Made by a program: the position numbers and the translations under genes. A DNA stretch of 64,000 bases from Cristatella mucedo (Eukaryota > Bryozoa > Phylactolaemata > Cristatellidae): positions 991,001 through 1,055,000 of the forward strand of contig WPIO01000138.1 in assembly GCA_009760855.2 (NCBI GenBank). Direction: 5' to 3'. Below, one piece after another: positions 1 through 64,000 of the stretch. Within the stretch, counting starts at the first letter, position 1, and the number at the start of each line of letters is the position of its first letter. The notes beneath the pieces are model-generated. The model was not told the DNA's origin, did no database searches, and saw nothing but the letters and a program-made list of their open reading frames with translations.

Positions 1-2479
1 TCCTTGCTAATTCCTCAGCCTCTGTTAAACACAAGCATGATCGCCTTGGAAGATTCTTTGTTGCATCTTTAAGCGGGCATTATGTTATCACCAAAGCTAA
101 GGTCCGTCAAAGTCGGCCTTAGTTACGAAGTATCATCACCAACTACTTAGGCGTAACAGCAGTCTGCTTGCGGATTATGAATGCTACATTCGACGAATCA
201 TCATGTCTTAAAAGAGAATGGGTTGAACTTTCTGCTCCACTTGGCACAAGCTTAGATGTTCAATTTGCTTTGAAAGTTTACTTGTGGTAATTTTCTCACC
301 TCAGAGATATTCTGGTTGATTTCTAGACTACACCACAGACAACGTAACTAAATCTGAAAATGACACAACTCGATGGCAAGAAAATGCAAGGAAAAAGATG
401 TTAAGTGGCGGTTGCAAGCACGTGTGCAATTGGTCATTCGTGTTTCCTCCTGCTCGAGTTATGTGCACTGACCGTGCTCTAGTTGTATGATACTTTACGA
501 TATTGTCAAAGACTAGCCAAAAGATTAATGCTGTCATATGCGTCCAACTAGGAATAGTCCTGGCGAACTGGACGTCTAAAACACAATAGGTAATAGATAC
601 GTATGCAGGCCTGGCTCATAAGCGAAGACGCAAAAATGGGTGGCTGATTCACAAACTCAACGTCATTGCACTCTGCGTAAGTACCTGTAAATACCCTTCT
701 ACTGAATTCCTAAACGACGTTTGATTCTATCCCGTATAAATCATTAATTTCGTATGTTGTGATGGCAATGAAATGACAATGTCAATTAACTGCTTTTAGA
801 GGAGTTCAGTTCCTACTTAGTTTGGGCGTTCCCAGACGCCTACAGATATATGCTATTCCTTAATGCGTTGTCATATTCATCTCAGTAAAGCAAGAGCTTA
901 GCTGACAGGCATCCTTTCATTTGCCGCATCAATATTTCTACAACAACCTTTGTGAATAGCATGCGTACTAATATTTCAAGTCGTTCGAAGATTGTGCAAT
1001 GAAGTCACCTGTAAGTGCCGGACCACTTTAAATTTAGATAATGCCGCTGAAAAAGTCCATATTACCGTTTTTGTGTGTGCAGCATGGCCCTTACGGCTCT
1101 GTTCTACAGCTTTCTACAGGCTATGAGGTTTTTACAGTACAACTGTGGATTGCTTGAACTTACTCTCGTGAAATCGCATCAATAAACGTCGTGATGTAGA
1201 GATGGTCGGCCTACGGACGAGAAGCGTTACGGTTGCCTAACGAGTTCCCTTTCATAGTACATGAATTCGACTACCTGTGTTAAATTCTATTGATTGATCC
1301 TTGCATGGTGTTTCTAAAAGTCCTTCGGTGGTTTTCTCTTCCTACCACACTCACTATGTGCCTGAATTTGAGGAAGCCACAACAGAATCAGTGGGACGGT
1401 GACAGGTATAAAAAGTCGGATCCCCAATCAGTCCTATGACGGTGCATGAAAGGAGTTTTATTCATGTGCAGAGCGACCGATAATTGTCCTGACGTTTTAA
1501 TATACAATAAGATATCTTCCCACATCAGATAGCTAGCTCAGATTCTTCAAGCCGTCAATTCCTCAAGCCGAGCGAAGTCCTAATAAACTGAACGTCTGTA
1601 AGTGTAAGGGTCATGCGGATGACTTCACAAAGGGTTCTAAGTGCGGATGTTACTAGTGATTACAGTTAGCAGATTCGGGTCGCCTCGAATATCTATGCGT
1701 GGTCGTCAGAAATTGAGGTTGTCTACATTACAAAATAAATATTCTATTCATCCTCATCAAGGCTGCAATATAAAAATGGTTATATACTGCTCTAAAACTA
1801 GTTACAAACAGCCTTTCTAAAATGGACACGCGGCATATTAAGCTAAACTTAGGCATTAGCCAGTCTTTCCTGGCGTACGCCTCGGAAGCGAGATTTCCAT
1901 ATGACCGCTGGAGCTGCACACAAGCTACAGGCCATGTAACTTCAAAATGTGACCTCTCCACGCTATTTATATGGGTTTTACGTCAATTTAATTCCATTCT
2001 ACATTGCAGCAGTGATCCGCAGTCGTTAGCAAAGCCTTCAGGTATCGGCACTCAGCCGGCGACTTAAATATTGGCTCCTTTTACCAGTCTCACGTATAAT
2101 GCCTAGCATTCGTAGTTTCACAAAGCCTGGAAATCATTCATGGCACAAGTCTTTGGACGTCATATTTTACAAATGAGCCGGCTGCTCTCAGGTATTTGTA
2201 GGTCCGTTTATGTTATCTTTAATAAGTAATAGCCGTTCTTACACTGATGTGTTTCATGTGCTTGCGAGTGCAAAGCTAGCCACGTCATAGGAACGTTGAG
2301 CGTGCTGCTACTCACCTAGCAATCAGCTCGATGAAAGCCTACAGGCGATCTGTAGGTCCGGCAACTGCATTACTCCTCGCCTAGACTGGGTCAGCGTCCC
2401 GATTGAACTGGTTACCCATGACGGCAGCCACCAGTGTAACTGGCAGCACTCATTCATGTTCAGACTTATGGACATGCCG
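1..2479. other. old unit, left part
   Basis: Diverged copy of the 8,150-11,790 part of unit 1. The 830-880 stretch matches 8,930-8,990 and serves as an empty site for the hAT insertion at 45,157. The segment near 1,500-1,680 matches 30,090-30,230. No gene is supported. Confidence 0.5.
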
Positions 2480-3756
2480 AGGAATGAAGGCCACTCCACT
2501 GCGGCATCTACGAATGCGAGTTATTTAAATTCCGCTTCGGACGTAACTCCAGGCCTAAACTTCTTCTTTGTGAAATTATAAGTCCTCTATAAAACAATCT
2601 GCCAGGCAAAGTCAAAACTTCTAACCCATATCACGATAATAAAGTTGTCCATCTAGTATTATCAAACGGTAGCGTTTACGTTCTCCATCGTCTCAATGCA
2701 GCACGCAGAATTGATGCTTGATGAAGAGCTTCTTGCAATGATTAATCTCATGCTTTGCTCACGCAGCATGAGAATGTCAGTTCAAGGTTAGTTGCGCTAC
2801 TACACGCATAGTCCTGGACGAATAGGGCATGCAAGGGTGTGCTACGTCCGTGGAGATCTTGTTAACGTTCAAACTGAAATGCCAAATGTCGCCCAGTCAA
2901 CGAATACCTGCCTTATAGCCAACGCCATCGGCTTCACCCACTACGTAGCTTGCAGATTTCTTGTAGGATTGTCTGCGACTTTGCGGCTCTCGGGTTTTCC
3001 GAATGACAAGCGAGATGCGTCTTGGTCTCGCAGTCGCCACTCCCATCGGCCCAGTGTGCGAGAGTTACTTTATCCGTCATGGATTCGTGACCTGACATCT
3101 TTTTCACTCTGGGCCGTCGTGTAAGTCGTCATTGGCATCTTCCTTCCAGCTAGATTTCTGTCTCTAGTCACAGTTTAAAACATGCTGGGGAATGTACACC
3201 TCGGCTGCTGTAATTTCAGAAACGGCATGGACACAATGTGAATCTGCCTTCATATCAGCACTCGCTACTTTACCATGCCTGACACCAGGGTAAATTTGGA
3301 TCATCTAAGTAAAGGTTTTCCAACCAGCCACGACTAACTTCAAGCGGCTCGCCCGATGCCTCTTCTGTTCGTACGTTCAAGTGCCTGGGATGTACTGCAG
3401 CAAATCATCGTAACTAGCTAATAGATCCTCTTGACATAGTGCCTCTTTCACAGAGTGTTCTGCGAGCTGCCTGTCATTGAACCACACCATCAGTGGCTAC
3501 ATCTTAATTTTATGGATGCATTTCCACTGTTTTTTAACACGTTTTACCATCCTCGGCTGACGATAAAATTGGTATCGACTTCCTTTGGTTCTGTATAGTG
3601 CATGTCGTAGAATTTCTAAACTCGTACCTCTTCGCCAAGTCAACTGCACGCACACCTGCACCATATTTAAATATTTCTTTCTTTAACTCAGTGCTCGTCG
3701 TCGGCATCTTCTTCTCAGAACAGGCCTTCCCACTGGCTTACTTTCCACCCACGGCG
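2480..3756 (-). pseudogene. Tigger/pogo-type transposase pseudogene, old unit
   Basis: Diverged paralogue of the unit 1 Tigger. It keeps STELKKEIFKYGAGVRAVDL near 3,690 and YIPQHVLNCD, with the first catalytic Asp at 3,169-3,167, better than the young copies, followed by a stop. No LINE-B lies beside it. Dead through many stops and frameshifts. Confidence 0.75.
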
Positions 3757-4129
3757 GGAAAAAAGCACTGTGCACAGTAACTCCATGCACGAATTGTGAG
3801 CAAATACCTGGCCCTTCCGTTACGAGCTAAGCGATCGAAGTCGACAAGCTGGATATGAGATACTGGGCGGATGTGGTGACGTTCACCGTGGCACTCGCTG
3901 TGCACATTAGCGGTGGGTAATCTAAAGCTGGCTCGTAACCCAAAATTGAGCACTCAAATTGACGCTACAATCGGCCGAGAGACTTGTTTTACGAAAATCT
4001 CGTTAGTTAGGACGCTCTCAAATCTTGTCAGTCAAGAAGTCACTGTATACTCTACCATTGTAACATGTGAACTAAATATTCCGGCAAATATCGTATTTTA
4101 ATGCTTGATGCTGACTTAAAAGTTTTACG
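3757..4129. other. old unit, right end
   Basis: Matches 13,555-13,937 with moderate divergence and ends at the junction with unit 1. No gene seen. Confidence 0.5.
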
Positions 4130-4913
4130 TGTTATCCTCAGGTATCTTAACGACAAACAGCTAAAGATTTTTCTAAAACGCTTTCTAGAACGTTCGAAAC
4201 TTTGGCGCTGAAGAGCCAGCCATCGGGTGTCGAATTATGAACTTTAATGGCAAAGGAAATCAAATAAGATGACCTTCCAAATTTTCCGGACACTATGCTA
4301 TGGTGAACTGTTTAAACATCCGGTAGCATTTTCGAGGTTCATTGGTCGATCAATGACCGTATACTGGCAAGCTGCAATTACTAGGCTTCAATGGCATGTA
4401 GAATCACGACATCCTGCAGTGACATCATGTAAAGATGTATCTCTCTCGGTATTGCCAACAGATCAGTTGCATTTTACATTTACAATAGAGGCATGACGCC
4501 GCTGAAGATCTTAATGTGACTTTCGTTATTTACTTGTGCTGGATTGTCGTTTTTTTGCCGCTTAGCTGCAATCCGCTGTCGTATCGGTAAATCGTGGAAT
4601 CGGCTACGTCTCTCGGCAGGCATCCCGTGTTGGCATGGTGTGGATGGCTCGTTGAGGAGTTTGATGTTTATGCTTTCCTAATTATTACAGATGGGTAGTG
4701 CAACAATTTCTAAGTCGTCGCAGTTGAACGCCGCAAGAACGCACATGAGCTGTGTATGAAAAGTGGTTTCTTAAGACTACTTTTCTCCTGGTATTTAGAG
4801 TTATGACAAACGGCAAGAGAAAAGACACTGGTCGTCGCGTGTGCTTCAAGCTCTTACACTAGACCAGCAAACGTTGCACTGTAAATAGTCACGACGAATT
4901 CAAGTCTCGACAT
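4130..4913. other. unit 1 downstream flank, no gene seen
   Basis: Region 3' of the peptide gene. Short ORFs here are not conserved in the diverged units and I recognise no domain. Confidence 0.5.
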
Positions 4914-4919
4914 TTTATT
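4914..4919 (-). terminator. polyadenylation signal AATAAA of peptide gene copy 1
   Basis: AATAAA lies about 55 nt after the TGA, inside a block (CTGAAAATAAA) that is kept in all copies, including the diverged ones. Confidence 0.7.
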
Positions 4920-4973
4920 TTCAGAGCTGCGACGTGACGGACACGTTAGAAAGGGTTTCCAGATTTTAAAGAT

Positions 4974-5377
4974 TCATCCGAGCAAAGCGCCAGCAATTGG
5001 GGCTGCAACTTTCGCGACTTTCCAGAGGGTTTTCCAGAAATTTCTCTTGACTTCAGCATAATCTATACGTTGAAGGTTTCAAGGCCTCATTCACGATGCG
5101 AACACCTACATTAAGACGAAACAAGCGCACTGCGAAATTTAGCTGGTGACTTACTTTCAAATGCTTGCTCGAGTTCAGCTAGCTGGTCGCTGTTCAGCTG
5201 CACTTCCTGGTTTTCCGTCTACAAATGCATCATCGGGCTTATTGCTCAAAGCAAGGCAAAAATCTGCACGACATTTGATTCAGGTAACCTGGCTGCACCC
5301 TTACTTACTGAGCGAAGGTCGGCTGTCAGTGCCCCGATTATAAGGCACAGCAACACTAATTCAGCAAGAAGCTTCAT
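4974..5377 (-). CDS. secreted amphipathic cationic peptide precursor, copy 1 (three coding exons)
   Basis: Coding exons on the minus strand are 5,377-5,309, 5,218-5,155 and 5,062-4,974, 222 nt with the TGA, 73 codons. Exon 1 encodes a textbook signal peptide, MKLLAELVLLCLIIGALTA, with predicted cleavage after ALTA, and ends at donor GTAAGT in phase 0. Exon 2 follows TTTGTAG, is rich in Glu and Asp (ENQEVQLNSDQLAELEQ) with no Lys or Arg, and ends at GTAAGT in phase 1. Exon 3 follows CGTATAG, completes an Asn codon, then reads YAEVKR. After the KR dibasic site comes a 22-residue Lys/Trp/Ala-rich segment starting NFWKTLWKVAK, with one Pro, ending GALLG before TGA. Introns are 90 and 92 bp. Signal, acidic pro-piece, KR and an amphipathic helix with terminal Gly are known from antimicrobial peptide precursors; the function is inferred. 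The ATG is preceded by an acceptor (TTCCAG, then AAACC). A second in-frame acceptor, GAAG, lies 12 nt into exon 3. Confidence 0.8.
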
Positions 5378-5540
5378 GGTTTCTGGAACGAAAAGCGGGA
5401 TGGAGAACCACCTATTAGCGTTAAGAGGGAAGATAATTCGCAGCATTGCATGGCATGCACATAAAGCAGGAGGACTTTCTAGGTTGTACATAATGTCTGG
5501 CCTTCACACCGTACTTGCTCGGCAAAAAGAGAGTGGTCTT

Positions 5541-6205
5541 TATAACTATAATGACAATAATGATGGTCATATGCTAAAACTGATCGCTCGATAGTGCTGT
5601 CTCTGCGGCGTACGTAATCTGCTAATAAAAACATTGAATTTTCCATGGGCGCTACAAGAATATTTAATGACCACGACAACAAGCCTAGCTCGATTAAACA
5701 CAATAAACACAGGATACGACTGCAAGTAGGGATACTGGCAGCACTCAGGGTGTCAGCACTTAAAGCACGCAAAGGACAAACCAAAGGAGTCCACTAAATG
5801 CTGTGATCAATACATGCGTTTGAGCTTCTTTGGAGCTTTCGTCTAACACAGGGAATATCTGGACGTCAGTCGGGTGAGTTTTAGGCGTTCGGATAATACG
5901 TGCTGAATTCAAAGTCACCGGAGGATTTGAGCATTATACGAGGCGTAGCGAAACGATTAGATTTAGAAAAGCAGGTCGGACGATGCTTAGCCTGGGGGGG
6001 GGAGTAGGGCTGATACATAGGATCCAGCCAAACGATGAATTAACCTAAATGTGAACGGCAGAACCTCGAACTCGATGCATTGCTTGACTGACAGGCAATG
6101 CAGGTAGGCAAGAATTGGTGCGATGTGGCGACAACGTCGCTCAAGACAGTTGGGTCTGGCTGAAAAGTTTTTCACCAAGCGTTTGTGCATCTTCTGCAAT
6201 CGGCT
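5541..6205 (-). mobile_element. LINE-A 3' fragment inside the leader intron, unit 1
   Basis: 5'-truncated non-LTR retrotransposon. The end of the reverse-transcriptase ORF reads on the minus strand near 6,208-5,990 (ERRCRHIAPILAYLHCLSV, then a RIEF-type and SALLP-type motif), matching the CR1/L2-group C-terminal pattern 'HI-P-L--LHWLPV-QRI-FK'. The 3' UTR runs down to an AT-rich, AAT-like tail at about 5,541-5,570. Paralogue copy 5 lacks the whole insertion near 49,795-49,810. Confidence 0.7.
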
Positions 6206-6646
6206 CATTTGTAACTACCACTATCCGTATACTCCAAGCTCGCATTGCAAGACAGACGTTTATTTAGAAAAAAGGTTAGGAGCTACAGATGGTTATTAAA
6301 GCTTAGTTTTGATTTTTAAGATTCCGCACTAGGGTAAACAATATTACTTCCACAACCGAACACAGCCACTACATCAGAACGTACTAAACTAACTCTGACA
6401 AAAGAACCATAATACGTCAGTATGGTTAAAATTGACGCAGCTTTTCTGTCGTATATGTTTTCGTACATCACATTGAAACTTTGGTGTGCCGTCATGACAC
6501 TGATTTCCGATCTCGCGTGAATTTCTTTTAAATAAACAAACCCCTTAATGTGCTGTGCTCATAACTGATCGTGCTAGCCTATAACCGTAGGTAACGATCA
6601 TGCAGCATACGCAACGTGCACGTCAAAATTCTGAAAAAGAGCTTAC

Positions 6647-6730
6647 CTAAAGTCTGGAGTCTGCTGATTTGCACTAGAGAAGCAAGATTGATTGATACGT
6701 CTTGTGTCTTGGTCACAGGCTTATATGCAC
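6647..6730 (-). promoter_or_regulatory. candidate TATA box and 5' leader exon of peptide gene copy 1
   Basis: On the minus strand, CATATAAG (TATAAG at 6,725-6,720) is followed about 75 nt later by a good splice donor, AG|GTAAGC, with the exon end at 6,647. The ATG exon starts with an acceptor at 5,383-5,384. A leader exon of roughly 45 nt and a leader intron of about 1.26 kb would join them. TATAAG and the donor are conserved in copies 1 to 4. The transcription start was not observed. Confidence 0.45.
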
Positions 6731-6739
6731 GGAAGACAT

Positions 6740-9174
6740 CTACAATTCCGAGAATCGAGTCGTGTTAGAGGCCGGTGGTGAGTAATGCGGCAGAAGTTGC
6801 CTATTCACTTTGCTTTCCCTTAGCTGCAACTAAATGAAGGGTAACCCACCATGCTAGGGAATCAAAGGGCATTCACTGTCTTGATTGGCATTTAATAATC
6901 ACTTTCTTACCGTACATTCTTTCTTTACTATTGCGTTCATTTTATTGTACCGTTTAAGCTTAAATGTTCTAACTAATTCATATCTCTCTTAGTTTTAAGT
7001 TGTAGCAGTGGACAAACAAATGTAGCTGTTCTTAACAGGGCGTGATGTAACGTTCTAGCCCGTAACTCTTGTGATCGTAGAAATCCTTGCCTTTTTAAAT
7101 GATTGATATAAGCATTTCATGTAAAAGCTAATAAGTAAAGAAATCTAACACGCAAACTGTCCGCACACACTTGCTGGTAGCCGCTGATAACCTGAAAGCG
7201 ATGTTGCAGTGTGACGACGTTCGACTAACTCGAAATATAACCGCTAGTCAATCCGCATGGTGTAGGCTATAAGACAAGACATGTACAGGCTGCCTTGAAG
7301 TAATTCTTAACGCCTTGCAAGGTATTTTATTCACGTGGGATGCGATACAAACTGTGTCGTTTCTGTTCAGGTCCTGGTTTAGGTTGATTTTACATGCAAA
7401 GAAATAGGTGAATTCTACTATTTTTCCATGTGGCACTACTCCTGAAATACGTGCCTACATTCCCACTGCACCTAGAAAAGATTGACCACAATCCACGACT
7501 CGAGGCTTCATAGATAAAGCATTTCAATTTATATTTCTTTCAGAAAATCGTTGAGTGTTTTCATGTAAAGTAGTTTTCAATGAGATCTGGAACGTTTGCT
7601 GATTTTTCTACCCTACCTTCTTCCTAATGCGGATCTTGGCATCGTGGTCAGTGAGAGCTGTGGTTAAGTTGTCGATGGAGTTTAAAGCGGAAATTAAATA
7701 CAATACGCACAGCAAAGCCTCTTCCATTAGACGTGTAGACCTAAAGCAATTATCACACCATTTCGAAGGGCGAAATCATAACGACAAAAAGAGGAATTAC
7801 AAGACTACGGCCAGTTGTTTCATAAGAGATGGTATTTTCATCGAAAACTGCATAGGTCAGCATGTGTTATGGGAAAGCAAGTTATGGTAGACGGCTGGTT
7901 CAGCTCACGGCTAGATGCTATTGACATTATTCATTCGGGCAACGTAGTCTGTGGATAGTTCCAGGGAAACAGTAATCCCAGGATAGATTATTGCAATACA
8001 TCTAAATATATTGCCCCATTTTCATGCGGTTTCTTGCTAAAGGTCGATTACTACGCGATGAAACCGCCTTCGCTGCACCAGTTACGGGTGAAAGAAACAT
8101 TCTAAAATAATTCCACAGATTCTGCTTAATAAATGCAGAATAACCGTTGCGGATTCTTAATTGCAACTTTAGGCCGGAATTTCTGTAAAACTAGAGCTGA
8201 GGTGCTTACACGAACTAAAGCCGTAGTCATTACCTCTACCCACCAACCTTCTGCGTATAGGAACAGTCTGATTACAGATGATGAATACTACGTTTGATGA
8301 ATCATCTCGTCTTAAAAGAGAGTGGGTTGGACTTCCTGCTCCAATTCGCCGTAGCTTGGATGTTCACAGTGTTTTGAAATTATGTTTGTGGTTATTTGCT
8401 CAGCTAAGAGATGTGCTGGTTGTTAGCCAGTGCATACCTCGGACTAGGTAACTCGATTAGGGGTTGACACAACTGGATGGCAAAACGATACGAGAAATGA
8501 GATGTTAAGTAGCAGTAGAGAGCACGTGTGCAACGGTGCATTCACGTTTGCTCCTGCTTGCGTTGTGTGCACTAAACGTGCCGTAGTTGCAGTATACTGT
8601 ATGGTATCGTCTAAGACGAGGCAGAAGATTAATGTTCTTGCTTCGGTCACGCCAGGTGAAGTCCTAGCGGCTAATTGAACGTCTGAAACGCAACGGGTAA
8701 TGGATAAGTATGCAAGCCTAGCGTGTGAACCAAGATTCTGAGATGGGTGGTTGGTTCAACATTTCTTTGTCCTTTCACTCTGCGTCTGTGCCTTCAATTG
8801 CTCTACTACTGAGCTTCTGAGCAGCGCTTGATGGTATCCTGCCTAAATCATTAGCTTCACTTGCTGAGATGTCAATGCATTGCCTATGTCAACGAACTTT
8901 TCTTCTGATGGCAACAATGAGTTGGGTGTTCCCAGACGTAAACTGAAATACGGTCTTGCTAAGTGGGTTGTCATATTCATCTTAGTAAAGCAACAGCTAA
9001 GCAGATACGCTTCTCTCCATAAGCACCTACAATCTCATTTTGCTACATTTGTGAAAAGCACATCTACCATTATTTGTAATAGTTCAATGCCTGTTTAATG
9101 TCTGTACTGTTCCAATTTAAAGCTACCTTACGTTGAGGAACGGTGTGTTTGCAACGTTTAGTGTGTTAGCAATG
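6740..9174. other. unit 1 noncoding spacer
   Basis: AT-rich sequence upstream of the peptide gene promoter. The 88-codon ORF at 7,627-7,890 persists only in the young copies, and the comparison with the old copy near 27,880-28,150 shows no third-base bias, so it is not supported as a gene. The 8,200-9,100 part recurs in many diverged copies (about 120-960, 28,640-28,960, 41,700-42,480, 44,700-45,150) without a conserved frame. Confidence 0.5.
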
Positions 9175-9320
9175 CTAGCTGGTTTGGTCTAGCGGTTAAG
9201 GTGCTCGGCCCGACCAAGGTCTGACTGAGGTCATGGGGTCGAGCCCCAAGGCATATGCAAAGAGCCTGAATGGAGATTTAGCTTTCCTGGGGCGCTATAT
9301 AATGAATTATACATTATATT
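9175..9320 (+). mobile_element. tRNA-derived SINE, unit 1
   Basis: The head has an A-box-like GGTCTAGCGGTTAAGG and a B-box-like GGGTCGAGCCCC about 45 bp later, followed by an unrelated body (GGGGCGCTATATAATG) and an AT-rich tail. The spacing matches an internal RNA polymerase III promoter. The tRNA cloverleaf is decayed and the body is extra, so it is a SINE and not a tRNA gene. Confidence 0.7.
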
Positions 9321-9539
9321 TATAGTTTATATTTATTGTGCTTGTACTATAGGATGAGGAAAAGTACTGTCCTGATTTGTTTCTCATAGTTCGCTCCCAG
9401 TCACCATTTTTGTATTTTCAGTGACTGAATGAAGCTTTTATTATCGCATGAAAACTTTCCTATGTTTTAGATTATATTAGAATTTACAAAATTAATTTCA
9501 ATTTTAGAACTTGACGTTTAATGCTCAATAAATATTCTG

Positions 9540-10566
9540 TAAAGAAAGAAAATTCCAACGGTTAGTGGTACACGGACAGAGCTGACAAGTGCAATATGGA
9601 GCGAGGTAATAGGCATTAGTAAATGTAAATATGTTTAATGGTAGCACGCAAAGTGTCAGCACGCTTTAGAAAACGAAGAACGAATTCCAAAGATCCGCAA
9701 GTCTCTTTGAGAGACATGCGGTTTTCAGCTTATTAATAAATGCAATCAATTTAATGGACATCAATACATCAATCGGCAGTGAGTTACGGGCTTTGGGAGT
9801 ATCCAAAATAGAGGCAATATCACCTCGGGATTTAAGATGGCATCAAAGCACAGCTGGCGGATTCTAGTCATAAAATCGGGTTGTACGATATTTAGCCTGG
9901 CCTAGAGTAGTTAGGACAGTTAGGCATGAGTCAGAGAATGAAGAGTCCTAAAAGTGAGTGACAAACCTTGCTAGAACCTGAGAACGAGTGGGAGCCTCGA
10001 AGTCGATTCACTGCTTGATGAAGCGCCGGCTCAGGTCAGCAAGAAATGGCGTGATTTTGGAAACTGCGACGGACTGACGGAACACAAACGCAAAACGCTG
10101 CAGAGATGCGCATCTCCTGTAAGTACCTGATTGCACAGCCGGTAGACTAGCTAACACTGACTTACAGTAGTCAAGACGCAATGCCAAAAAAAACACTGAA
10201 CACTTTGTGTGCTTAATTCTGGTCTAACGAGGGCCGATATTTCAGTATGGTGCTTAGCTAAAAGTAGGAAGACGCTACCTAGGATGTAACGGGAACCGCT
10301 ATTGATAGGTCGCTTTGGAACTGCACCCTGCGAAGTCGCCCAGGTGCTACCGGGGATGTACTGGCATAGCATATTTTGAGCGTTGAGCTTTCTTGCTTCT
10401 GAGCTTCACTTGATTATAACCAGTATAATGATTTTTCTGTCGTCATTAAATGTTAAAGGTAAGCTGAAATTCGCGTCCGGATTTTAGCAATAGATGCAGC
10501 AACGGAGTTGGAGAATTTGGCACTAGAGGGCTGGGATGGACTGCATCATCGGTAAAGCTGTATCTG
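9540..10566 (-). mobile_element. LINE reverse-transcriptase remnant, unit 1
   Basis: Minus-strand remnant of a CR1/L2-type RT. Near 10,566 a broken YADD region reads YAD followed by a lost codon. Later segments read SPLVPNSPTPLLH, then the thumb-type region around 10,370-10,010 (RLDYCKSVLASLPA, matching the family's 'LDYCNSLLAGLP'), then the ORF end near 9,700. Several frameshifts make it dead. Confidence 0.65.
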
Positions 10567-10745
10567 CGTAATAATGATAACAATACATTGGTTATAATGC
10601 CCCAAAAAACTCATTCTCGTTCTAGGCACATCACATTTGGTACAATGGAAGCACAATTGAATTGTTACTGGTAGCATGCTCAAAGACAACAAGCATAACT
10701 TGATTAGGGGTGACATATACCAAGTCAGCATGAAAGAATGGTTAT
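10567..10745 (-). mobile_element. LINE-A 3' UTR fragment, unit 1
   Basis: Matches the LINE-A 3' UTR seen intact at 37,132-37,306. In units 1 and 2 it stops abruptly at about 10,745, where 3.5 kb present in the 37.3-40.8 kb region is missing. Confidence 0.6.
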
Positions 10746-11789
10746 TGCGCACTTGCGAAAAAAAATCATCGTTTTAGAAATTGCTACGAGACTGCAACCT
10801 GATTTTTTATAGTCGACATCACTTTTCCGATTTTTGGGACGCACCGGTGACTCAACTTGAGGTTTAGGGAAGCGAATTTTAGTACGCGGCTGTTCAAGCT
10901 CGCTCCAAGATGTCCTTCCTTTGGTCGTTTGGCACCGTGGTGGATGCGGGGACCTAAGAAAGATTATTGCAAACTGTATATTATGGCATACCCACACGGT
11001 TACTTGCAAACGTTCGGTTTTAGCTCGATGGAACAGCCTGTGTGGGACCAGTAATGGGTTAATAATTATTCATGGCAGATTCGAAAGCCTCTTTTGATTA
11101 TTAGCAGGATAATCGCCAGCTCAAAAACTAGTTACAAACTGCCTTTCTATAATGGACACGCGGCATATTAAGCAAAACTTAGGCATTAGCCGGTTTTTTC
11201 TGGTGTACGCATCGAAAGCAAGATTACGATATGACCACTGGAGCTGCACACAAGCCACAGGCCACGTAACTGCAAAATATGACCTCTCCACGCTACGTAT
11301 ATGGGTTTTAGGTCAAGTCATTGGCACGCCACATTGCAGCAGTGATCCGAAATCGTCAGCAAAGCCTTCTGGTGTCGTCACTGAGTCGGCGACTTAAATA
11401 TTGGCTCCTCTAACCCGTCTCACGTATAGTGCCTAGCATTCGTAGCTTCGCCATGCCTGGAAATAATTAATGGCAAAAGTCGGTGAACGTCATATTTTAC
11501 AAATGAGTCAGCTGCTCTCAGATATTTCTAGGTCCGCGTACGTGGTCTTCAATATGGAATACTCTTGCTTACACCATGCGTGTTTTGTATACTCGTGAGT
11601 GCTAAGCTAGCCACGTCATAGGAACATTGAGCTTGCTGCCGCTCGCCCAGCAATCAGCTAAAAGAAAGCCACCAGGCGATCATACGTCCGCCAACGGCAT
11701 CACTCCTACTCTCGATTGGGTCAGCGTCCCGATTGAACTGGTTACCTAGGAGGACAGCCACCGGTGTGACAGGCACAACTCGTTCGCGT
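10746..11789. other. unit 1 spacer, no gene supported
   Basis: Contains an 81-codon ORF (11,152-11,397) also present at 1,822-2,067. Most differences between the two change the amino acid, so there is no sign of protein constraint. The rest is unrecognised. Confidence 0.5.
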
Positions 11790-12266
11790 TCTTACGCTGA
11801 CCCACAAGGCCCGCCACGGCTTGGCTCCTTCGTACCTAGCTGAACTGCTGCATCAATTTAAGCCTGTTCGCGCCCTCAGGTCCTGTGTGGACAATAAATT
11901 AGCTGTCCCATTCTTCCGCTTAAAGACAGTTGGCGACAGAAGCTATAGCTCTGCAGGTCCTAGACTGTGAAACTCGCTTCCACAATTCTTACGCAACGAC
12001 AACTACTCTCCTACTGCCGACTATGGCACATCTTTTTTAGCGGTCCTGAGCTGCTACTTCTATGCTACTCACTACCTCAACTGCTCTCAGTTTATCTCTC
12101 CTGACTCTGCTATGCTTCCCACTTTCTCTTCGTTGCGTGAGACGAAGTCTGTTGGCTACCGAATGAGTACCGAAAGCCGCTTTGGCTGTGAGTGCGCTAT
12201 ATAAAACTCTCCTGCGTAACACCCACATGGTCTTTATGACTTTGCGGAGTTACAAACGGAGGTACA
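11790..12266 (+). mobile_element. LINE-B 3' end inserted next to Tigger, unit 1
   Basis: The plus strand reads the RT C-terminus, HKARHGLAPSYLAELLHQF, then RALRSC and SAGPRL (one stop replaces Trp), NSLPQFLRND, then a 3' UTR ending CTCCTGCGTAACACCCACA and GAGTTACAAACGGAGG. The old unit at 2,450-2,485 runs straight through this point, so it is an empty site. Confidence 0.75.
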
Positions 12267-12289
12267 GGCAGACAGGCTTTTGGTCATGC

Positions 12290-13554
12290 CGAGGAATGAA
12301 GGCCACTCCACTGCGGCATCCACGAATGCGAGTTATTTAAAGTCAGCTTCAAACGTAACCTCAGGCCTAAACTTCTTCTTTGTGAAATTATAAGTCCTCT
12401 ACAAAACAAGCTGCCAGGCAAAGTCGAAACTTCTAACGCATATCACGATATTAAAGTTGTCCATCTAGAATTATCAAACGGTAGCGTTTACGTTCTCCGT
12501 CGTCTCAATGCAGCACGCAGAATTGATGCTTGATGAAGAGCTTCTTGCAATGATTAATCTCATGCTTTGCTCACGCAGCATGAGAATGTCAGTTCAAGGT
12601 TAGTTGCGCTACTACACGCATAGTCCTGGACGAATAGGGCATGCAAGGGTATGCTACGTCCGTGGAGATCTTGTTAACGTTCAAACCTAAATGCCAAATG
12701 TCGCCCAGTCAAAGAATACCTGCCTGATGGCCCACGCCATCAGCTTCACCCTCTGCGTAACTTGCAGACTTCTTTCAGAATTTTATGCGACTCTACGGCT
12801 CTCGGGTTTTCCGAATGATGAGCGAGATGCTTCTTAGTCTCGCAATCGCCACTCGCATCGGCCCAGTGTGCGAGACTTAGTTTATCCATCATGGCTTTGT
12901 GACCAGGCATCCTTTTTTCCTCTGCCGTTATATAAGTCGTCATTGGCGTTTTCTTTCCAGCTAGATTCCTGTCTCTCGTCGCAGCCTAAGACTACCCGGA
13001 GTATTTATACCTCCGCTACTGTAATTTCAGAAAAGGCATGGACGCAATGTTCCGCTGCCCTCATATCTGCACTCGCTGCTTAACCATGCCTGACAACGGA
13101 GTAAATGTGGATCATCTCGTAAACGTTTTCGAAACGGCCCCGACTGGCTTCAAGCGGCTCGCCCGATGCCTCGTCCGTTGGTACGCTGACGTGCTGCAGC
13201 AAATCAGTGAAACTAGCTCTTGGGTCCTCTTAAAATAGTGCCTCCGTCATTGAATTTTCTGCGATCTGCCTTTCCGTGAGCCACACGATCAGAGGCTACT
13301 CCGTAATTGTATGGATACGTTTTTTTCGCTGCTTTTGAAATTGTTTTAACACCCTCGGCTGACGGTAGAATCTGTATCGATTTCTTTTCGTTCCGTAAAG
13401 TGCACGTCGTAGAATTTCTACGCTCGTACCTCTTTGCCAGGTCGACTGCACGCACACCTGCGTCATATTTCAATATTTATTTCCTCAACTCAGTGCTCGT
13501 CGTCTTCATCTTCTTCTCAGCGATGGTCTTCCCTCTCGCTTACTTTAGACCCAT
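12290..13554 (-). pseudogene. Tigger/pogo-type transposase pseudogene, unit 1
   Basis: The reading order on the minus strand matches Tigger transposases. The N-terminus from the ATG at 13,554 has a CENP-B-like helix-turn-helix (KYDAGVRAVDLAKRYERRNS, near 13,470). A second DNA-binding segment follows (EASRGRFETF, near 13,170). The first catalytic Asp sits in a CDE context at 12,980-12,978. TYITAEEKRMPGHK starts at 12,937, followed by ASGDCETK and HSENPRA. The C-terminal motif MDNFNIV with FDFAWQ lies near 12,480-12,420. Multiple stops and frameshifts separate these pieces, so it is inactive. The plus-strand 136-codon ORF over it (13,307-13,717) is an antisense shadow. Confidence 0.8.
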
Positions 13555-14720
13555 GGTTGGAAAAAAAAAGAACGCTGCACACGATAACTGCAAGCGCGAA
13601 ATGCAAGCAAACAACTGGTGCTTCCGTTGCGAGCTATTTAATCAAAGTCATCAAGTTGGATACGAGATGCTGAGCGGATGTGGTGGCGTTCAACGTGGCA
13701 TTTGTCGTGCATATTAGCAGTGGGGAATCTAAAGCTGGCTCGTAACCCAAAATTGAGCCTTCAAATTGACGCTACAATCGGCCGAGAGACTTACTTTACG
13801 AAAATCTCGTTAGTTAGGACGCTCGCAAGTCTCGTCAGTGAAGGCACCATTGTACACTCTGTCGTTGTAAAATATGCAGCGAATATTATAGAAAATCCCT
13901 TATTTTCAAAGTTTGACTCTGACTTGATTGTTCTGCGCGTTATCCTCAGGTATCTTAACGACAAACAGCTAAAGATTTTTCTAAAACGCTTTCTAGAACG
14001 TTCGAAACTTTGGCGCTGAAGAGCCAGCCATCGGGTGTCGAATTATGAACTTTAATGGCAAAGGAAATCAAATAAGATGACCTTCCAAATTTTCCGGACA
14101 CTATGCTATGGTGAACTGTTTAAACATCCGGTAGCATTTTCGAGGTTCATTGGTCGATCAATGACCGTATACTGGCAAGCTGCAATTACTAGGCTTCAAT
14201 GGCATGTAGAATCACGACATCCTGCAGTGACATCATGTAAAGATGTATCTCTCTCGGTATTGCCAACAGATCAGTTGCATTTTACATTTACAATAGAGGC
14301 ATGACGCCGCTGAAGATCTTAATGTGACTTTCGTTATTTACTTGTGCTGGATTGTCGTTTTTGCCGCTTAGCTGCAATCCGCTGTCGTATCGGTAAATCG
14401 TGGAATCGGCTACGTCTCTCGGCAGGCATCCCGTGTTGGCATGGTGTGGATGGCTCGTTGAGGAGTTTGATGTTTATGCTTTCCTAATTATTACAGATGG
14501 GTAGTGCAACAATTTCTAAGTCGTCGCAGTTGAACGCCGCAAGAACGCACATAAGCTGTGTATGAAAAGTGGTTTCTTAAGACTACTTTCCTCCTGGTAT
14601 TTAGAGTTATGACAAACGGCAAGAGAAAAGACACTGGTCGTCGCGTGTGCTTCAAGCTCTTACACTAGACCAGCAAACGTTGCACTGTAAATAGTCACGA
14701 CGAATTCAAGTCTCGACATT
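13555..14720. other. unit junction and unit 2 downstream flank
   Basis: 13,681-13,937 is the spacer between units 1 and 2. From 13,938 the sequence repeats 4,130-4,913. No gene is recognised. Confidence 0.5.
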
Positions 14721-14726
14721 TTTATT
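14721..14726 (-). terminator. polyadenylation signal AATAAA of peptide gene copy 2
   Basis: Same conserved position as in copy 1, about 55 nt after the stop. Confidence 0.7.
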
Positions 14727-14780
14727 TTCAGAGCTGCGACGTGACGGACACGTTAGAAAGGGTTTCCAGATTTTAAAGAT

Positions 14781-15184
14781 TCATCCGAGCAAAGCGCCAG
14801 CAATTGGGGCTGCAACTTTCGCGACTTTCCAGAGGGTTTTCCAGAAATTTCTCTTGACTTCAGCATAATCTATACGTTGAAGGTTTCAAGGCGTCATTCA
14901 CGATGCGAACACCTACATTAAGACGAAACAAGCGCACTGCGAAATTTAGCTGGTGACTTACTTTCAAATGCTTGCTCGAGTTCAGCTAGCTGGTCGCTGT
15001 TCAGCTGCACTTCCTGGTTTTCCGTCTACAAATGCATCATCGGGCTTATTGCTCAAAGCAAGGCAAAAATCTGCACGACATTTGATTCAGGTAACCTGGC
15101 TGCACCCTTACTTACTGAGCGAAGGTCGGCTGTCAGTGCCCCGATTATAAGGCACAGCAACACTAATTCAGCAAGAAGCTTCAT
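14781..15184 (-). CDS. secreted amphipathic cationic peptide precursor, copy 2 (three coding exons)
   Basis: Coding exons 15,184-15,116, 15,025-14,962 and 14,869-14,781, at an exact offset of 9,807 from copy 1. Exon lengths of 69, 64 and 89 nt, donors (GTAAGT twice) and acceptors are the same. All three exons encode the same residues as copy 1: signal peptide, acidic pro-segment, then KR and the segment beginning NFWKTLWK and ending GALLG. The gene sits in the same order between an AATAAA on one side and the LINE-A insertion plus candidate leader exon on the other. Unlike copy 1, its promoter flank is full length. It is probably expressed if copy 1 is. Reading the 81-codon continuous ORF at 15,053-15,298 as the gene would ignore two well-formed splice sites. 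Confidence 0.8.
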
Positions 15185-15347
15185 GGTTTCTGGAACGAAA
15201 AGCGGGATGGAGAACCACCTATTAGCGTTAAGAGGGAAGATAATTCGCAGCATTGCATGGCATGCACATAAAGCAGGAGGACTTTCTAGGTTGTACATAA
15301 TGTCTGGCCTTCACACCGTACTTGCTCGGCAAAAAGAGAGTGGTCTT

Positions 15348-16012
15348 TATAACTATAATGACAATAATGATGGTCATATGCTAAAACTGATCGCTCGATA
15401 GTGCTGTCTCTGCGGCGTACGTAATCTGCTAATAAAAACATTGAATTTTCCATGGGCGCTACAAGAATATTTAATGACCACGACAACAAGCCTAGCTCGA
15501 TTAAACACAATAAACACAGGATACGACTGCAAGTAGGGATACTGGCAGCACTCAGGGTGTCAGCACTTAAAGCACGCAAAGGACAAACCAAAGGAGTCCA
15601 CTAAATGCTGTGATCAATACATGCGTTTGAGCTTCTTTGGAGCTTTCGTCTAACACAGGGAATATCTGGACGTCAGTCGGGTGAGTTTTAGGCGTTCGGA
15701 TAATACGTGCTGAATTCAAAGTCACCGGAGGATTTGAGCATTATACGAGGCGTAGCGAAACGATTAGATTTAGAAAAGCGGGTCGGACGATGCTTAGCCT
15801 GGTGGGGGAGTAGGGCTGATACATAGGATCCAGCCAAACGATGAATTAACCTAAATGTGAACGGCAGAACCTCGAACTCGATGCATTGCTTGACTGACAG
15901 GCAATGCAGGTAGGCAAGAATTGGTGCGATGTGGCGACAACGTCGCTCAAGACAGTTGGGTCTGGCTGAAAAGTTTTTTCACCAAGCGTTTGTGCATCTT
16001 CTGCAATCGGCT
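15348..16012 (-). mobile_element. LINE-A 3' fragment inside the leader intron, unit 2
   Basis: Equivalent of 5,541-6,205, with the same ends and the same RT C-terminal residues. Next to it, at 16,063-16,080, this copy has an A run where the other copies read ACGTTTATTTAG. Confidence 0.7.
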
Positions 16013-16453
16013 CATTTGTAACTACCACTATCCGTATACTCCAAGCTCGCATTGCAAGACAGAAAAAAAAAAAAAAAAAAGGTTAGGAGCTACAGATGGT
16101 TATTAAAGCTTAGTTTTGATTTTTAAGATTCCGCACTAGGGTAAACAATATTACTTCCACAACCGAACACAGCCACTACATCAGAACGTACTAAACTAAC
16201 TCTGACAAAAGAACCATAATACGTCAGTGTGGTTAAAATTGACGCAGCTTTTCTGTCGTATATGTTTTCGTACATCACATTGAAACTTTGGTGTGCCGTC
16301 ATGACACTGATTTCCGATCTCGCGTGAATTTCTTTTAAATAAACAAACCCCTTAATGTGCTGTGCTCATAACTGATCGTGCTAGCCTATAACCGTCTGTA
16401 ACGATCATGCAGCATACGCAACGTGCACGTCAAAATTCTGAAAAAAAGCTTAC

Positions 16454-16537
16454 CTAAAGTCTGGGGTCTGCTGATTTGCACTAGAGAAGCAAGATTGATT
16501 GATATGTCCTGTGTCTTGGTCACAGGCTTATATGCAC
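16454..16537 (-). promoter_or_regulatory. candidate TATA box and leader exon of peptide gene copy 2
   Basis: CATATAAG (TATAAG at 16,532-16,527) and donor AG|GTAAGC with the exon end at 16,454, as in copies 1 and 4. The 107-bp block deleted in copy 1 lies just upstream at 16,604-16,710. Confidence 0.45.
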
Positions 16538-16539
16538 GG

Positions 16540-19097
16540 TAGACATCTACAATTCCGAGAATCGAGTCGTGTTAGAGGCCGGTGGTGAGTAATGCGGCAG
16601 AAGCTTTTTTTCTGCTTAACAGCCTTCCCTGCTTTGCTACCATTCGCGGAATTTCTGAGTAATAATTTCGTATCAGATCCCAATAGTAAGCCTGCTAAGT
16701 CTCGAACGACTTGCCTATTCACTTTGCTTTCCCTTAGCTGCAACTAAATGAAGGGTAACCCACCATGCTAGGGAATCAAAGGGCATTCACTGTCTTGATT
16801 GGCATTTAATACTCACTTCACATTTGATTCACTTCTTACCGTACATTCTTTCTTTACTATTGCGTTCATTTTATTGTACCGTTTAAGCTTAAATGTTCTA
16901 ACTAATTCATATCTCTCTTAGTTTTAAGTTGTAGCAGTGGACAAACAAATGTAGCTGTTCTTAACAGGGCGTGATGTAACGTTCTAGCCCGTAACTCTTG
17001 TGATCGTAGAAATCCTTGCCTTTTTAAATGATTGATATAAGCATTTCATGTAAAAGCTAATAAGTAAAGAAATCTAACACGCAAACTGTCCGCACACACT
17101 TGCTGGTAGCCGCTGATAACCTGAAAGCGATGTTGCAGTGTGACGACGTTCGACTAACTCGAAATATAACCGCTAGTCAATCCGCATGGTGTAGGCTATA
17201 AGACAAACATGTACAGGCTGCCTTGAAGTAATTCTTAACGCCTTGCAAGGTATTTTATTCACGTGGGATGCGATATACAAACTGTGTCGTTTCTGTTCAG
17301 GTCCTGGTTTAGGTTGATTTTACATGCAAAGAAATAGGTGAATTCTACTATTTTTTGTGGCACTACTCCTGAAATCCGTGCCTACATCCCACTGCACCTA
17401 GAAAAGATTGACCACAATCCAGACTCGAGGCTTCATAGATAAAGCATTTCAATTTATATTTCTTTCAGAAAATCGTTGAGTATTTTCATGTAAAGTATTT
17501 TTCAATGAGTTCTGGAACGTTTGCCGTTTTTTTCCCCCCTACCTTCTTCCTAATGCGGATCTTGGCATCGTGGTCAGTGAGAGCTGTGGTTAAGTTGTCG
17601 ATGGAGTTTAAAGCGGAAATTAAATACAATACGCACAGCAAAGCCTCTTCCATTAGACGTGTAGACCTAAAGCAATTATCACACCATTTCGAAGGGCGAA
17701 ATCATAACGACAAAAAGAGGAATTACAAGACTACGGCCAGTTGTTTCATAAGAGATGGTATTTTCATCGAAAACTGCATAGGTCAGCATGTGTTATGGGA
17801 AAGCAAGTTATGGTAGACGGCTGGTTCAGCTCACGGCTAGATGCTATTGACATTATTCATTCGGGCAACGTAGTCTGTGGATAGTTCCAGGGAAACAGTA
17901 ATCCTAGGATAGATTATTGCAATACATCTAAATATATTGCCGCATTTTCATGCGGTTTCTTGCTAAAGGTCGATTACTACGCGATGAAACCGCCTTCGCT
18001 GCACCAGTTACGGGTGAAAGAAACATTCTAAAATAATTCCACAGATTCTGCTTAATAAATGCAGAATAACCGTTGCGGATTCTTAATTGCAACTTTAGGC
18101 CGGAATTTCTGTAAAACTAGAGCTGAGGTGCTTACACGAACAGCCGTAGTCATTACCTCTACCCACCAACCTTCTGCGTATAGGAACAGTCTGATTACAG
18201 ATGATGAATACTACGTTTGATGAATCATCTCGTCTTAAAAGAGAGTGGGTTGGACTTCCTGCTCCAATTCGCCGTAGCTTGGATGTTCACAGTGTTTTGA
18301 AATTATGTTTGTGGTTATTTGCTCAGCTAAGAGATGTGCTGGTTGTTAGCCAGTGCATACCTCGGACTAGGTAACTCGATTAGGGGTTGACACAACTGGA
18401 TGGCAAAACGATACGAGAAATGAGATGTTAAGTAGCAGTAGAGAGCACGTGTGCAACGGTGCATTCACGTTTGCTCCTGCTTGCGTTGTGTGCACTAAAC
18501 GTGCCGTAGTTGCAGTATACTGTATGGTATCGTCTAAGACGAGGCAGAAGATTAATGTTCTTGCTTCGGTCACGCCAGGTGAAGTCCTAGCGGCTAATTG
18601 AACGTCTGAAACGCAACGGGTAATGGATAAGTATGCAAGCCTAGCGTGTGAACCAAGATTCTGAGATGGGTGGTTGGTTCAACATTTCTTTGTCCTTTCA
18701 CTCTGCGTCTGTGCCTTCAATTGCTCTACTACTGAGCTTCTGAGCAGCGCTTGATGGTATCCTGCCTAAATCATTAGCTTCACTTGCTGAGATGTCAATG
18801 CATTGCCTATGTCAACGAACTTTTCTTCTGATGGCAACAATGAGTTGGGTGTTCCCAGACGTAAACTGAAATACGGTCTTGCTAAGTGGGTTGTCATATT
18901 CATCTTAGTAAAGCAACAGCTAAGCAGATACGCTTCTCTCCATAAGCACCTACAATCTCATTTTGCTACATTTGTGAAAAGCACATCTACCATTATTTGT
19001 ATTAGTTCAATGCCTGTTTAATGTCTGTACTGTTCCAATTTAAAGCTACCTTACGTTGAGGAACGGTGTGTTTGCAACGTTTAGTGTGTTAGCAATG
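16540..19097. other. unit 2 noncoding spacer
   Basis: Equivalent of 6,740-9,174 plus the 107-bp block. A minus-strand frame (16,743-16,528) is partly kept in copies 3 and 5 but shifts frame between them, so I treat it as promoter-proximal sequence. Confidence 0.45.
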
Positions 19098-19243
19098 CTA
19101 GCTGGTTTGGTCTAGCGGTTAAGGTGCTCGGCCCGACCAAGGTCTGACTGAGGTCATGGGGTCGAGCCCCAAGGCATATGCAAAGAGCCTGAATGGAGAT
19201 TTAGCTTTCCTGGGGCGCTATATAATGAATTATACATTATATT
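19098..19243 (+). mobile_element. tRNA-derived SINE, unit 2
   Basis: Same element as at 9,175, duplicated with the unit. Confidence 0.7.
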
Positions 19244-19461
19244 TATAGTTTATATTTATTGTGCTTGTACTATAGGATGAGGAAAAGTACTGTCCTGATT
19301 TGTTTCTCATAGTTCGCTCCCAGTCACCATTTTTGTATTTTCAGTGACTGAATGAAGCTTTTATTATCGCATGAAAACTTTCCTATGTTTTAGATTATAT
19401 TTGAATTTACAAAATTAATTTCAATTTTAGAACTTGACGTTTAATGCTCAATAAATATTCT

Positions 19462-20664
19462 GTAAAGAAAGAAAATTCCAACGGTTAGTGGTACACGGAC
19501 AGAGCTGACAAGTGCAATATGGAGCGAGGTAATAGGCATTAGTAAATGTAAATATGTTTAATGGTAGCACGCAAAGTGTCAGCACGCTTTAGAAAACGAA
19601 GAACGAATTCCAAAGATCCGCAAGTCTCTTTGAGAGACATGCGGTTTTCAGCTTATTAATAAATGCAATCAATTTAATGGACATCAATACATCAATCGGC
19701 AGTGAGTTACGGGCTTTGGGAGTATCCAAAATAGAGGCAATATCACCACGGGATTTAAGATGGCATCAAAGCACAGCTGGCGGATTCTAGTCATAAAATC
19801 GGGTTGTACGATATTTAGCCTGGCCTAGAGTAGTTAGGACAGTTAGGCATGAGTCAGAGAATGAAGAGTCCTAAAAGTGAGTGACAACCTTGCTAGAACC
19901 TGAGAACGAGTGGGAGCCTCGAAGTCGATTCACTGCTTGATGAAGCGCCGGCTCAGGTCAGCAAGAAATGGCGTGATTTTGGAAACTGCGACGGACTGAC
20001 GGAACACAAACGCAAAACGCTGCAGAGATGCGCATCTCCTGTAAGTACCTGATTGCACAGCCGGTAGACTAGCTAACACTGACTTACAGTAGTCAAGACG
20101 CAATGCCAAAAAAACACTGAACACTTTGTGTGCTTAATTCTGGTCTAACGAGGGCCGATATTTCAGTATGGTGCTTAGCTAAAAGTAGGAAGACGCTACC
20201 TAGGATGTAACGGGAACCGCTATTGATAGGTCGCTTTGGAACTGCACCCTGCGAAGTCGCCCAGGTGCTACCGGGGATGTACTGGCATAGCATATTTTGA
20301 GCGTTGAGCTTTCTTGCTTCTGAGCTTCACTTGATTATAACCAGTATAATGATTTTCTGTCGTCATTAAATGTTAAAGGTAAGCTGAAATTCGCGTCCGG
20401 ATTTTAGCAATAGATGCAGCAACGGAGTTGGAGAATTTGGCACTAGAGGGCTGGGATGGACTGCATCATCGGTAAAGCTGTATCTGCGTAATAATGATAA
20501 CAATACATTGGTTATAATGCCCCAAAAAACTCATTCTCGTTCTAGGCACATCACATTTGGTACAATGGAAGCACAATTGAATTGTTACTGGTAGCATGCT
20601 CAAAGACAACAAGCATAACTTGATTAGGGGTGACATATACCAAGTCAGCATGAAAGAATGGTTA
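19462..20664 (-). mobile_element. LINE remnants, unit 2
   Basis: Equivalent of 9,540-10,745: a minus-strand RT remnant followed by a LINE-A 3' UTR piece that ends at the same deletion point. Confidence 0.65.
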
Positions 20665-21711
20665 TTGCGCACTTGCGAAAAAAAATCATCGTTTTAGAAA
20701 TTGCTACGAGAGACTGCAACCTGATTTTTTATAGTCGACATCACTTTTCCGATTTTTGGGACGCACCGGTGACTCAACTTGAGGTTTAGGGAAGCGAATT
20801 TTAGTACGCGGCTGTTCAAGCTCGCTCCAAGATGTCCTTCCTTTGGTCGTTTGGCACCGTGGTGGATGCGGGGACCTAAGAAAGATTATTGCAAACTGTA
20901 TATTATGGCATACCCACACGGTTACTTGCAAACGTTCGGTTTTAGCTCGATGGAACAGCCTGTGTGGGACCAGTAATGGGTTAATAATTATTCATGGCAG
21001 ATTCGAAAGCCTCTTTTGATTATTAGCAGGATAATCGCCAGCTCAAAAACTAGTTACAAACTGCCTTTCTATAATGGACACGCGGCATATTAAGCAAAAC
21101 TTAGGCATTAGCCGGTTTTTTCTGGTGTACGCATCGAAAGCAAGATTACGATATGACCACTGGAGCTGCACACAAGCCACAGGCCACGTAACTGCAAAAT
21201 ATGACCTCTCCACGCTACGTATATGGGTTTTAGGTCAAGTCATTGGCACGCCACATTGCAGCAGTGATCCGAAATCGTCAGCAAAGCCTTCTGGTGTCGT
21301 CACTGAGTCGGCGACTTAAATATTGGCTCCTCTAACCCGTCTCACGTATAGTGCCTAGCATTCGTAGCTTCGCCATGCCTGGAAATAATTAATGGCAAAA
21401 GTCGGTGAACGTCATATTTTACAAATGAGTCAGCTGCTCTCAGATATTTCTAGGTCCGCGTACGTGGTCTTCAATATGGAATACTCTTGCTTACACCATG
21501 CGTGTTTTGTATACTCGTGAGTGCTAAGCTAGCCACGTCATAGGAACATTGAGCTTGCTGCCGCTCGCCCAGCAATCAGCTAAAAGAAAGCCACCAGGCG
21601 ATCATACGTCCGCCAACGGCATCACTCCTACTCTCGATTGGGTCAGCGTCCCGATTGAACTGGTTACCTAGGAGGACAGCCACCGGTGTGACAGGCACAA
21701 CTCGTTCGCGT
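20665..21711. other. unit 2 spacer, no gene supported
   Basis: Equivalent of 10,746-11,789, including the unconstrained 81-codon ORF at 21,074-21,319. Confidence 0.5.
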
Positions 21712-22188
21712 TCTTACGCTGACCCACAAGGCCCGCCACGGCTTGGCTCCTTCGTACCTAGCTGAACTGCTGCATCAGTTTAAGCCTGTTCGCGCCCTCA
21801 GGTCCTGTGTGGACAATAAATTAGCTGTCCCATTCTTCCGCTTAAAGACAGTTGGCGACAGAAGCTATAGCTCTGCAGGTCCTAGACTGTGAAACTCGCT
21901 TCCACAATTCTTACGCAACGACAACTACTCTCCTACTGCCGACTATGGCACATCTTTTTTAGCGGTCCTGAGCTGCTACTTCTATGCTACTCACTACCTC
22001 AACTGCTCTCAGTTTATCTCTCCTGACTCTGCTATGCTTCCCACTTTCTCTTCGTTGCGTGAGACGAAGTCTGTTGGCTACCGAATGAGTACCGAAAGCC
22101 GCTTTGGCTGTGAGTGCGCTATATAAAACTCTCCTGCGTAACACCCACATGGTCTTTATGACTTTGCGGAGTTACAAACGGAGGTACA
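21712..22188 (+). mobile_element. LINE-B 3' end, unit 2
   Basis: Equivalent of 11,790-12,266, copied with the unit. Same in-frame stop before NSLPQFLRN. Confidence 0.75.
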
Positions 22189-22211
22189 GGCAGACAGGCT
22201 TTTGGTCATGC

Positions 22212-23473
22212 CGAGGAATGAAGGCCACTCCACTGCGGCATCCACGAATGCGAGTTATTTAAAGTCAGCTTCAAACGTAACCTCAGGCCTAAACTTCTTC
22301 TTTGTGAAATTATAAGTCCTCTACAAAACAAGCTGCCAGGCAAAGTCGAAACTTCTAACGCATATCACGATATTAAAGTTGTCCATCTAGAATTATCAAA
22401 CGGTAGCGTTTACGTTCTCCGTCGTCTCAATGCAGCACGCAGAATTGATGCTTGATGAAGAGCTTCTTGCAATGATTAATCTCATGCTTTGCTCACGCAG
22501 CATGAGAATGTCAGTTCAAGGTTAGTTGCGCTACTACACGCATAGTCCTGGACGAATAGGGCATGCAAGGGTATGCTACGTCCGTGGAGATCTTGTTAAC
22601 GTTCAAACCTAAATGCCAAATGTCGCCCAGTCAAAGAATACCTGCCTGATGGCCCACGCCATCAGCTTCACCCTCTGCGTAACTTGCAGACTTCTTTCAG
22701 AATTTATGCACTCTACGGGCTCTCGGGTTTTCCGAATGATGAGCGAGATGCTTCTTAGTCTCGCAATCGCCACTCGCATCGGCCCAGTGTGCGAGACTTA
22801 GTTTATCCATCATGGCTTTGTGACCAGGCATCCTTTTTTCCTCTGCCGTTATATAAGTCGTCATTGGCGTTTTCTTTCCAGCTAGATTCCTGTCTCTCGT
22901 CGCAGCCTAAGACTACCCGGAGTATTTATACCTCCGCTACTGTAATTTCAGAAAAGGCATGGACGCAATGTTCCGCTGCCCTCATATCTGCACTCGCTGC
23001 TTAACCATGCCTGACAACGGAGTAAATGTGGATTATCTAAGTAAAGGTTTTCGAAACGGCCCCGACTGGCTTCAAGCGGCTCGCCCGATGCCTCGTCCGT
23101 TGGTACGCTGACGTGCTGCAGCAAATCAGTGAAACTAGCTCTTGGGTCCTCTTAAAATAGTGCCTCCGTCATTGAATTTTCTGCGAGCTGCCTTTCCGTG
23201 AGCCACACGATCAGAGGCTACTCCGTAATTGTATGGATACGTTTTCGCTGTTTTTGAAATTGTTTTAACACCCTCGGCTGACGGTAGAATCTGTATCGAT
23301 TTCTTTTCGTTCCGTAAAGTGCACGTCGTAGAATTTCTACGCTCGTACCTCTTTGCCAGGTCGACTGCACGCACACCTGCGTCATATTTCAATATTTATT
23401 TCCTCAACTCAGTGCTCGTCGTCTTCATCTTCTTCTCAGCGATGGTCTTCCCTCTCGCTTACTTTAGACCCAT
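22212..23473 (-). pseudogene. Tigger/pogo-type transposase pseudogene, unit 2
   Basis: Equivalent of 12,290-13,554 with the same stops, so it was already dead before the last duplication. Small indels in the HTH region distinguish it. Confidence 0.8.
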
Positions 23474-24002
23474 GGTTGGAAAAAGAACGCTGCACACGAT
23501 AACTGCAAGCGCGAAATGCAAGCAAACAACTGGTGCTTCCGTTGCGAGCTATTTAATCAAAGTCATCAAGTTGGATACGAGATGCTGAGCGGATGTGGTG
23601 GCATTCGCCGTTGCATTCGCAGTGGACATTAGCGGTGGAGAATCTAAAGCTGGCCCGTGTTGGCATGGTGTGGATGGCTCGTTGAGGAGTTTGATGTTTA
23701 GGCCTACCTAATTATTACAGATCGCTGGTGCTACAATTTGTAAGTCGTCGCAGTTGAAGCCGCAAACGCGTGCATAACCTGCGTGCGGAAAGTGGTTTCT
23801 TAAGACTGCTTTCCTCTTGGTATTTAGAGTTATGACAAATGGCAAGTGAAAAGACATTGATCGTCGCGTGTGCTTGCAGATTTTACACTAGGCCAGCAAA
23901 TGTTGCAATCTACACAGTCACGACGAATTCAAGTCTCGACAATTTATTTTCAGAGCTGCGACGTGACGGACACGTTAGAAAGGGTTTCCATAATTTAGAG
24001 AC

Positions 24003-24406
24003 TCGTCCAAGAAAAGCGCCAGCAATTGGGACTGCAACTTTCACGATCTTCCAGAGGGTTTTCCAGAAATTTCTCTTGACTTCAGCGTAATCTATAAGTT
24101 GAAGGTGTCAAGGTGTCATTCACGATGCGTACACCTATATCGAGACGTAACAAGCGCACAGCGAAATTTAGCTGGTGACTTACTTTCAAACGCTTGCTCG
24201 AGTTCAGCTAGCTGATCGCTGTTAAGCTGCACTTCCTGATTTTTCGTCTACAAAGGCATTGTCGAGCTCATTGCTCACAGCGAGGCAAAAATCTGTACGG
24301 CGATTAAAGCAGGAAAGCTGACTGCACCCTCACTTACGGGACGAAGGTCGGCTGTCAGTGCCCCGATTATAAGGCACAGCAACACTAATTCAGCATGAAG
24401 CTTCAC
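24003..24406 (-). pseudogene. secreted amphipathic peptide precursor, copy 3 (start and stop lost)
   Basis: The exon structure is intact: 24,406-24,338, 24,247-24,184 and 24,091-24,003, with lengths 69, 64 and 89 nt, intron 1 of 90 bp, donors GTAAGT and acceptors TTTGTAG and TTATAG. The frame stays open. However, the start codon is GTG (24,406-24,404) and the stop position reads CGA (24,005-24,003), so translation would run into the 3' flank. Exon 3 keeps NYAEVKR and NFWKTLWK and then differs (KIVKVAVPIAGAFLG). AATAAA is kept at about 23,947-23,952. This is most simply a recently dying gene, because the splice sites and frame have outlived the start and stop codons. Confidence 0.75.
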
Positions 24407-24552
24407 GGTTTCTGGAACAGACAAAGCGGGATGGAGAAACACTTATTAGCGTTATGACAGAAGATAATTCGCAGCATACTCAAAACACGGGAGAACTTTC
24501 TAGGTGGTAAATAATGTCTAGCCTTCACGCACTGCTTGCTAGGGAAACACTG

Positions 24553-25230
24553 AGTGGCCTTTACGATAATAATATTGATTAAACAGCTGAGTAGCTACCT
24601 CGGAAAATGCAATCGCTTTCTAGGCACTTTACATACGCCGCACAGGAAGCACGGTCCAACGGTTAGCGGTTGTACGCTCAACTGCAACAAGCATTACTTG
24701 GTTTAAGGTGACGAACATAGGATACGCATGCAAATATTCGATGCAGCAGGCAGGCTTTCAGTATTCAAAGCACGCAAAGGGCCAATCAAATGGACCCACT
24801 AAATGCTCTGATAAATAGACGGCGTTTTAGCTTCTTTTTAACTTTCGTCAAGTCACAGCGAATATCACGACGCCAGTCGGAGGTGAGTTCCAGGCCTTGG
24901 GATGATACGAGCTGAATTCGTATCACCGATGGATTTGAGGATCGGGCGAGGCGTAGCGAAACAATTAAATTAGAAAAGCGGGTCGTGCCATGCACGGTCT
25001 GCTGATGGAGTAGGTCTGATAAGTAGGCTAGAGCCAAACGATGAATTGACCTAAATGTGAGTGACAGAACCGTGAAGCCGATGTGCAGCTTGACTGAGAA
25101 GCAGTGCAGGTAGCCAAAAGTGGTGTGATGTGGCGACTACGACGCTCACGACACTCAAGCCTGGCTGCACATTTGGCTCCAATTGCAAGCGCCCGATTCT
25201 GCAATCGGAGCATTTGCAGCTGTCACTAAT
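24553..25230 (-). mobile_element. LINE-A 3' fragment, unit 3
   Basis: Diverged equivalent of 5,541-6,205. The minus strand keeps an RT C-terminal segment (ECRERRSRHITPLLATCTA) and the 3' UTR. The insertion therefore predates the split of units 1 to 4. Confidence 0.65.
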
Positions 25231-25564
25231 CTTATACTCCAAGCTAGCATTGCAAGGAAGACATTTATTTAAAAAAGGAGGTTAGGAGGTGTAGATAATT
25301 AATAAAGAACTTCGACAAAGGCACAAAAACCTTGAGTATAGTTGGAATTAAAACAGTTTAGGATCTCTCGAATGTATGTTTTCATAAATCACATTGAAAG
25401 TTCAGTGTGACGTCGTGACACTGATTTCCGAACCGGCGTGAATTTTTTAAATAGAGAATCCCCAAATGTGTCGCATTCATAATTGACCGTGCTTGCCTAT
25501 AACCGTACGTAACGATCATGAAGCATACGCGACGTGCACATGAGAGGTCAGAAAAAGAGTTTAC

Positions 25565-25648
25565 CTAAATTCCGAAGTCTGCTGGTTTGCAACAAGGAAG
25601 CAAGATCGCCTGATACGTCCTGGTTTTTGGTCACTGGCTTATAGGAAT
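25565..25648 (-). promoter_or_regulatory. candidate TATA box and leader donor of peptide gene copy 3
   Basis: TATAAG at 25,643-25,638 and donor AG|GTAAAC with the exon end at 25,565. Kept despite strong divergence around it. Confidence 0.4.
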
Positions 25649-25649
25649 C

Positions 25650-27183
25650 ATCGTAGGCTCCGAGACGCGAGTTGAGTGGTAGGTCCGTAGTGAGTCATGC
25701 GGCAGAAGCCTTTCTTCTGCTTATCAGCTTTACTTGTTATGCTAATATTGGCCGAATCCTGTGGCAACAATTTTGAATCAGATCCCAATAGTAAGCCATC
25801 TAACTCTAGAACGAATTGCCATTCACTTTGCTTTCCCTTAGCTGCTACTGAATTAAGGGAAACCATCCATGCTAGGGAATTAATAGGCTCTCATCGTCTT
25901 GATTGGCTTTTAGTATTCCCTTTCTTACTCTACATTTTCTTTTTACTATTGCGTTCATTTTATTTTACAATTGAAGCTCAAATTCTTCTAACCGATTTGT
26001 AAACTATTCTGGTTGTAAAACAAACGTAGCTTATTTTTGAGGGCGTGATGTAATAGCAGCCACCTCGAAATATTTCCGTCCTAAAGTCGTGCAAATTTCT
26101 AGTCCCAATTTGTCGTGATCGTAGAAATCCTCGCTGAGTCTGAAGAATTACACATACTTTCTCATTGCGAAGGTAACAAGTGAAGACATTCGAAACCAAA
26201 ACTCTCCGCGCACACTTGCTTACAGCTGTCGATAACTTGAAAGCAATGTTGCAGACGTACGACTAACTCGAGCTGCAATCGCTGGTCAATCCGTATGCAC
26301 AGAAGGCATCAGATGTGATAAGCTGCACAGTAGAGGCTTACTGAAAACAGGTGAGATAACGTTTCGAGATACTCCCAGATTATATCAGTGATAATTCCTC
26401 AGCACAGTGTTTCGTCAACGAGTTTATATTCCGAAGAACGCATTCATTGAGACCTTCGAGCTCGATTGTCGATGCCTTGTGCAAGTGGTAACAATTTTGG
26501 TCAATTGCATTGCTCTCTGGTAGCCTAAGATTGTCATATTGAAAGTTTAACACGATGAAACGTTTCTTCTCATGCAGATTACACAAAGCTATACACGATG
26601 CTTGAACTAACGATGCCTTCCAGCTATTGGACCTCTAGTAATTACCCGTCGCAACGTGTTGCTGAAATTCACCTTTCGATATCAATGAAAGTCTTCCTGT
26701 TTAATGAGGGGAATTCAAGGCTATGATTTATGACTACACTTTGTTTATTAGTCAGAAAATGAAAAGCGTTTTTCTCGAAATGTTCTCGATGGGCATGCAT
26801 CGTGTGGCGTGTGTTGTTGCCTAAACTGATCCTTCACCGGTTGACCAAATCAGCTCCGCCAGCTTGTGATCCCATTTCAGCTGCAAGCCATTGGACGATT
26901 AGTGCCTGATTACATCTGGATTTGACATACAGACTGCACGCTGGATTTTTATAACATCCTAAATGCTTTATTTCTTCCTTGTGAAATAGGCATTCAGCTG
27001 GCATGAAAAACACAGCCTCAAGGCTTTTCTCTCGTGACTGTTTGACAGCCACCATATTAACCACTTGTAAGCAATCAGCATCGGCCATTTCTAAAGCAGT
27101 TCCTTAAAATAATGGATCTTTCCCTCACTTTAAGTTCTGCTTTCTTATTAGACTTATCGCCCGCTGTTCTGACTCGATGGCTT
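25650..27183. other. unit 3 spacer with a private segment
   Basis: 25,650-26,340 aligns to the 6,740-7,260 phase. About 26,340-27,150 has no counterpart in the other units. Minus-strand ORFs there (26,586-26,380 and 27,088-26,834) are open but I do not recognise them, and no start or splice evidence supports a gene. Confidence 0.4.
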
Positions 27184-27320
27184 ACCTGGTTTGGTTCAGT
27201 GGTTAAGATGCTCGCCCCGACCAAAGTGCGGCCGAGGTCATGGGCTGGAGCCCCGTGGGATATGTAAAACGCCGCCTGAATAGAGATGACGTTCTCCTAT
27301 GGTGTCGCGCGAATGAATTA
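27184..27320 (+). mobile_element. tRNA-derived SINE, unit 3
   Basis: CTGGTTTGGTTCAGTGGTTA and GAGGTCATGGGCTGGAGCCC mark the A and B boxes. Diverged from the copies at 9,175, 19,098 and 35,745. Confidence 0.65.
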
Positions 27321-27329
27321 GACTATTAC

Positions 27330-28417
27330 ATTAAATAAGCCGTGCTGCTAACAATTTGAAAATTAACTGAAAACCATCTGTTGAATTCCTATGCACTAGA
27401 TGCCCGGATCTAATCCCCAAACTATGTCCTGATATATGTTGATGTGACGGCTTTTGAAAAGTAGATAAACGCCAACTAGGTCCTCAAAGTGCTGGCTTCA
27501 AGTTCAAATGCATGCTCACATGGTGAAGGTTATAACCCTAAACATTTACAAGCTTTCTTAAAAAGGTGATTCAACTCCTAGCAAGATATTTTTGTTCACG
27601 TGGAGTGCTATACAAAATGTGTTGCTTCTGTTCAGGTCCTAGTTTAGATTGATTTTACATATAAAAAAATAGGTGATTTGTATTATATTTCCAGGTGGCG
27701 CTACTCCTGGAATACGTGCCTGCAATCGTGTTGCACCTAAAAACGCTTAACCGCGATCCAAGACTCGAGGCTTCATAGATAAAGCATTTGAATTTATACT
27801 TCTTCCAGAAAATTGTCTAATTCTTTTATGGTAAATGATTTTTAACAAGATCTGAATTGTTTATCGTTTCTTCGGCGCTGCCTTCTGCCTGATTCAGATC
27901 TCTGTCTTGAGGTCAGAGAACGCTGTAGTTAGGTTTTCGAAGACGCGTAAAGCGAAAAATAGATAGAAGGCGCACCGCAAAGCTTCCTCATGTATACATG
28001 TCTACCCAACAAAGTTAATGTACAACATTTAAGGACCACTTCATTGAGACAGAAAGAGGAATTACAAGACTGCGGTAAGTCGTTTTATGAACGATGGCAT
28101 TTTGGTTTGAGAAAGCCTAACTCAACATGTGTTACAAGAAACTAGTTTGTGGTGGACGGTTTGTACAGCTCACAGCTCTATTGACCTTAGTCATTTAGCC
28201 AGCGTAATATGTGGGTAGATACGGGAGAGGATGCGGCCCAGGATAGAATTTTGCAATACAGCTGAACATATTACCGCATACTCACGTGGTTTCTTACTAA
28301 CGGTCGATGACTATGCGATGAAACCGCCGTCGTCGGAGCAGTGATAGGTTAAAGAAAACTTCTTGACTAATTCCATGATCTCTGTCTACTGCAAGCAGGA
28401 GATCCTTGGCGGATTTT
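27330..28417. other. unit 3 spacer
   Basis: 27,590-28,330 aligns to the 7,310-8,070 phase. No gene supported. Confidence 0.45.
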
Positions 28418-28535
28418 TTATCATAATAATAATATAATAATGATAATGCACTTGATAAAGCGCCCTCAGAGAACTTAATCTCTCTCTCTTTGCGTATTAC
28501 ATTTGCTGCAAAGGGAAATGCAATTGAATGGTGAG
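28418..28535 (-). mobile_element. LINE-A 3' tail fragment
   Basis: AAT-repeat tail (28,424-28,448) followed by ACTTGATAAAGCGCCCTCAG and the start of the 3' UTR on the minus strand, matching 42,530-42,630. Confidence 0.55.
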
Positions 28536-29034
28536 TAAAATCACCACTTTCATCGAGAATTGTGGTATCACCAAAGCTGAGGCCCTTGGATGAACGGCCG
28601 TTGTCATGAACTCTCACCACCAACCGCCTGTGTATAGGAACAGGAACAGTCTGCTTGCGGATGATGAATTCTACGTTCAATGACTCATCTCGTCTTAAAA
28701 GAGAGTGGTTTGGACTTCCTGCTCCGATTCGCAGTTCCTTAGATGTTCAGTGAGTTTCAAAATTCTGTTTGTGGTTATTTGCTCAGCTAAGAGATCCTGG
28801 TTGTTTTTCAGCGTATACCACAGACTACGTAACTCAATCTGAGGTAGACATAACTGGAAAGCAAGGCGGTACAAGGAATAAGTTGCAGTAGCAAGCCCTC
28901 GCGTAAATGTGCATTCACATATGCTCCAGGTCATTTTTTGTGCAGTAACCGTGCTCTAGTAGTGTAATGTATCACCGTTTGTAACTCCACTAAGCCATAC
29001 AGACTAAGTGGGTATTACGCAATAGAGTTTTAAA
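28536..29034. other. unit 3 segment, 8,200-8,650 phase
   Basis: Diverged copy of unit sequence. No gene supported. Confidence 0.45.
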
Positions 29035-29900
29035 TAGCTCGCTCACAGCCTAAGCGGCTTCCGGTACGCATTCGGTAGCCAAAGACTTCATCTCCCGCAC
29101 TAAAGAGAAAGTGGGAAGCATAGCAGAGTCAGGAGAGCAGTTGAGGTAGTGAGTAGCATGGAAGTAGCAGCTCAGGACCCCTAAAAAGAATGAGCCATAG
29201 TCGGCACTATAAGAGTAGTTGCCGTTGCGTAAGAATTGTGGAAGCGAGTTCCAAATTCTAGGGCCTGCAGAGCTAAAGATTCTGTCGCCTACGGTCTTTA
29301 AGCGGAGGAATGGAGCAGCTAATGAATTGTCACTACAGGACCTGAGGGCTCGAAGAGGCTGAAACTGGTGCAGCAGATCAGCTAGGTGTGGAGGAGCCAG
29401 GCCGTGGCGGGCCTTGTACGTCAGCGTAACAACTTTCGTCTGTATCCGTTGATCAACCAGCAGCCATTCTAGCTCTTTTAGCAAAGGAGACACATGGTCA
29501 AACCTCTGGGACTTGAAAACTAGCCTTTCAGCCATATTCATAGTCAGCTGCAGTGGCCTAGTTGCTTTATTTAGTAGCCCGACCGAAACGGGATTAAAAT
29601 AATCACGCCGAGACACAACTGAAGAGCTATTTAAATTTCTTTCAAGCCACTGTAGAAAGACAGTTCATAATCTTAAATAGGGATCAGACGTGCAGAAAAG
29701 CTGTAGAAGCAGTCTTCTGAATGAAACTTTTAAAATTAGGGCAGCTGTCGAAAACGACACCTAAATTTCGAGCGCGTGGTGATGGTAGCACTACAGCATA
29801 ACCTATTAGAGGAGCATAGCCTGTTAATCCGGATACAGGCTTAGGGTGCCCTATGAGCAGCAGTTCGGCTTTAACTGGTTTTATTTAGATATATTTGTGT
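29035..29900 (-). mobile_element. LINE-B 3' fragment with a long open RT C-terminus
   Basis: 188 codons are open at 29,616-29,050. Motifs in order are MAERLVFKSQRFDHVSPLL, LTYKARHGLAPPHLADLLHQ, PLRALRSC, SAGPRIWNSLPQFLRNGNYS and YFHATHYLNCSPDSAML. This is the C-terminal end of a CR1/L2-group reverse transcriptase. Upstream, 29,900-29,616 continues the RT in broken frames. It is 5' truncated and lacks the catalytic core, so it is not autonomous. Confidence 0.8.
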
Positions 29901-30269
29901 GATACTGTACACGGTATCGTATAAAGTGAGGCAGAAGATGAATGCTCTGGCCTGCGTCCAATCCGGTGAGGTCCTGGCGAACTGAACGTCTGAGAAGTGA
30001 CGGGTAATGGACACGTAAGCAGCCCAGCGCGTGAACGAAAACTCGGAGATTGGTCGTCTAGTCTAAAGATTTTTCATCTACTTTTTAATATATGATAAGG
30101 TATCTTCCGAGATAAAACGGAAGCCAAGTTCCCTGGAATGCCTCAAGCGAAGCAAAGTATTGATAAAGCTAAGGGTCAAGGGGATGAATTCACGAAAGGT
30201 TCGTGGCTGTGATTGGTTTCGGCGATGCAGATGGTAAAAACCTTTGCAAAATCCTCAGACCAGCGCGCG
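29901..30269. other. unit 3 segment
   Basis: Matches 480-700 and 1,500-1,680 of the old unit. No gene supported. Confidence 0.4.
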
Positions 30270-30715
30270 AAAGGCTTTAAACGGCTCGCCCGATGCCTCC
30301 TCTTCTCCTACGTTTAATTGTGCGAGGTTTGCTGCAGCAAATCAGCGTAAGCTCGAGCCTGCTCTCAGAATATAACCTCCATCACTCTATCTTCTGCGAG
30401 CTTCTTTTGCGTAGACCCCACCATCAGTGGCTACTCCATATTTTTATGGATTCATTTCCACGGCTGTTTTTTAAATTGTTTTAACACCCTCTGATGACGG
30501 TAAAATCTGTATCGACTTCTTTTCGTTCTGTTTTGGGCAGGTCGTAGATTTTAGCATTTCTACGCTCGTACCCCTTTGTCAAGTCGACTACACGCACATC
30601 TACGTCATATTTCAATATTTCTTTCTTTAACTCAGTGCTCGTCGTCAGCGTCTTCTTCTCAGTGCTGGCCTTCCCACTCGCTTACTTTACACCCTTGGCT
30701 GGAAAAATAGCGTGG
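30270..30715 (-). pseudogene. Tigger N-terminal fragment, unit 3
   Basis: The minus strand reads TSTELKKEILKYDVDVRVVD and the following HTH near 30,640, then decays. The catalytic part is absent. It supports the coding frame inferred for the other three Tigger copies. Confidence 0.65.
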
Positions 30716-31861
30716 TGCACAATAACTGCAAGCGCAAAACGCGAGCAAAACACTTGCGCTTCCATTGCGAGCTAACCGATCAAAGTGAACCTGTTAAATA
30801 CGAGATGCTGAGCGGATGTGGTGGCATTCACCGTGGCATTCGCAGTGCACATTAGCGGTAGAGAATCTAAAGCTGGCTCGTAACCCGAAATTGAGCCCTA
30901 TAATTAACACTACGATCGGTCGAGAGACTTATTTTACGGAAATCTCGTTAGTTAGGACGCTCGCAAGTCTCGTCAGTCAAGGCACCACTGTACACCGCAT
31001 CGGTGTAACATGTGAAGTAAATATTCCTTCCTGCAAATACCATATATTTAACTTTTGATTCTGACTTGATAGTTGTACGTGTTATCCTCCGGTATCATGA
31101 CGACAAAGTGAAAGATTTTTTCTAAAACGCTTTCTACAACGTTCGAAACTTTGGCGCTGAAGAGCCAGCCATCGGGTATCGAATTATGAACTTTGATGGC
31201 TACGGAACACAAAAAAGATCAGTTTCCGTATTTGCCAGACATTGTGCAATGGTGAACTGTGTACGCATCTGGCTAGCATTTTTGAGGTTCATTGGTTGAT
31301 CAATGACCGTATACTGTCAAGCGGCAATTACGAGGCTTCGATGGCATGTAGAATCACGACATCCTGCAGTGACATCATATAAAGATTGATCTCTCTCGGT
31401 ATTGCCAACAGATCAATTGCATTTTACATTTACAATAGAGGCATGACGCCGCTGAAGATCTTAATGCGACTTTCGTTATTTACTTGTGCTGGATTGTCGT
31501 TTTTGCCGCTTAGCTGCAATCCGCTGTCGTATCGGTTAATCGTGGAATCGGCTACGTCTCTCGTCAGGCATCCCGTGTTGGCATGGTGTGGATGGCTCGT
31601 TCAGGAGTTTGATGTTTATGCATTCCTAATTATTACAGATGGGTAGTGCAACAATTTCTAAGTCGTGGCAGTTGAATGCCGCAAGAAAGCACATAAGCTG
31701 TGTATGAAAAGTGGTTTCTTAAGACTACTTTCCTCCTGGTATTTAGAGTTATGACAAATGGCAAGTGAAAAGACACTGGTCCTCGCGTGTGCTTGAAGCT
31801 CTTACACTAGACCAGCAAACGTTGCACTATAAATAGTCACGACGAATTCAAGTCTCGACAT
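30716..31861. other. unit junction and downstream flank of copy 4
   Basis: 30,716-31,080 matches 3,757-4,129. From about 31,080 the sequence follows 4,130-4,913, becoming nearly identical after about 31,400. No gene recognised. Confidence 0.45.
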
Positions 31862-31867
31862 TTTATT
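31862..31867 (-). terminator. polyadenylation signal AATAAA of peptide gene copy 4
   Basis: Same conserved position as in copies 1 and 2. Confidence 0.7.
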
Positions 31868-31921
31868 TTCAGAGTTGCGACGTGACGGACACGTTAAGAA
31901 GGGTTTCCAGATTGTAAAGAT

Positions 31922-32325
31922 TCATCCCAGCACCTTGAAAGCAATTGGGGCTGCAACTTTCGCGACTTTCCAGAGGGTTTTCCAGAAATTTCTCTTGACT
32001 TCAGCGTAATCTATACGTTGAAGGTTTCAAGGCGTCATTCACGATGCGAACACCTACATTAAGACGAAACAAGCGCACTGCGAAATTTAGCTGGTGACTT
32101 ACTTTCAAATGCTTGCTCGAGTTCAGCTAGCTGGTCGCTGTTCAGCTGCACTTCCTGGTTTTCCATCTACAAATGCATCATCGGGCTTATTGCTCAAAGC
32201 AAGGCAAAAATCTGCACGACATTTGATTCAGGTAACCTGGCTGCACCCTTACTTACAGAGCGAAGGTCGGCTGTCAGTGCCCCGATTATAAGGCACAGCA
32301 ACACTAATTCAGCAAGAAGCTTCAT
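31922..32325 (-). CDS. secreted amphipathic cationic peptide precursor, copy 4 (variant C-terminus)
   Basis: Coding exons 32,325-32,257, 32,166-32,103 and 32,010-31,922, with lengths 69, 64 and 89 nt. The signal peptide is identical to copy 1. Exon 2 starts MENQ instead of TENQ and is otherwise the same. Exon 3 keeps the KR and NFWKTLWKVAK start, but the last five residues are FKVLG where copies 1 and 2 have GALLG, before the same TGA. The change adds a Lys and a Phe and keeps the length and terminal Gly, so the predicted amphipathic peptide is diversified, not broken. Donors are GTAAGT twice. The leader acceptor before ATG is intact. TATAAG and the leader donor are present upstream. Confidence 0.8.
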
Positions 32326-32488
32326 GGTTTCTGGAACGAAAAGCGGGATGGAGAACCACCTATTAGCGTTAAGAGGGAAGATAATTTGCAGCATTGCATG
32401 GCATGCACATAAAGCAGGAGGACTTTCTAGGTTGTACAGAATGTCTAGCCTTCACACCGTACTTGCTCGGCAAAAAGTGAGTGGTCTT

Positions 32489-33150
32489 TATAACTATAAT
32501 GAAAATAATGATGGTCTTATGCTAAAACTGATCGCTCGATAGTGCTGTCTCTGCGGCGTACGTAATCTGCTAAGAAAAACGTTGAATTTTTCATGGGCGC
32601 TACAAGAATATTTAATGACCACGACAACAAGCCTAGCTCGGTTAAACACAATAAACACAGGATACGACTGCAAGTAGGGATACTGGCAGCACTCAGGGTG
32701 TCAGCACTTAAAGCAGCAAAGGACAAACCAAAGGAGTCCACTAATTGCTGTGATAAACACATGCGTTTGAGCTTCTTTTGAGCTTTCGTCTACCGCAGGG
32801 AATATCGTGACGCCAGTCGGAAGTGAGTTTTAGGCGTTCGGATAATACGAGCTGAATTCGAAGTCACCGGAGGATTTTAGCATTATACGAGGCGTAGCGA
32901 AACGATTAGATTTAGAAAAGCGGGTCGGACGATGCTTAGCCTGGTGGGGGAGCAGGGCTGATACATAGGATCCTGCCAAACGATGAATTAACCTAAATGC
33001 GAACGGCAGAACCTCGAACTCGATGCGTTGCTTGACTGAGAGGCGATGCAGGTAGGCAAGAATCGGTGCGATGTGGCGACAACGTCGCTCACGACAGTTA
33101 CGTCTGGCTGAAAAGTTTTTCACCAAGCGTTTGTGCCATCTTCTGCAATT
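32489..33150 (-). mobile_element. LINE-A 3' fragment inside the leader intron, unit 4
   Basis: 98 open codons at 33,126-32,830 (CRERRCRHIAPILAYLHRLS, VKQRIEFEVLPFAF, SSGDFEFSSYYPNA) are the C-terminus of a CR1/L2-type RT, less decayed than in units 1 and 2. Confidence 0.7.
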
Positions 33151-33596
33151 GGCTCATTTGTAACTACCACTATCCGTATACTCCAAGCTCGCATTGCAAG
33201 ACAGACGCTTATTTAGACAAAAAAGGTTAGGAGCTACAGATGGTTATTAAAGCATAGTTTTGATTTTTAAGACTCCGCACTAGGGTAAACAATATTACTT
33301 CCACAACCGAACACAGCCAATACATCAGAACGTATTAAACTAACTCTGACAAAAGTACCATAATACGTCGAGTATGGTTGAAATTGACGCAGCTTTTCTG
33401 TCGTATATGTTTTCGTACATCACATTGAAACTTGTGTGTGCCGTCATGACACTGATTTCCGATCTCGCATGAATTTTTCAAATAAACAAACCCCTTAATG
33501 TGTTGTGTTCATAACTGATCATGCTAGCCTATAACCGTCTGTAACGATCATGCAGCATACGCAACGTGCACGTCAGAATTCTGAAAAAAAGCTTAC

Positions 33597-33680
33597 CTAA
33601 AGTCTGGGGTCTGCTGATTTGCACAACAGAAGCAAGATTGATTGATATGTCCTGTGTCTTGGTCACAGGCTTATATGCAC
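33597..33680 (-). promoter_or_regulatory. candidate TATA box and leader exon of peptide gene copy 4
   Basis: TATAAG at 33,675-33,670 and donor AG|GTAAGC with the exon end at 33,597, identical to copy 2. Confidence 0.45.
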
Positions 33681-33689
33681 GGTAGACAT

Positions 33690-35744
33690 CTACAATTCCG
33701 AGAATCGAGTCGTGTTAGAGGCCGGTGGTGAGTAATGCGGCAGAAGCTTTTTTTCTGCTTAACAGCCTTCCCTGCTTTGCTACCATTCGCGGAATTTCTG
33801 AGTAATAATTTCGTATCAGATCCCAATAGTAAGCCTGCTAAGTCTCGAACGACTTGCCTATTCACTTTGCTTTCCCTTAGCTGCAACTAAATGAAGGGTA
33901 ACCCACCATGCTAGGGAATCAAAGGGCATTCACTGTCTTGATTGGCATTTAATACTCACTTCACATTTGATAATCACTTTCTTACCGTACATTCTTTCTT
34001 TACTATTGCGTTCATTTTATTGTACCGTTTAAGCTTAAATGTTCTAACTAATTCATATTTCTCTTAGTTTTAAGTTGTAGCAGTGGACAAACAAATGTAG
34101 CTGTTCTTAACAGGGCGTGATGTAACGTTCTAGCCCGTAACTCTCGTGATCGTAGAAATCCTTGCCTTTTTAAATGATTGATATAAGCATTTCATGTAAA
34201 AGCTAATAAGTAAAGAAATCTAACACGCAAACTTTCCGCACACACTTGCTGGTAGCCGCTGATAACCTGAAAGCGATGTTGCAGTGTGACGACGTTCGAC
34301 TAACTCGAAATATAACCACTACTCAATCCGCATGGTGTAGGCTATAAGACAAAACATGTACAGGCTGCCTTGAAGTAATTCTTAACGCCTTGCGAGGTAT
34401 TTAATTCACGTGGGATGCGATACAAAATGTATCTTTTCTGTTCAGGTCCTGGTTTAGGTTGATTTTACATGCAAAGAAATAGGTGAGTTCTACTATTTTT
34501 TCTCCTGAAATCCGTGCCTACATGCTTACTGCACCTAGAAAAGATTGACCGCAATCCAAGACTCGAGGCTTCATAGATAAAGCATTTCAATTTATATTTC
34601 TTTCAGAAAATCGTTCAGTATTTTCATGTAAGGTATTTTTCAATAAGATCTGGAACGTTTGCCGATTTTTCTACCCTACCTTCTTCCTAATGCGGATCTT
34701 GGCATCGTGGTCAGTGAGAGCTGTGGTTAAGTTGTCGATGGAGTTTAAAGCGGAAATTAAATACAATACGCACAGCAAAGCCTCTTCCATTAGACGTGTA
34801 GACCTAAAGCAATTATCACACCATTTCGACGGACGAAATCATAACGACAATAAGAGGAATTACAAGACTACGGCCAGTTGTTTCATAAGAGATGGTATTT
34901 TCATCGAAAACTGCATAGGTCAGCATGTGTTATGGGAAAGCAAGTTATGGTAGACGGCTGGTTCAGCTCACGGCTAGATGCTATTGACATTATTCATTCG
35001 GGCAACGTAGTCTGTGGATAGTTCCAGGGAAACAGTAATCCCAGGATAGATTATTGCAATACATCTAAATATATTGCCCCATTTTCATGCGGTTTCTTGC
35101 TAAAGGTCGATTACTACGCGATGAAACCGCCTTCGCTGCACCAACGTGCCGTAGTTGCAGTATACTGTATGGTATCGTCTAAGACGAGGCAGAAGATTAA
35201 TGTTCTTGCTTCGGTCACGCCAGGTGAAGTCCTAGCGGCTAATTGAACGTCTGAAACGCAACGGGTAATGGATAAGTATGCAAGCCTAGCGTGTGAACCA
35301 AGATTCTGAGAGAGGTGGTTGGTTCAACATTTCTTTGTCCTTTCACTCTGCGTCTGTGCCTTCAATTGCTCTACTACTGAGCTTCTGAGCAGCGCTTGAT
35401 GGTATCCTGCCTAAATCATTAGCTTCACTTGCTGAGATGTCAATGCATTGCCTATGTCAACGAACTTTTCTTCTGATGGCAACAATGAGTCGGGTGTTCC
35501 CAGACGTAAACTGAAATACGGTTTTGCTTAGTGCGTTGTCATATTAATCTTAGTAAAGCAACAGCTAAGCAGATACGCTTCTCTCCGTAAGCATCAGCAA
35601 CCTCATTTTGCTACGTTTGTGAGAAGCACATCTCCCATTATTTGTAATAGTTCAATGCCTGTTTAATGTCTGTACTGTTCCAATTTAAAGCTACCTTACG
35701 TTGAGGAACGGTGTGTTTGCAACGTTTAGTGTGTTAGCAATGCT
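33690..35744. other. unit 4 noncoding spacer
   Basis: Equivalent of 16,540-19,097, with 493 bp deleted at 35,143 (corresponding to about 18,008-18,507). No gene supported. Confidence 0.5.
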
Positions 35745-35890
35745 AGCTGGTTTGGTCTAGCGGTTAAGGTGCTCGGCCCGACCAAGGTCTGACTGAGGTC
35801 GTGGGCTCGAGCCCCAAGGCACATGTGAAGCGCCTGAATAGACATTAAATTCTCTTGGGGCGCTATATAATCAATTATATATTATATTTT
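35745..35890 (+). mobile_element. tRNA-derived SINE, unit 4
   Basis: Same insertion as at 9,175 and 19,098. It has a different body (AAGCGCCTGAATAGAC), closer to the unit 3 copy. Confidence 0.7.
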
Positions 35891-36109
35891 TATTTTATAG
35901 GTATTGTGCTTGTACTATAGGATGAGGAAAAGTACTGTCCTTTTTTGTTTCTCGTAGTTCGCTCGCAGTCACCATTTTTGTATTTTGAGTGACTGAATGA
36001 AGCTTTTATTATTGCATGAAAACTTTCCTATGTTTTAGATAATATTAGGATGAGCATAATTTATTTCAATTTTAGAACTTGACGTTCTATGCACAATAAA
36101 TATGCTGAA

Positions 36110-37131
36110 AAGAAAAAAAATCTAACCGTTAGTGGTACACGGACAGAGCTGACAAGTGCAATATGGAGCGAGGTAATAGGCAATAGTAAATGTAAATATG
36201 TTTAATGGTAGCACGCAAAGTGTCAGCACGCTTTAGAAAACGAAGAAAGAATTCCAAAGATCCGCTAGACTCTTTGAAAGACATGCGGTTTCCAGCTTAT
36301 TATTAAATGCAATCAATTTAATGGACATCAATACATCAATCGGCAGTGAGTTACGGGCTTTGGGAGTATCCAAAATAGAGGCAATATCACCACGGGATTT
36401 AAGATGGCATCGAAGCATAGCTAACGGATTCTAGTCATAAAATCAGGTTGTACGATATTTAGCCTGGCCTAGAGTAGTTAGGACAGTTAGGCGTGAGTCA
36501 GAGAATGAAGAGTCCTAAAAGTGAGTGACAACCTTGCTAGAACCCGAGAACGAGTGGGAGCCTCGAAGTCGATTCACTGCTTGATGAAGCGCCGGCTCAG
36601 GTCAGCAAGAAATGGCGTGATTTTGGAAACTGCGACGGACTGACGGAACACAAACGCAAAACGCTGCAGAGATGCGCATCTCCTGTAAGTACCTGATTGC
36701 ACAGCCGGTAGACTAGCTAACACTGACTTACAGTAGTCAAGACGCAATGCCAAAAAAACACTGAACACTTTGTGTGCTTAATTCTGGTCTAACGAGGGCC
36801 GATATTTCAGTATGGTGCTTAGCTAAAAGTAGGAAGACGCTACCTAGGATGTAACGGGAACCGCTATTGATAGGTCGCTTTGGAACTGCACCCTGCGAAG
36901 TCGCCCAGGTGCTACAGGGGATGTACTGGCATAGCATATTTTGAGCGTTGAGCTTTCTTGCTTCTGAGCTTCACTTGGTTATAACCAGTATAATGATTTT
37001 CTGTCGTCATTAAATGTTAAAGGTTAGCTGAAATTCGTGTGCGGATGTCAGCAATAGATGCAGCAACGGAGTTGGAGAATTTGGCACTAGAGGGCTGGGA
37101 TGGACTGCATCATCGGTAAAGCTGTATCTGC
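36110..37131 (-). mobile_element. LINE reverse-transcriptase remnant, unit 4
   Basis: Equivalent of 9,540-10,566. The minus strand reads SFTDDAVHPSPLVPN near 37,120, where a YADD box has decayed, then RLDYCKSVLASLPA near 36,745. Confidence 0.65.
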
Positions 37132-38690
37132 GTAATAATAATAGTAATAAATTGGTTATAATGCCCCAAAAAACTCGTTCTCTATCTAGGCACATCACAT
37201 TTGCTGCAATGGAAGCACAATTGAATTGTCACTGGAAGCATGCTCCAAGACAACAAGCATAACTTGATTAGGGGTGACATATACCAAGTCAGCATGAAAG
37301 AATGGTTAGTGGCAGCATGCAAAGTGTCAGCACGCATAAGCACACAAACAACGAATCACAAAGACCTACTAAATTTTGTGATAAATAGATGCGTTTTAAT
37401 TTCTGTCAAATTTGGTTGTGCAAGGTGATGTCAAAATGTTTATTAGGCGTGAGCCCCAGGCTTTGGGAGCATACCAACTAAATGTACGCTCTCCACGGAA
37501 TTGAGGTTCGAGTAAGTTATAGGTAAACTTTTAGATTCCGAAAAGCCAGTGTTACGATGCCTAGCTTGGTGGGGGAGTCGATCTGATAGGTAGGCTGGAG
37601 CCAAAGAATTGAGGGACTAAAAGAATGTAACAGAACCATCGAAAAGTGGGTGGTACGATGCTTGGCCTGTTGAAGGAGTAGATCTGAGAGACAGGCTGGA
37701 GCCAAAGAATGAAGTGACCTATAAGTGAGTGATAAAACCTTGAAGTCGATGCGTTGCCTGCCTGGGAGCCAGTGCAGGTTGGCGCGAGAAGTTGTGTAAT
37801 GTGACAACTTTGACGCTCAAGGCGGAAAAGCCTAGCTTTACAGTTTTTCACCAGCTGTGAGCACCTGATAGCACCAGCAAGCTGTGAGCTACAGAAGTCG
37901 AGATGCAATGTCATAAATGCATTGATCAATTTACGTGCGGTATCCTTGTCTAAATAAGCCCACTTTTTAGCAAGTTTACGCAGCTGAAAGTAGGCAGACT
38001 TGACTTTAGAGCAGATGTGGTCGTTTAATGAAAGGTCACCTTGGAATATGTCACTTGGATTTCATGCAGGTTCAAGTGGAGATATGCGGGAAGAGCCGAT
38101 TTTGAGCGTTAGGTAATCCAATTTCTGAATCACACTTGTTTGCCCATAACTAGTAGGCTGGTTTTGAAACCGTTCAATTTAAGGAAGTTTGCTGACATTC
38201 ATGCGTGGATGTCATCAATACATGCAGCAAGAGAGTTGAGACAATTCGACGCTCTGGAAGGCTGGGGGAGAGGTCATAGCAAATGTACAGTGAGTGTCGT
38301 GTGCATAGAAAAAGCCTAGATTTCGTGTGGCAATCATATCGGCTTATAATTGTTAGCCTGCCTAGATTGTGCTCAGCGATTACGTCAGCAATAGGCAGAG
38401 TATCAAATGTGAAAAGCGAACCAAGCACAGACGCCTGAACCTGCCCAGTATTTCAATGGCTCCTCGAATGATCTGTGTCCATTCACATCACTAGTGTGGA
38501 GTCGCTCACTGAGGTGAGACCAAAACCATGGCAGCTCACGTCCTGCGATTTCCATGTGTGACAGGTGGCGCTGAAGATGGACTCTGTGATCAATAGTATC
38601 AGACGCTGCTATAAGATCAAGCTAAGAAAGCACTAAATTTAATCTAGTCGGGATTCCTGAGACTGCCGTTGAACACCCTAAGCAGTGCTT
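37132..38690 (-). mobile_element. LINE-A, RT and 3' UTR, broken
   Basis: The minus-strand LINE ends at an AAT-rich tail (37,132-37,152). Going 5', the ORF end is followed by HWLPGRQRIDFKVLSLTYRS with SLAPACLSDLL (37,770-37,700), LPIADVIAEHNLG near 38,400 with YADD degraded to YAHD, and SDTIDHRVHLQ near 38,590. 37,561-37,700 repeats the ORF end, a short internal duplication. Dead. Confidence 0.75.
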
Positions 38691-40835
38691 ACTCTCTATA
38701 ATTATAATCTCTAAAAGCAGACTTTGTTGATGATTCGACGGACGTGATAAGTTGGTGAATGCCGTGCCATCACTATCGTGCTAATCTAATGAATGTTGAC
38801 TAAATTCTCGCTTCTTCGACCGTGCTACGTCTTCTGAGTCACTGTGTGGTAAAGGCAAACAAATCGACCATCTTTTTCTGGTTCGTGGTAATTTAGTTGT
38901 ACAGTGTGTGTTTCAAGATTCTGTGATTGGTCGCATGCTCTTGAGCAAAGCCGACGCAAATCTTTTCTTGCAGGACGCAAAACAGCAAACTTTGCATGCA
39001 GGGGGAAAGGCCTTCTAGATTTTAAGATAGGCAGGGCTGGAGCCGCAAAGACTAAACGACAGAGCAAAACCCAAACGCTTAGTAGACATGAACGCAACGG
39101 TCGCGCTTCGAGCGGAACTAAGACATTATTTCATTCTAATTCAAAGTTGGGGTTCGTGTGAATACGAGGTGGCCCAGGTCGCTGCCGAACGCCTGGCATT
39201 TTCTTTCCTTCCGAACCTCTCTCACTGGCTCCGGCACCGCTCCTACGAGCTCTTCTGGACGCTGAATATCATACATAGCCCACGGACTGTCTATCTAAAA
39301 GAAAGGCAGAAAAAACTAACTCCTTAGGAACATTCTGATAATATTTCCAACGATATGCATTCCCGATTGATTGTGCTGCGTTACTGGAAAATCTGCTACT
39401 CCTTGCTCTTTCTTTACTAAACGCGTTCTGGTTTAAGTTCATTTCGAGCTCTAATTAACATAGAGCTGAAATTAAGGGCACTCGCATATCTGGCGTCAAG
39501 TTCAGCGCCGCTCGCCTGAACGGCGTAAGGTCCGTGAAATGTTTGTAAGCCCACATTTGTTACTCCGACGGCAGCGAGCGATGCTGATAAATTCAAGACT
39601 GCTACAAAGACAGTGGCGAAATAGGCTACGAAAAATCTCCGATTGTAATTAGCGTTAGAGAATAATGAGGGGCAACGGTTAATACCTTAACAGACGCGAT
39701 AGTTAATTGCGTTAGGCATCTTGTATTACGCAGGCCCACGATGGCCTTACTTAAAGGATTAGCAGTGTATGCAGCAACGGTTCTGTTGAGCCTGCCGAGA
39801 TATTCATCACGGCTCTATAATCAAATTCGCGAAAGAAACGAGTTATGAAATCTCCTTTCTATAAGTGGAGTAAAAGCAAAATTGATTGAGCTATCTTATA
39901 GTTTTCCCCGAGCGTTCGAGCCAGGCTGGAGTTGCACCCTAGGCTTTGCACCGGTCGGACATTCAGTTGTGCACCGGACGCCTTCTAACAAATGTTTCGG
40001 CTCACCGTGGCTAGTACTGGATGCCTAATACCGTCCTTCACTGTTGAGTATTAACGTCAATTTCACATCCACGGGTGAGGGTGCTCTTCATTTCTACTAA
40101 CGTTCATTTCTACTAACCTTCATTTCTCTATAAGTGCCTCTGCTGGTGGAATGCATGCGTAGCGTTCGTCCTCCACCTACGAGTAGTTAGCGGAGATCCG
40201 AGACTCGAAGCTCCATATGAGCCCGACGGAGGTAACCCGGGTTACCGAATTTCCGCAAGTAGAATCCCAATTAATTATTTATTTTGCCGGTAGCTGCTCT
40301 AAAAAACACAGCGTTTTGAAGTCGAAAACGCCGTTGACCTGATTCAGAAAGAGCAGCACCGTCAGAGCCACGTCGAAGCAATCTGAAGCAACTATGTGCT
40401 CAAGAGCTCAATGAAAGGATGCACTACGCTATGGTTGGCTATAGTGACGATATCAAAGATGTTAGCAATGATTTTCTTAACATCGCAAAGGAACTTGTGT
40501 GCAAGTTCTTGGAAAAAATTCCCAAGAACTTCATTGCCGCCCGCTGATCTGAGAAGACTATGCAGGAGGTCCGGAATCGCGGCGCAAGTGCTCGCCTGGG
40601 TAGTAACGCTGATAGTCAGGACGAAGGTCCTGGCTATAGTTGTGCGCCGTTGGGGGCAGCATCCGATATGGCGCCGACTCGTGGCAGAAGGTGCCAAATG
40701 CTGCTCCGGGCGTACAGATACGCTCTGTGGGGCGCCCGAAGAAGGCGCCAGCGGTTGTCCCAAATCAGCCATCAATTTTCGTGATCGAGCCCTCTATCCT
40801 TGCCCTGGATATGGTCAGCCACTTCGCACTTACGC
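38691..40835. other. segment private to unit 4, unrecognised
   Basis: Not seen elsewhere in the window. It contains a 16-bp direct repeat TTCATTTCTACTAACG near 40,088-40,125. On the plus strand, 40,386-40,547 is open for 53 codons to a TGA and reads like a helical protein end (KQLCAQELNERMHYAMVGYS, then DDIKDVSNDFL), but no start or splice acceptor is convincing. The 180-codon ORF over it (40,396-40,938) is in another frame. 40,560-40,800 is GC-richer. No function assigned. Confidence 0.35.
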
Positions 40836-41193
40836 AATAGAAATCATCGTTTTCGAAATTGCTACGAGACTGCAACCTGATTTTGTATATTCGACATCAT
40901 TTTTCCGATTTTGGGGACGCACCGCTGACTCAACGTGAGGTATAAGGAAGCGAATTTTAGTACGCGGCTGTTCAAGCTCACGCCTAGATGTTCTTCCTTT
41001 TGTCGTTTGGCACTGTGGTGGATGCGGTGACCTAAGATAGATTATTTCAAACTGTATATTATGGCAAACCCACACGGTTACTTGCAAACGGTCGGTGTTT
41101 GCTTGATGGAACTGCCTGTGTGGGACCAGTAATGGGTTAATAATTATTCATGGCTGATTCGAAAGCCCCTTTAGAATATTAGCAGGATAATCG
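40836..41193. repeat. unit 4 continuation (10,760-11,110 phase)
   Basis: AAATCATCGTTTTCGAAATT and the following 350 bp match units 1 and 2, showing that 37,306-40,835 interrupts, or was deleted from, a single unit. Confidence 0.7.
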
Positions 41194-41689
41194 CGGCGTT
41201 GTTACGAACACGGTGTGCGGCTTCCACGTTCGGTCAGAACGAGGCCGCAAATGCAATGATCGTAACGGTGCTAGTCTCAGCCGACGAACGACGAATACCG
41301 GCGACGTCTGGACCTTGTAAAACAGCGAGTTACTTGTAGAGGCTGCACCAATTCATGCAGGTATGCCGTATGCAGGTATGCCAGTAGCAGAAACACGACG
41401 AGCGTTCAGACCTTAGCATATCAAGTACGTATCCATCATGCAGACAGGTCTATTTAACAGCAGCGGGTGGTTATGGACGTACTCCAATAACAAAGTGGCC
41501 TTCACCTCACGTCAGTTCCGACGCCAAAGCCCCGAATCCTAAATACTGATTCCCCGGCTATCTCAGGGCGCTGGCCTTTCGTGCGGTATCGGCAATAAAC
41601 TATCACGTAATAGCGAATAATAATTAACCACCATAATTAGACGGTTTAGCTGGTGCCGCCGTTACAGCTGGTCTTTGTCGTAGCTTTTA
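41194..41689. other. unrecognised segment
   Basis: Begins GGCGTTGTTACGAACAC just where unit homology ends. A short direct repeat GCAGGTATGCC occurs near 41,359-41,385. No gene seen. Confidence 0.35.
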
Positions 41690-42534
41690 GTGGACATTAT
41701 GGTATCACAAACTCTGAGGCCCGTGAACTCACGGCCTGGATCGCGTAGCCCACGACTAAACATCTGGGAATACAAACAGTCTGCTTGCGGATGAAGAATT
41801 CTATCTCTGATGAATCATCCTGTCTTAAAAGCGAGTGGGTTGAACTTCCTGCTCCAATTCGCAGTAGCTTAGATGTACACCGTGTTTCGAAATTCCGCTT
41901 GTGCTTATTTGCTCAGCTAAGAGATGTGCTGGTATTTTTGCAACGTGCACCACAGACTATGTAACTCAATCTGAGGCAGACTCAACTGTTGGATGGCAAG
42001 ACCATGCAAGGTATAAAATTTTAAGTCGCAGTCACAAACACTTGTATAAAGATGCACGGAGATTCGCCACCAGCCGTATTGTGTGCACTAATCATTCTCC
42101 AGTCCTTAGGATACTTTTAGGTCTCTTCCGAGACAAAACTGGAGATGAATGCCTCTCGCATGCCTCAATCCAGGTGAAGTATCGGCGAAGTGAACGTCTG
42201 AAACGCCAATGGCCACGGTTATGCACGAAAAGCCTTGCTTGTGTACAAATACTGGGAGATGGATGGCTGGTTCAATATTGCATTGCTCTTGCACATTGTG
42301 TACGTGCCTGTAAATACTCTACAGCTGAGCTCCTGTGCGGTATTTGATGCCTGCCCAAACCAGTAACTTCATTTGTTGAAAAATCAATGCAAAGCGAACG
42401 TCCACGAACTGTACTCAGAGGGCACAAATTCAAAATTACTAGGGCCCTCTTCCCAGACGCTCTTGCCGTATTGTGTGGACTAATCGTGCTCTAGTTTTTA
42501 GGATACTTTAAGGTGTCTTCCTTTACATTGCATA
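41690..42534. repeat. diverged unit segment (8,200-9,050 phase)
   Basis: Matches 8,200-8,950 and 44,700-45,150. The 148-codon ORF at 41,901-42,347 is not shared with the sister copies and is not supported. Confidence 0.5.
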
Positions 42535-44690
42535 ATAATAATAATAATAATGAACTTGATAAAGTGCTCTCAGAGAACTCAATCTCTGTCTGGGAGCTTT
42601 ACATTTGTTGCAAAGGAAACACGATCGTATAGTGGGTGGTATCATGCTTGATAAACAATATGAATAACATGGTTGTGGTGACATGGTTAGGGGTGACAAC
42701 TTCTCGTCTGCTGCCGACTGTGGCTCATCCTTTTCAGCGGTCCTGAGCTGCTAATTCTATGCTACTCACTACCTCAACTGCTCTCCTGACTCCGCTATGC
42801 TTCCCACTTTCTTTTTGTTGCGTGAGTCAAAGTCTCTTGGCCACCGAATGCGTACCGAAAGCCGCTTAGGCTGTGAGTGCGCTGTACAAAACTCTCCTGC
42901 GTAACACCCACATAGTCCTTATGACTTTGTCGAGTTACAAACGGAAATACGTTACGTTACATTGCATGCACATGGTCACCATGCACGTATGGTTAGTCGC
43001 AGCATGCACAGTGTCAGCAGACTTAAGCACATAAATGAAGAATCACATGGACCCACTAAATGCTTTCATAAAGAGGTGAATTTTTAATTTATTTTTAAAT
43101 GTGAAAGTCATGGGAAGTCGTGACGCAAGCCGGGAGTGGGTTCCGGAGCATACGAACTAAATGCACGGTCTCCGGAGGATTTGAGGTTTGTCTGAGGTAC
43201 AGGTGAACAGTTATTTTCCGATAAGCGGGCAGTGCGATGCTTCGCCTGATGGGAGACTAGATCTCATAGGTAGACTGGAGCCAAAGAATAAAGGGACCTA
43301 AAAGCGAGCGACAGAACCTTGAAGTCGATGCGTTTTTTGACTGGTAGCCAGTGCAGGTGGGCCAAAGGTGCTGTGATGTGGCAACTGCGAAGCTCAAGAC
43401 AGACAAGCCCAGCTGCAGAGTTGTTTGCCAGCTGTAAGCGCCTGATTGCACAGGCCGGCAGGCCAGCAAGCAGTGAGTTACAGAAGTCAAGACAAGATAT
43501 CACAAAAGCGTGGACGAACTTAAATGTCTTATTCCTATCTGAACAAGCCCGAATTGTATCAATTTTATGTAGCTAAAAGTAGACAGACTTGATTGTGGAG
43601 CTGATTTGGACGTCTAACGAAAGGTCACTTTGGAACATGACACCTAGATTTTGTGCTGATTCAACAGGAGAAATGCTGGCAGAGCCGATTTTGAGCGTTA
43701 GCCTTTCCAATTTCTGAATCGCAATTGGTTTGCCCATAACTAGTAAGTTAGTTCAATTATCATTCCATTGAAGAAAATGTGCTGCCTTTGATATGGGATA
43801 TCAGCAAGGGAGTTGAGAAAATTCGATGCGCTCGAAGGATGGGAGGGATCAAAGCAAAGGTTTCAACTGAGTGTCATCCGCATAGAAGTGAAAGCCTAGA
43901 TTTTGCTTGGCAATCACATCGGCAAAAGGCAGAGTATAAACTGTGAAAAGAACCGGACCTAGCACGCAGGCGCGAGGTACCCTATATTTCAGAGGTACAT
44001 CGGATGATCTTTGTCTATTCAGATCAATACTCTGGAGTCACCCACTAAAATAGGACCTGAGTCGTAGAAGAGCAGTGCCAGTGAAGCTCAGGCGAGATGA
44101 GAGGAGTTCGAGAAGGACTTGGTGATAGATAGTATCAAAAGCTGCCGAAGGATCGAGCAAAATAAGCAGAGATGCTCTACCCTTGTCTGCATTCCTGAGT
44201 AGTTCGTTGTACACTTGAAGCAATGCTGACTCCGTGGATTGATTAGCCCTAAAGCCAGACTGGAACTTACTAGCAAGGTTTGAAGTTACAATATATGATG
44301 AGTTCAGCTGGTCTGCCCCGACTTGTTCTTTGATAGGAATGGTATAAGGGAGACTGGGCGGTAGTTGCTCAAGTTCTCTTGGTCTAGTGTCGCTTTCATG
44401 AGTAGTGGCATGACTACACCTTTTTTGAAAGGTGCTGGGACATGACCTGAGGATAATGACATAAAGGTAATGATGTTATTTATGCATGGCAGCAGCAGGT
44501 TAATGCAACGTAGTAGGAGCAGGACAGTTGGAATGCGTTCCAAAGGACTTGCCTTGTTTTATCGGAATATGAACTTCAGGACAAGATCACTGGTGAGCTA
44601 CTTGAATGTAGACACTGAGGTACTGCAAGGAATCGAAGGATAGCATTATAGGGGGATGCTGCCATCGCAGGGATGGACTTCCTTATCTTG
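42535..44690 (-). mobile_element. LINE-A with recognisable reverse transcriptase, broken
   Basis: Longest LINE-A in the window, minus strand. In order: IPTVLLLLRCINLLL and LSNYRPVSLIPFLSK (44,540-44,310), LLILLDPSAAFDTIYHQVLL (about 44,170-44,110), an intact YADD box followed by TQLK at 43,884-43,862, LDFCNSLLAGLPA (about 43,490), HLHWLPVKKRIDFKVLSLAF (about 43,350), then the ORF end near 43,150. The 3' UTR reaches an AAT tail at 42,530-42,548. Frameshifts and the absence of an endonuclease make it non-autonomous. A LINE-B 3' end is nested at 42,700-42,968. Confidence 0.8.
42700..42968 (+). mobile_element. LINE-B 3' end nested in LINE-A
   Basis: Starts in the C-terminal RT coding part (CTGCCGACTGTGGCTCATCC), contains CTCCTGCGTAACACCCACAT and GAGTTACAAACGGAAATAC, and ends in a GTTAC repeat tail. 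The LINE-A 3' UTR resumes on both sides. Confidence 0.7.
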
Positions 44691-45156
44691 ACGATCACGA
44701 ATCACAAATATTTATGCGACGGTTCGCGGAGGTTTGCTCTTTCCCGTTTCGTGCGAACTAGTCGTACTCTAGTTTTATTGATACTGTAAGGTCCCTTCCG
44801 AGGCAAGGCAGAAGATGAATGCTCTCCCGTCCCTCTAGCCAGGTAAAGGCCTGGTGAAGTGAACGTCTGAAACGCCACGTGTCCTGGATACGGCTGCAAG
44901 CGTAGCTCGCTTACAAAGATCGGGTGATGGATGGCTGGTTCGATGTTTCTTTCTCCTTGCACTTTGCGTATGTACCTGTAAATAGTCAGCTACTCAGCTT
45001 CAGAGCTGCGATTGGTAACATGCTGCCGAAGCATTTAGCTTCATTTGTTGAAAGGTCAAGGCAATGGAAAGATCAGGGACTTCTACTCAGAGGGCAAAGA
45101 TTCAAAGTTAATTGGGCTTTCCCAAAGGTCAGCAGAAGTACGAGCATGCTCTATCC
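44691..45156. repeat. diverged unit segment left of the hAT insertion
   Basis: Matches 8,450-8,960 of unit 1. The plus-strand ORF at 44,924-45,271 runs into the transposon and is not supported as a gene. Confidence 0.5.
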
Positions 45157-47866
45157 CAGGGGTGTCCAACACGTGGCCCGCAGGCCACAACCCGGCCCGC
45201 CGAGGTCTTCTTTGCGGCCCGCAACGTTATCCAAAAAATATTTGTCACTTCATGTTTTTCGTTATTTTTAATCATTACAAACGGCAATATAAGGCGCTGT
45301 GATGTACTACACGCGCGCGTGAAGCGTGAAGGTGTCCGAATGGCTATTTTCGCGTGAAGGTAAAAAATCGTTTTATTTTGCTAGCCTTCATGTGAACATT
45401 TTGGCGTGAAGGAGTAATATATTTCTGCTACAGCGGCGCCATTACGATCACATTTATAACGCTTCCGCAAGCGGAATTTACTGTTTCACACTGTGGTTAG
45501 AAAAAAATAGCTGTTTCTCAGCTGCTGCTGCACGAACGGGAATCAGTCAGGTAGGTTTTTCAAAAAACGCGTATTGCTCAACTTACTTACTAATACTAAG
45601 ATATTGCTGTGATAAAATATAAATTAATCAATTCTTAACTGATCTGATTTTTTATTTCACATAGAAAAATGGCGGCGAATGTGAATACTAGTAAAAAACA
45701 AAAAATTGACGCAGAAGGAAGACTTTTCAAAGAATCTTGGACTGTAGACTATTTTGTAATGGAACGCTTCGGTAGGATAATGTGTCTAATATGCCAAGAA
45801 ACAATTGCCGTTGCAAAGGAGTACAATGTTAAGTGACATTTTTCAACAAAGCATGGCGACAGGTACAACAGCCTGACTGGTCAACTTCGAATTGATCGCG
45901 TGAACTCGTTGAAACAAAGCGTCATCGGACAGCAGTCATTGTTTACAGCAGTCAGCAACAAGTCTGAGGCTTCAACCACAGTAAGTTTTGTAATAGCTGA
46001 AGCTATAGCTAAGCGGGGGAAAGCATTTCCGATGGTGAATTTGTTAAGGAATGCCCCAGGCTGTTTACTGGTGTGGTCTGTCCAGAAAAAAAGTCAGAAG
46101 TAGAGAAAGTCAGCCTTTCTCATTAAACGGTTGCGAGAAGAGTTCACGAGCTCGCATCCAACATAGAAGAAATTCTCACTAAAAGACTTGCTGAATGCAA
46201 ATTGTATTCTCTTGCGCTCGACGAAAGCACGGACAATAGCGATACGGCTCAACTGTCGGTGTTTGTACGCGGAGTAACAGGAAAGTTTGTCACTATCGAA
46301 GAACTGCTGGATATATTTTCAATGAAAGGCACTACAACGGGGAGGGATATTTTGGATCAGGTCAAGAGGGTCCTCACAAAATTTAATCTTCCTGAAACTA
46401 AATTTATTGGTTTAACAACAGACTGAGCCCTTTCAATGACAGGTAGACATAATGGATTTGTATATTTAATGGTAAAATTAGTACCTCACAAAATTGTCAG
46501 TCACCACTGCATCATCCACCAAGAACAGCTATGTGCAAAGATCTTGGGCATGCAACATGTTATGGACAATGTAGTTTCAACAGTCAATGTGATAAGGTCT
46601 CGTTTGCTAAACAACAGACAATTTCAGGCTTTCCTTGAAGAGTTGGGATCAGATCATTGTGATGTTATTTATTTCTGCCAAGTCCGTTGGCTAAGTAGGG
46701 CAAACACGTTAGCCAGGTTTTGGTCACTTCGGACGAAATAAAAACATTTATGACAGAAAAGGGAAAAGATGTTGGCTTCCTCGATGACCAGCAGTGGTTG
46801 AATGACTTGGCTTTTTTGGTGGACATGACCAAACATCTTGCAGATCTTAATGTCAAACTCCAAGGTAAGGATCAACTGGTCCATAAAATGTATGAGTGTG
46901 TTGTCGCGTTTGTGCAAAAGCTAAAACTTTTTCCGGAAACACTTAGATCAGAAGAAACTGTTACATTTCACAACACTAGCAACAAGATCACCTGAAACGC
47001 TTGCTCATATGAAGTACTCCACTCTTGTTAGCAAACTTGTTGATGAATTTGAAGAGAGGTTTCAGGATTTCCAACAACATGCGTATGACATGAACATGAT
47101 TAGTAATCCATTTAATATCGATCCCTCCGATGCACCTGATGAATTTCAACTCGAACTAATTGATATTCATGATGACAGCAATTTAAAAACTGCTTGTGAT
47201 CAGCATGACCTTGTTACCTTTTACAAGCAGTATGTTTCATCAGAGTCTTTTCCTAACCTAGCCAAACATGCTCGCAGGTATGTTTCCCTTTTTGGCAGCT
47301 CATATTGCTGTGAGCAGCTTTTTTCCAGACTAAAAAATGTGAAAACAATGACTCGATCCGTTCTCACAGATGAACATTTATCAGGAATCCTTAGAATTGC
47401 CACATCCACTGTTGCAGCAGATGTCGACCTTTTATGCAAACAGAAACAATGCCAAGTATCTCATTGATGCCTGCAGTGCAGAAGACATTGAATACCTGTG
47501 GCATTTAATTAATCCGAAGACATTAATATTATGTGAGTCCTTGTCATGTAATTTTGTAAGTTTTATAAGTTTCTGTCTTCATGTTATTAAAATAAAAATC
47601 CAAAAGTTAAATATTGGCCATAATATCTATCGAGTTATTTTCCAGGACACATGATCAAATTTTTATTATTTATTATTTTTTAATTATAATTATGCTAAAA
47701 AATACTATTATATTGCGGTTTATTAATTAAGTATAATAGTAATAGTCATACTAAATTACGATCTTATTTTCTGATGCGGTCAACTACGCCAATTTACATG
47801 TGGCCCCCCGGACCTTTTAAGTTTTTGAAATGTGGCCCCCCAAAGCAAAAAGGTTGGACACCTCTG
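45157..47866 (+). mobile_element. hAT DNA transposon with TIRs and 8-bp target duplication
   Basis: The ends are CAGGGGTGTCCAAC (45,157-45,170) and GTTGGACACCTCTG (47,853-47,866), inverted repeats with one mismatch in 14. They are flanked by a perfect 8-bp duplication, CTCTATCC (45,149-45,156 and 47,867-47,874), the target size of the hAT superfamily. Subterminal GGCCCGC boxes lie at the left end and TGGCCCCCC boxes at the right. Four copies of GCGTGAAG(G) lie at 45,317-45,412 and may be transposase-binding sites. Unit copies at about 866, 8,968 and 18,891 are empty sites. Confidence 0.9.
45669..47467 (+). pseudogene. hAT transposase pseudogene (GTF2IRD2/EPM2AIP1-like group)
   Basis: Starts at ATG 45,669. 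A BED-type zinc-finger region (MCLICQETIAVAKEYNV, then HFSTKHGDRY) is interrupted by TGA at 45,834. The catalytic core follows: LYSLALDESTDNSDTAQLSV near 46,205, FIGLTTD then a TGA at 46,424, MTGRHNGFVYLM and HHCIIHQEQLCAKILG near 46,505-46,555, and VRWLSRANTL near 46,685. The C-terminal dimerisation region is YVSLFGSSYCCEQLFSRLKN (about 47,280-47,340) and DEHLSGILRIA. A further TAA lies at 46,124, and frameshifts lie near 46,025, 46,740 and 46,990. It is therefore inactive, but the termini are well preserved. The assignment rests on the Asp motif, the HCxxH motif, the dimerisation motif and the TIR/TSD. Confidence 0.85.
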
Positions 47867-47874
47867 CTCTATCC

Positions 47875-48130
47875 TATGTCATATTCATCTCAGTAAAGTA
47901 AGAGCTAAACAGATATGCTTCTCTCCAAATGACACGTCGGACTTATTGCAACTATTTTCGTGAATATTATTTGTACTTTAGTAAAGTGTTCTATTTTATT
48001 TTTGAATTAATTTACCATGCTAATTCTTGGCTTTTGAGACGACATACCAGTCTCCCCTATGTAATATTTAGGTCGTATGAGTGTCACGTGCGACTGACTA
48101 TTTCTAAAGAACCAGACTTTTGAAGATCAT
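47875..48130. repeat. diverged unit segment right of the hAT insertion
   Basis: TGTCATATTCATCTCAGTAA continues the unit at the 8,970 phase for about 100 bp, then decays. Confidence 0.5.
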
Positions 48131-49163
48131 ATCTTGCATATAAAATATATTAATGAATTTTAGAAATCACTTCTCAACTTCTGTAAATCACTCACTGCTC
48201 GTCTTCCGAAGTTTGCAGTAAGGCACTCAAAGTTATGGGGAAATTCTGAAGCTACGTTGTCGTTAGAGATCGTTTATGTCGTTACACTACGTCAGTTATC
48301 GCCGACATGGATTTGCTCTCAGTCAAGCAGTGCATAGAATTTAAGTTTTGTATTACACTTTAGTAAATTTCTCTCTAATTCCGGCATACCTACAGTATAA
48401 AAGGCGCTTCCCCAACCAACCTAGGCGTTGCACTAGACACTCATCTGAAACAGGTAGTTTAGCTGTAACTTGAACCAACAAAAAGTCATTTTAAACTTTA
48501 ATAGCTATAGAAATCAAATAAAACCAGCTTAAGTTTTGTTTGTTGGACGATATGTTTCATTTGTTTTAAAATCCGGTAATTGTTTGTAGAAAAGTCATTT
48601 ACCGATGATGAAGCACTAGCTGGCAGCAACGACTAAGCTCGACACCATGTGGTGTCACCCTCTAAAAAATGAAACTCAGTCGTTCGACGTTGGCAGCTAT
48701 TCAGCTACTTTGCGTTGTCACAAAATAGGCATAAATTCGCTTGCAAGCGTAAGTGAGACTGGCACTTTTTACATGAGTTGGTTGGTTGGTTCTGTCCCTT
48801 AATTTCAGCAGACAGTCGTTTTAATAAATCATTAAATTTTCTGCGTCTACCTCAGGAATGCTCTTTCAGCACGTTTGCAGCGGCGGGAGAGTAAGAATGT
48901 AGTGTTTTTTGCCTTCCGTCTTGTTACCGATGGCAAGTGCGGCAATAGTTGTCAGCATCTGAACATTGGCAGTGGAACACTGACAGATCTTACATAAGGC
49001 ACGCTTGAAAAGTTGTTTCTTAAGACAGCCTTCTCACTCATATTGAGCCTACTGATAATTGCTATGGGAAAAGTCACCGGATCTCGTGCATGCATCAAGA
49101 TCTTGTGCCAGGCCAGCAAACGTTGCAATCCAGATATTCACTATTAATTTGCAGTCTCGAAAT
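48131..49163. other. copy 5 downstream flank with a TATA box and a broken signal-like ORF
   Basis: TATAAAAG at 48,396-48,403 (plus strand) is a strong TATA match. At 48,669 an ATG opens MKLSRSTLAAIQLLCVV, a signal-peptide-like stretch, but TAG follows at 48,726 and a donor-like GTAAGT at about 48,749 lies beyond the stop. From about 48,930 the sequence aligns to the 4,680-4,913 phase. No gene can be claimed. Confidence 0.3.
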
Positions 49164-49169
49164 TTTATT
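49164..49169 (-). terminator. polyadenylation signal AATAAA of peptide gene copy 5
   Basis: Conserved AATAAA about 55 nt after the TAA stop, in an otherwise diverged flank. Confidence 0.6.
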
Positions 49170-49221
49170 TTCCATTTTTGACATCACGAAGGCTTTCACA
49201 AGAGTGTCGAAATTTAGCTGT

Positions 49222-49628
49222 TTAGCTAAATAAAGCACCAAGAGCCACTGAGGCTACAGTCTTCACGACTTGCCACAGAGTTTTCCAGAAATTTCTCTTG
49301 ACTGTAGTGTACTCAATAAAGAAAACGGTTCGCGGAGTCACTCAGAATGCGAACACGTATACCAGGTTGAAACAATCGTACTGTGACATACAGGTCACGG
49401 CTCACTTTCAAGTGCTTGCTCGAGTTCAACGAGCTGGTCGCTGTTCAGCTGCACTTCCTGTTTTTTCGTCTACAAAGGCATCATCAGGCTTATTGCTCAC
49501 AGCGAGGCCACAATGTGCAAGACCTGTAATTCGGGAAACCTAACTGCACTCTCACTTACGGGACGAAGTTCGGCTGTCAGTGCCCCAATTATAAGGCACG
49601 GCAAAACTACTTCAGCAAGAAGCTTCAT
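49222..49628 (-). CDS. secreted amphipathic peptide precursor, copy 5 (most diverged)
   Basis: Exon 1 is 49,628-49,560 (MKLLAEVVLPCLIIGALTAE) with donor GTAAGT. Exon 2 is 49,469-49,406 (KKQEVQLNSDQLVELEQALE) with donor GTGAGC. Lengths 69 and 64 nt and intron 1 of 90 bp match the other copies. A 2-nt loss upstream puts the usual exon 3 acceptor out of frame. The alternative acceptor CTACAG, with exon 3 at 49,301-49,222, stays in frame and gives KR, then NFWKTLWQVVK, ending ALFS and TAA, without the terminal Gly. Intron 1 and flanks have diverged more than the exons, as expected for a gene under constraint until recently. The TATA box and leader donor are lost, so expression is doubtful. Confidence 0.55.
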
Positions 49629-51150
49629 GGTTTCTGGAACAAAAAGCAAAAGAAACACTTATTATCGTTATGACGAAAGAGAATTCTCGGCATTGCAAGG
49701 CGCGCACAAAACACAGTAGAACTTTCTAAGTAATAATTAATATTAAGCCTTCACTCAATAATTTCTCGGCAAATACTTAAGAGGTCTGTTTGCAATTGAA
49801 GCCCTTTTAACTATCGTAACCGTATACTTCGGGCTTACATTGCAAGAAAGACTTCTGTGTGGAAAAATGATAAGAGCGCCAGATAGTTACTAGACATGTG
49901 TTTTGCCTTACATGAAAGTGAACCAGGCTAAGCAGCGATGCTCCCACAAGTTATTACTGTCGATCGGTCAGCAGTTGCTAGTTTAGCTTTTTCAAAAGCT
50001 CGCTAAAAAGTTGAATACAGTTCGAATAGAAATACCTTACCAGCTATCACCTGTTTGTCTTGCCATACTCTTTGGGACTTATTACGACTTCGCGATGCTG
50101 AAATTCAACATTGCAAATTGTAGATAGAAAAATCCTAATATTTCGCATTAATTATCCTTAAAATACTATGATTCTAAAATATAGTCACGGGATTCAGATT
50201 GACTGTGCTACTCTATAAGCATTTGTAACGATCCTACAGCATACGCGACGTGCAAGCGATAGATCGGAAAAAGAGCTTAACAAAATTGTGAAATCTACTG
50301 GTGCGCAATGAAGGAGCTAGATCGCGTCATACTTCCTGCTTCCTGTTCATGGGCTTGTGTGCATGTGAAACTACATCGATTCCGAGAAGCGTGTCTAGTG
50401 AGAGGCCCGTGGTGTGCGCATTGCGGCGCAAGCATTTCTGCTGACCAGCTTTCCCCGGCTTGCTGCCATTCGCCGAACTATGGCGCACTAAAGTCGCATC
50501 GGGTCTCATTAGCAAGCTTACTAAGCCTAGAATGAATCGCCGGTTCACTTTTGCTTTCCATTAGCTGCAACTTGATAAAGGAAAACCTCATATTCTAGTT
50601 AATTAAGTTGCATTCTTTTCGCAGTGGGCATTTATTACTTAAACTTTTATACCAATTTACAGTTCACTCGGTTTCGATGAATTGCTGTACACAAACAAAC
50701 ATCGTTATTTTTAGTTAATATGTGCGGTGTCATATTAAACGCCAAAGGCTATTCCCTATCTTGAATCCAGGTTTATATCGACCTTGATGTATGTTGACTT
50801 CAATTAGGACTGGAGCTTTCCGGTCCTAAATCATCTTGCCCTTAGAAATCCTTAGTGCGACCAAAGGCTTCGTGAACAATTCACTGCTAGATAGCTGTAT
50901 ATTTTATTGGCACGCATAGGAGGCATTTAATGGGAGCATAAATCATGATAAGATGTGTAGTACACGCTCACTAAAAACCGGTATGCCAACTTACCAAGAA
51001 ACTCTCACCATAAATCACTAATGATTAGTCAGCACAGTATTTTTTTAACTGGGACTTTTCAAAGTACAGATTTATTGATAGATTCCTGCCCGATTCCGGG
51101 CATCTTCCGGAGACCCACTAAGTACAATGATGAACAAGTGCGGTGTTAGC
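49629..51150. repeat. copy 5 upstream flank without LINE-A
   Basis: Aligns to 5,378-5,540, then jumps near 49,795-49,810 to the 6,205 phase: the empty site for LINE-A. 50,210-50,600 aligns to 16,370-16,760. The TATAAG position reads CACAAG on the minus strand (about 50,359-50,354) and the leader donor reads TTAAGC. No gene seen beyond about 50,600. Confidence 0.6.
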
Positions 51151-51480
51151 TTCTTCTTAAATGTTCTCCTTAAATATCCTAGTCAGGGAATATTAAGACG
51201 TCAGTCGAGAGTAAGTTCCAGGCTTTTAGATTGTGCGAACTACAGACATGGTATCCACAGGATTTGAGGTTCGTATAAGGTGTAGCTGAACGATTGGATT
51301 CAGAAAAGCAGGTGGTACGATGCTTAGCCCAATGAGGAATAGTTCTGATAGGTTGGCTGGAGCCAAAGATTAAAGGGGCCTCAAATAGAGTGACAGAACT
51401 TTGAATTCGATACGCTGATTTACCGAAAGCCTGTACAGGCCGGCTGAAGTGTTGTGATTTGGCAACTGCGCCGCTCACCC
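51151..51480 (-). mobile_element. LINE-A 3' ORF fragment
   Basis: The minus strand reads AKHRTTCFSESNRSATPYTN and LKSCGYHVCSSHNLKAWN, matching the ORF end of the LINE-A copies (AKHRPTRFSKSNRFATPRI at 32,900). Confidence 0.6.
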
Positions 51481-52769
51481 AGTTCTAAGCGACTAACTGC
51501 ATCATAATAATAAGGCTGGAAAAGCATGCATTACAGAAGGTAAGATACATGTGTACATTGATGGACTCGCTTAGCAGTTTCTGAGCAGGCGTGCGCGTTT
51601 TTCGCAAGCATTTGACTAAATGGAGGTAGTATAAATAGTTTGCGATGTTTTCTTTTAGAAGATATTTCATGAATTTGCCTGCAGGCGCAGAACCTCGAAA
51701 ATGTTTGCCCAAAAACCTATCAAATATCTCCTGAGGAAGCTTTGCAACTACTTACATAGAGAGTACCGATAGACGCTTAGCCATGGAAATTGGCTCAAGC
51801 GACTATGGCAACTTCCTCCGCTAGTCAAGGTCACAGTGTCGCAACTCAGTGTCCAAAACGATTATTCTTGAAAAATACCAGATTTTCAGATCTGGATTAT
51901 AAATAAGTGTGAACTCACTCAGCTGATGTAAAGCTAGTGGCTCTATTTTTAATAGAAACGAAATATTTCCGAACTCCGTGGCATCGAATATTTAAACAAA
52001 ATCAGAAAATAAACATAAAAATACTTGGCGACATGCATTGCTATACTCAGCATATCTTTCACAAAAATGAACAAAATTTTGACAGTTCGAATGTATCCCT
52101 AATTTCACGCCAACTACCAAATTGATTGATAGTGTTGCTAAGTTCGAGTTACTGAATTAATTTTTTAAGTATAATGGTCAACCGCTGGTGACAAGTGTAA
52201 AACGGGGATATCAAGCCATCTGATTAGGTACCGAAAGGAGTGATTAACTTGGGGAAACTCAAATGATGTTTAAGTAGACCAAGACGAATGTGTATTTGAA
52301 CTTTCATGGGGATTTTAGGACTAATAGATTATTTGGTGAATTTGCAAAGCATTTGACGGTCAAGAGACTGTCTTTCATAGGATTCCCCTTACACAATATA
52401 CCTATATACTAAGGTTATATAAGGAAATAAGAACTTGAGGCAACTCAAATAATATACTAGCAAATTTAATTCCAGGTATTGAGTGGTCGTACGACAATTA
52501 CCTGACTTGAGTCAGCTGTAAGATTCCTAGGCAGTCGCTTGTAGAAACGGCTAAGTAGTCAATGGAAAACCTTTTAGAGAAAAAATCTCGGTATTCTCAG
52601 GTTCTATAGGTAAAAAAGAAAGCTTATAAGATTTAGAGCGCAAACCAACACAAATTCCAAATTTCACTTCTTACGCCGAGCAAAAGAGTTTTATACACAA
52701 TGTCTTAATAATCGATAGGTAATCGCTGCATTGGTTGCGGAATAAATAAATGTAAATACGCTTCATTTG
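51481..52769. other. AT-rich stretch, nothing recognised
   Basis: Unit homology ends here. Only short ORFs without domains or splice context. Confidence 0.5.
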
Positions 52770-52914
52770 TATAACTCTCTTTGAGAACTTAATCTTCATT
52801 CAGGTTTCACATATGCCATAGGACTCGAGCCTGCGACCTTGGTCATAAAACAATACATTCTTCTTGACCTCGGTCGTTAAGGTGAGCACCATAACGAACG
52901 CGCCAACCAGCTCG
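52770..52914 (-). mobile_element. tRNA-derived SINE, reverse orientation
   Basis: The reverse complement reads AGCTGGTTGGCGCGTTCG, GGTGCTCACCTTAACGACCG and GGCTCGAGTCCTATGGCATA, the same family as the unit SINEs but an independent, older insertion outside the array. Confidence 0.6.
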
Positions 52915-53214
52915 GCAAATAAAACAATTCTCTTCCTACAGCCTTGCTTCTGCCGTATTTAAATTCTTAGATCGAACAGTCAAGTGAGAATGTCAGCTGA
53001 AAATTGATAAATTGATGGCTTCATTGGCATTAGATAGAGGTTTCACCCATTTTTTGTCAGAGGATCTGCGTTTATCCCTTAGAGCTCGTATTACCACTGC
53101 GTTGACCGACGAAAAGCAAACTTTTTAAAGTTACTTTAAGTATTTGTAATTCTTACAGCACACTATTAGCTGGAACTAAACCAACGTTCAATACATTTTA
53201 ACTTACACGGACCA
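52915..53214. other. spacer, nothing recognised
   Basis: No open frame or repeat match seen. Confidence 0.4.
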
Positions 53215-53345
53215 TTCAAAATTGCTCTCTAAGTCTCTTGGCTACCGAATGCGTACGGAAAGCCGCTGCGAGTGGGCTACACAAAACTCTCCTGCGTAAC
53301 ACCCACAGAGTCTTTGTGGAGTTCCAGACAGAGATACGTTACATT
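53215..53345 (+). mobile_element. LINE-B 3' terminal fragment
   Basis: TCTCTTGGCTACCGAATGCG, CTCCTGCGTAACACCCACAG and a final ATACGTTACATT match the LINE-B 3' end at 42,830-42,965. Only about 130 bp. Confidence 0.65.
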
Positions 53346-53573
53346 AAATTCTTAATACAAGACTTTTGACAATTTCAAAATCGCATTTCCACAATTTAAA
53401 AATAAGTTTAGAATGAGTATTAGCTAGTGTCCTAATCGCAACGCAGTCGCTTGGACTTTTTTATGTGAACTTACTATACTGCTTGTTTTTATCTCTGCCT
53501 CTTATGCGGTTATAATCCTACGGCAATCAATTTACTTGCTATGCCCAATTCTGAGTAAAAGTTGCTCGTCAAC

Positions 53574-53665
<92 letters not shown>

Positions 53666-53688
53666 GTGTGTGTGTGTGCGTGTGTGTA
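53574..53688. repeat. TA/TG dinucleotide microsatellite
   Basis: A short TA run (53,574-53,589) followed by about 50 TG units, interrupted by CG at 53,661 and 53,679. ORFs over it on either strand are artefacts. Confidence 0.95.
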
Positions 53689-53699
53689 ATATCTCTTGT

Positions 53700-54894
53700 A
53701 CTTTGGCTTCAATCTGCCAAGGTCTAATCAGAGGGATAGAGTCATAGCATTCTGAAAAACTCACGTCGCTGTCAGATTTGGGCTTAAATAACTTTTCTTT
53801 TATTAGTTATCTTTGGAAGAGTCTCTTTTTTATGCTGTAATTTGAAGAAGTTGCGTAGTTTGAGGTGCTGCAGCCACTGTTATTACATTTTTGGGGGCTT
53901 GACTTCAGAAGCTAGTATTCACAAAGCACTTGAGCATGCTACCATTAACCATTCGACCATGCTTTCTTTGCAGCAAATTTAAATTGCCTAGAAATAGATT
54001 TGAGTTCTCTGGTTGCGCAATACAAATTTATTATTATTCGCAGATGACTACTGAGAAATATAAATGGGATGGCATATGATTAGTTCAAACATATTTAAAC
54101 AGTTGTAAGTTGACAGTCAAGTTGACAGTCAAGGAGACCAGGTAACTCGCGAAAAATTGATCATCAACCAGATCCAGAGTGCACTCTGATAGTTGGTAGC
54201 TTGTATGCACTCTGTAAAAAAAAACCTGCCAGTTGTTTCGGCATCAGCAGTTTCGTGCAAACTGAATGGCTCTTTAGTACTTTTGCAGACAATTTTGAGG
54301 CAAACAACACTGGGTGGATCGGCCAATGCTTAAATATATTTTCTCTCACTAGAGTTATATTTTGCAATGAATAAACGGAGCGGTAATACGGCTTAACGTT
54401 CTATTTGTGGCCATAAGAGTTTAATACCATAAAACTAATTTAGTATGTGGATTTTAGTCACATTCAAGGGCCTATGTCATGCTTACTTGAAATGGACCAT
54501 ATCATATATACGGCTAATATTTTTATTTTGATTAGGAAAAGCAATTTGGTTCTTAGTAGAATAAAATATTCTACTGCCAAAAGAATAGTTTCTCGGTACA
54601 TTAATAAATGTAGCTAAATCTGACCTGTTTGCAGGCCGATACTCACTTTGATCACTTAGCATGTTGATAGAAAGTCTAAATTGATATTCATCTGCAAGTG
54701 CAATTAGGTTTACTTTCCGTAAATTAACAACTCATACAAATTATTGTCTGGGCTACCGAAAAAACTACTAGGCCACTGCAGCTAGATATAAACATGGCTG
54801 CAAGGTTAGTCAAAAAGTATTGAGAGTTTCAGCTACCTTTCTTACTTACTAAAGTAGCTGCAATTACTGCTGGTTTGACAACGGATGCAGAGTA
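53700..54894. other. AT-rich spacer, nothing recognised
   Basis: Two overlapping minus-strand ORFs (54,326-54,129 and 54,367-54,164) have no recognised domain. No other support. Confidence 0.45.
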
Positions 54895-55668
54895 AAATTC
54901 TTACTCTGACCTGCAAAGCCGACCTTGGCCTTGCTCCTACATACCTTGCTGAACTTGAACACTTCTTTTAGCCTGCACGTGCTCTCAGGCTCTCCGTGGA
55001 CGATAAGTTATGCGCTCTATTATTTCGCATTCAGACAACAGATGAAAGAAGCTTTTGCTCATCAGGTCATAGAATGGGGAGCTCATGTCTGCAATACATA
55101 CGCAACGACATTTTCTTTGTTGCCAACCTGATGCATTCTTTCTAGCCGTCCATAGCTGCTATTTTAATGCTACTCGTGACTTAGGTGCAGGACTGTACCC
55201 AGCTGCTGCCGATTAGTCCGCGTTTGATGGGTCAATGACTCGGTATATTAATCCGCCCTCGGTGGGCTGTTTCTGGCAAGTAGGAACAGGGTAAGCTAAA
55301 CCAGGAGATGGCCGCGACGCATCGTAGACAAGGCGGCAACGTTGTCATTGGCTGCAGTGCGGCGCAGGGGCGCGCGCCGAGGGTGAGACTCGTAAGCTGC
55401 TTCTGCGCTGAGAGCCTCAAGAGAATACACGCTTGCTGCGATCCGGATCCGGTTTGTGTGTCGCTGGTTTTGAGATTGTGCTACTCCAGTTACAAACTCG
55501 ACAACCCAATTGAATCAGCTACTCGTCTTGATTTCTCCTGGTTGCTTGGAATGAAGTCTGTTGGCTACCGGTACACACACTGGAAGCAGCTTAGGCTTCG
55601 AATGCAGTATTGAAACATCTGCAAAATTTCAACTTATTCAATGTCGCTCTGTTGAGTTACAAACGGAT
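54895..55668 (+). mobile_element. LINE-B 3' fragment, interrupted
   Basis: 54,895-55,195 reads LTCKADLGLAPTYLAEL, ARALRLSVDDKL and SSGHRM, the RT C-terminus. 55,545-55,668 gives the 3' end (AAGTCTGTTGGCTACCG, GAGTTACAAACGGA). About 350 bp of unrelated, GC-rich sequence (55,196-55,544) lies between, presumably a later insertion of unknown type. Confidence 0.6.
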
Positions 55669-55744
55669 TAAATGACGGTAAACCACTATTTCCTCATATT
55701 GTGAATTATTTCATTATGTAGTAAAATAATTACAAATTCAAACA

Positions 55745-58110
55745 GCCAATTTACAGCAAATTTGAACCAGATTGCTGCAGAGACCGGGCCATTGCCGTGG
55801 GTTGCCGTGCATTGCCCTCGATTGTGCCTTTGTCGATTGTATAAAAGGATGTGGCTGCACTTTTAATGCAGTGTGGTGCAATACGCACGAAAAGTTTCTC
55901 TCAGCAACTGTCGGTGCATTTGTAACTGTCCGTTATGGATTGGCGTATTTCCCAGGGCTGTTGCCTTCGATTGCCGTCGGTTGCCGTCGGTTGAACGCGT
56001 ACCATGGATGAAAATTATTCGCGCACACAGGTACATGCTACGTGGAATGAGAGTTGCAGTTTATTGTCGCCAATCTTGCCAATTTCCACGGGTTTCGCTA
56101 TCAGCCCCTACCAGTGCTGTTGATTGCCATGCATTGCTGATAGCTAACTAACAAAGCATCTTGAAAGAAAGTTCCACGGTTTTACTTTGGACGCAGCGGA
56201 ATGTTATATATAATGACAATTGAGGCTTCCGAGCTGCCAATTTCTCTTCAATTCTCCGGGAATTTGTGTATTGGCCCAGGACATTGCTGTTGATTGCCGT
56301 TCATTGCTCGCGATCGTACGTGCGCGGTTGGTTGAAAGGATTTGATTGCACTTTCAACACAGTAGGCTGCGACAGGTAAGATATATTTGATCTTGGCCTA
56401 GTCACTTTCCAGGGATTTGCGATGGACCATAATGGATTGCACTATTTGCCCGAGCCATTGCCGTCTGTTGCCATGCATTGCCCAAGATTGAACGGTCAGA
56501 GCTGGTTGAAAGTATGCGTGCACGAAGTGATATGTTACTTGGGATGAGAATTGGAGCTTGGTGCAGCAGATTTCTCGTCGATTTGCCACGGATTTCGGTA
56601 TTGGTCCCTGCCATAGCCGTGCATTGTTGACAATTAACGTGCAAAATAGCTAAGAAGTCCTACGACTTCACGTTTAGAACGAAGAAACGTGAAATGCGAT
56701 GACAATTGGCACTTCGTGCAGCCAATTTAGTGTCAACTTGCCACAAATTGTAGTGGATTGCTGCTTCGAGCTGAGCCGTTGCCGTAGATTGCCATGCATT
56801 GCCCGATATTGTACAAGCACAACTGCTTAAAATGATGTGGTTGACTTTAACCAGTGTGCTTCGTAGCAAGCAATAAAAATTGAAGCATTGCGAAACCGAT
56901 TGCAGAGCATTTTGCATCAGATTACTGTAAATTGAGGTATTGGCCCGGGCCATTGCGGTAAATTGCAGTGCATTGCTGCCGAATGATTGAAGCGATTGTA
57001 GTGAAATTGTGGGATTACACAACAACCAAAAATTACAGCAGCGTCCAATCACTATTAGAGCTTAAAGTGTACGTATTCTGGTCATCTTTCGGCGGGTTGC
57101 GGTACATTGACGTACTGGCCCGGCAGTTGCAGTCGATTGCAGGGCATTGCTGCAGAATGGTCAAGGCAATTACAGTGAAGTCATATAAATACACAATAAC
57201 CGAAGAGTAGAGCATCGTGCAATCATAATTAGAGCTTCTAGTGTACGCGTTCTGGTCGCGGTGTAGCAGATTGCAGCGGATTTTGGCGGATTGAGGTGGA
57301 TTTCGGTAAGGGACTAGGTCGTTGCAGTCGATTGCAATTCACTGCATGAGAACGCGTATGCACAATGGAGCGAAATTTTGTGGATGCACTTTGAACTGAG
57401 TCTAGTCCTGTATGAAATGCCAATTAGAGCTTTGCGATGGCGATTTGAGGATGATTTGCAGTGGAATATAGTGGATTGCGGGTTCTCCAGGTCATTTCAG
57501 GCGATTGCTGCCGATTACCACAGTGCGAGGTTGCACAATTTTTTTTAATTTGCCTGGTTGTGCACACAGCACGGTTCACTTTAATATGAAATAAAAACTT
57601 AAGCTCGGTGCAATATATTTTGATTTTTTATGCAGTGGATTCTGTCGATTGAAGTTGATGCGGTATTGGCCCGGGCTACTGCAGTCGATTGCAGCGCATT
57701 GCACGAGAACGGCCGTGCCAATGCAAGTGAACTTTTTTTAATGCAATTTTCGCAGAGTGTGCTGTCGTATGCAATCAAAAAAGGAGCTTTTTGATCGGGA
57801 TTTCCTTTGTTGCAAGGTGGAATGTAGGGGATTGCGGTGGATTGAGGTATTGGTCTGGGCCACTGTAATCTTATTTCAGTGGACTTGGTGAGAACGCGTG
57901 AGCAGAATCTCGCGAAATTTCCTGGGTACATTGTGCGTGTAGCGTATTTTGATATTCCAGACTTTTTGGAGCTGTTTGCTGCAGATTTGATGTGGATTTG
58001 GCGAGGGCTAGAACCGATTTCGGTGGGTTGCAGTTGATTGCAGTACAGGCGTCCGGCGTCAAAGCTCATTTGCATAAGTGCGCACGGTGCGTAGCGGCAT
58101 GAAATTTTGT
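55745..58110. repeat. degenerate satellite, about 170-bp monomers, about 14 units
   Basis: A recurring core of the type GCCATTGCCGT, then GATTGCC, then TGCATTGC appears at about 55,788, 55,961, 56,115, 56,282, 56,456, 56,612, 56,778, 56,951, 57,126, 57,321, 57,493, 57,677, 57,862 and 58,012. The spacing is 155-195 bp. Units at 56,951 and 57,126 align over their whole length (GCATTGCTGC, AATACACAATAACC or ACACAACAACC, ATTAGAGCTT). Short ORFs inside, such as the 171-codon one at 57,599-58,114, follow the repeat and are not genes. Confidence 0.85.
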
Positions 58111-58200
58111 GCACGGATAAATTTGAACGTGTACTACAATATCAGCGAAATATTTGAGCTCGGCAACGCTTGCGTCTGGTCTCTGCTAGCCTAAGTAGAG

Positions 58201-58340
58201 TGGATTGAGGTGGATTGCGGTGGATTCGGGTGGATTCTGGTGGGTTCTGGTGGGTTCTGGTGGATTATGGTAAATTTTGGTGGATTGAATTGGATTGTGG
58301 CGCATTGCGGTGGATTGAGGTGGATTGTAGTGGATTCAGG
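58201..58340. repeat. 14 tandem 10-bp repeats (TGGATTGNGG)
   Basis: Exactly fourteen consecutive decamers without indels, consensus TGGATTGCGG, with variants such as TGGGTTCTGG and TGGATTATGG. The same decamer occurs inside the satellite monomers, for instance around 57,276-57,310. Confidence 0.95.
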
Positions 58341-58997
58341 TAATACGTCGAATCCGGATCAGCTCTCGCTGTTAGTCTAATTTTCGGTCATTTGGCCTCA
58401 GTTGATTTTAACCAGGACGCCTGGAGCAACCTGGTGTACAAATGCAGTCGGAAAGATTCATTGTGACCCAATATCGAAGGTAATGCGAGTGCTAGGTAAC
58501 GCTATATTAACCAGAATTCTAGGCTGGTAGAAATACGAAAGAATGCCTCCCTATTGACCGGCCCACAGTAACCTGTCGCTTTCATTGCCCAGTAACGGCT
58601 GGTGTGTTTTAACTGCACATCAGTCCCGCGTTTTACAGCCTCTGGGCGAAGCACTCGCAAACACACGCTAGAGGTGTTACAAGTCTAGTCGGGCCACCAG
58701 GCGGCCACTTGCCAGCATCACCCATCACCTGGCTAACACCTCCTAGGACAGCGTAGAAAAGGTCAACGTCTGCAGAATGCTCCGCTCTGGGATTTAGTCG
58801 TGAGTAAGCAGCAGCGGTCGCGGAACGACAGCAGCAGTAGCCACCACCATTTTTAATCCTGCTGATAAATGTAGTCCTCTTCACATAATAGGCTGGCGAC
58901 ATAAGAAGGAAAATAGAATCGGACTTCGCACTGAGGTAACACCGGTCAATTGCCGATTCTGCAGTCATGCCTGCACAGTCCCGTAGAGCCAAGGCAA
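58341..58997. other. segment left of the hAT remnant, unrecognised
   Basis: The minus-strand ORF at 59,001-58,633 has no recognised domain and overlaps the hAT remnant frame. It could be a decayed transposon body. Confidence 0.35.
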
Positions 58998-59171
58998 GCA
59001 ATGACTTGTTTCAAACTGTAGCGAGTTGTTCTGATACTGCCAGTGTCAACTGCCGAGGCCGAACGTGAGTTCGGCGTGTTCAAGCTTTTGAAGACCTGCC
59101 ATTTAAGAACACTAGGAGCAGACCACCTCAGTGGCAATACAACTTCACGGGTAAAAGTGAGGAAACTCTGA
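58998..59171 (+). pseudogene. hAT C-terminal dimerisation-domain remnant
   Basis: The plus strand reads SNDLFQTVAS, then after a 1-base shift VVLILPVSTAEAEREFGVF and KLLKTCHLRTLGADHLSGN, ending at TGA 59,169. The PVSTA-AER-F motif and the LSG motif are the hallmark of the hAT dimerisation domain. This belongs to a different hAT lineage from the element at 45,157. The N-terminal parts were not found. Confidence 0.75.
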
Positions 59172-59224
59172 AACTTCTGAGGAAACTCTAAAATATAGAT
59201 TACCCTCTGGCTCATTGCTTGATC

Positions 59225-59430
59225 TGCTTCTTTCCACAATGTATACTCTCCCTCTTGCCGATGTAATTGTCAAACACAATATAGATTTTCTTCCAACGCA
59301 GATGACATACAGCTGTACCTATGCTTTGATCTATTCCTGCCTTCTAGGACGGCCAACTACTTCAACTGCCTTGTTGCATGCACTGCTGATATCTGCACTT
59401 GGATGACTTTCTCAAACTGAGCGACGATTA
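59225..59430 (+). mobile_element. LINE reverse-transcriptase remnant with ADD box
   Basis: YTLPLADVIVKHNIDF (59,239-59,286) is followed, after a frameshift, by NADDIQLYL with the Asp pair at 59,301-59,306, then NCLVACTADICTWM. It matches the palm region of LINE-A-type RTs. Confidence 0.7.
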
Positions 59431-59845
59431 AACCAATTTGCAAGCTATAGGCAAACCAAGCGTTGCTCAGATAGAATGACTGCGATATATAAATATAAAT
59501 GAATTATATAGTGACAATTGATGGGATCATCACACATTTTAATTTTATGCGAAACCTCCGCTCATGCGTCCGCCGTTGGTGTCTTCGTATTAGCCAGAGT
59601 GCTTTTGCCGAAGAATCAATCTCGGGCTCATTTGCGTCAGCTTGCTCAATAATGTGTAACGTTTCGTGGTTATTTCGACTTCAGGAACAGCACTCCTAAG
59701 CTTTGCACACCATTCGTCGATCGTTCGGATGTCGCAAAGGCAGCATTTCTAGAAGTCCTCAAAACGCATTTCGTGTGTGAGGCGTAGGCGAATCACATAC
59801 GGCCTCCAAATAGAGGCCTCTTAGTATATTCGGTAGGCCGATTAA

Positions 59846-60160
59846 CAGTAAACGGCAGCAAAAGCTCTTGCCTTCTGTACAGCCAAGGTTAACGGAAGGT
59901 GTGGAATTATTTTCAGCGCTTCTGAAAGTACGAGGTCCGACAAGCTCATAACCGGGAGATCTCGGATCAACTCATCTTTCAGCGCACTTTATTTGCAGTG
60001 CAGAGCCAATTCACTTAGTGTGCATACGAATGCCTCGGTAGACTCAGTGGAATGTTGACAGGGGCGGTTAAACACAGCCTGATCGTGGATAATATTCCTA
60101 CTCGGTGTAGGGCAATCATCAAATTTTCCAAAGATGAAATCCAATGTCCTCCCTTGGTCT
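59846..60160 (-). pseudogene. Ty3/gypsy-type gag remnant
   Basis: One minus-strand frame from about 60,160 reads FDDCPTPSRNIIHDQAVFNR, STESTEAFVCTLSELALHC, a TAA, then LKDELIRDLPVMSLSDLVLS and PLTLAVQKARA. It follows the gypsy gag pattern 'F--RN-I-DRA-FN-R-Q---E-VE-F---L--LA--C'. No LTRs, protease or RT were found nearby. Confidence 0.65.
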
Positions 60161-61565
60161 CAACGTTGCTGGGCTAGGGAAAGCCGAGCGGAAGTATGAC
60201 CAAGCCTCTTTATAACAAAATCGCGTCCGCCAACGATAGCAGAAGAACTAAAACGAACTACTGGGACCTTTACTACATTAGGCTATGTGAGAATGTGGGA
60301 AACAAGGGTATGAGCCTTCCCAATGCTGGATGACACTCTCGGACCGAAGCAGTCTTGAAGATGGGACTGCTATTGGCACAACTACCAACCGAGACCACAT
60401 TGGTAAGACATTGGTTGCCGTAAAGGGAACTGGCGAGTTCGGTAGATCTCAGCCCACCGAGGGCTCCAGTTCATGGACGGGGCCTACGAACTACATGCAA
60501 AAGGTAAAGCGGAATTTGCAAGCCATAACAGCGAGCGTACTTACATACAGACACACTCGGGTTGGGTCCTCGTGGCCTTTTGTGGGTGGCCGCTTCGTCG
60601 GCAACCGCTAGACATCCATTCGGATGTGATAAGTGAAGCGCGAGCTCCTGATACCACGACTCACAAAATGCCAAGACATGCTTCATCGCACATCCTAGCT
60701 CAAGCTCAAAGGTCAAGCTTTGGTCACGCCGGCGACCCATATCACATTTCCGACATCCGAGGCCGCCGTCCTTCGTCTGGGTACAAACTGATTACATGCA
60801 TTTGAGTAGTATTGAACGCTCGCGAAATTGCCAGATAATCTTGGCCTCCAATTTCAATAGCCGTTCGCATTGTTCCCTAGGCGACTGTCTACTGCGACTG
60901 ATTATCTTAAGTCTGACCTGAAAGTCACTTCATTCGTTCATCCGTCCGCCCACCGTTCTTCTCATCTTACGCCGCGGTTCTGTGCGCACTCCGCAAGTTG
61001 TCCTCCATTCAACTCCACGCTGCAATTCCTTTTGTCTGCTACCACACAGCTATTCCATATCGAGACCTTTTGGCGCCCAGGGACAAAGCTAAAAAGGGTG
61101 AACCCTAATCAAGTCAAAAATTGCTGCAAAATAGCTCTGCCATAAAAGACATGCAAACAATATACGCTAGCAGGCATATCGAGTCGAGAAAGTTATACTA
61201 ACTATGGCAAAGGAACAATGTAACTATTTCAGCTTCAACTCTTTGGTGAATATTTCCGGCCTTGAATATGACAAGCTGGTCTATTACAGTTAGAAAGTCA
61301 ACATGTTCCAGTGTTTTATTCTATATGCTTATCAGGGCCAAATAGGAGCGCCGATCTTTCCCCATTGATGCTCTCAGACAAGAAAGGGTTATCTTTATCT
61401 TGTTAAATGAAGGTTCACAACTATGAACCTATGCAGCCATGGTGAAAATAACTTGCAAGGCAACTCAAAAATTGGGAAACACATCTTCTCCATAACTGGC
61501 AATGAAAGATATGGGTTCCAAAGTGTCTTTAGTACTAGTCCAGACGTGTGGCAAGAAGCTATTTA
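60161..61565. other. unrecognised stretch
   Basis: Several overlapping ORFs of 60-110 codons on both strands at 60,330-60,805 and one at 60,870-61,145, none with a recognised domain. Confidence 0.4.
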
Positions 61566-62200
61566 GAGTCACTTATTTTTTTGTACAGCTCTTTTTCATC
61601 AACGTCTAAACAACGAAAAACTCCAAGATCTAGACATTTCTGGCGAGCTTAGCCTGGTCAGGTGTTTTCAAAAGCTTCCCAACTTCCGACAAGAAACAAA
61701 ATTTGTCCTCAAGATTCGTGAGCCGAGAAAATCTAGCCTTAATTTCATGTCGGAGATAGTCTATGCTTTCCGTGATTATTCTTGAAATCTTCTCCTCTGC
61801 CTTGAGACCAACATCTTGAGAGAGTTCTCCAGGCGTTTATGTTCATCGGCGGATTCTTCATTCAAATGCAATTCCCCAAAGTTTACACCTCAGTTTCGCA
61901 TTTCCTAGTGATTATTGGCACAGATCTTCTTTTAAGTCTTGAAAACTCAATCTCGGGATATTAGAGGTCACACGATGCATCTCTGAAATTCGTCTTTAGA
62001 TCCTGAAGTCTTTCCTGAACGCTGTCAATTTTCCTGAAGATGCTGCATCAGAATGGTAACAGAGCCAAAAATGTTCAAGTTCAAGACACAATGCAGGGAC
62101 TGTCAGCTTCCCTTTTTGTTTCAAGTGTTCCACTTGTGTCCCTAAACAGTTGCTCCGAAAGACCTTCAAGGCTTTCCAGTCGATCATTGATTACTCTCAC
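61566..62200 (-). repeat. inverted repeat, left arm, with coiled-coil-like coding remnant
   Basis: The reverse complement of 63,386-64,000, diverged. On the minus strand it reads ELHLNEESADEHKRLENSL, then after a shift DVGLKAEEKISRIITESIDY and LRHEIKARFSRLTNLEDKF, ending at a TAG. The heptad-like charge pattern suggests a coiled coil. The protein family is not identified; a TRAF- or TRIM-like coiled coil is one possibility. Confidence 0.6.
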
Positions 62201-63385
62201 AGCCTCCACTCTTGATAGTTAAGGACTGACTTTGGGTTCTTTCTGGCGTGGTCCAAGTGGGATTGAAAAAAAAGGATCGTATCGAGCTAGAAGATGAAGA
62301 CCCCAGAAGTCTCCAATTTTTTTCTCGCAAGCCAGATCAAGACTCTCTTGGTGACCATATCGTGCTAGATTTTGGAAAATCAAGAACTTGATGCAGCTAA
62401 GAACTCTCTTTAGGACTTCTTGCCGTTGTTTTTTCCGATAGGATTTGTGCCTTGGCAGAAGTTTCTATTACACTTCATTTGAGAATTCTCTTTTATGTTA
62501 CTGTCCATGTAGCGAAAGCCTCCGGTGAGAGAAGCTTTTTTCATGGGTAGTTAGTTTTTCAGGTTTTGTCGACTGGCTAGAGAGGCATAGCAAGGGGTGG
62601 CCAGGGGGACAGGTGTTCCCCGGGCGCCAAGGCCAGAGGGCTCCTAAAGCAAAATAGATTGTGCATATTTTTTTTAATTTTCCCTGCGACAATACCAATC
62701 TCGATTTCAAGCGGGTCCTTGTTTAAATGGACTTGACTATCGCTGGATGTGCTAGATAGCTATGTTTATAGACAGACCTGAAGCTGTGGCTTGATGCTCT
62801 GGCTGCAAAGACACGACGACACGGAACGAACACCGAGGGGGCTTTAACCACAGTGCATTCAGCTGATGCTCGCAGCCTAATATGCCCACGCCCGTTCACC
62901 CCTCCGTCCGTGTTCCAACTACCTTCCCGGATGCTCGCCCCATCCTGCCTGCTGCAAACAGGCTGCGTCACAGGCGAGCCTGGCCTGTTATGTCGCGTTG
63001 AGGGCGAGTCTGCGTGCCGTGGCTGAGCACCGAAACGCTATTAGACCACACAAGCTAGGCTTGTTGAACTAGCTGCGCTACAATAATGCAGAAGTCATTT
63101 CTGGCCACTTATCTGGTGTCCAAAGTAGGATATCTTCCAGAAATGAAAAGGCAATTTTGCAATGTGTGATAAACACAGCTTGAACATAGCGGGAATTCAT
63201 GCTGCAAGTCAAGATTCCGTTGTCATTATCTTTTCAAGAAGCAGGATAGCACCTACTTATCCTTTTTTAGATCAACTCTGAGGTTGGAACCACTGAAGAA
63301 AGTCTTAAGACATCACTGTCAAACATGACTCTGCAACAAGGTGGAGTACAAGAGTGGCGGTTGCAAGAGTCATTAATGACGGACT
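62201..63385. other. spacer between the inverted arms
   Basis: Includes a G/C-rich 62,590-62,640 stretch (GGGTGGCCAGGGGGACAG, CCCCGGGCGCC) that resembles a DNA-transposon terminus but has no partner found. No gene supported. Confidence 0.35.
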
Positions 63386-64000
63386 GGACAGCTATGTAAG
63401 TCTTTTGGAGCAACTGTCTGAAGACACAAGTAGAACACACAACAAGGGAAGCTGTCAGTCCCTACATAGTATCTTGAATTTAAACTTCTTGGCTGAGTTA
63501 CCATTATGTTAAAGCAGCTTAAGGAAGATTGACCTGAATTGACGTGTTCATGAAAGACTTCAGGATCCAAAGAAGATTTTCAGAGGGGCCTCTGATGACC
63601 TCCAATCTCTTGAGATTTAGTTTTCAAGACACAGAGAAGATCTATGCCAAGAATTACTAGTAAATACCAAAAATATGCGCAAACAGATGTGAACTGTGGG
63701 GAATTGCAGTTGAACGAAGAATCCGCCAAAGAACATAAATGCCTGAAAACTCACTCAAGATGTTGGTCTCAAGGCAGAGCAGATTTCAGAAATAATTAAG
63801 GATAGCATAGACCAGCTCCGACAAGAGCTACAAATTGGTCTTCCCAGCTCACAGATTTGATGTCAAACTTTGTTTCTTGTTGGAAGTTGGGAAGCTTTAA
63901 GATACTTGACCAGACCAAACTCCGCCAGCAATGTCTAGATCGTGGAGGTTTCTATTGTTCAGACGTTGATGGAGCAGAGCGTACAACGAAATATGTGACT
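63386..64000 (+). repeat. inverted repeat, right arm, with coiled-coil-like coding remnant
   Basis: The plus strand reads KYQKYAQTDVNCGELQLNEE near 63,660, then after a shift DVGLKAEQISEIIKDSIDQL and RQELQIGLPSSQI to a TGA. It matches the left arm in inverted orientation up to the last base of the window, so it probably continues beyond it. It shares the left arm's frame break before DVGLKAE, so the family may be non-coding or spliced there. Confidence 0.6.

Follow-up and report, generated by a model that had tools for sequence, protein, structure and literature searches.

A minus-strand tandem family of small genes probably encoding secreted amphipathic peptides in Cristatella mucedo

Organization of the array

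The window, i.e. the whole 64-kb stretch of DNA analysed, contains a tandem array of five related gene copies (c1 to c5) on the minus strand. A preliminary description of this DNA had presented them as five uniform genes. Reading of all five loci bore out the copies and their strand, but only c1, c2 and c4 are intact; c3 is a probable pseudogene and c5 a doubtful copy. The copies themselves are real, while their number and uniformity were overstated.

2461 to 37314, no strand: segmental tandem duplication carrying c1 to c4, with aligned pieces of at least 900 bases that are 85-98.9% identical
4974 to 5382, minus strand: c1, intact, 73-aa precursor, 5 nt of 5' UTR; exons 5377-5309, 5218-5155 and 5062-4974
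4914 to 4919, minus strand: AATAAA of c1
14781 to 15189, minus strand: c2, coding sequence identical to that of c1; exons 15184-15116, 15025-14962 and 14869-14781
24003 to 24411, minus strand: c3, probable pseudogene, with GTG at the ATG and CGA at the stop; exon positions 24406-24338, 24247-24184 and 24091-24003
31922 to 32330, minus strand: c4, intact, with the tail FKVLG where c1 has GALLG; exons 32325-32257, 32166-32103 and 32010-31922
49222 to 49633, minus strand: c5, aligned acceptor absent; exons 49628-49560 and 49469-49406, in-frame alternative exon 3 at 49301-49222

The unit of c2 lies 9.8-9.9 kb from that of c1, and the two share one stretch of 6,927 aligned bases at 99.4% identity and another of 4,320 at 93.6% (gaps not counted). 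No difference separates c1 from c2 over all 222 coding nucleotides, and c4 differs from c1 at only 10 of the 222, making these three copies near-duplicates. The most diverged copy, c5, lies 17 kb past c4. Judged by their sequences, the five copies are therefore not five independent witnesses, and the effective lineages are three: c1, c2 and c4 together, c3, and c5. A profile scan revealed no sixth copy in the window, and a further divergent copy was rejected, since the next best match to the gene-body profile had an E-value of only 0.68.

The window has a G+C content of 43.5%, with observed/expected ratios of 0.92 for CpG and 1.28 for GpC, values that point to an animal genome, of an arthropod or otherwise, in which CpG is little depleted. 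Neither an Rfam match at the gathering score nor a tRNA was found in it. A 180-aa open frame (46925-47467, plus strand) corresponds to the dimerisation domain of a hAT transposase (Pfam PF05699, E 3e-6, above the cut-off), and a reverse-transcriptase fragment is located at 44038-44475 on the minus strand (Pfam RVT_1, E 3e-5, below the cut-off). Seven tandem-repeat rows were listed, among which a (TG)n microsatellite of ~50 units (53589-53687) is the sole dinucleotide array. A 10-bp tandem array of GTGGATTGTG, present in 13.7 copies, occupies 58200-58336.

Structure of the genes and their promoters

The c1 gene has three coding exons of 69, 64 and 89 nt, with introns of 90 and 92 bp (both GT-AG) between them, and its product is the precursor MKLLAELVLLCLIIGALTADLRSTENQEVQLNSDQLAELEQAFENYAEVKR|NFWKTLWKVAKVAAPIAGALLG. 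Exon 1 (69 nt), intron 1 (90 nt, GT-AG) and exon 2 (64 nt) are constant in all five copies, as the preliminary description held, and an AATAAA follows the gene in each (4919, 14726, 23948, 31867 and 49169). Its claim of a shared third exon of about 89 nt applies to c1, c2 and c4, where this exon has 89 nt and a stop; the stop is lost in c3 and the acceptor in c5. The same three copies have GT-AG boundaries at both introns, and they keep the TATA-like box, the start, the splice sites and the stop.

The two remaining copies are altered in different ways. In c3, GTG replaces the ATG and CGA replaces the stop, so that the frame would continue for 31 codons; this copy is probably a pseudogene. In c5 the ATG survives and the frame is open, yet the three nucleotides ahead of its aligned exon 3 are TTG instead of ending in AG. 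Splicing at an ACAG located 12 nt inside that exon, and in frame, would yield an exon 3 of 80 nt with the frame kept. The resulting precursor would have 70 residues, with most of the NYAEV segment gone. One extra codon, in frame, is also present in c5, and its C-terminal residue is a serine, not a glycine.

Upstream of the coding exons, the following elements were identified:

6647 to 6725, minus strand: TATA-like box (from 6725) and inferred exon 0 of c1; the exon ends ..TTTAG at 6647, followed by GTAAGC
16454 to 16532, minus strand: TATA-like box and inferred exon 0 of c2
25565 to 25643, minus strand: TATA-like box and inferred exon 0 of c3
33597 to 33675, minus strand: TATA-like box and inferred exon 0 of c4

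The TATA-like sequence TATAAGCC begins 74 bp ahead of TTTAG|GTAA in four of the five copies (c1, c2, c3 and c4), and GTTCCAG|AAACC is found directly 5' of the start-codon position in all five. This spacing, together with the latter motif, suggests a putative start site and an untranslated first exon (exon 0) of ~50 nt, followed in c1 by an intron of ~1.26 kb (6646-5383). Upstream of c5, TATAAGCC is missing, and the exon-0 donor reads TTTTGTTAAGC in place of the TTTAGGTAA of the other copies, leaving only a weak, shifted GT.

Control of these promoters through kappa-B is unsupported, as a kappa-B-like site (GGGRNNYYYY type) was found in none of the four within 1 kb upstream of the TATA boxes. 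This tells little, because the whole window contains 13 sites of this type and their absence is thus expected by chance as well. A second, partial match to the promoter-region profile (E 2e-9) lies a short way 5' of the promoters of c2 and c4 (16718-16810 and 33861-33953, minus strand). The alignment of the upstream region shows a 107-bp gap in c1, where a local direct repeat may have been lost.

Conservation and selection

Between c1 and c5, exons 1 and 2 have changed at 13 of 133 positions, compared with 451 of 1253 other non-coding columns (p=6e-11); these columns comprise upstream, intron 0, intron 2, 3' UTR and downstream sequence, exon 0 (20/56) and intron 1 being left out. For exon 3, changed at 23 of 89 positions, the difference from the flanks falls short of significance (p=0.066). 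Divergence in intron 1 (17/90) is lower than in the rest of the non-coding sequence (p=8e-4) and does not differ significantly from that of exons 1 and 2 (p=0.07). With intron 1 partly conserved, and the two exons not significantly more so, some of the exon conservation signal may stem from gene conversion. For c1 and c3, 18 of 222 exonic positions differ against 299 of 1137 in intron 0 (p=2e-10), with 18/90 in intron 1 (p=0.005) and 10/92 in intron 2.

The Nei-Gojobori dN/dS ratios for exons 1 and 2 are 0.14 (c1-c3), 0.30 (c1-c4) and 0.48 (c1-c5), and those from the KR onward are 0.58, 1.11 and 0.34, respectively; values were similar with the start codon included and with another placement of the c5 gap. 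Over the whole coding sequence, c1 and c3 are separated by 7 amino-acid changes, where random placement gives 11.2 (P 0.018). The corresponding figures are 19 and 23.0 for c1-c5, which is marginal (P 0.07), and 4 and 7.1 for c1-c4, where the P of 0.031 is unreliable because seven of the ten changes fall within 12 nt, several per codon. Partial regions gave P 0.58 (c1-c3, KR onward) and P 0.40 (c1-c5, exons 1 and 2).

The synonymous excess on which the preliminary description had made its coding claim depend is thus seen in c1-c3, and is weak. All these comparisons share c1 and are hence not independent, and the copy giving the best P, c3, is probably dead. As read from the substitutions, the signal of purifying selection is weak. 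The only exonic indel is one whole codon, which says little, because c1 and c5, as aligned, also have introns 1 and 2 of the same length.

The precursor and its mature peptide

The 73-aa precursor starts with a signal peptide, continues with an acidic pro-piece that terminates in KR, and closes with a peptide of 22 residues, the last of which is a glycine, a possible amide donor. The signal region of c1 reaches a 9-residue Kyte-Doolittle peak of 3.39. The pro-piece carries a side-chain charge of -7 over 30 residues, and the peptide one of +3 (+4 in c4). This succession of parts, with a Lys/Trp-rich amphipathic peptide, had been described for all five copies; it holds for c1, c2 and c4. These three combine the features of a secreted, dibasic-processed and amidated peptide, namely the hydrophobic signal, the KR and the C-terminal glycine. 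A glycine occupies the aligned C-terminal position in c3 without a stop after it. The NFWKTLWK described as the start of the peptide is exact in four copies and reads NFWKTLWQ in c5.

The mature peptide is unusually amphipathic. Its helical moment in c1 is 0.45, a value equalled by only 22 of 20,000 shuffled sequences; among as many shuffles, 10 were as high for c3, 33 for c4 and 114 for c5. Six-frame reading of the window gave 337 stretches made of a dibasic site, 18-28 aa and a stop. Four of them pass a filter for moment (at least 0.37), charge (at least 2) and mean hydrophobicity (at least 0.25), cut-offs chosen with the values of the family known, and all four belong to this peptide family. 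A 31-aa exon-3 stretch, in which the two N-terminal residues and a portion of the third codon derive from the intron, was modelled with AlphaFold2 from the single sequence; the best of the five models (mean pLDDT 87.7, pTM 0.38) has a single predicted helix spanning residues 4-30. With its positive charge, its helical amphipathicity and a mature peptide free of cysteine, the sequence has the characters of the linear cationic amphipathic helical class.

The C-terminal tail of the peptide differs in c4:

31928 to 31939, minus strand: c4 exon-3 substitution cluster relative to c1, 7 changes in 12 nt, frame-preserving

Ahead of GGA TGA, the codons of c4 are TTC AAG GTG CTG, where c1 has GGC GCT TTG CTC. 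Despite this cluster, frame, length, glycine, stop and amphipathicity are kept. Exon 3 of c4 (8/89) is enriched for changes over the remaining compared region (p=0.03); outside this exon, 73 of 1,869 sites differ from c1. The profile scan found no donor for this tail in the window. It possibly arose from conversion by an unseen paralogue, or from selection.

Comparison with known peptides

No credible relative was found in Pfam, NCBIfam or the PDB, a limited search scope that does not make the family an orphan. In Pfam-A, the precursors of c1, c4 and c5 and the mature peptide of c1 gave nothing above the curated cut-offs, cecropin included; the matches listed concern unrelated families, at 10-15 bits for cut-offs of 22-28. 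In NCBIfam, a prokaryote library, c1 and c5 had only weak, unrelated matches. The PDB returned one match for the mature peptide (a photosystem subunit, E=1) and one for a mis-joined precursor query (E=1.1). The 11 peptide words of the family that were looked up occur in no paper of the PMC library. Viral contigs scanned with the precursor and with the hAT fragment gave no match, as expected for a nuclear gene.

In frog-skin prepropeptides of the dermaseptin type, a signal peptide, an acidic pro-piece and a KR precede an amphipathic peptide, which is often amidated. In the genes described here, unlike that type, pro-piece and peptide are mostly on separate exons, and no Pfam match lies above the cut-off; the resemblance is most likely convergent. 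Cecropins are longer than 21-22 residues. They are described as having a tryptophan near the N-terminus, an amphiphilic helix, an amidated C-terminus and two helices (PMC4874388). To the extent of that description, the c1-c5 peptide resembles them in its N-terminal-region tryptophan, its amphiphilic helix and, in c1, c2 and c4, its predicted amidated C-terminus, whereas it has 21-22 residues released at a KR, a single predicted helix and no Pfam match.

Ceratotoxins are linear, secreted peptides. Those of the medfly (Ceratitis) are described as a lineage-restricted antibacterial family of seven genes, associated with female accessory glands and the egg surface (PMC5034548). They are likened to c1-c5, for which an antibacterial role is proposed, as a family of linear secreted peptides, by description alone, and no kinship is claimed. 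The tick antimicrobial peptides listed in PMC7962413 are microplusin/hebraein, defensin, 5.3-kDa and ixodidin, microplusin being rich in Cys and His; insect defensins are given as disulphide-stabilised (PMC4874388). The mature c1-c5 peptide has no cysteine and differs in this from both microplusin and the defensins, as these are described there.

Proposed function

The array is best explained as a small multigene family for secreted cationic amphipathic peptides of host-defence type, to which we give a probability of about 0.5. The gene models of c1, c2 and c4, the exon conservation, the number of amino-acid changes (below random placement in c1-c3 and marginally so in c1-c5), the amphipathicity, the predicted helix and a c4 tail that keeps its features despite the cluster support this explanation; the lack of kappa-B-like sites, the weak selection, the partly conserved intron 1 and a c5 without the glycine weigh against it. 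After transcription and splicing, the signal peptide would route the precursor into the secretory path, where the acidic pro-piece would offset the cationic peptide up to the moment of cleavage after the KR by a proprotein convertase. The C-terminal glycine of c1, c2 and c4 would then be converted to an amide, giving NFWKTLWKVAKVAAPIAGALL-amide, a helix of 21 residues with a charge of +3 (+4 in c4) that may insert into membranes, most likely microbial ones. The bulk of the product would derive from these three copies.

A peptide of the same membrane-active type could instead serve in venom, saliva or a reproductive accessory-gland secretion rather than in systemic immunity. The anatomy of the genes fits such a use as well, an immune-type promoter site was not seen, and the ceratotoxins offer a precedent; with no pointer to a gland within the window, we consider it an appreciably weaker candidate than host defence. 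It is rather unlikely that the array is non-functional, either as duplicated non-coding DNA or as a wholly dead family whose open frames are remnants. The losses in c3 and c5 and the weak synonymous excess would agree with decay, and partial conversion could mimic exon conservation, but c1, c2 and c4 keep every signal sought, exons 1 and 2 have diverged far less than the flanks, and the peptide tail is exceptional among the 337 stretches.

An amidated signalling peptide, a neuropeptide or pheromone freed after the KR, appears the least probable. A KR and a C-terminal glycine, both present in c1, c2 and c4, are standard prohormone features. Strong helical amphipathicity along the whole peptide speaks against this role, as do the amplification of the gene and the altered C-terminal tail of c4, unusual for a receptor ligand; such ligands usually keep their C-terminus.

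The peptide family is thus real and probably coding, with three intact members, and is of a familiar kind. Its host-defence role, read from the architecture, is plausible. More tentatively, it may represent a lineage-specific orphan family, with amidated peptides active on membranes and about one exon per functional module, spread by tandem duplications of ~10 kb, in which the C-terminus of the c4 peptide is being rewritten, perhaps through conversion by an unseen paralogue. Since this kind of molecule is familiar, the gain would be a candidate antimicrobial and the new family to which it belongs rather than a new principle. If expressed, these genes would form a peptide family overlooked by single-ORF calling, because their coding exons measure only 64-89 nt, and a single array would display how peptide genes are duplicated, lost and rapidly altered.
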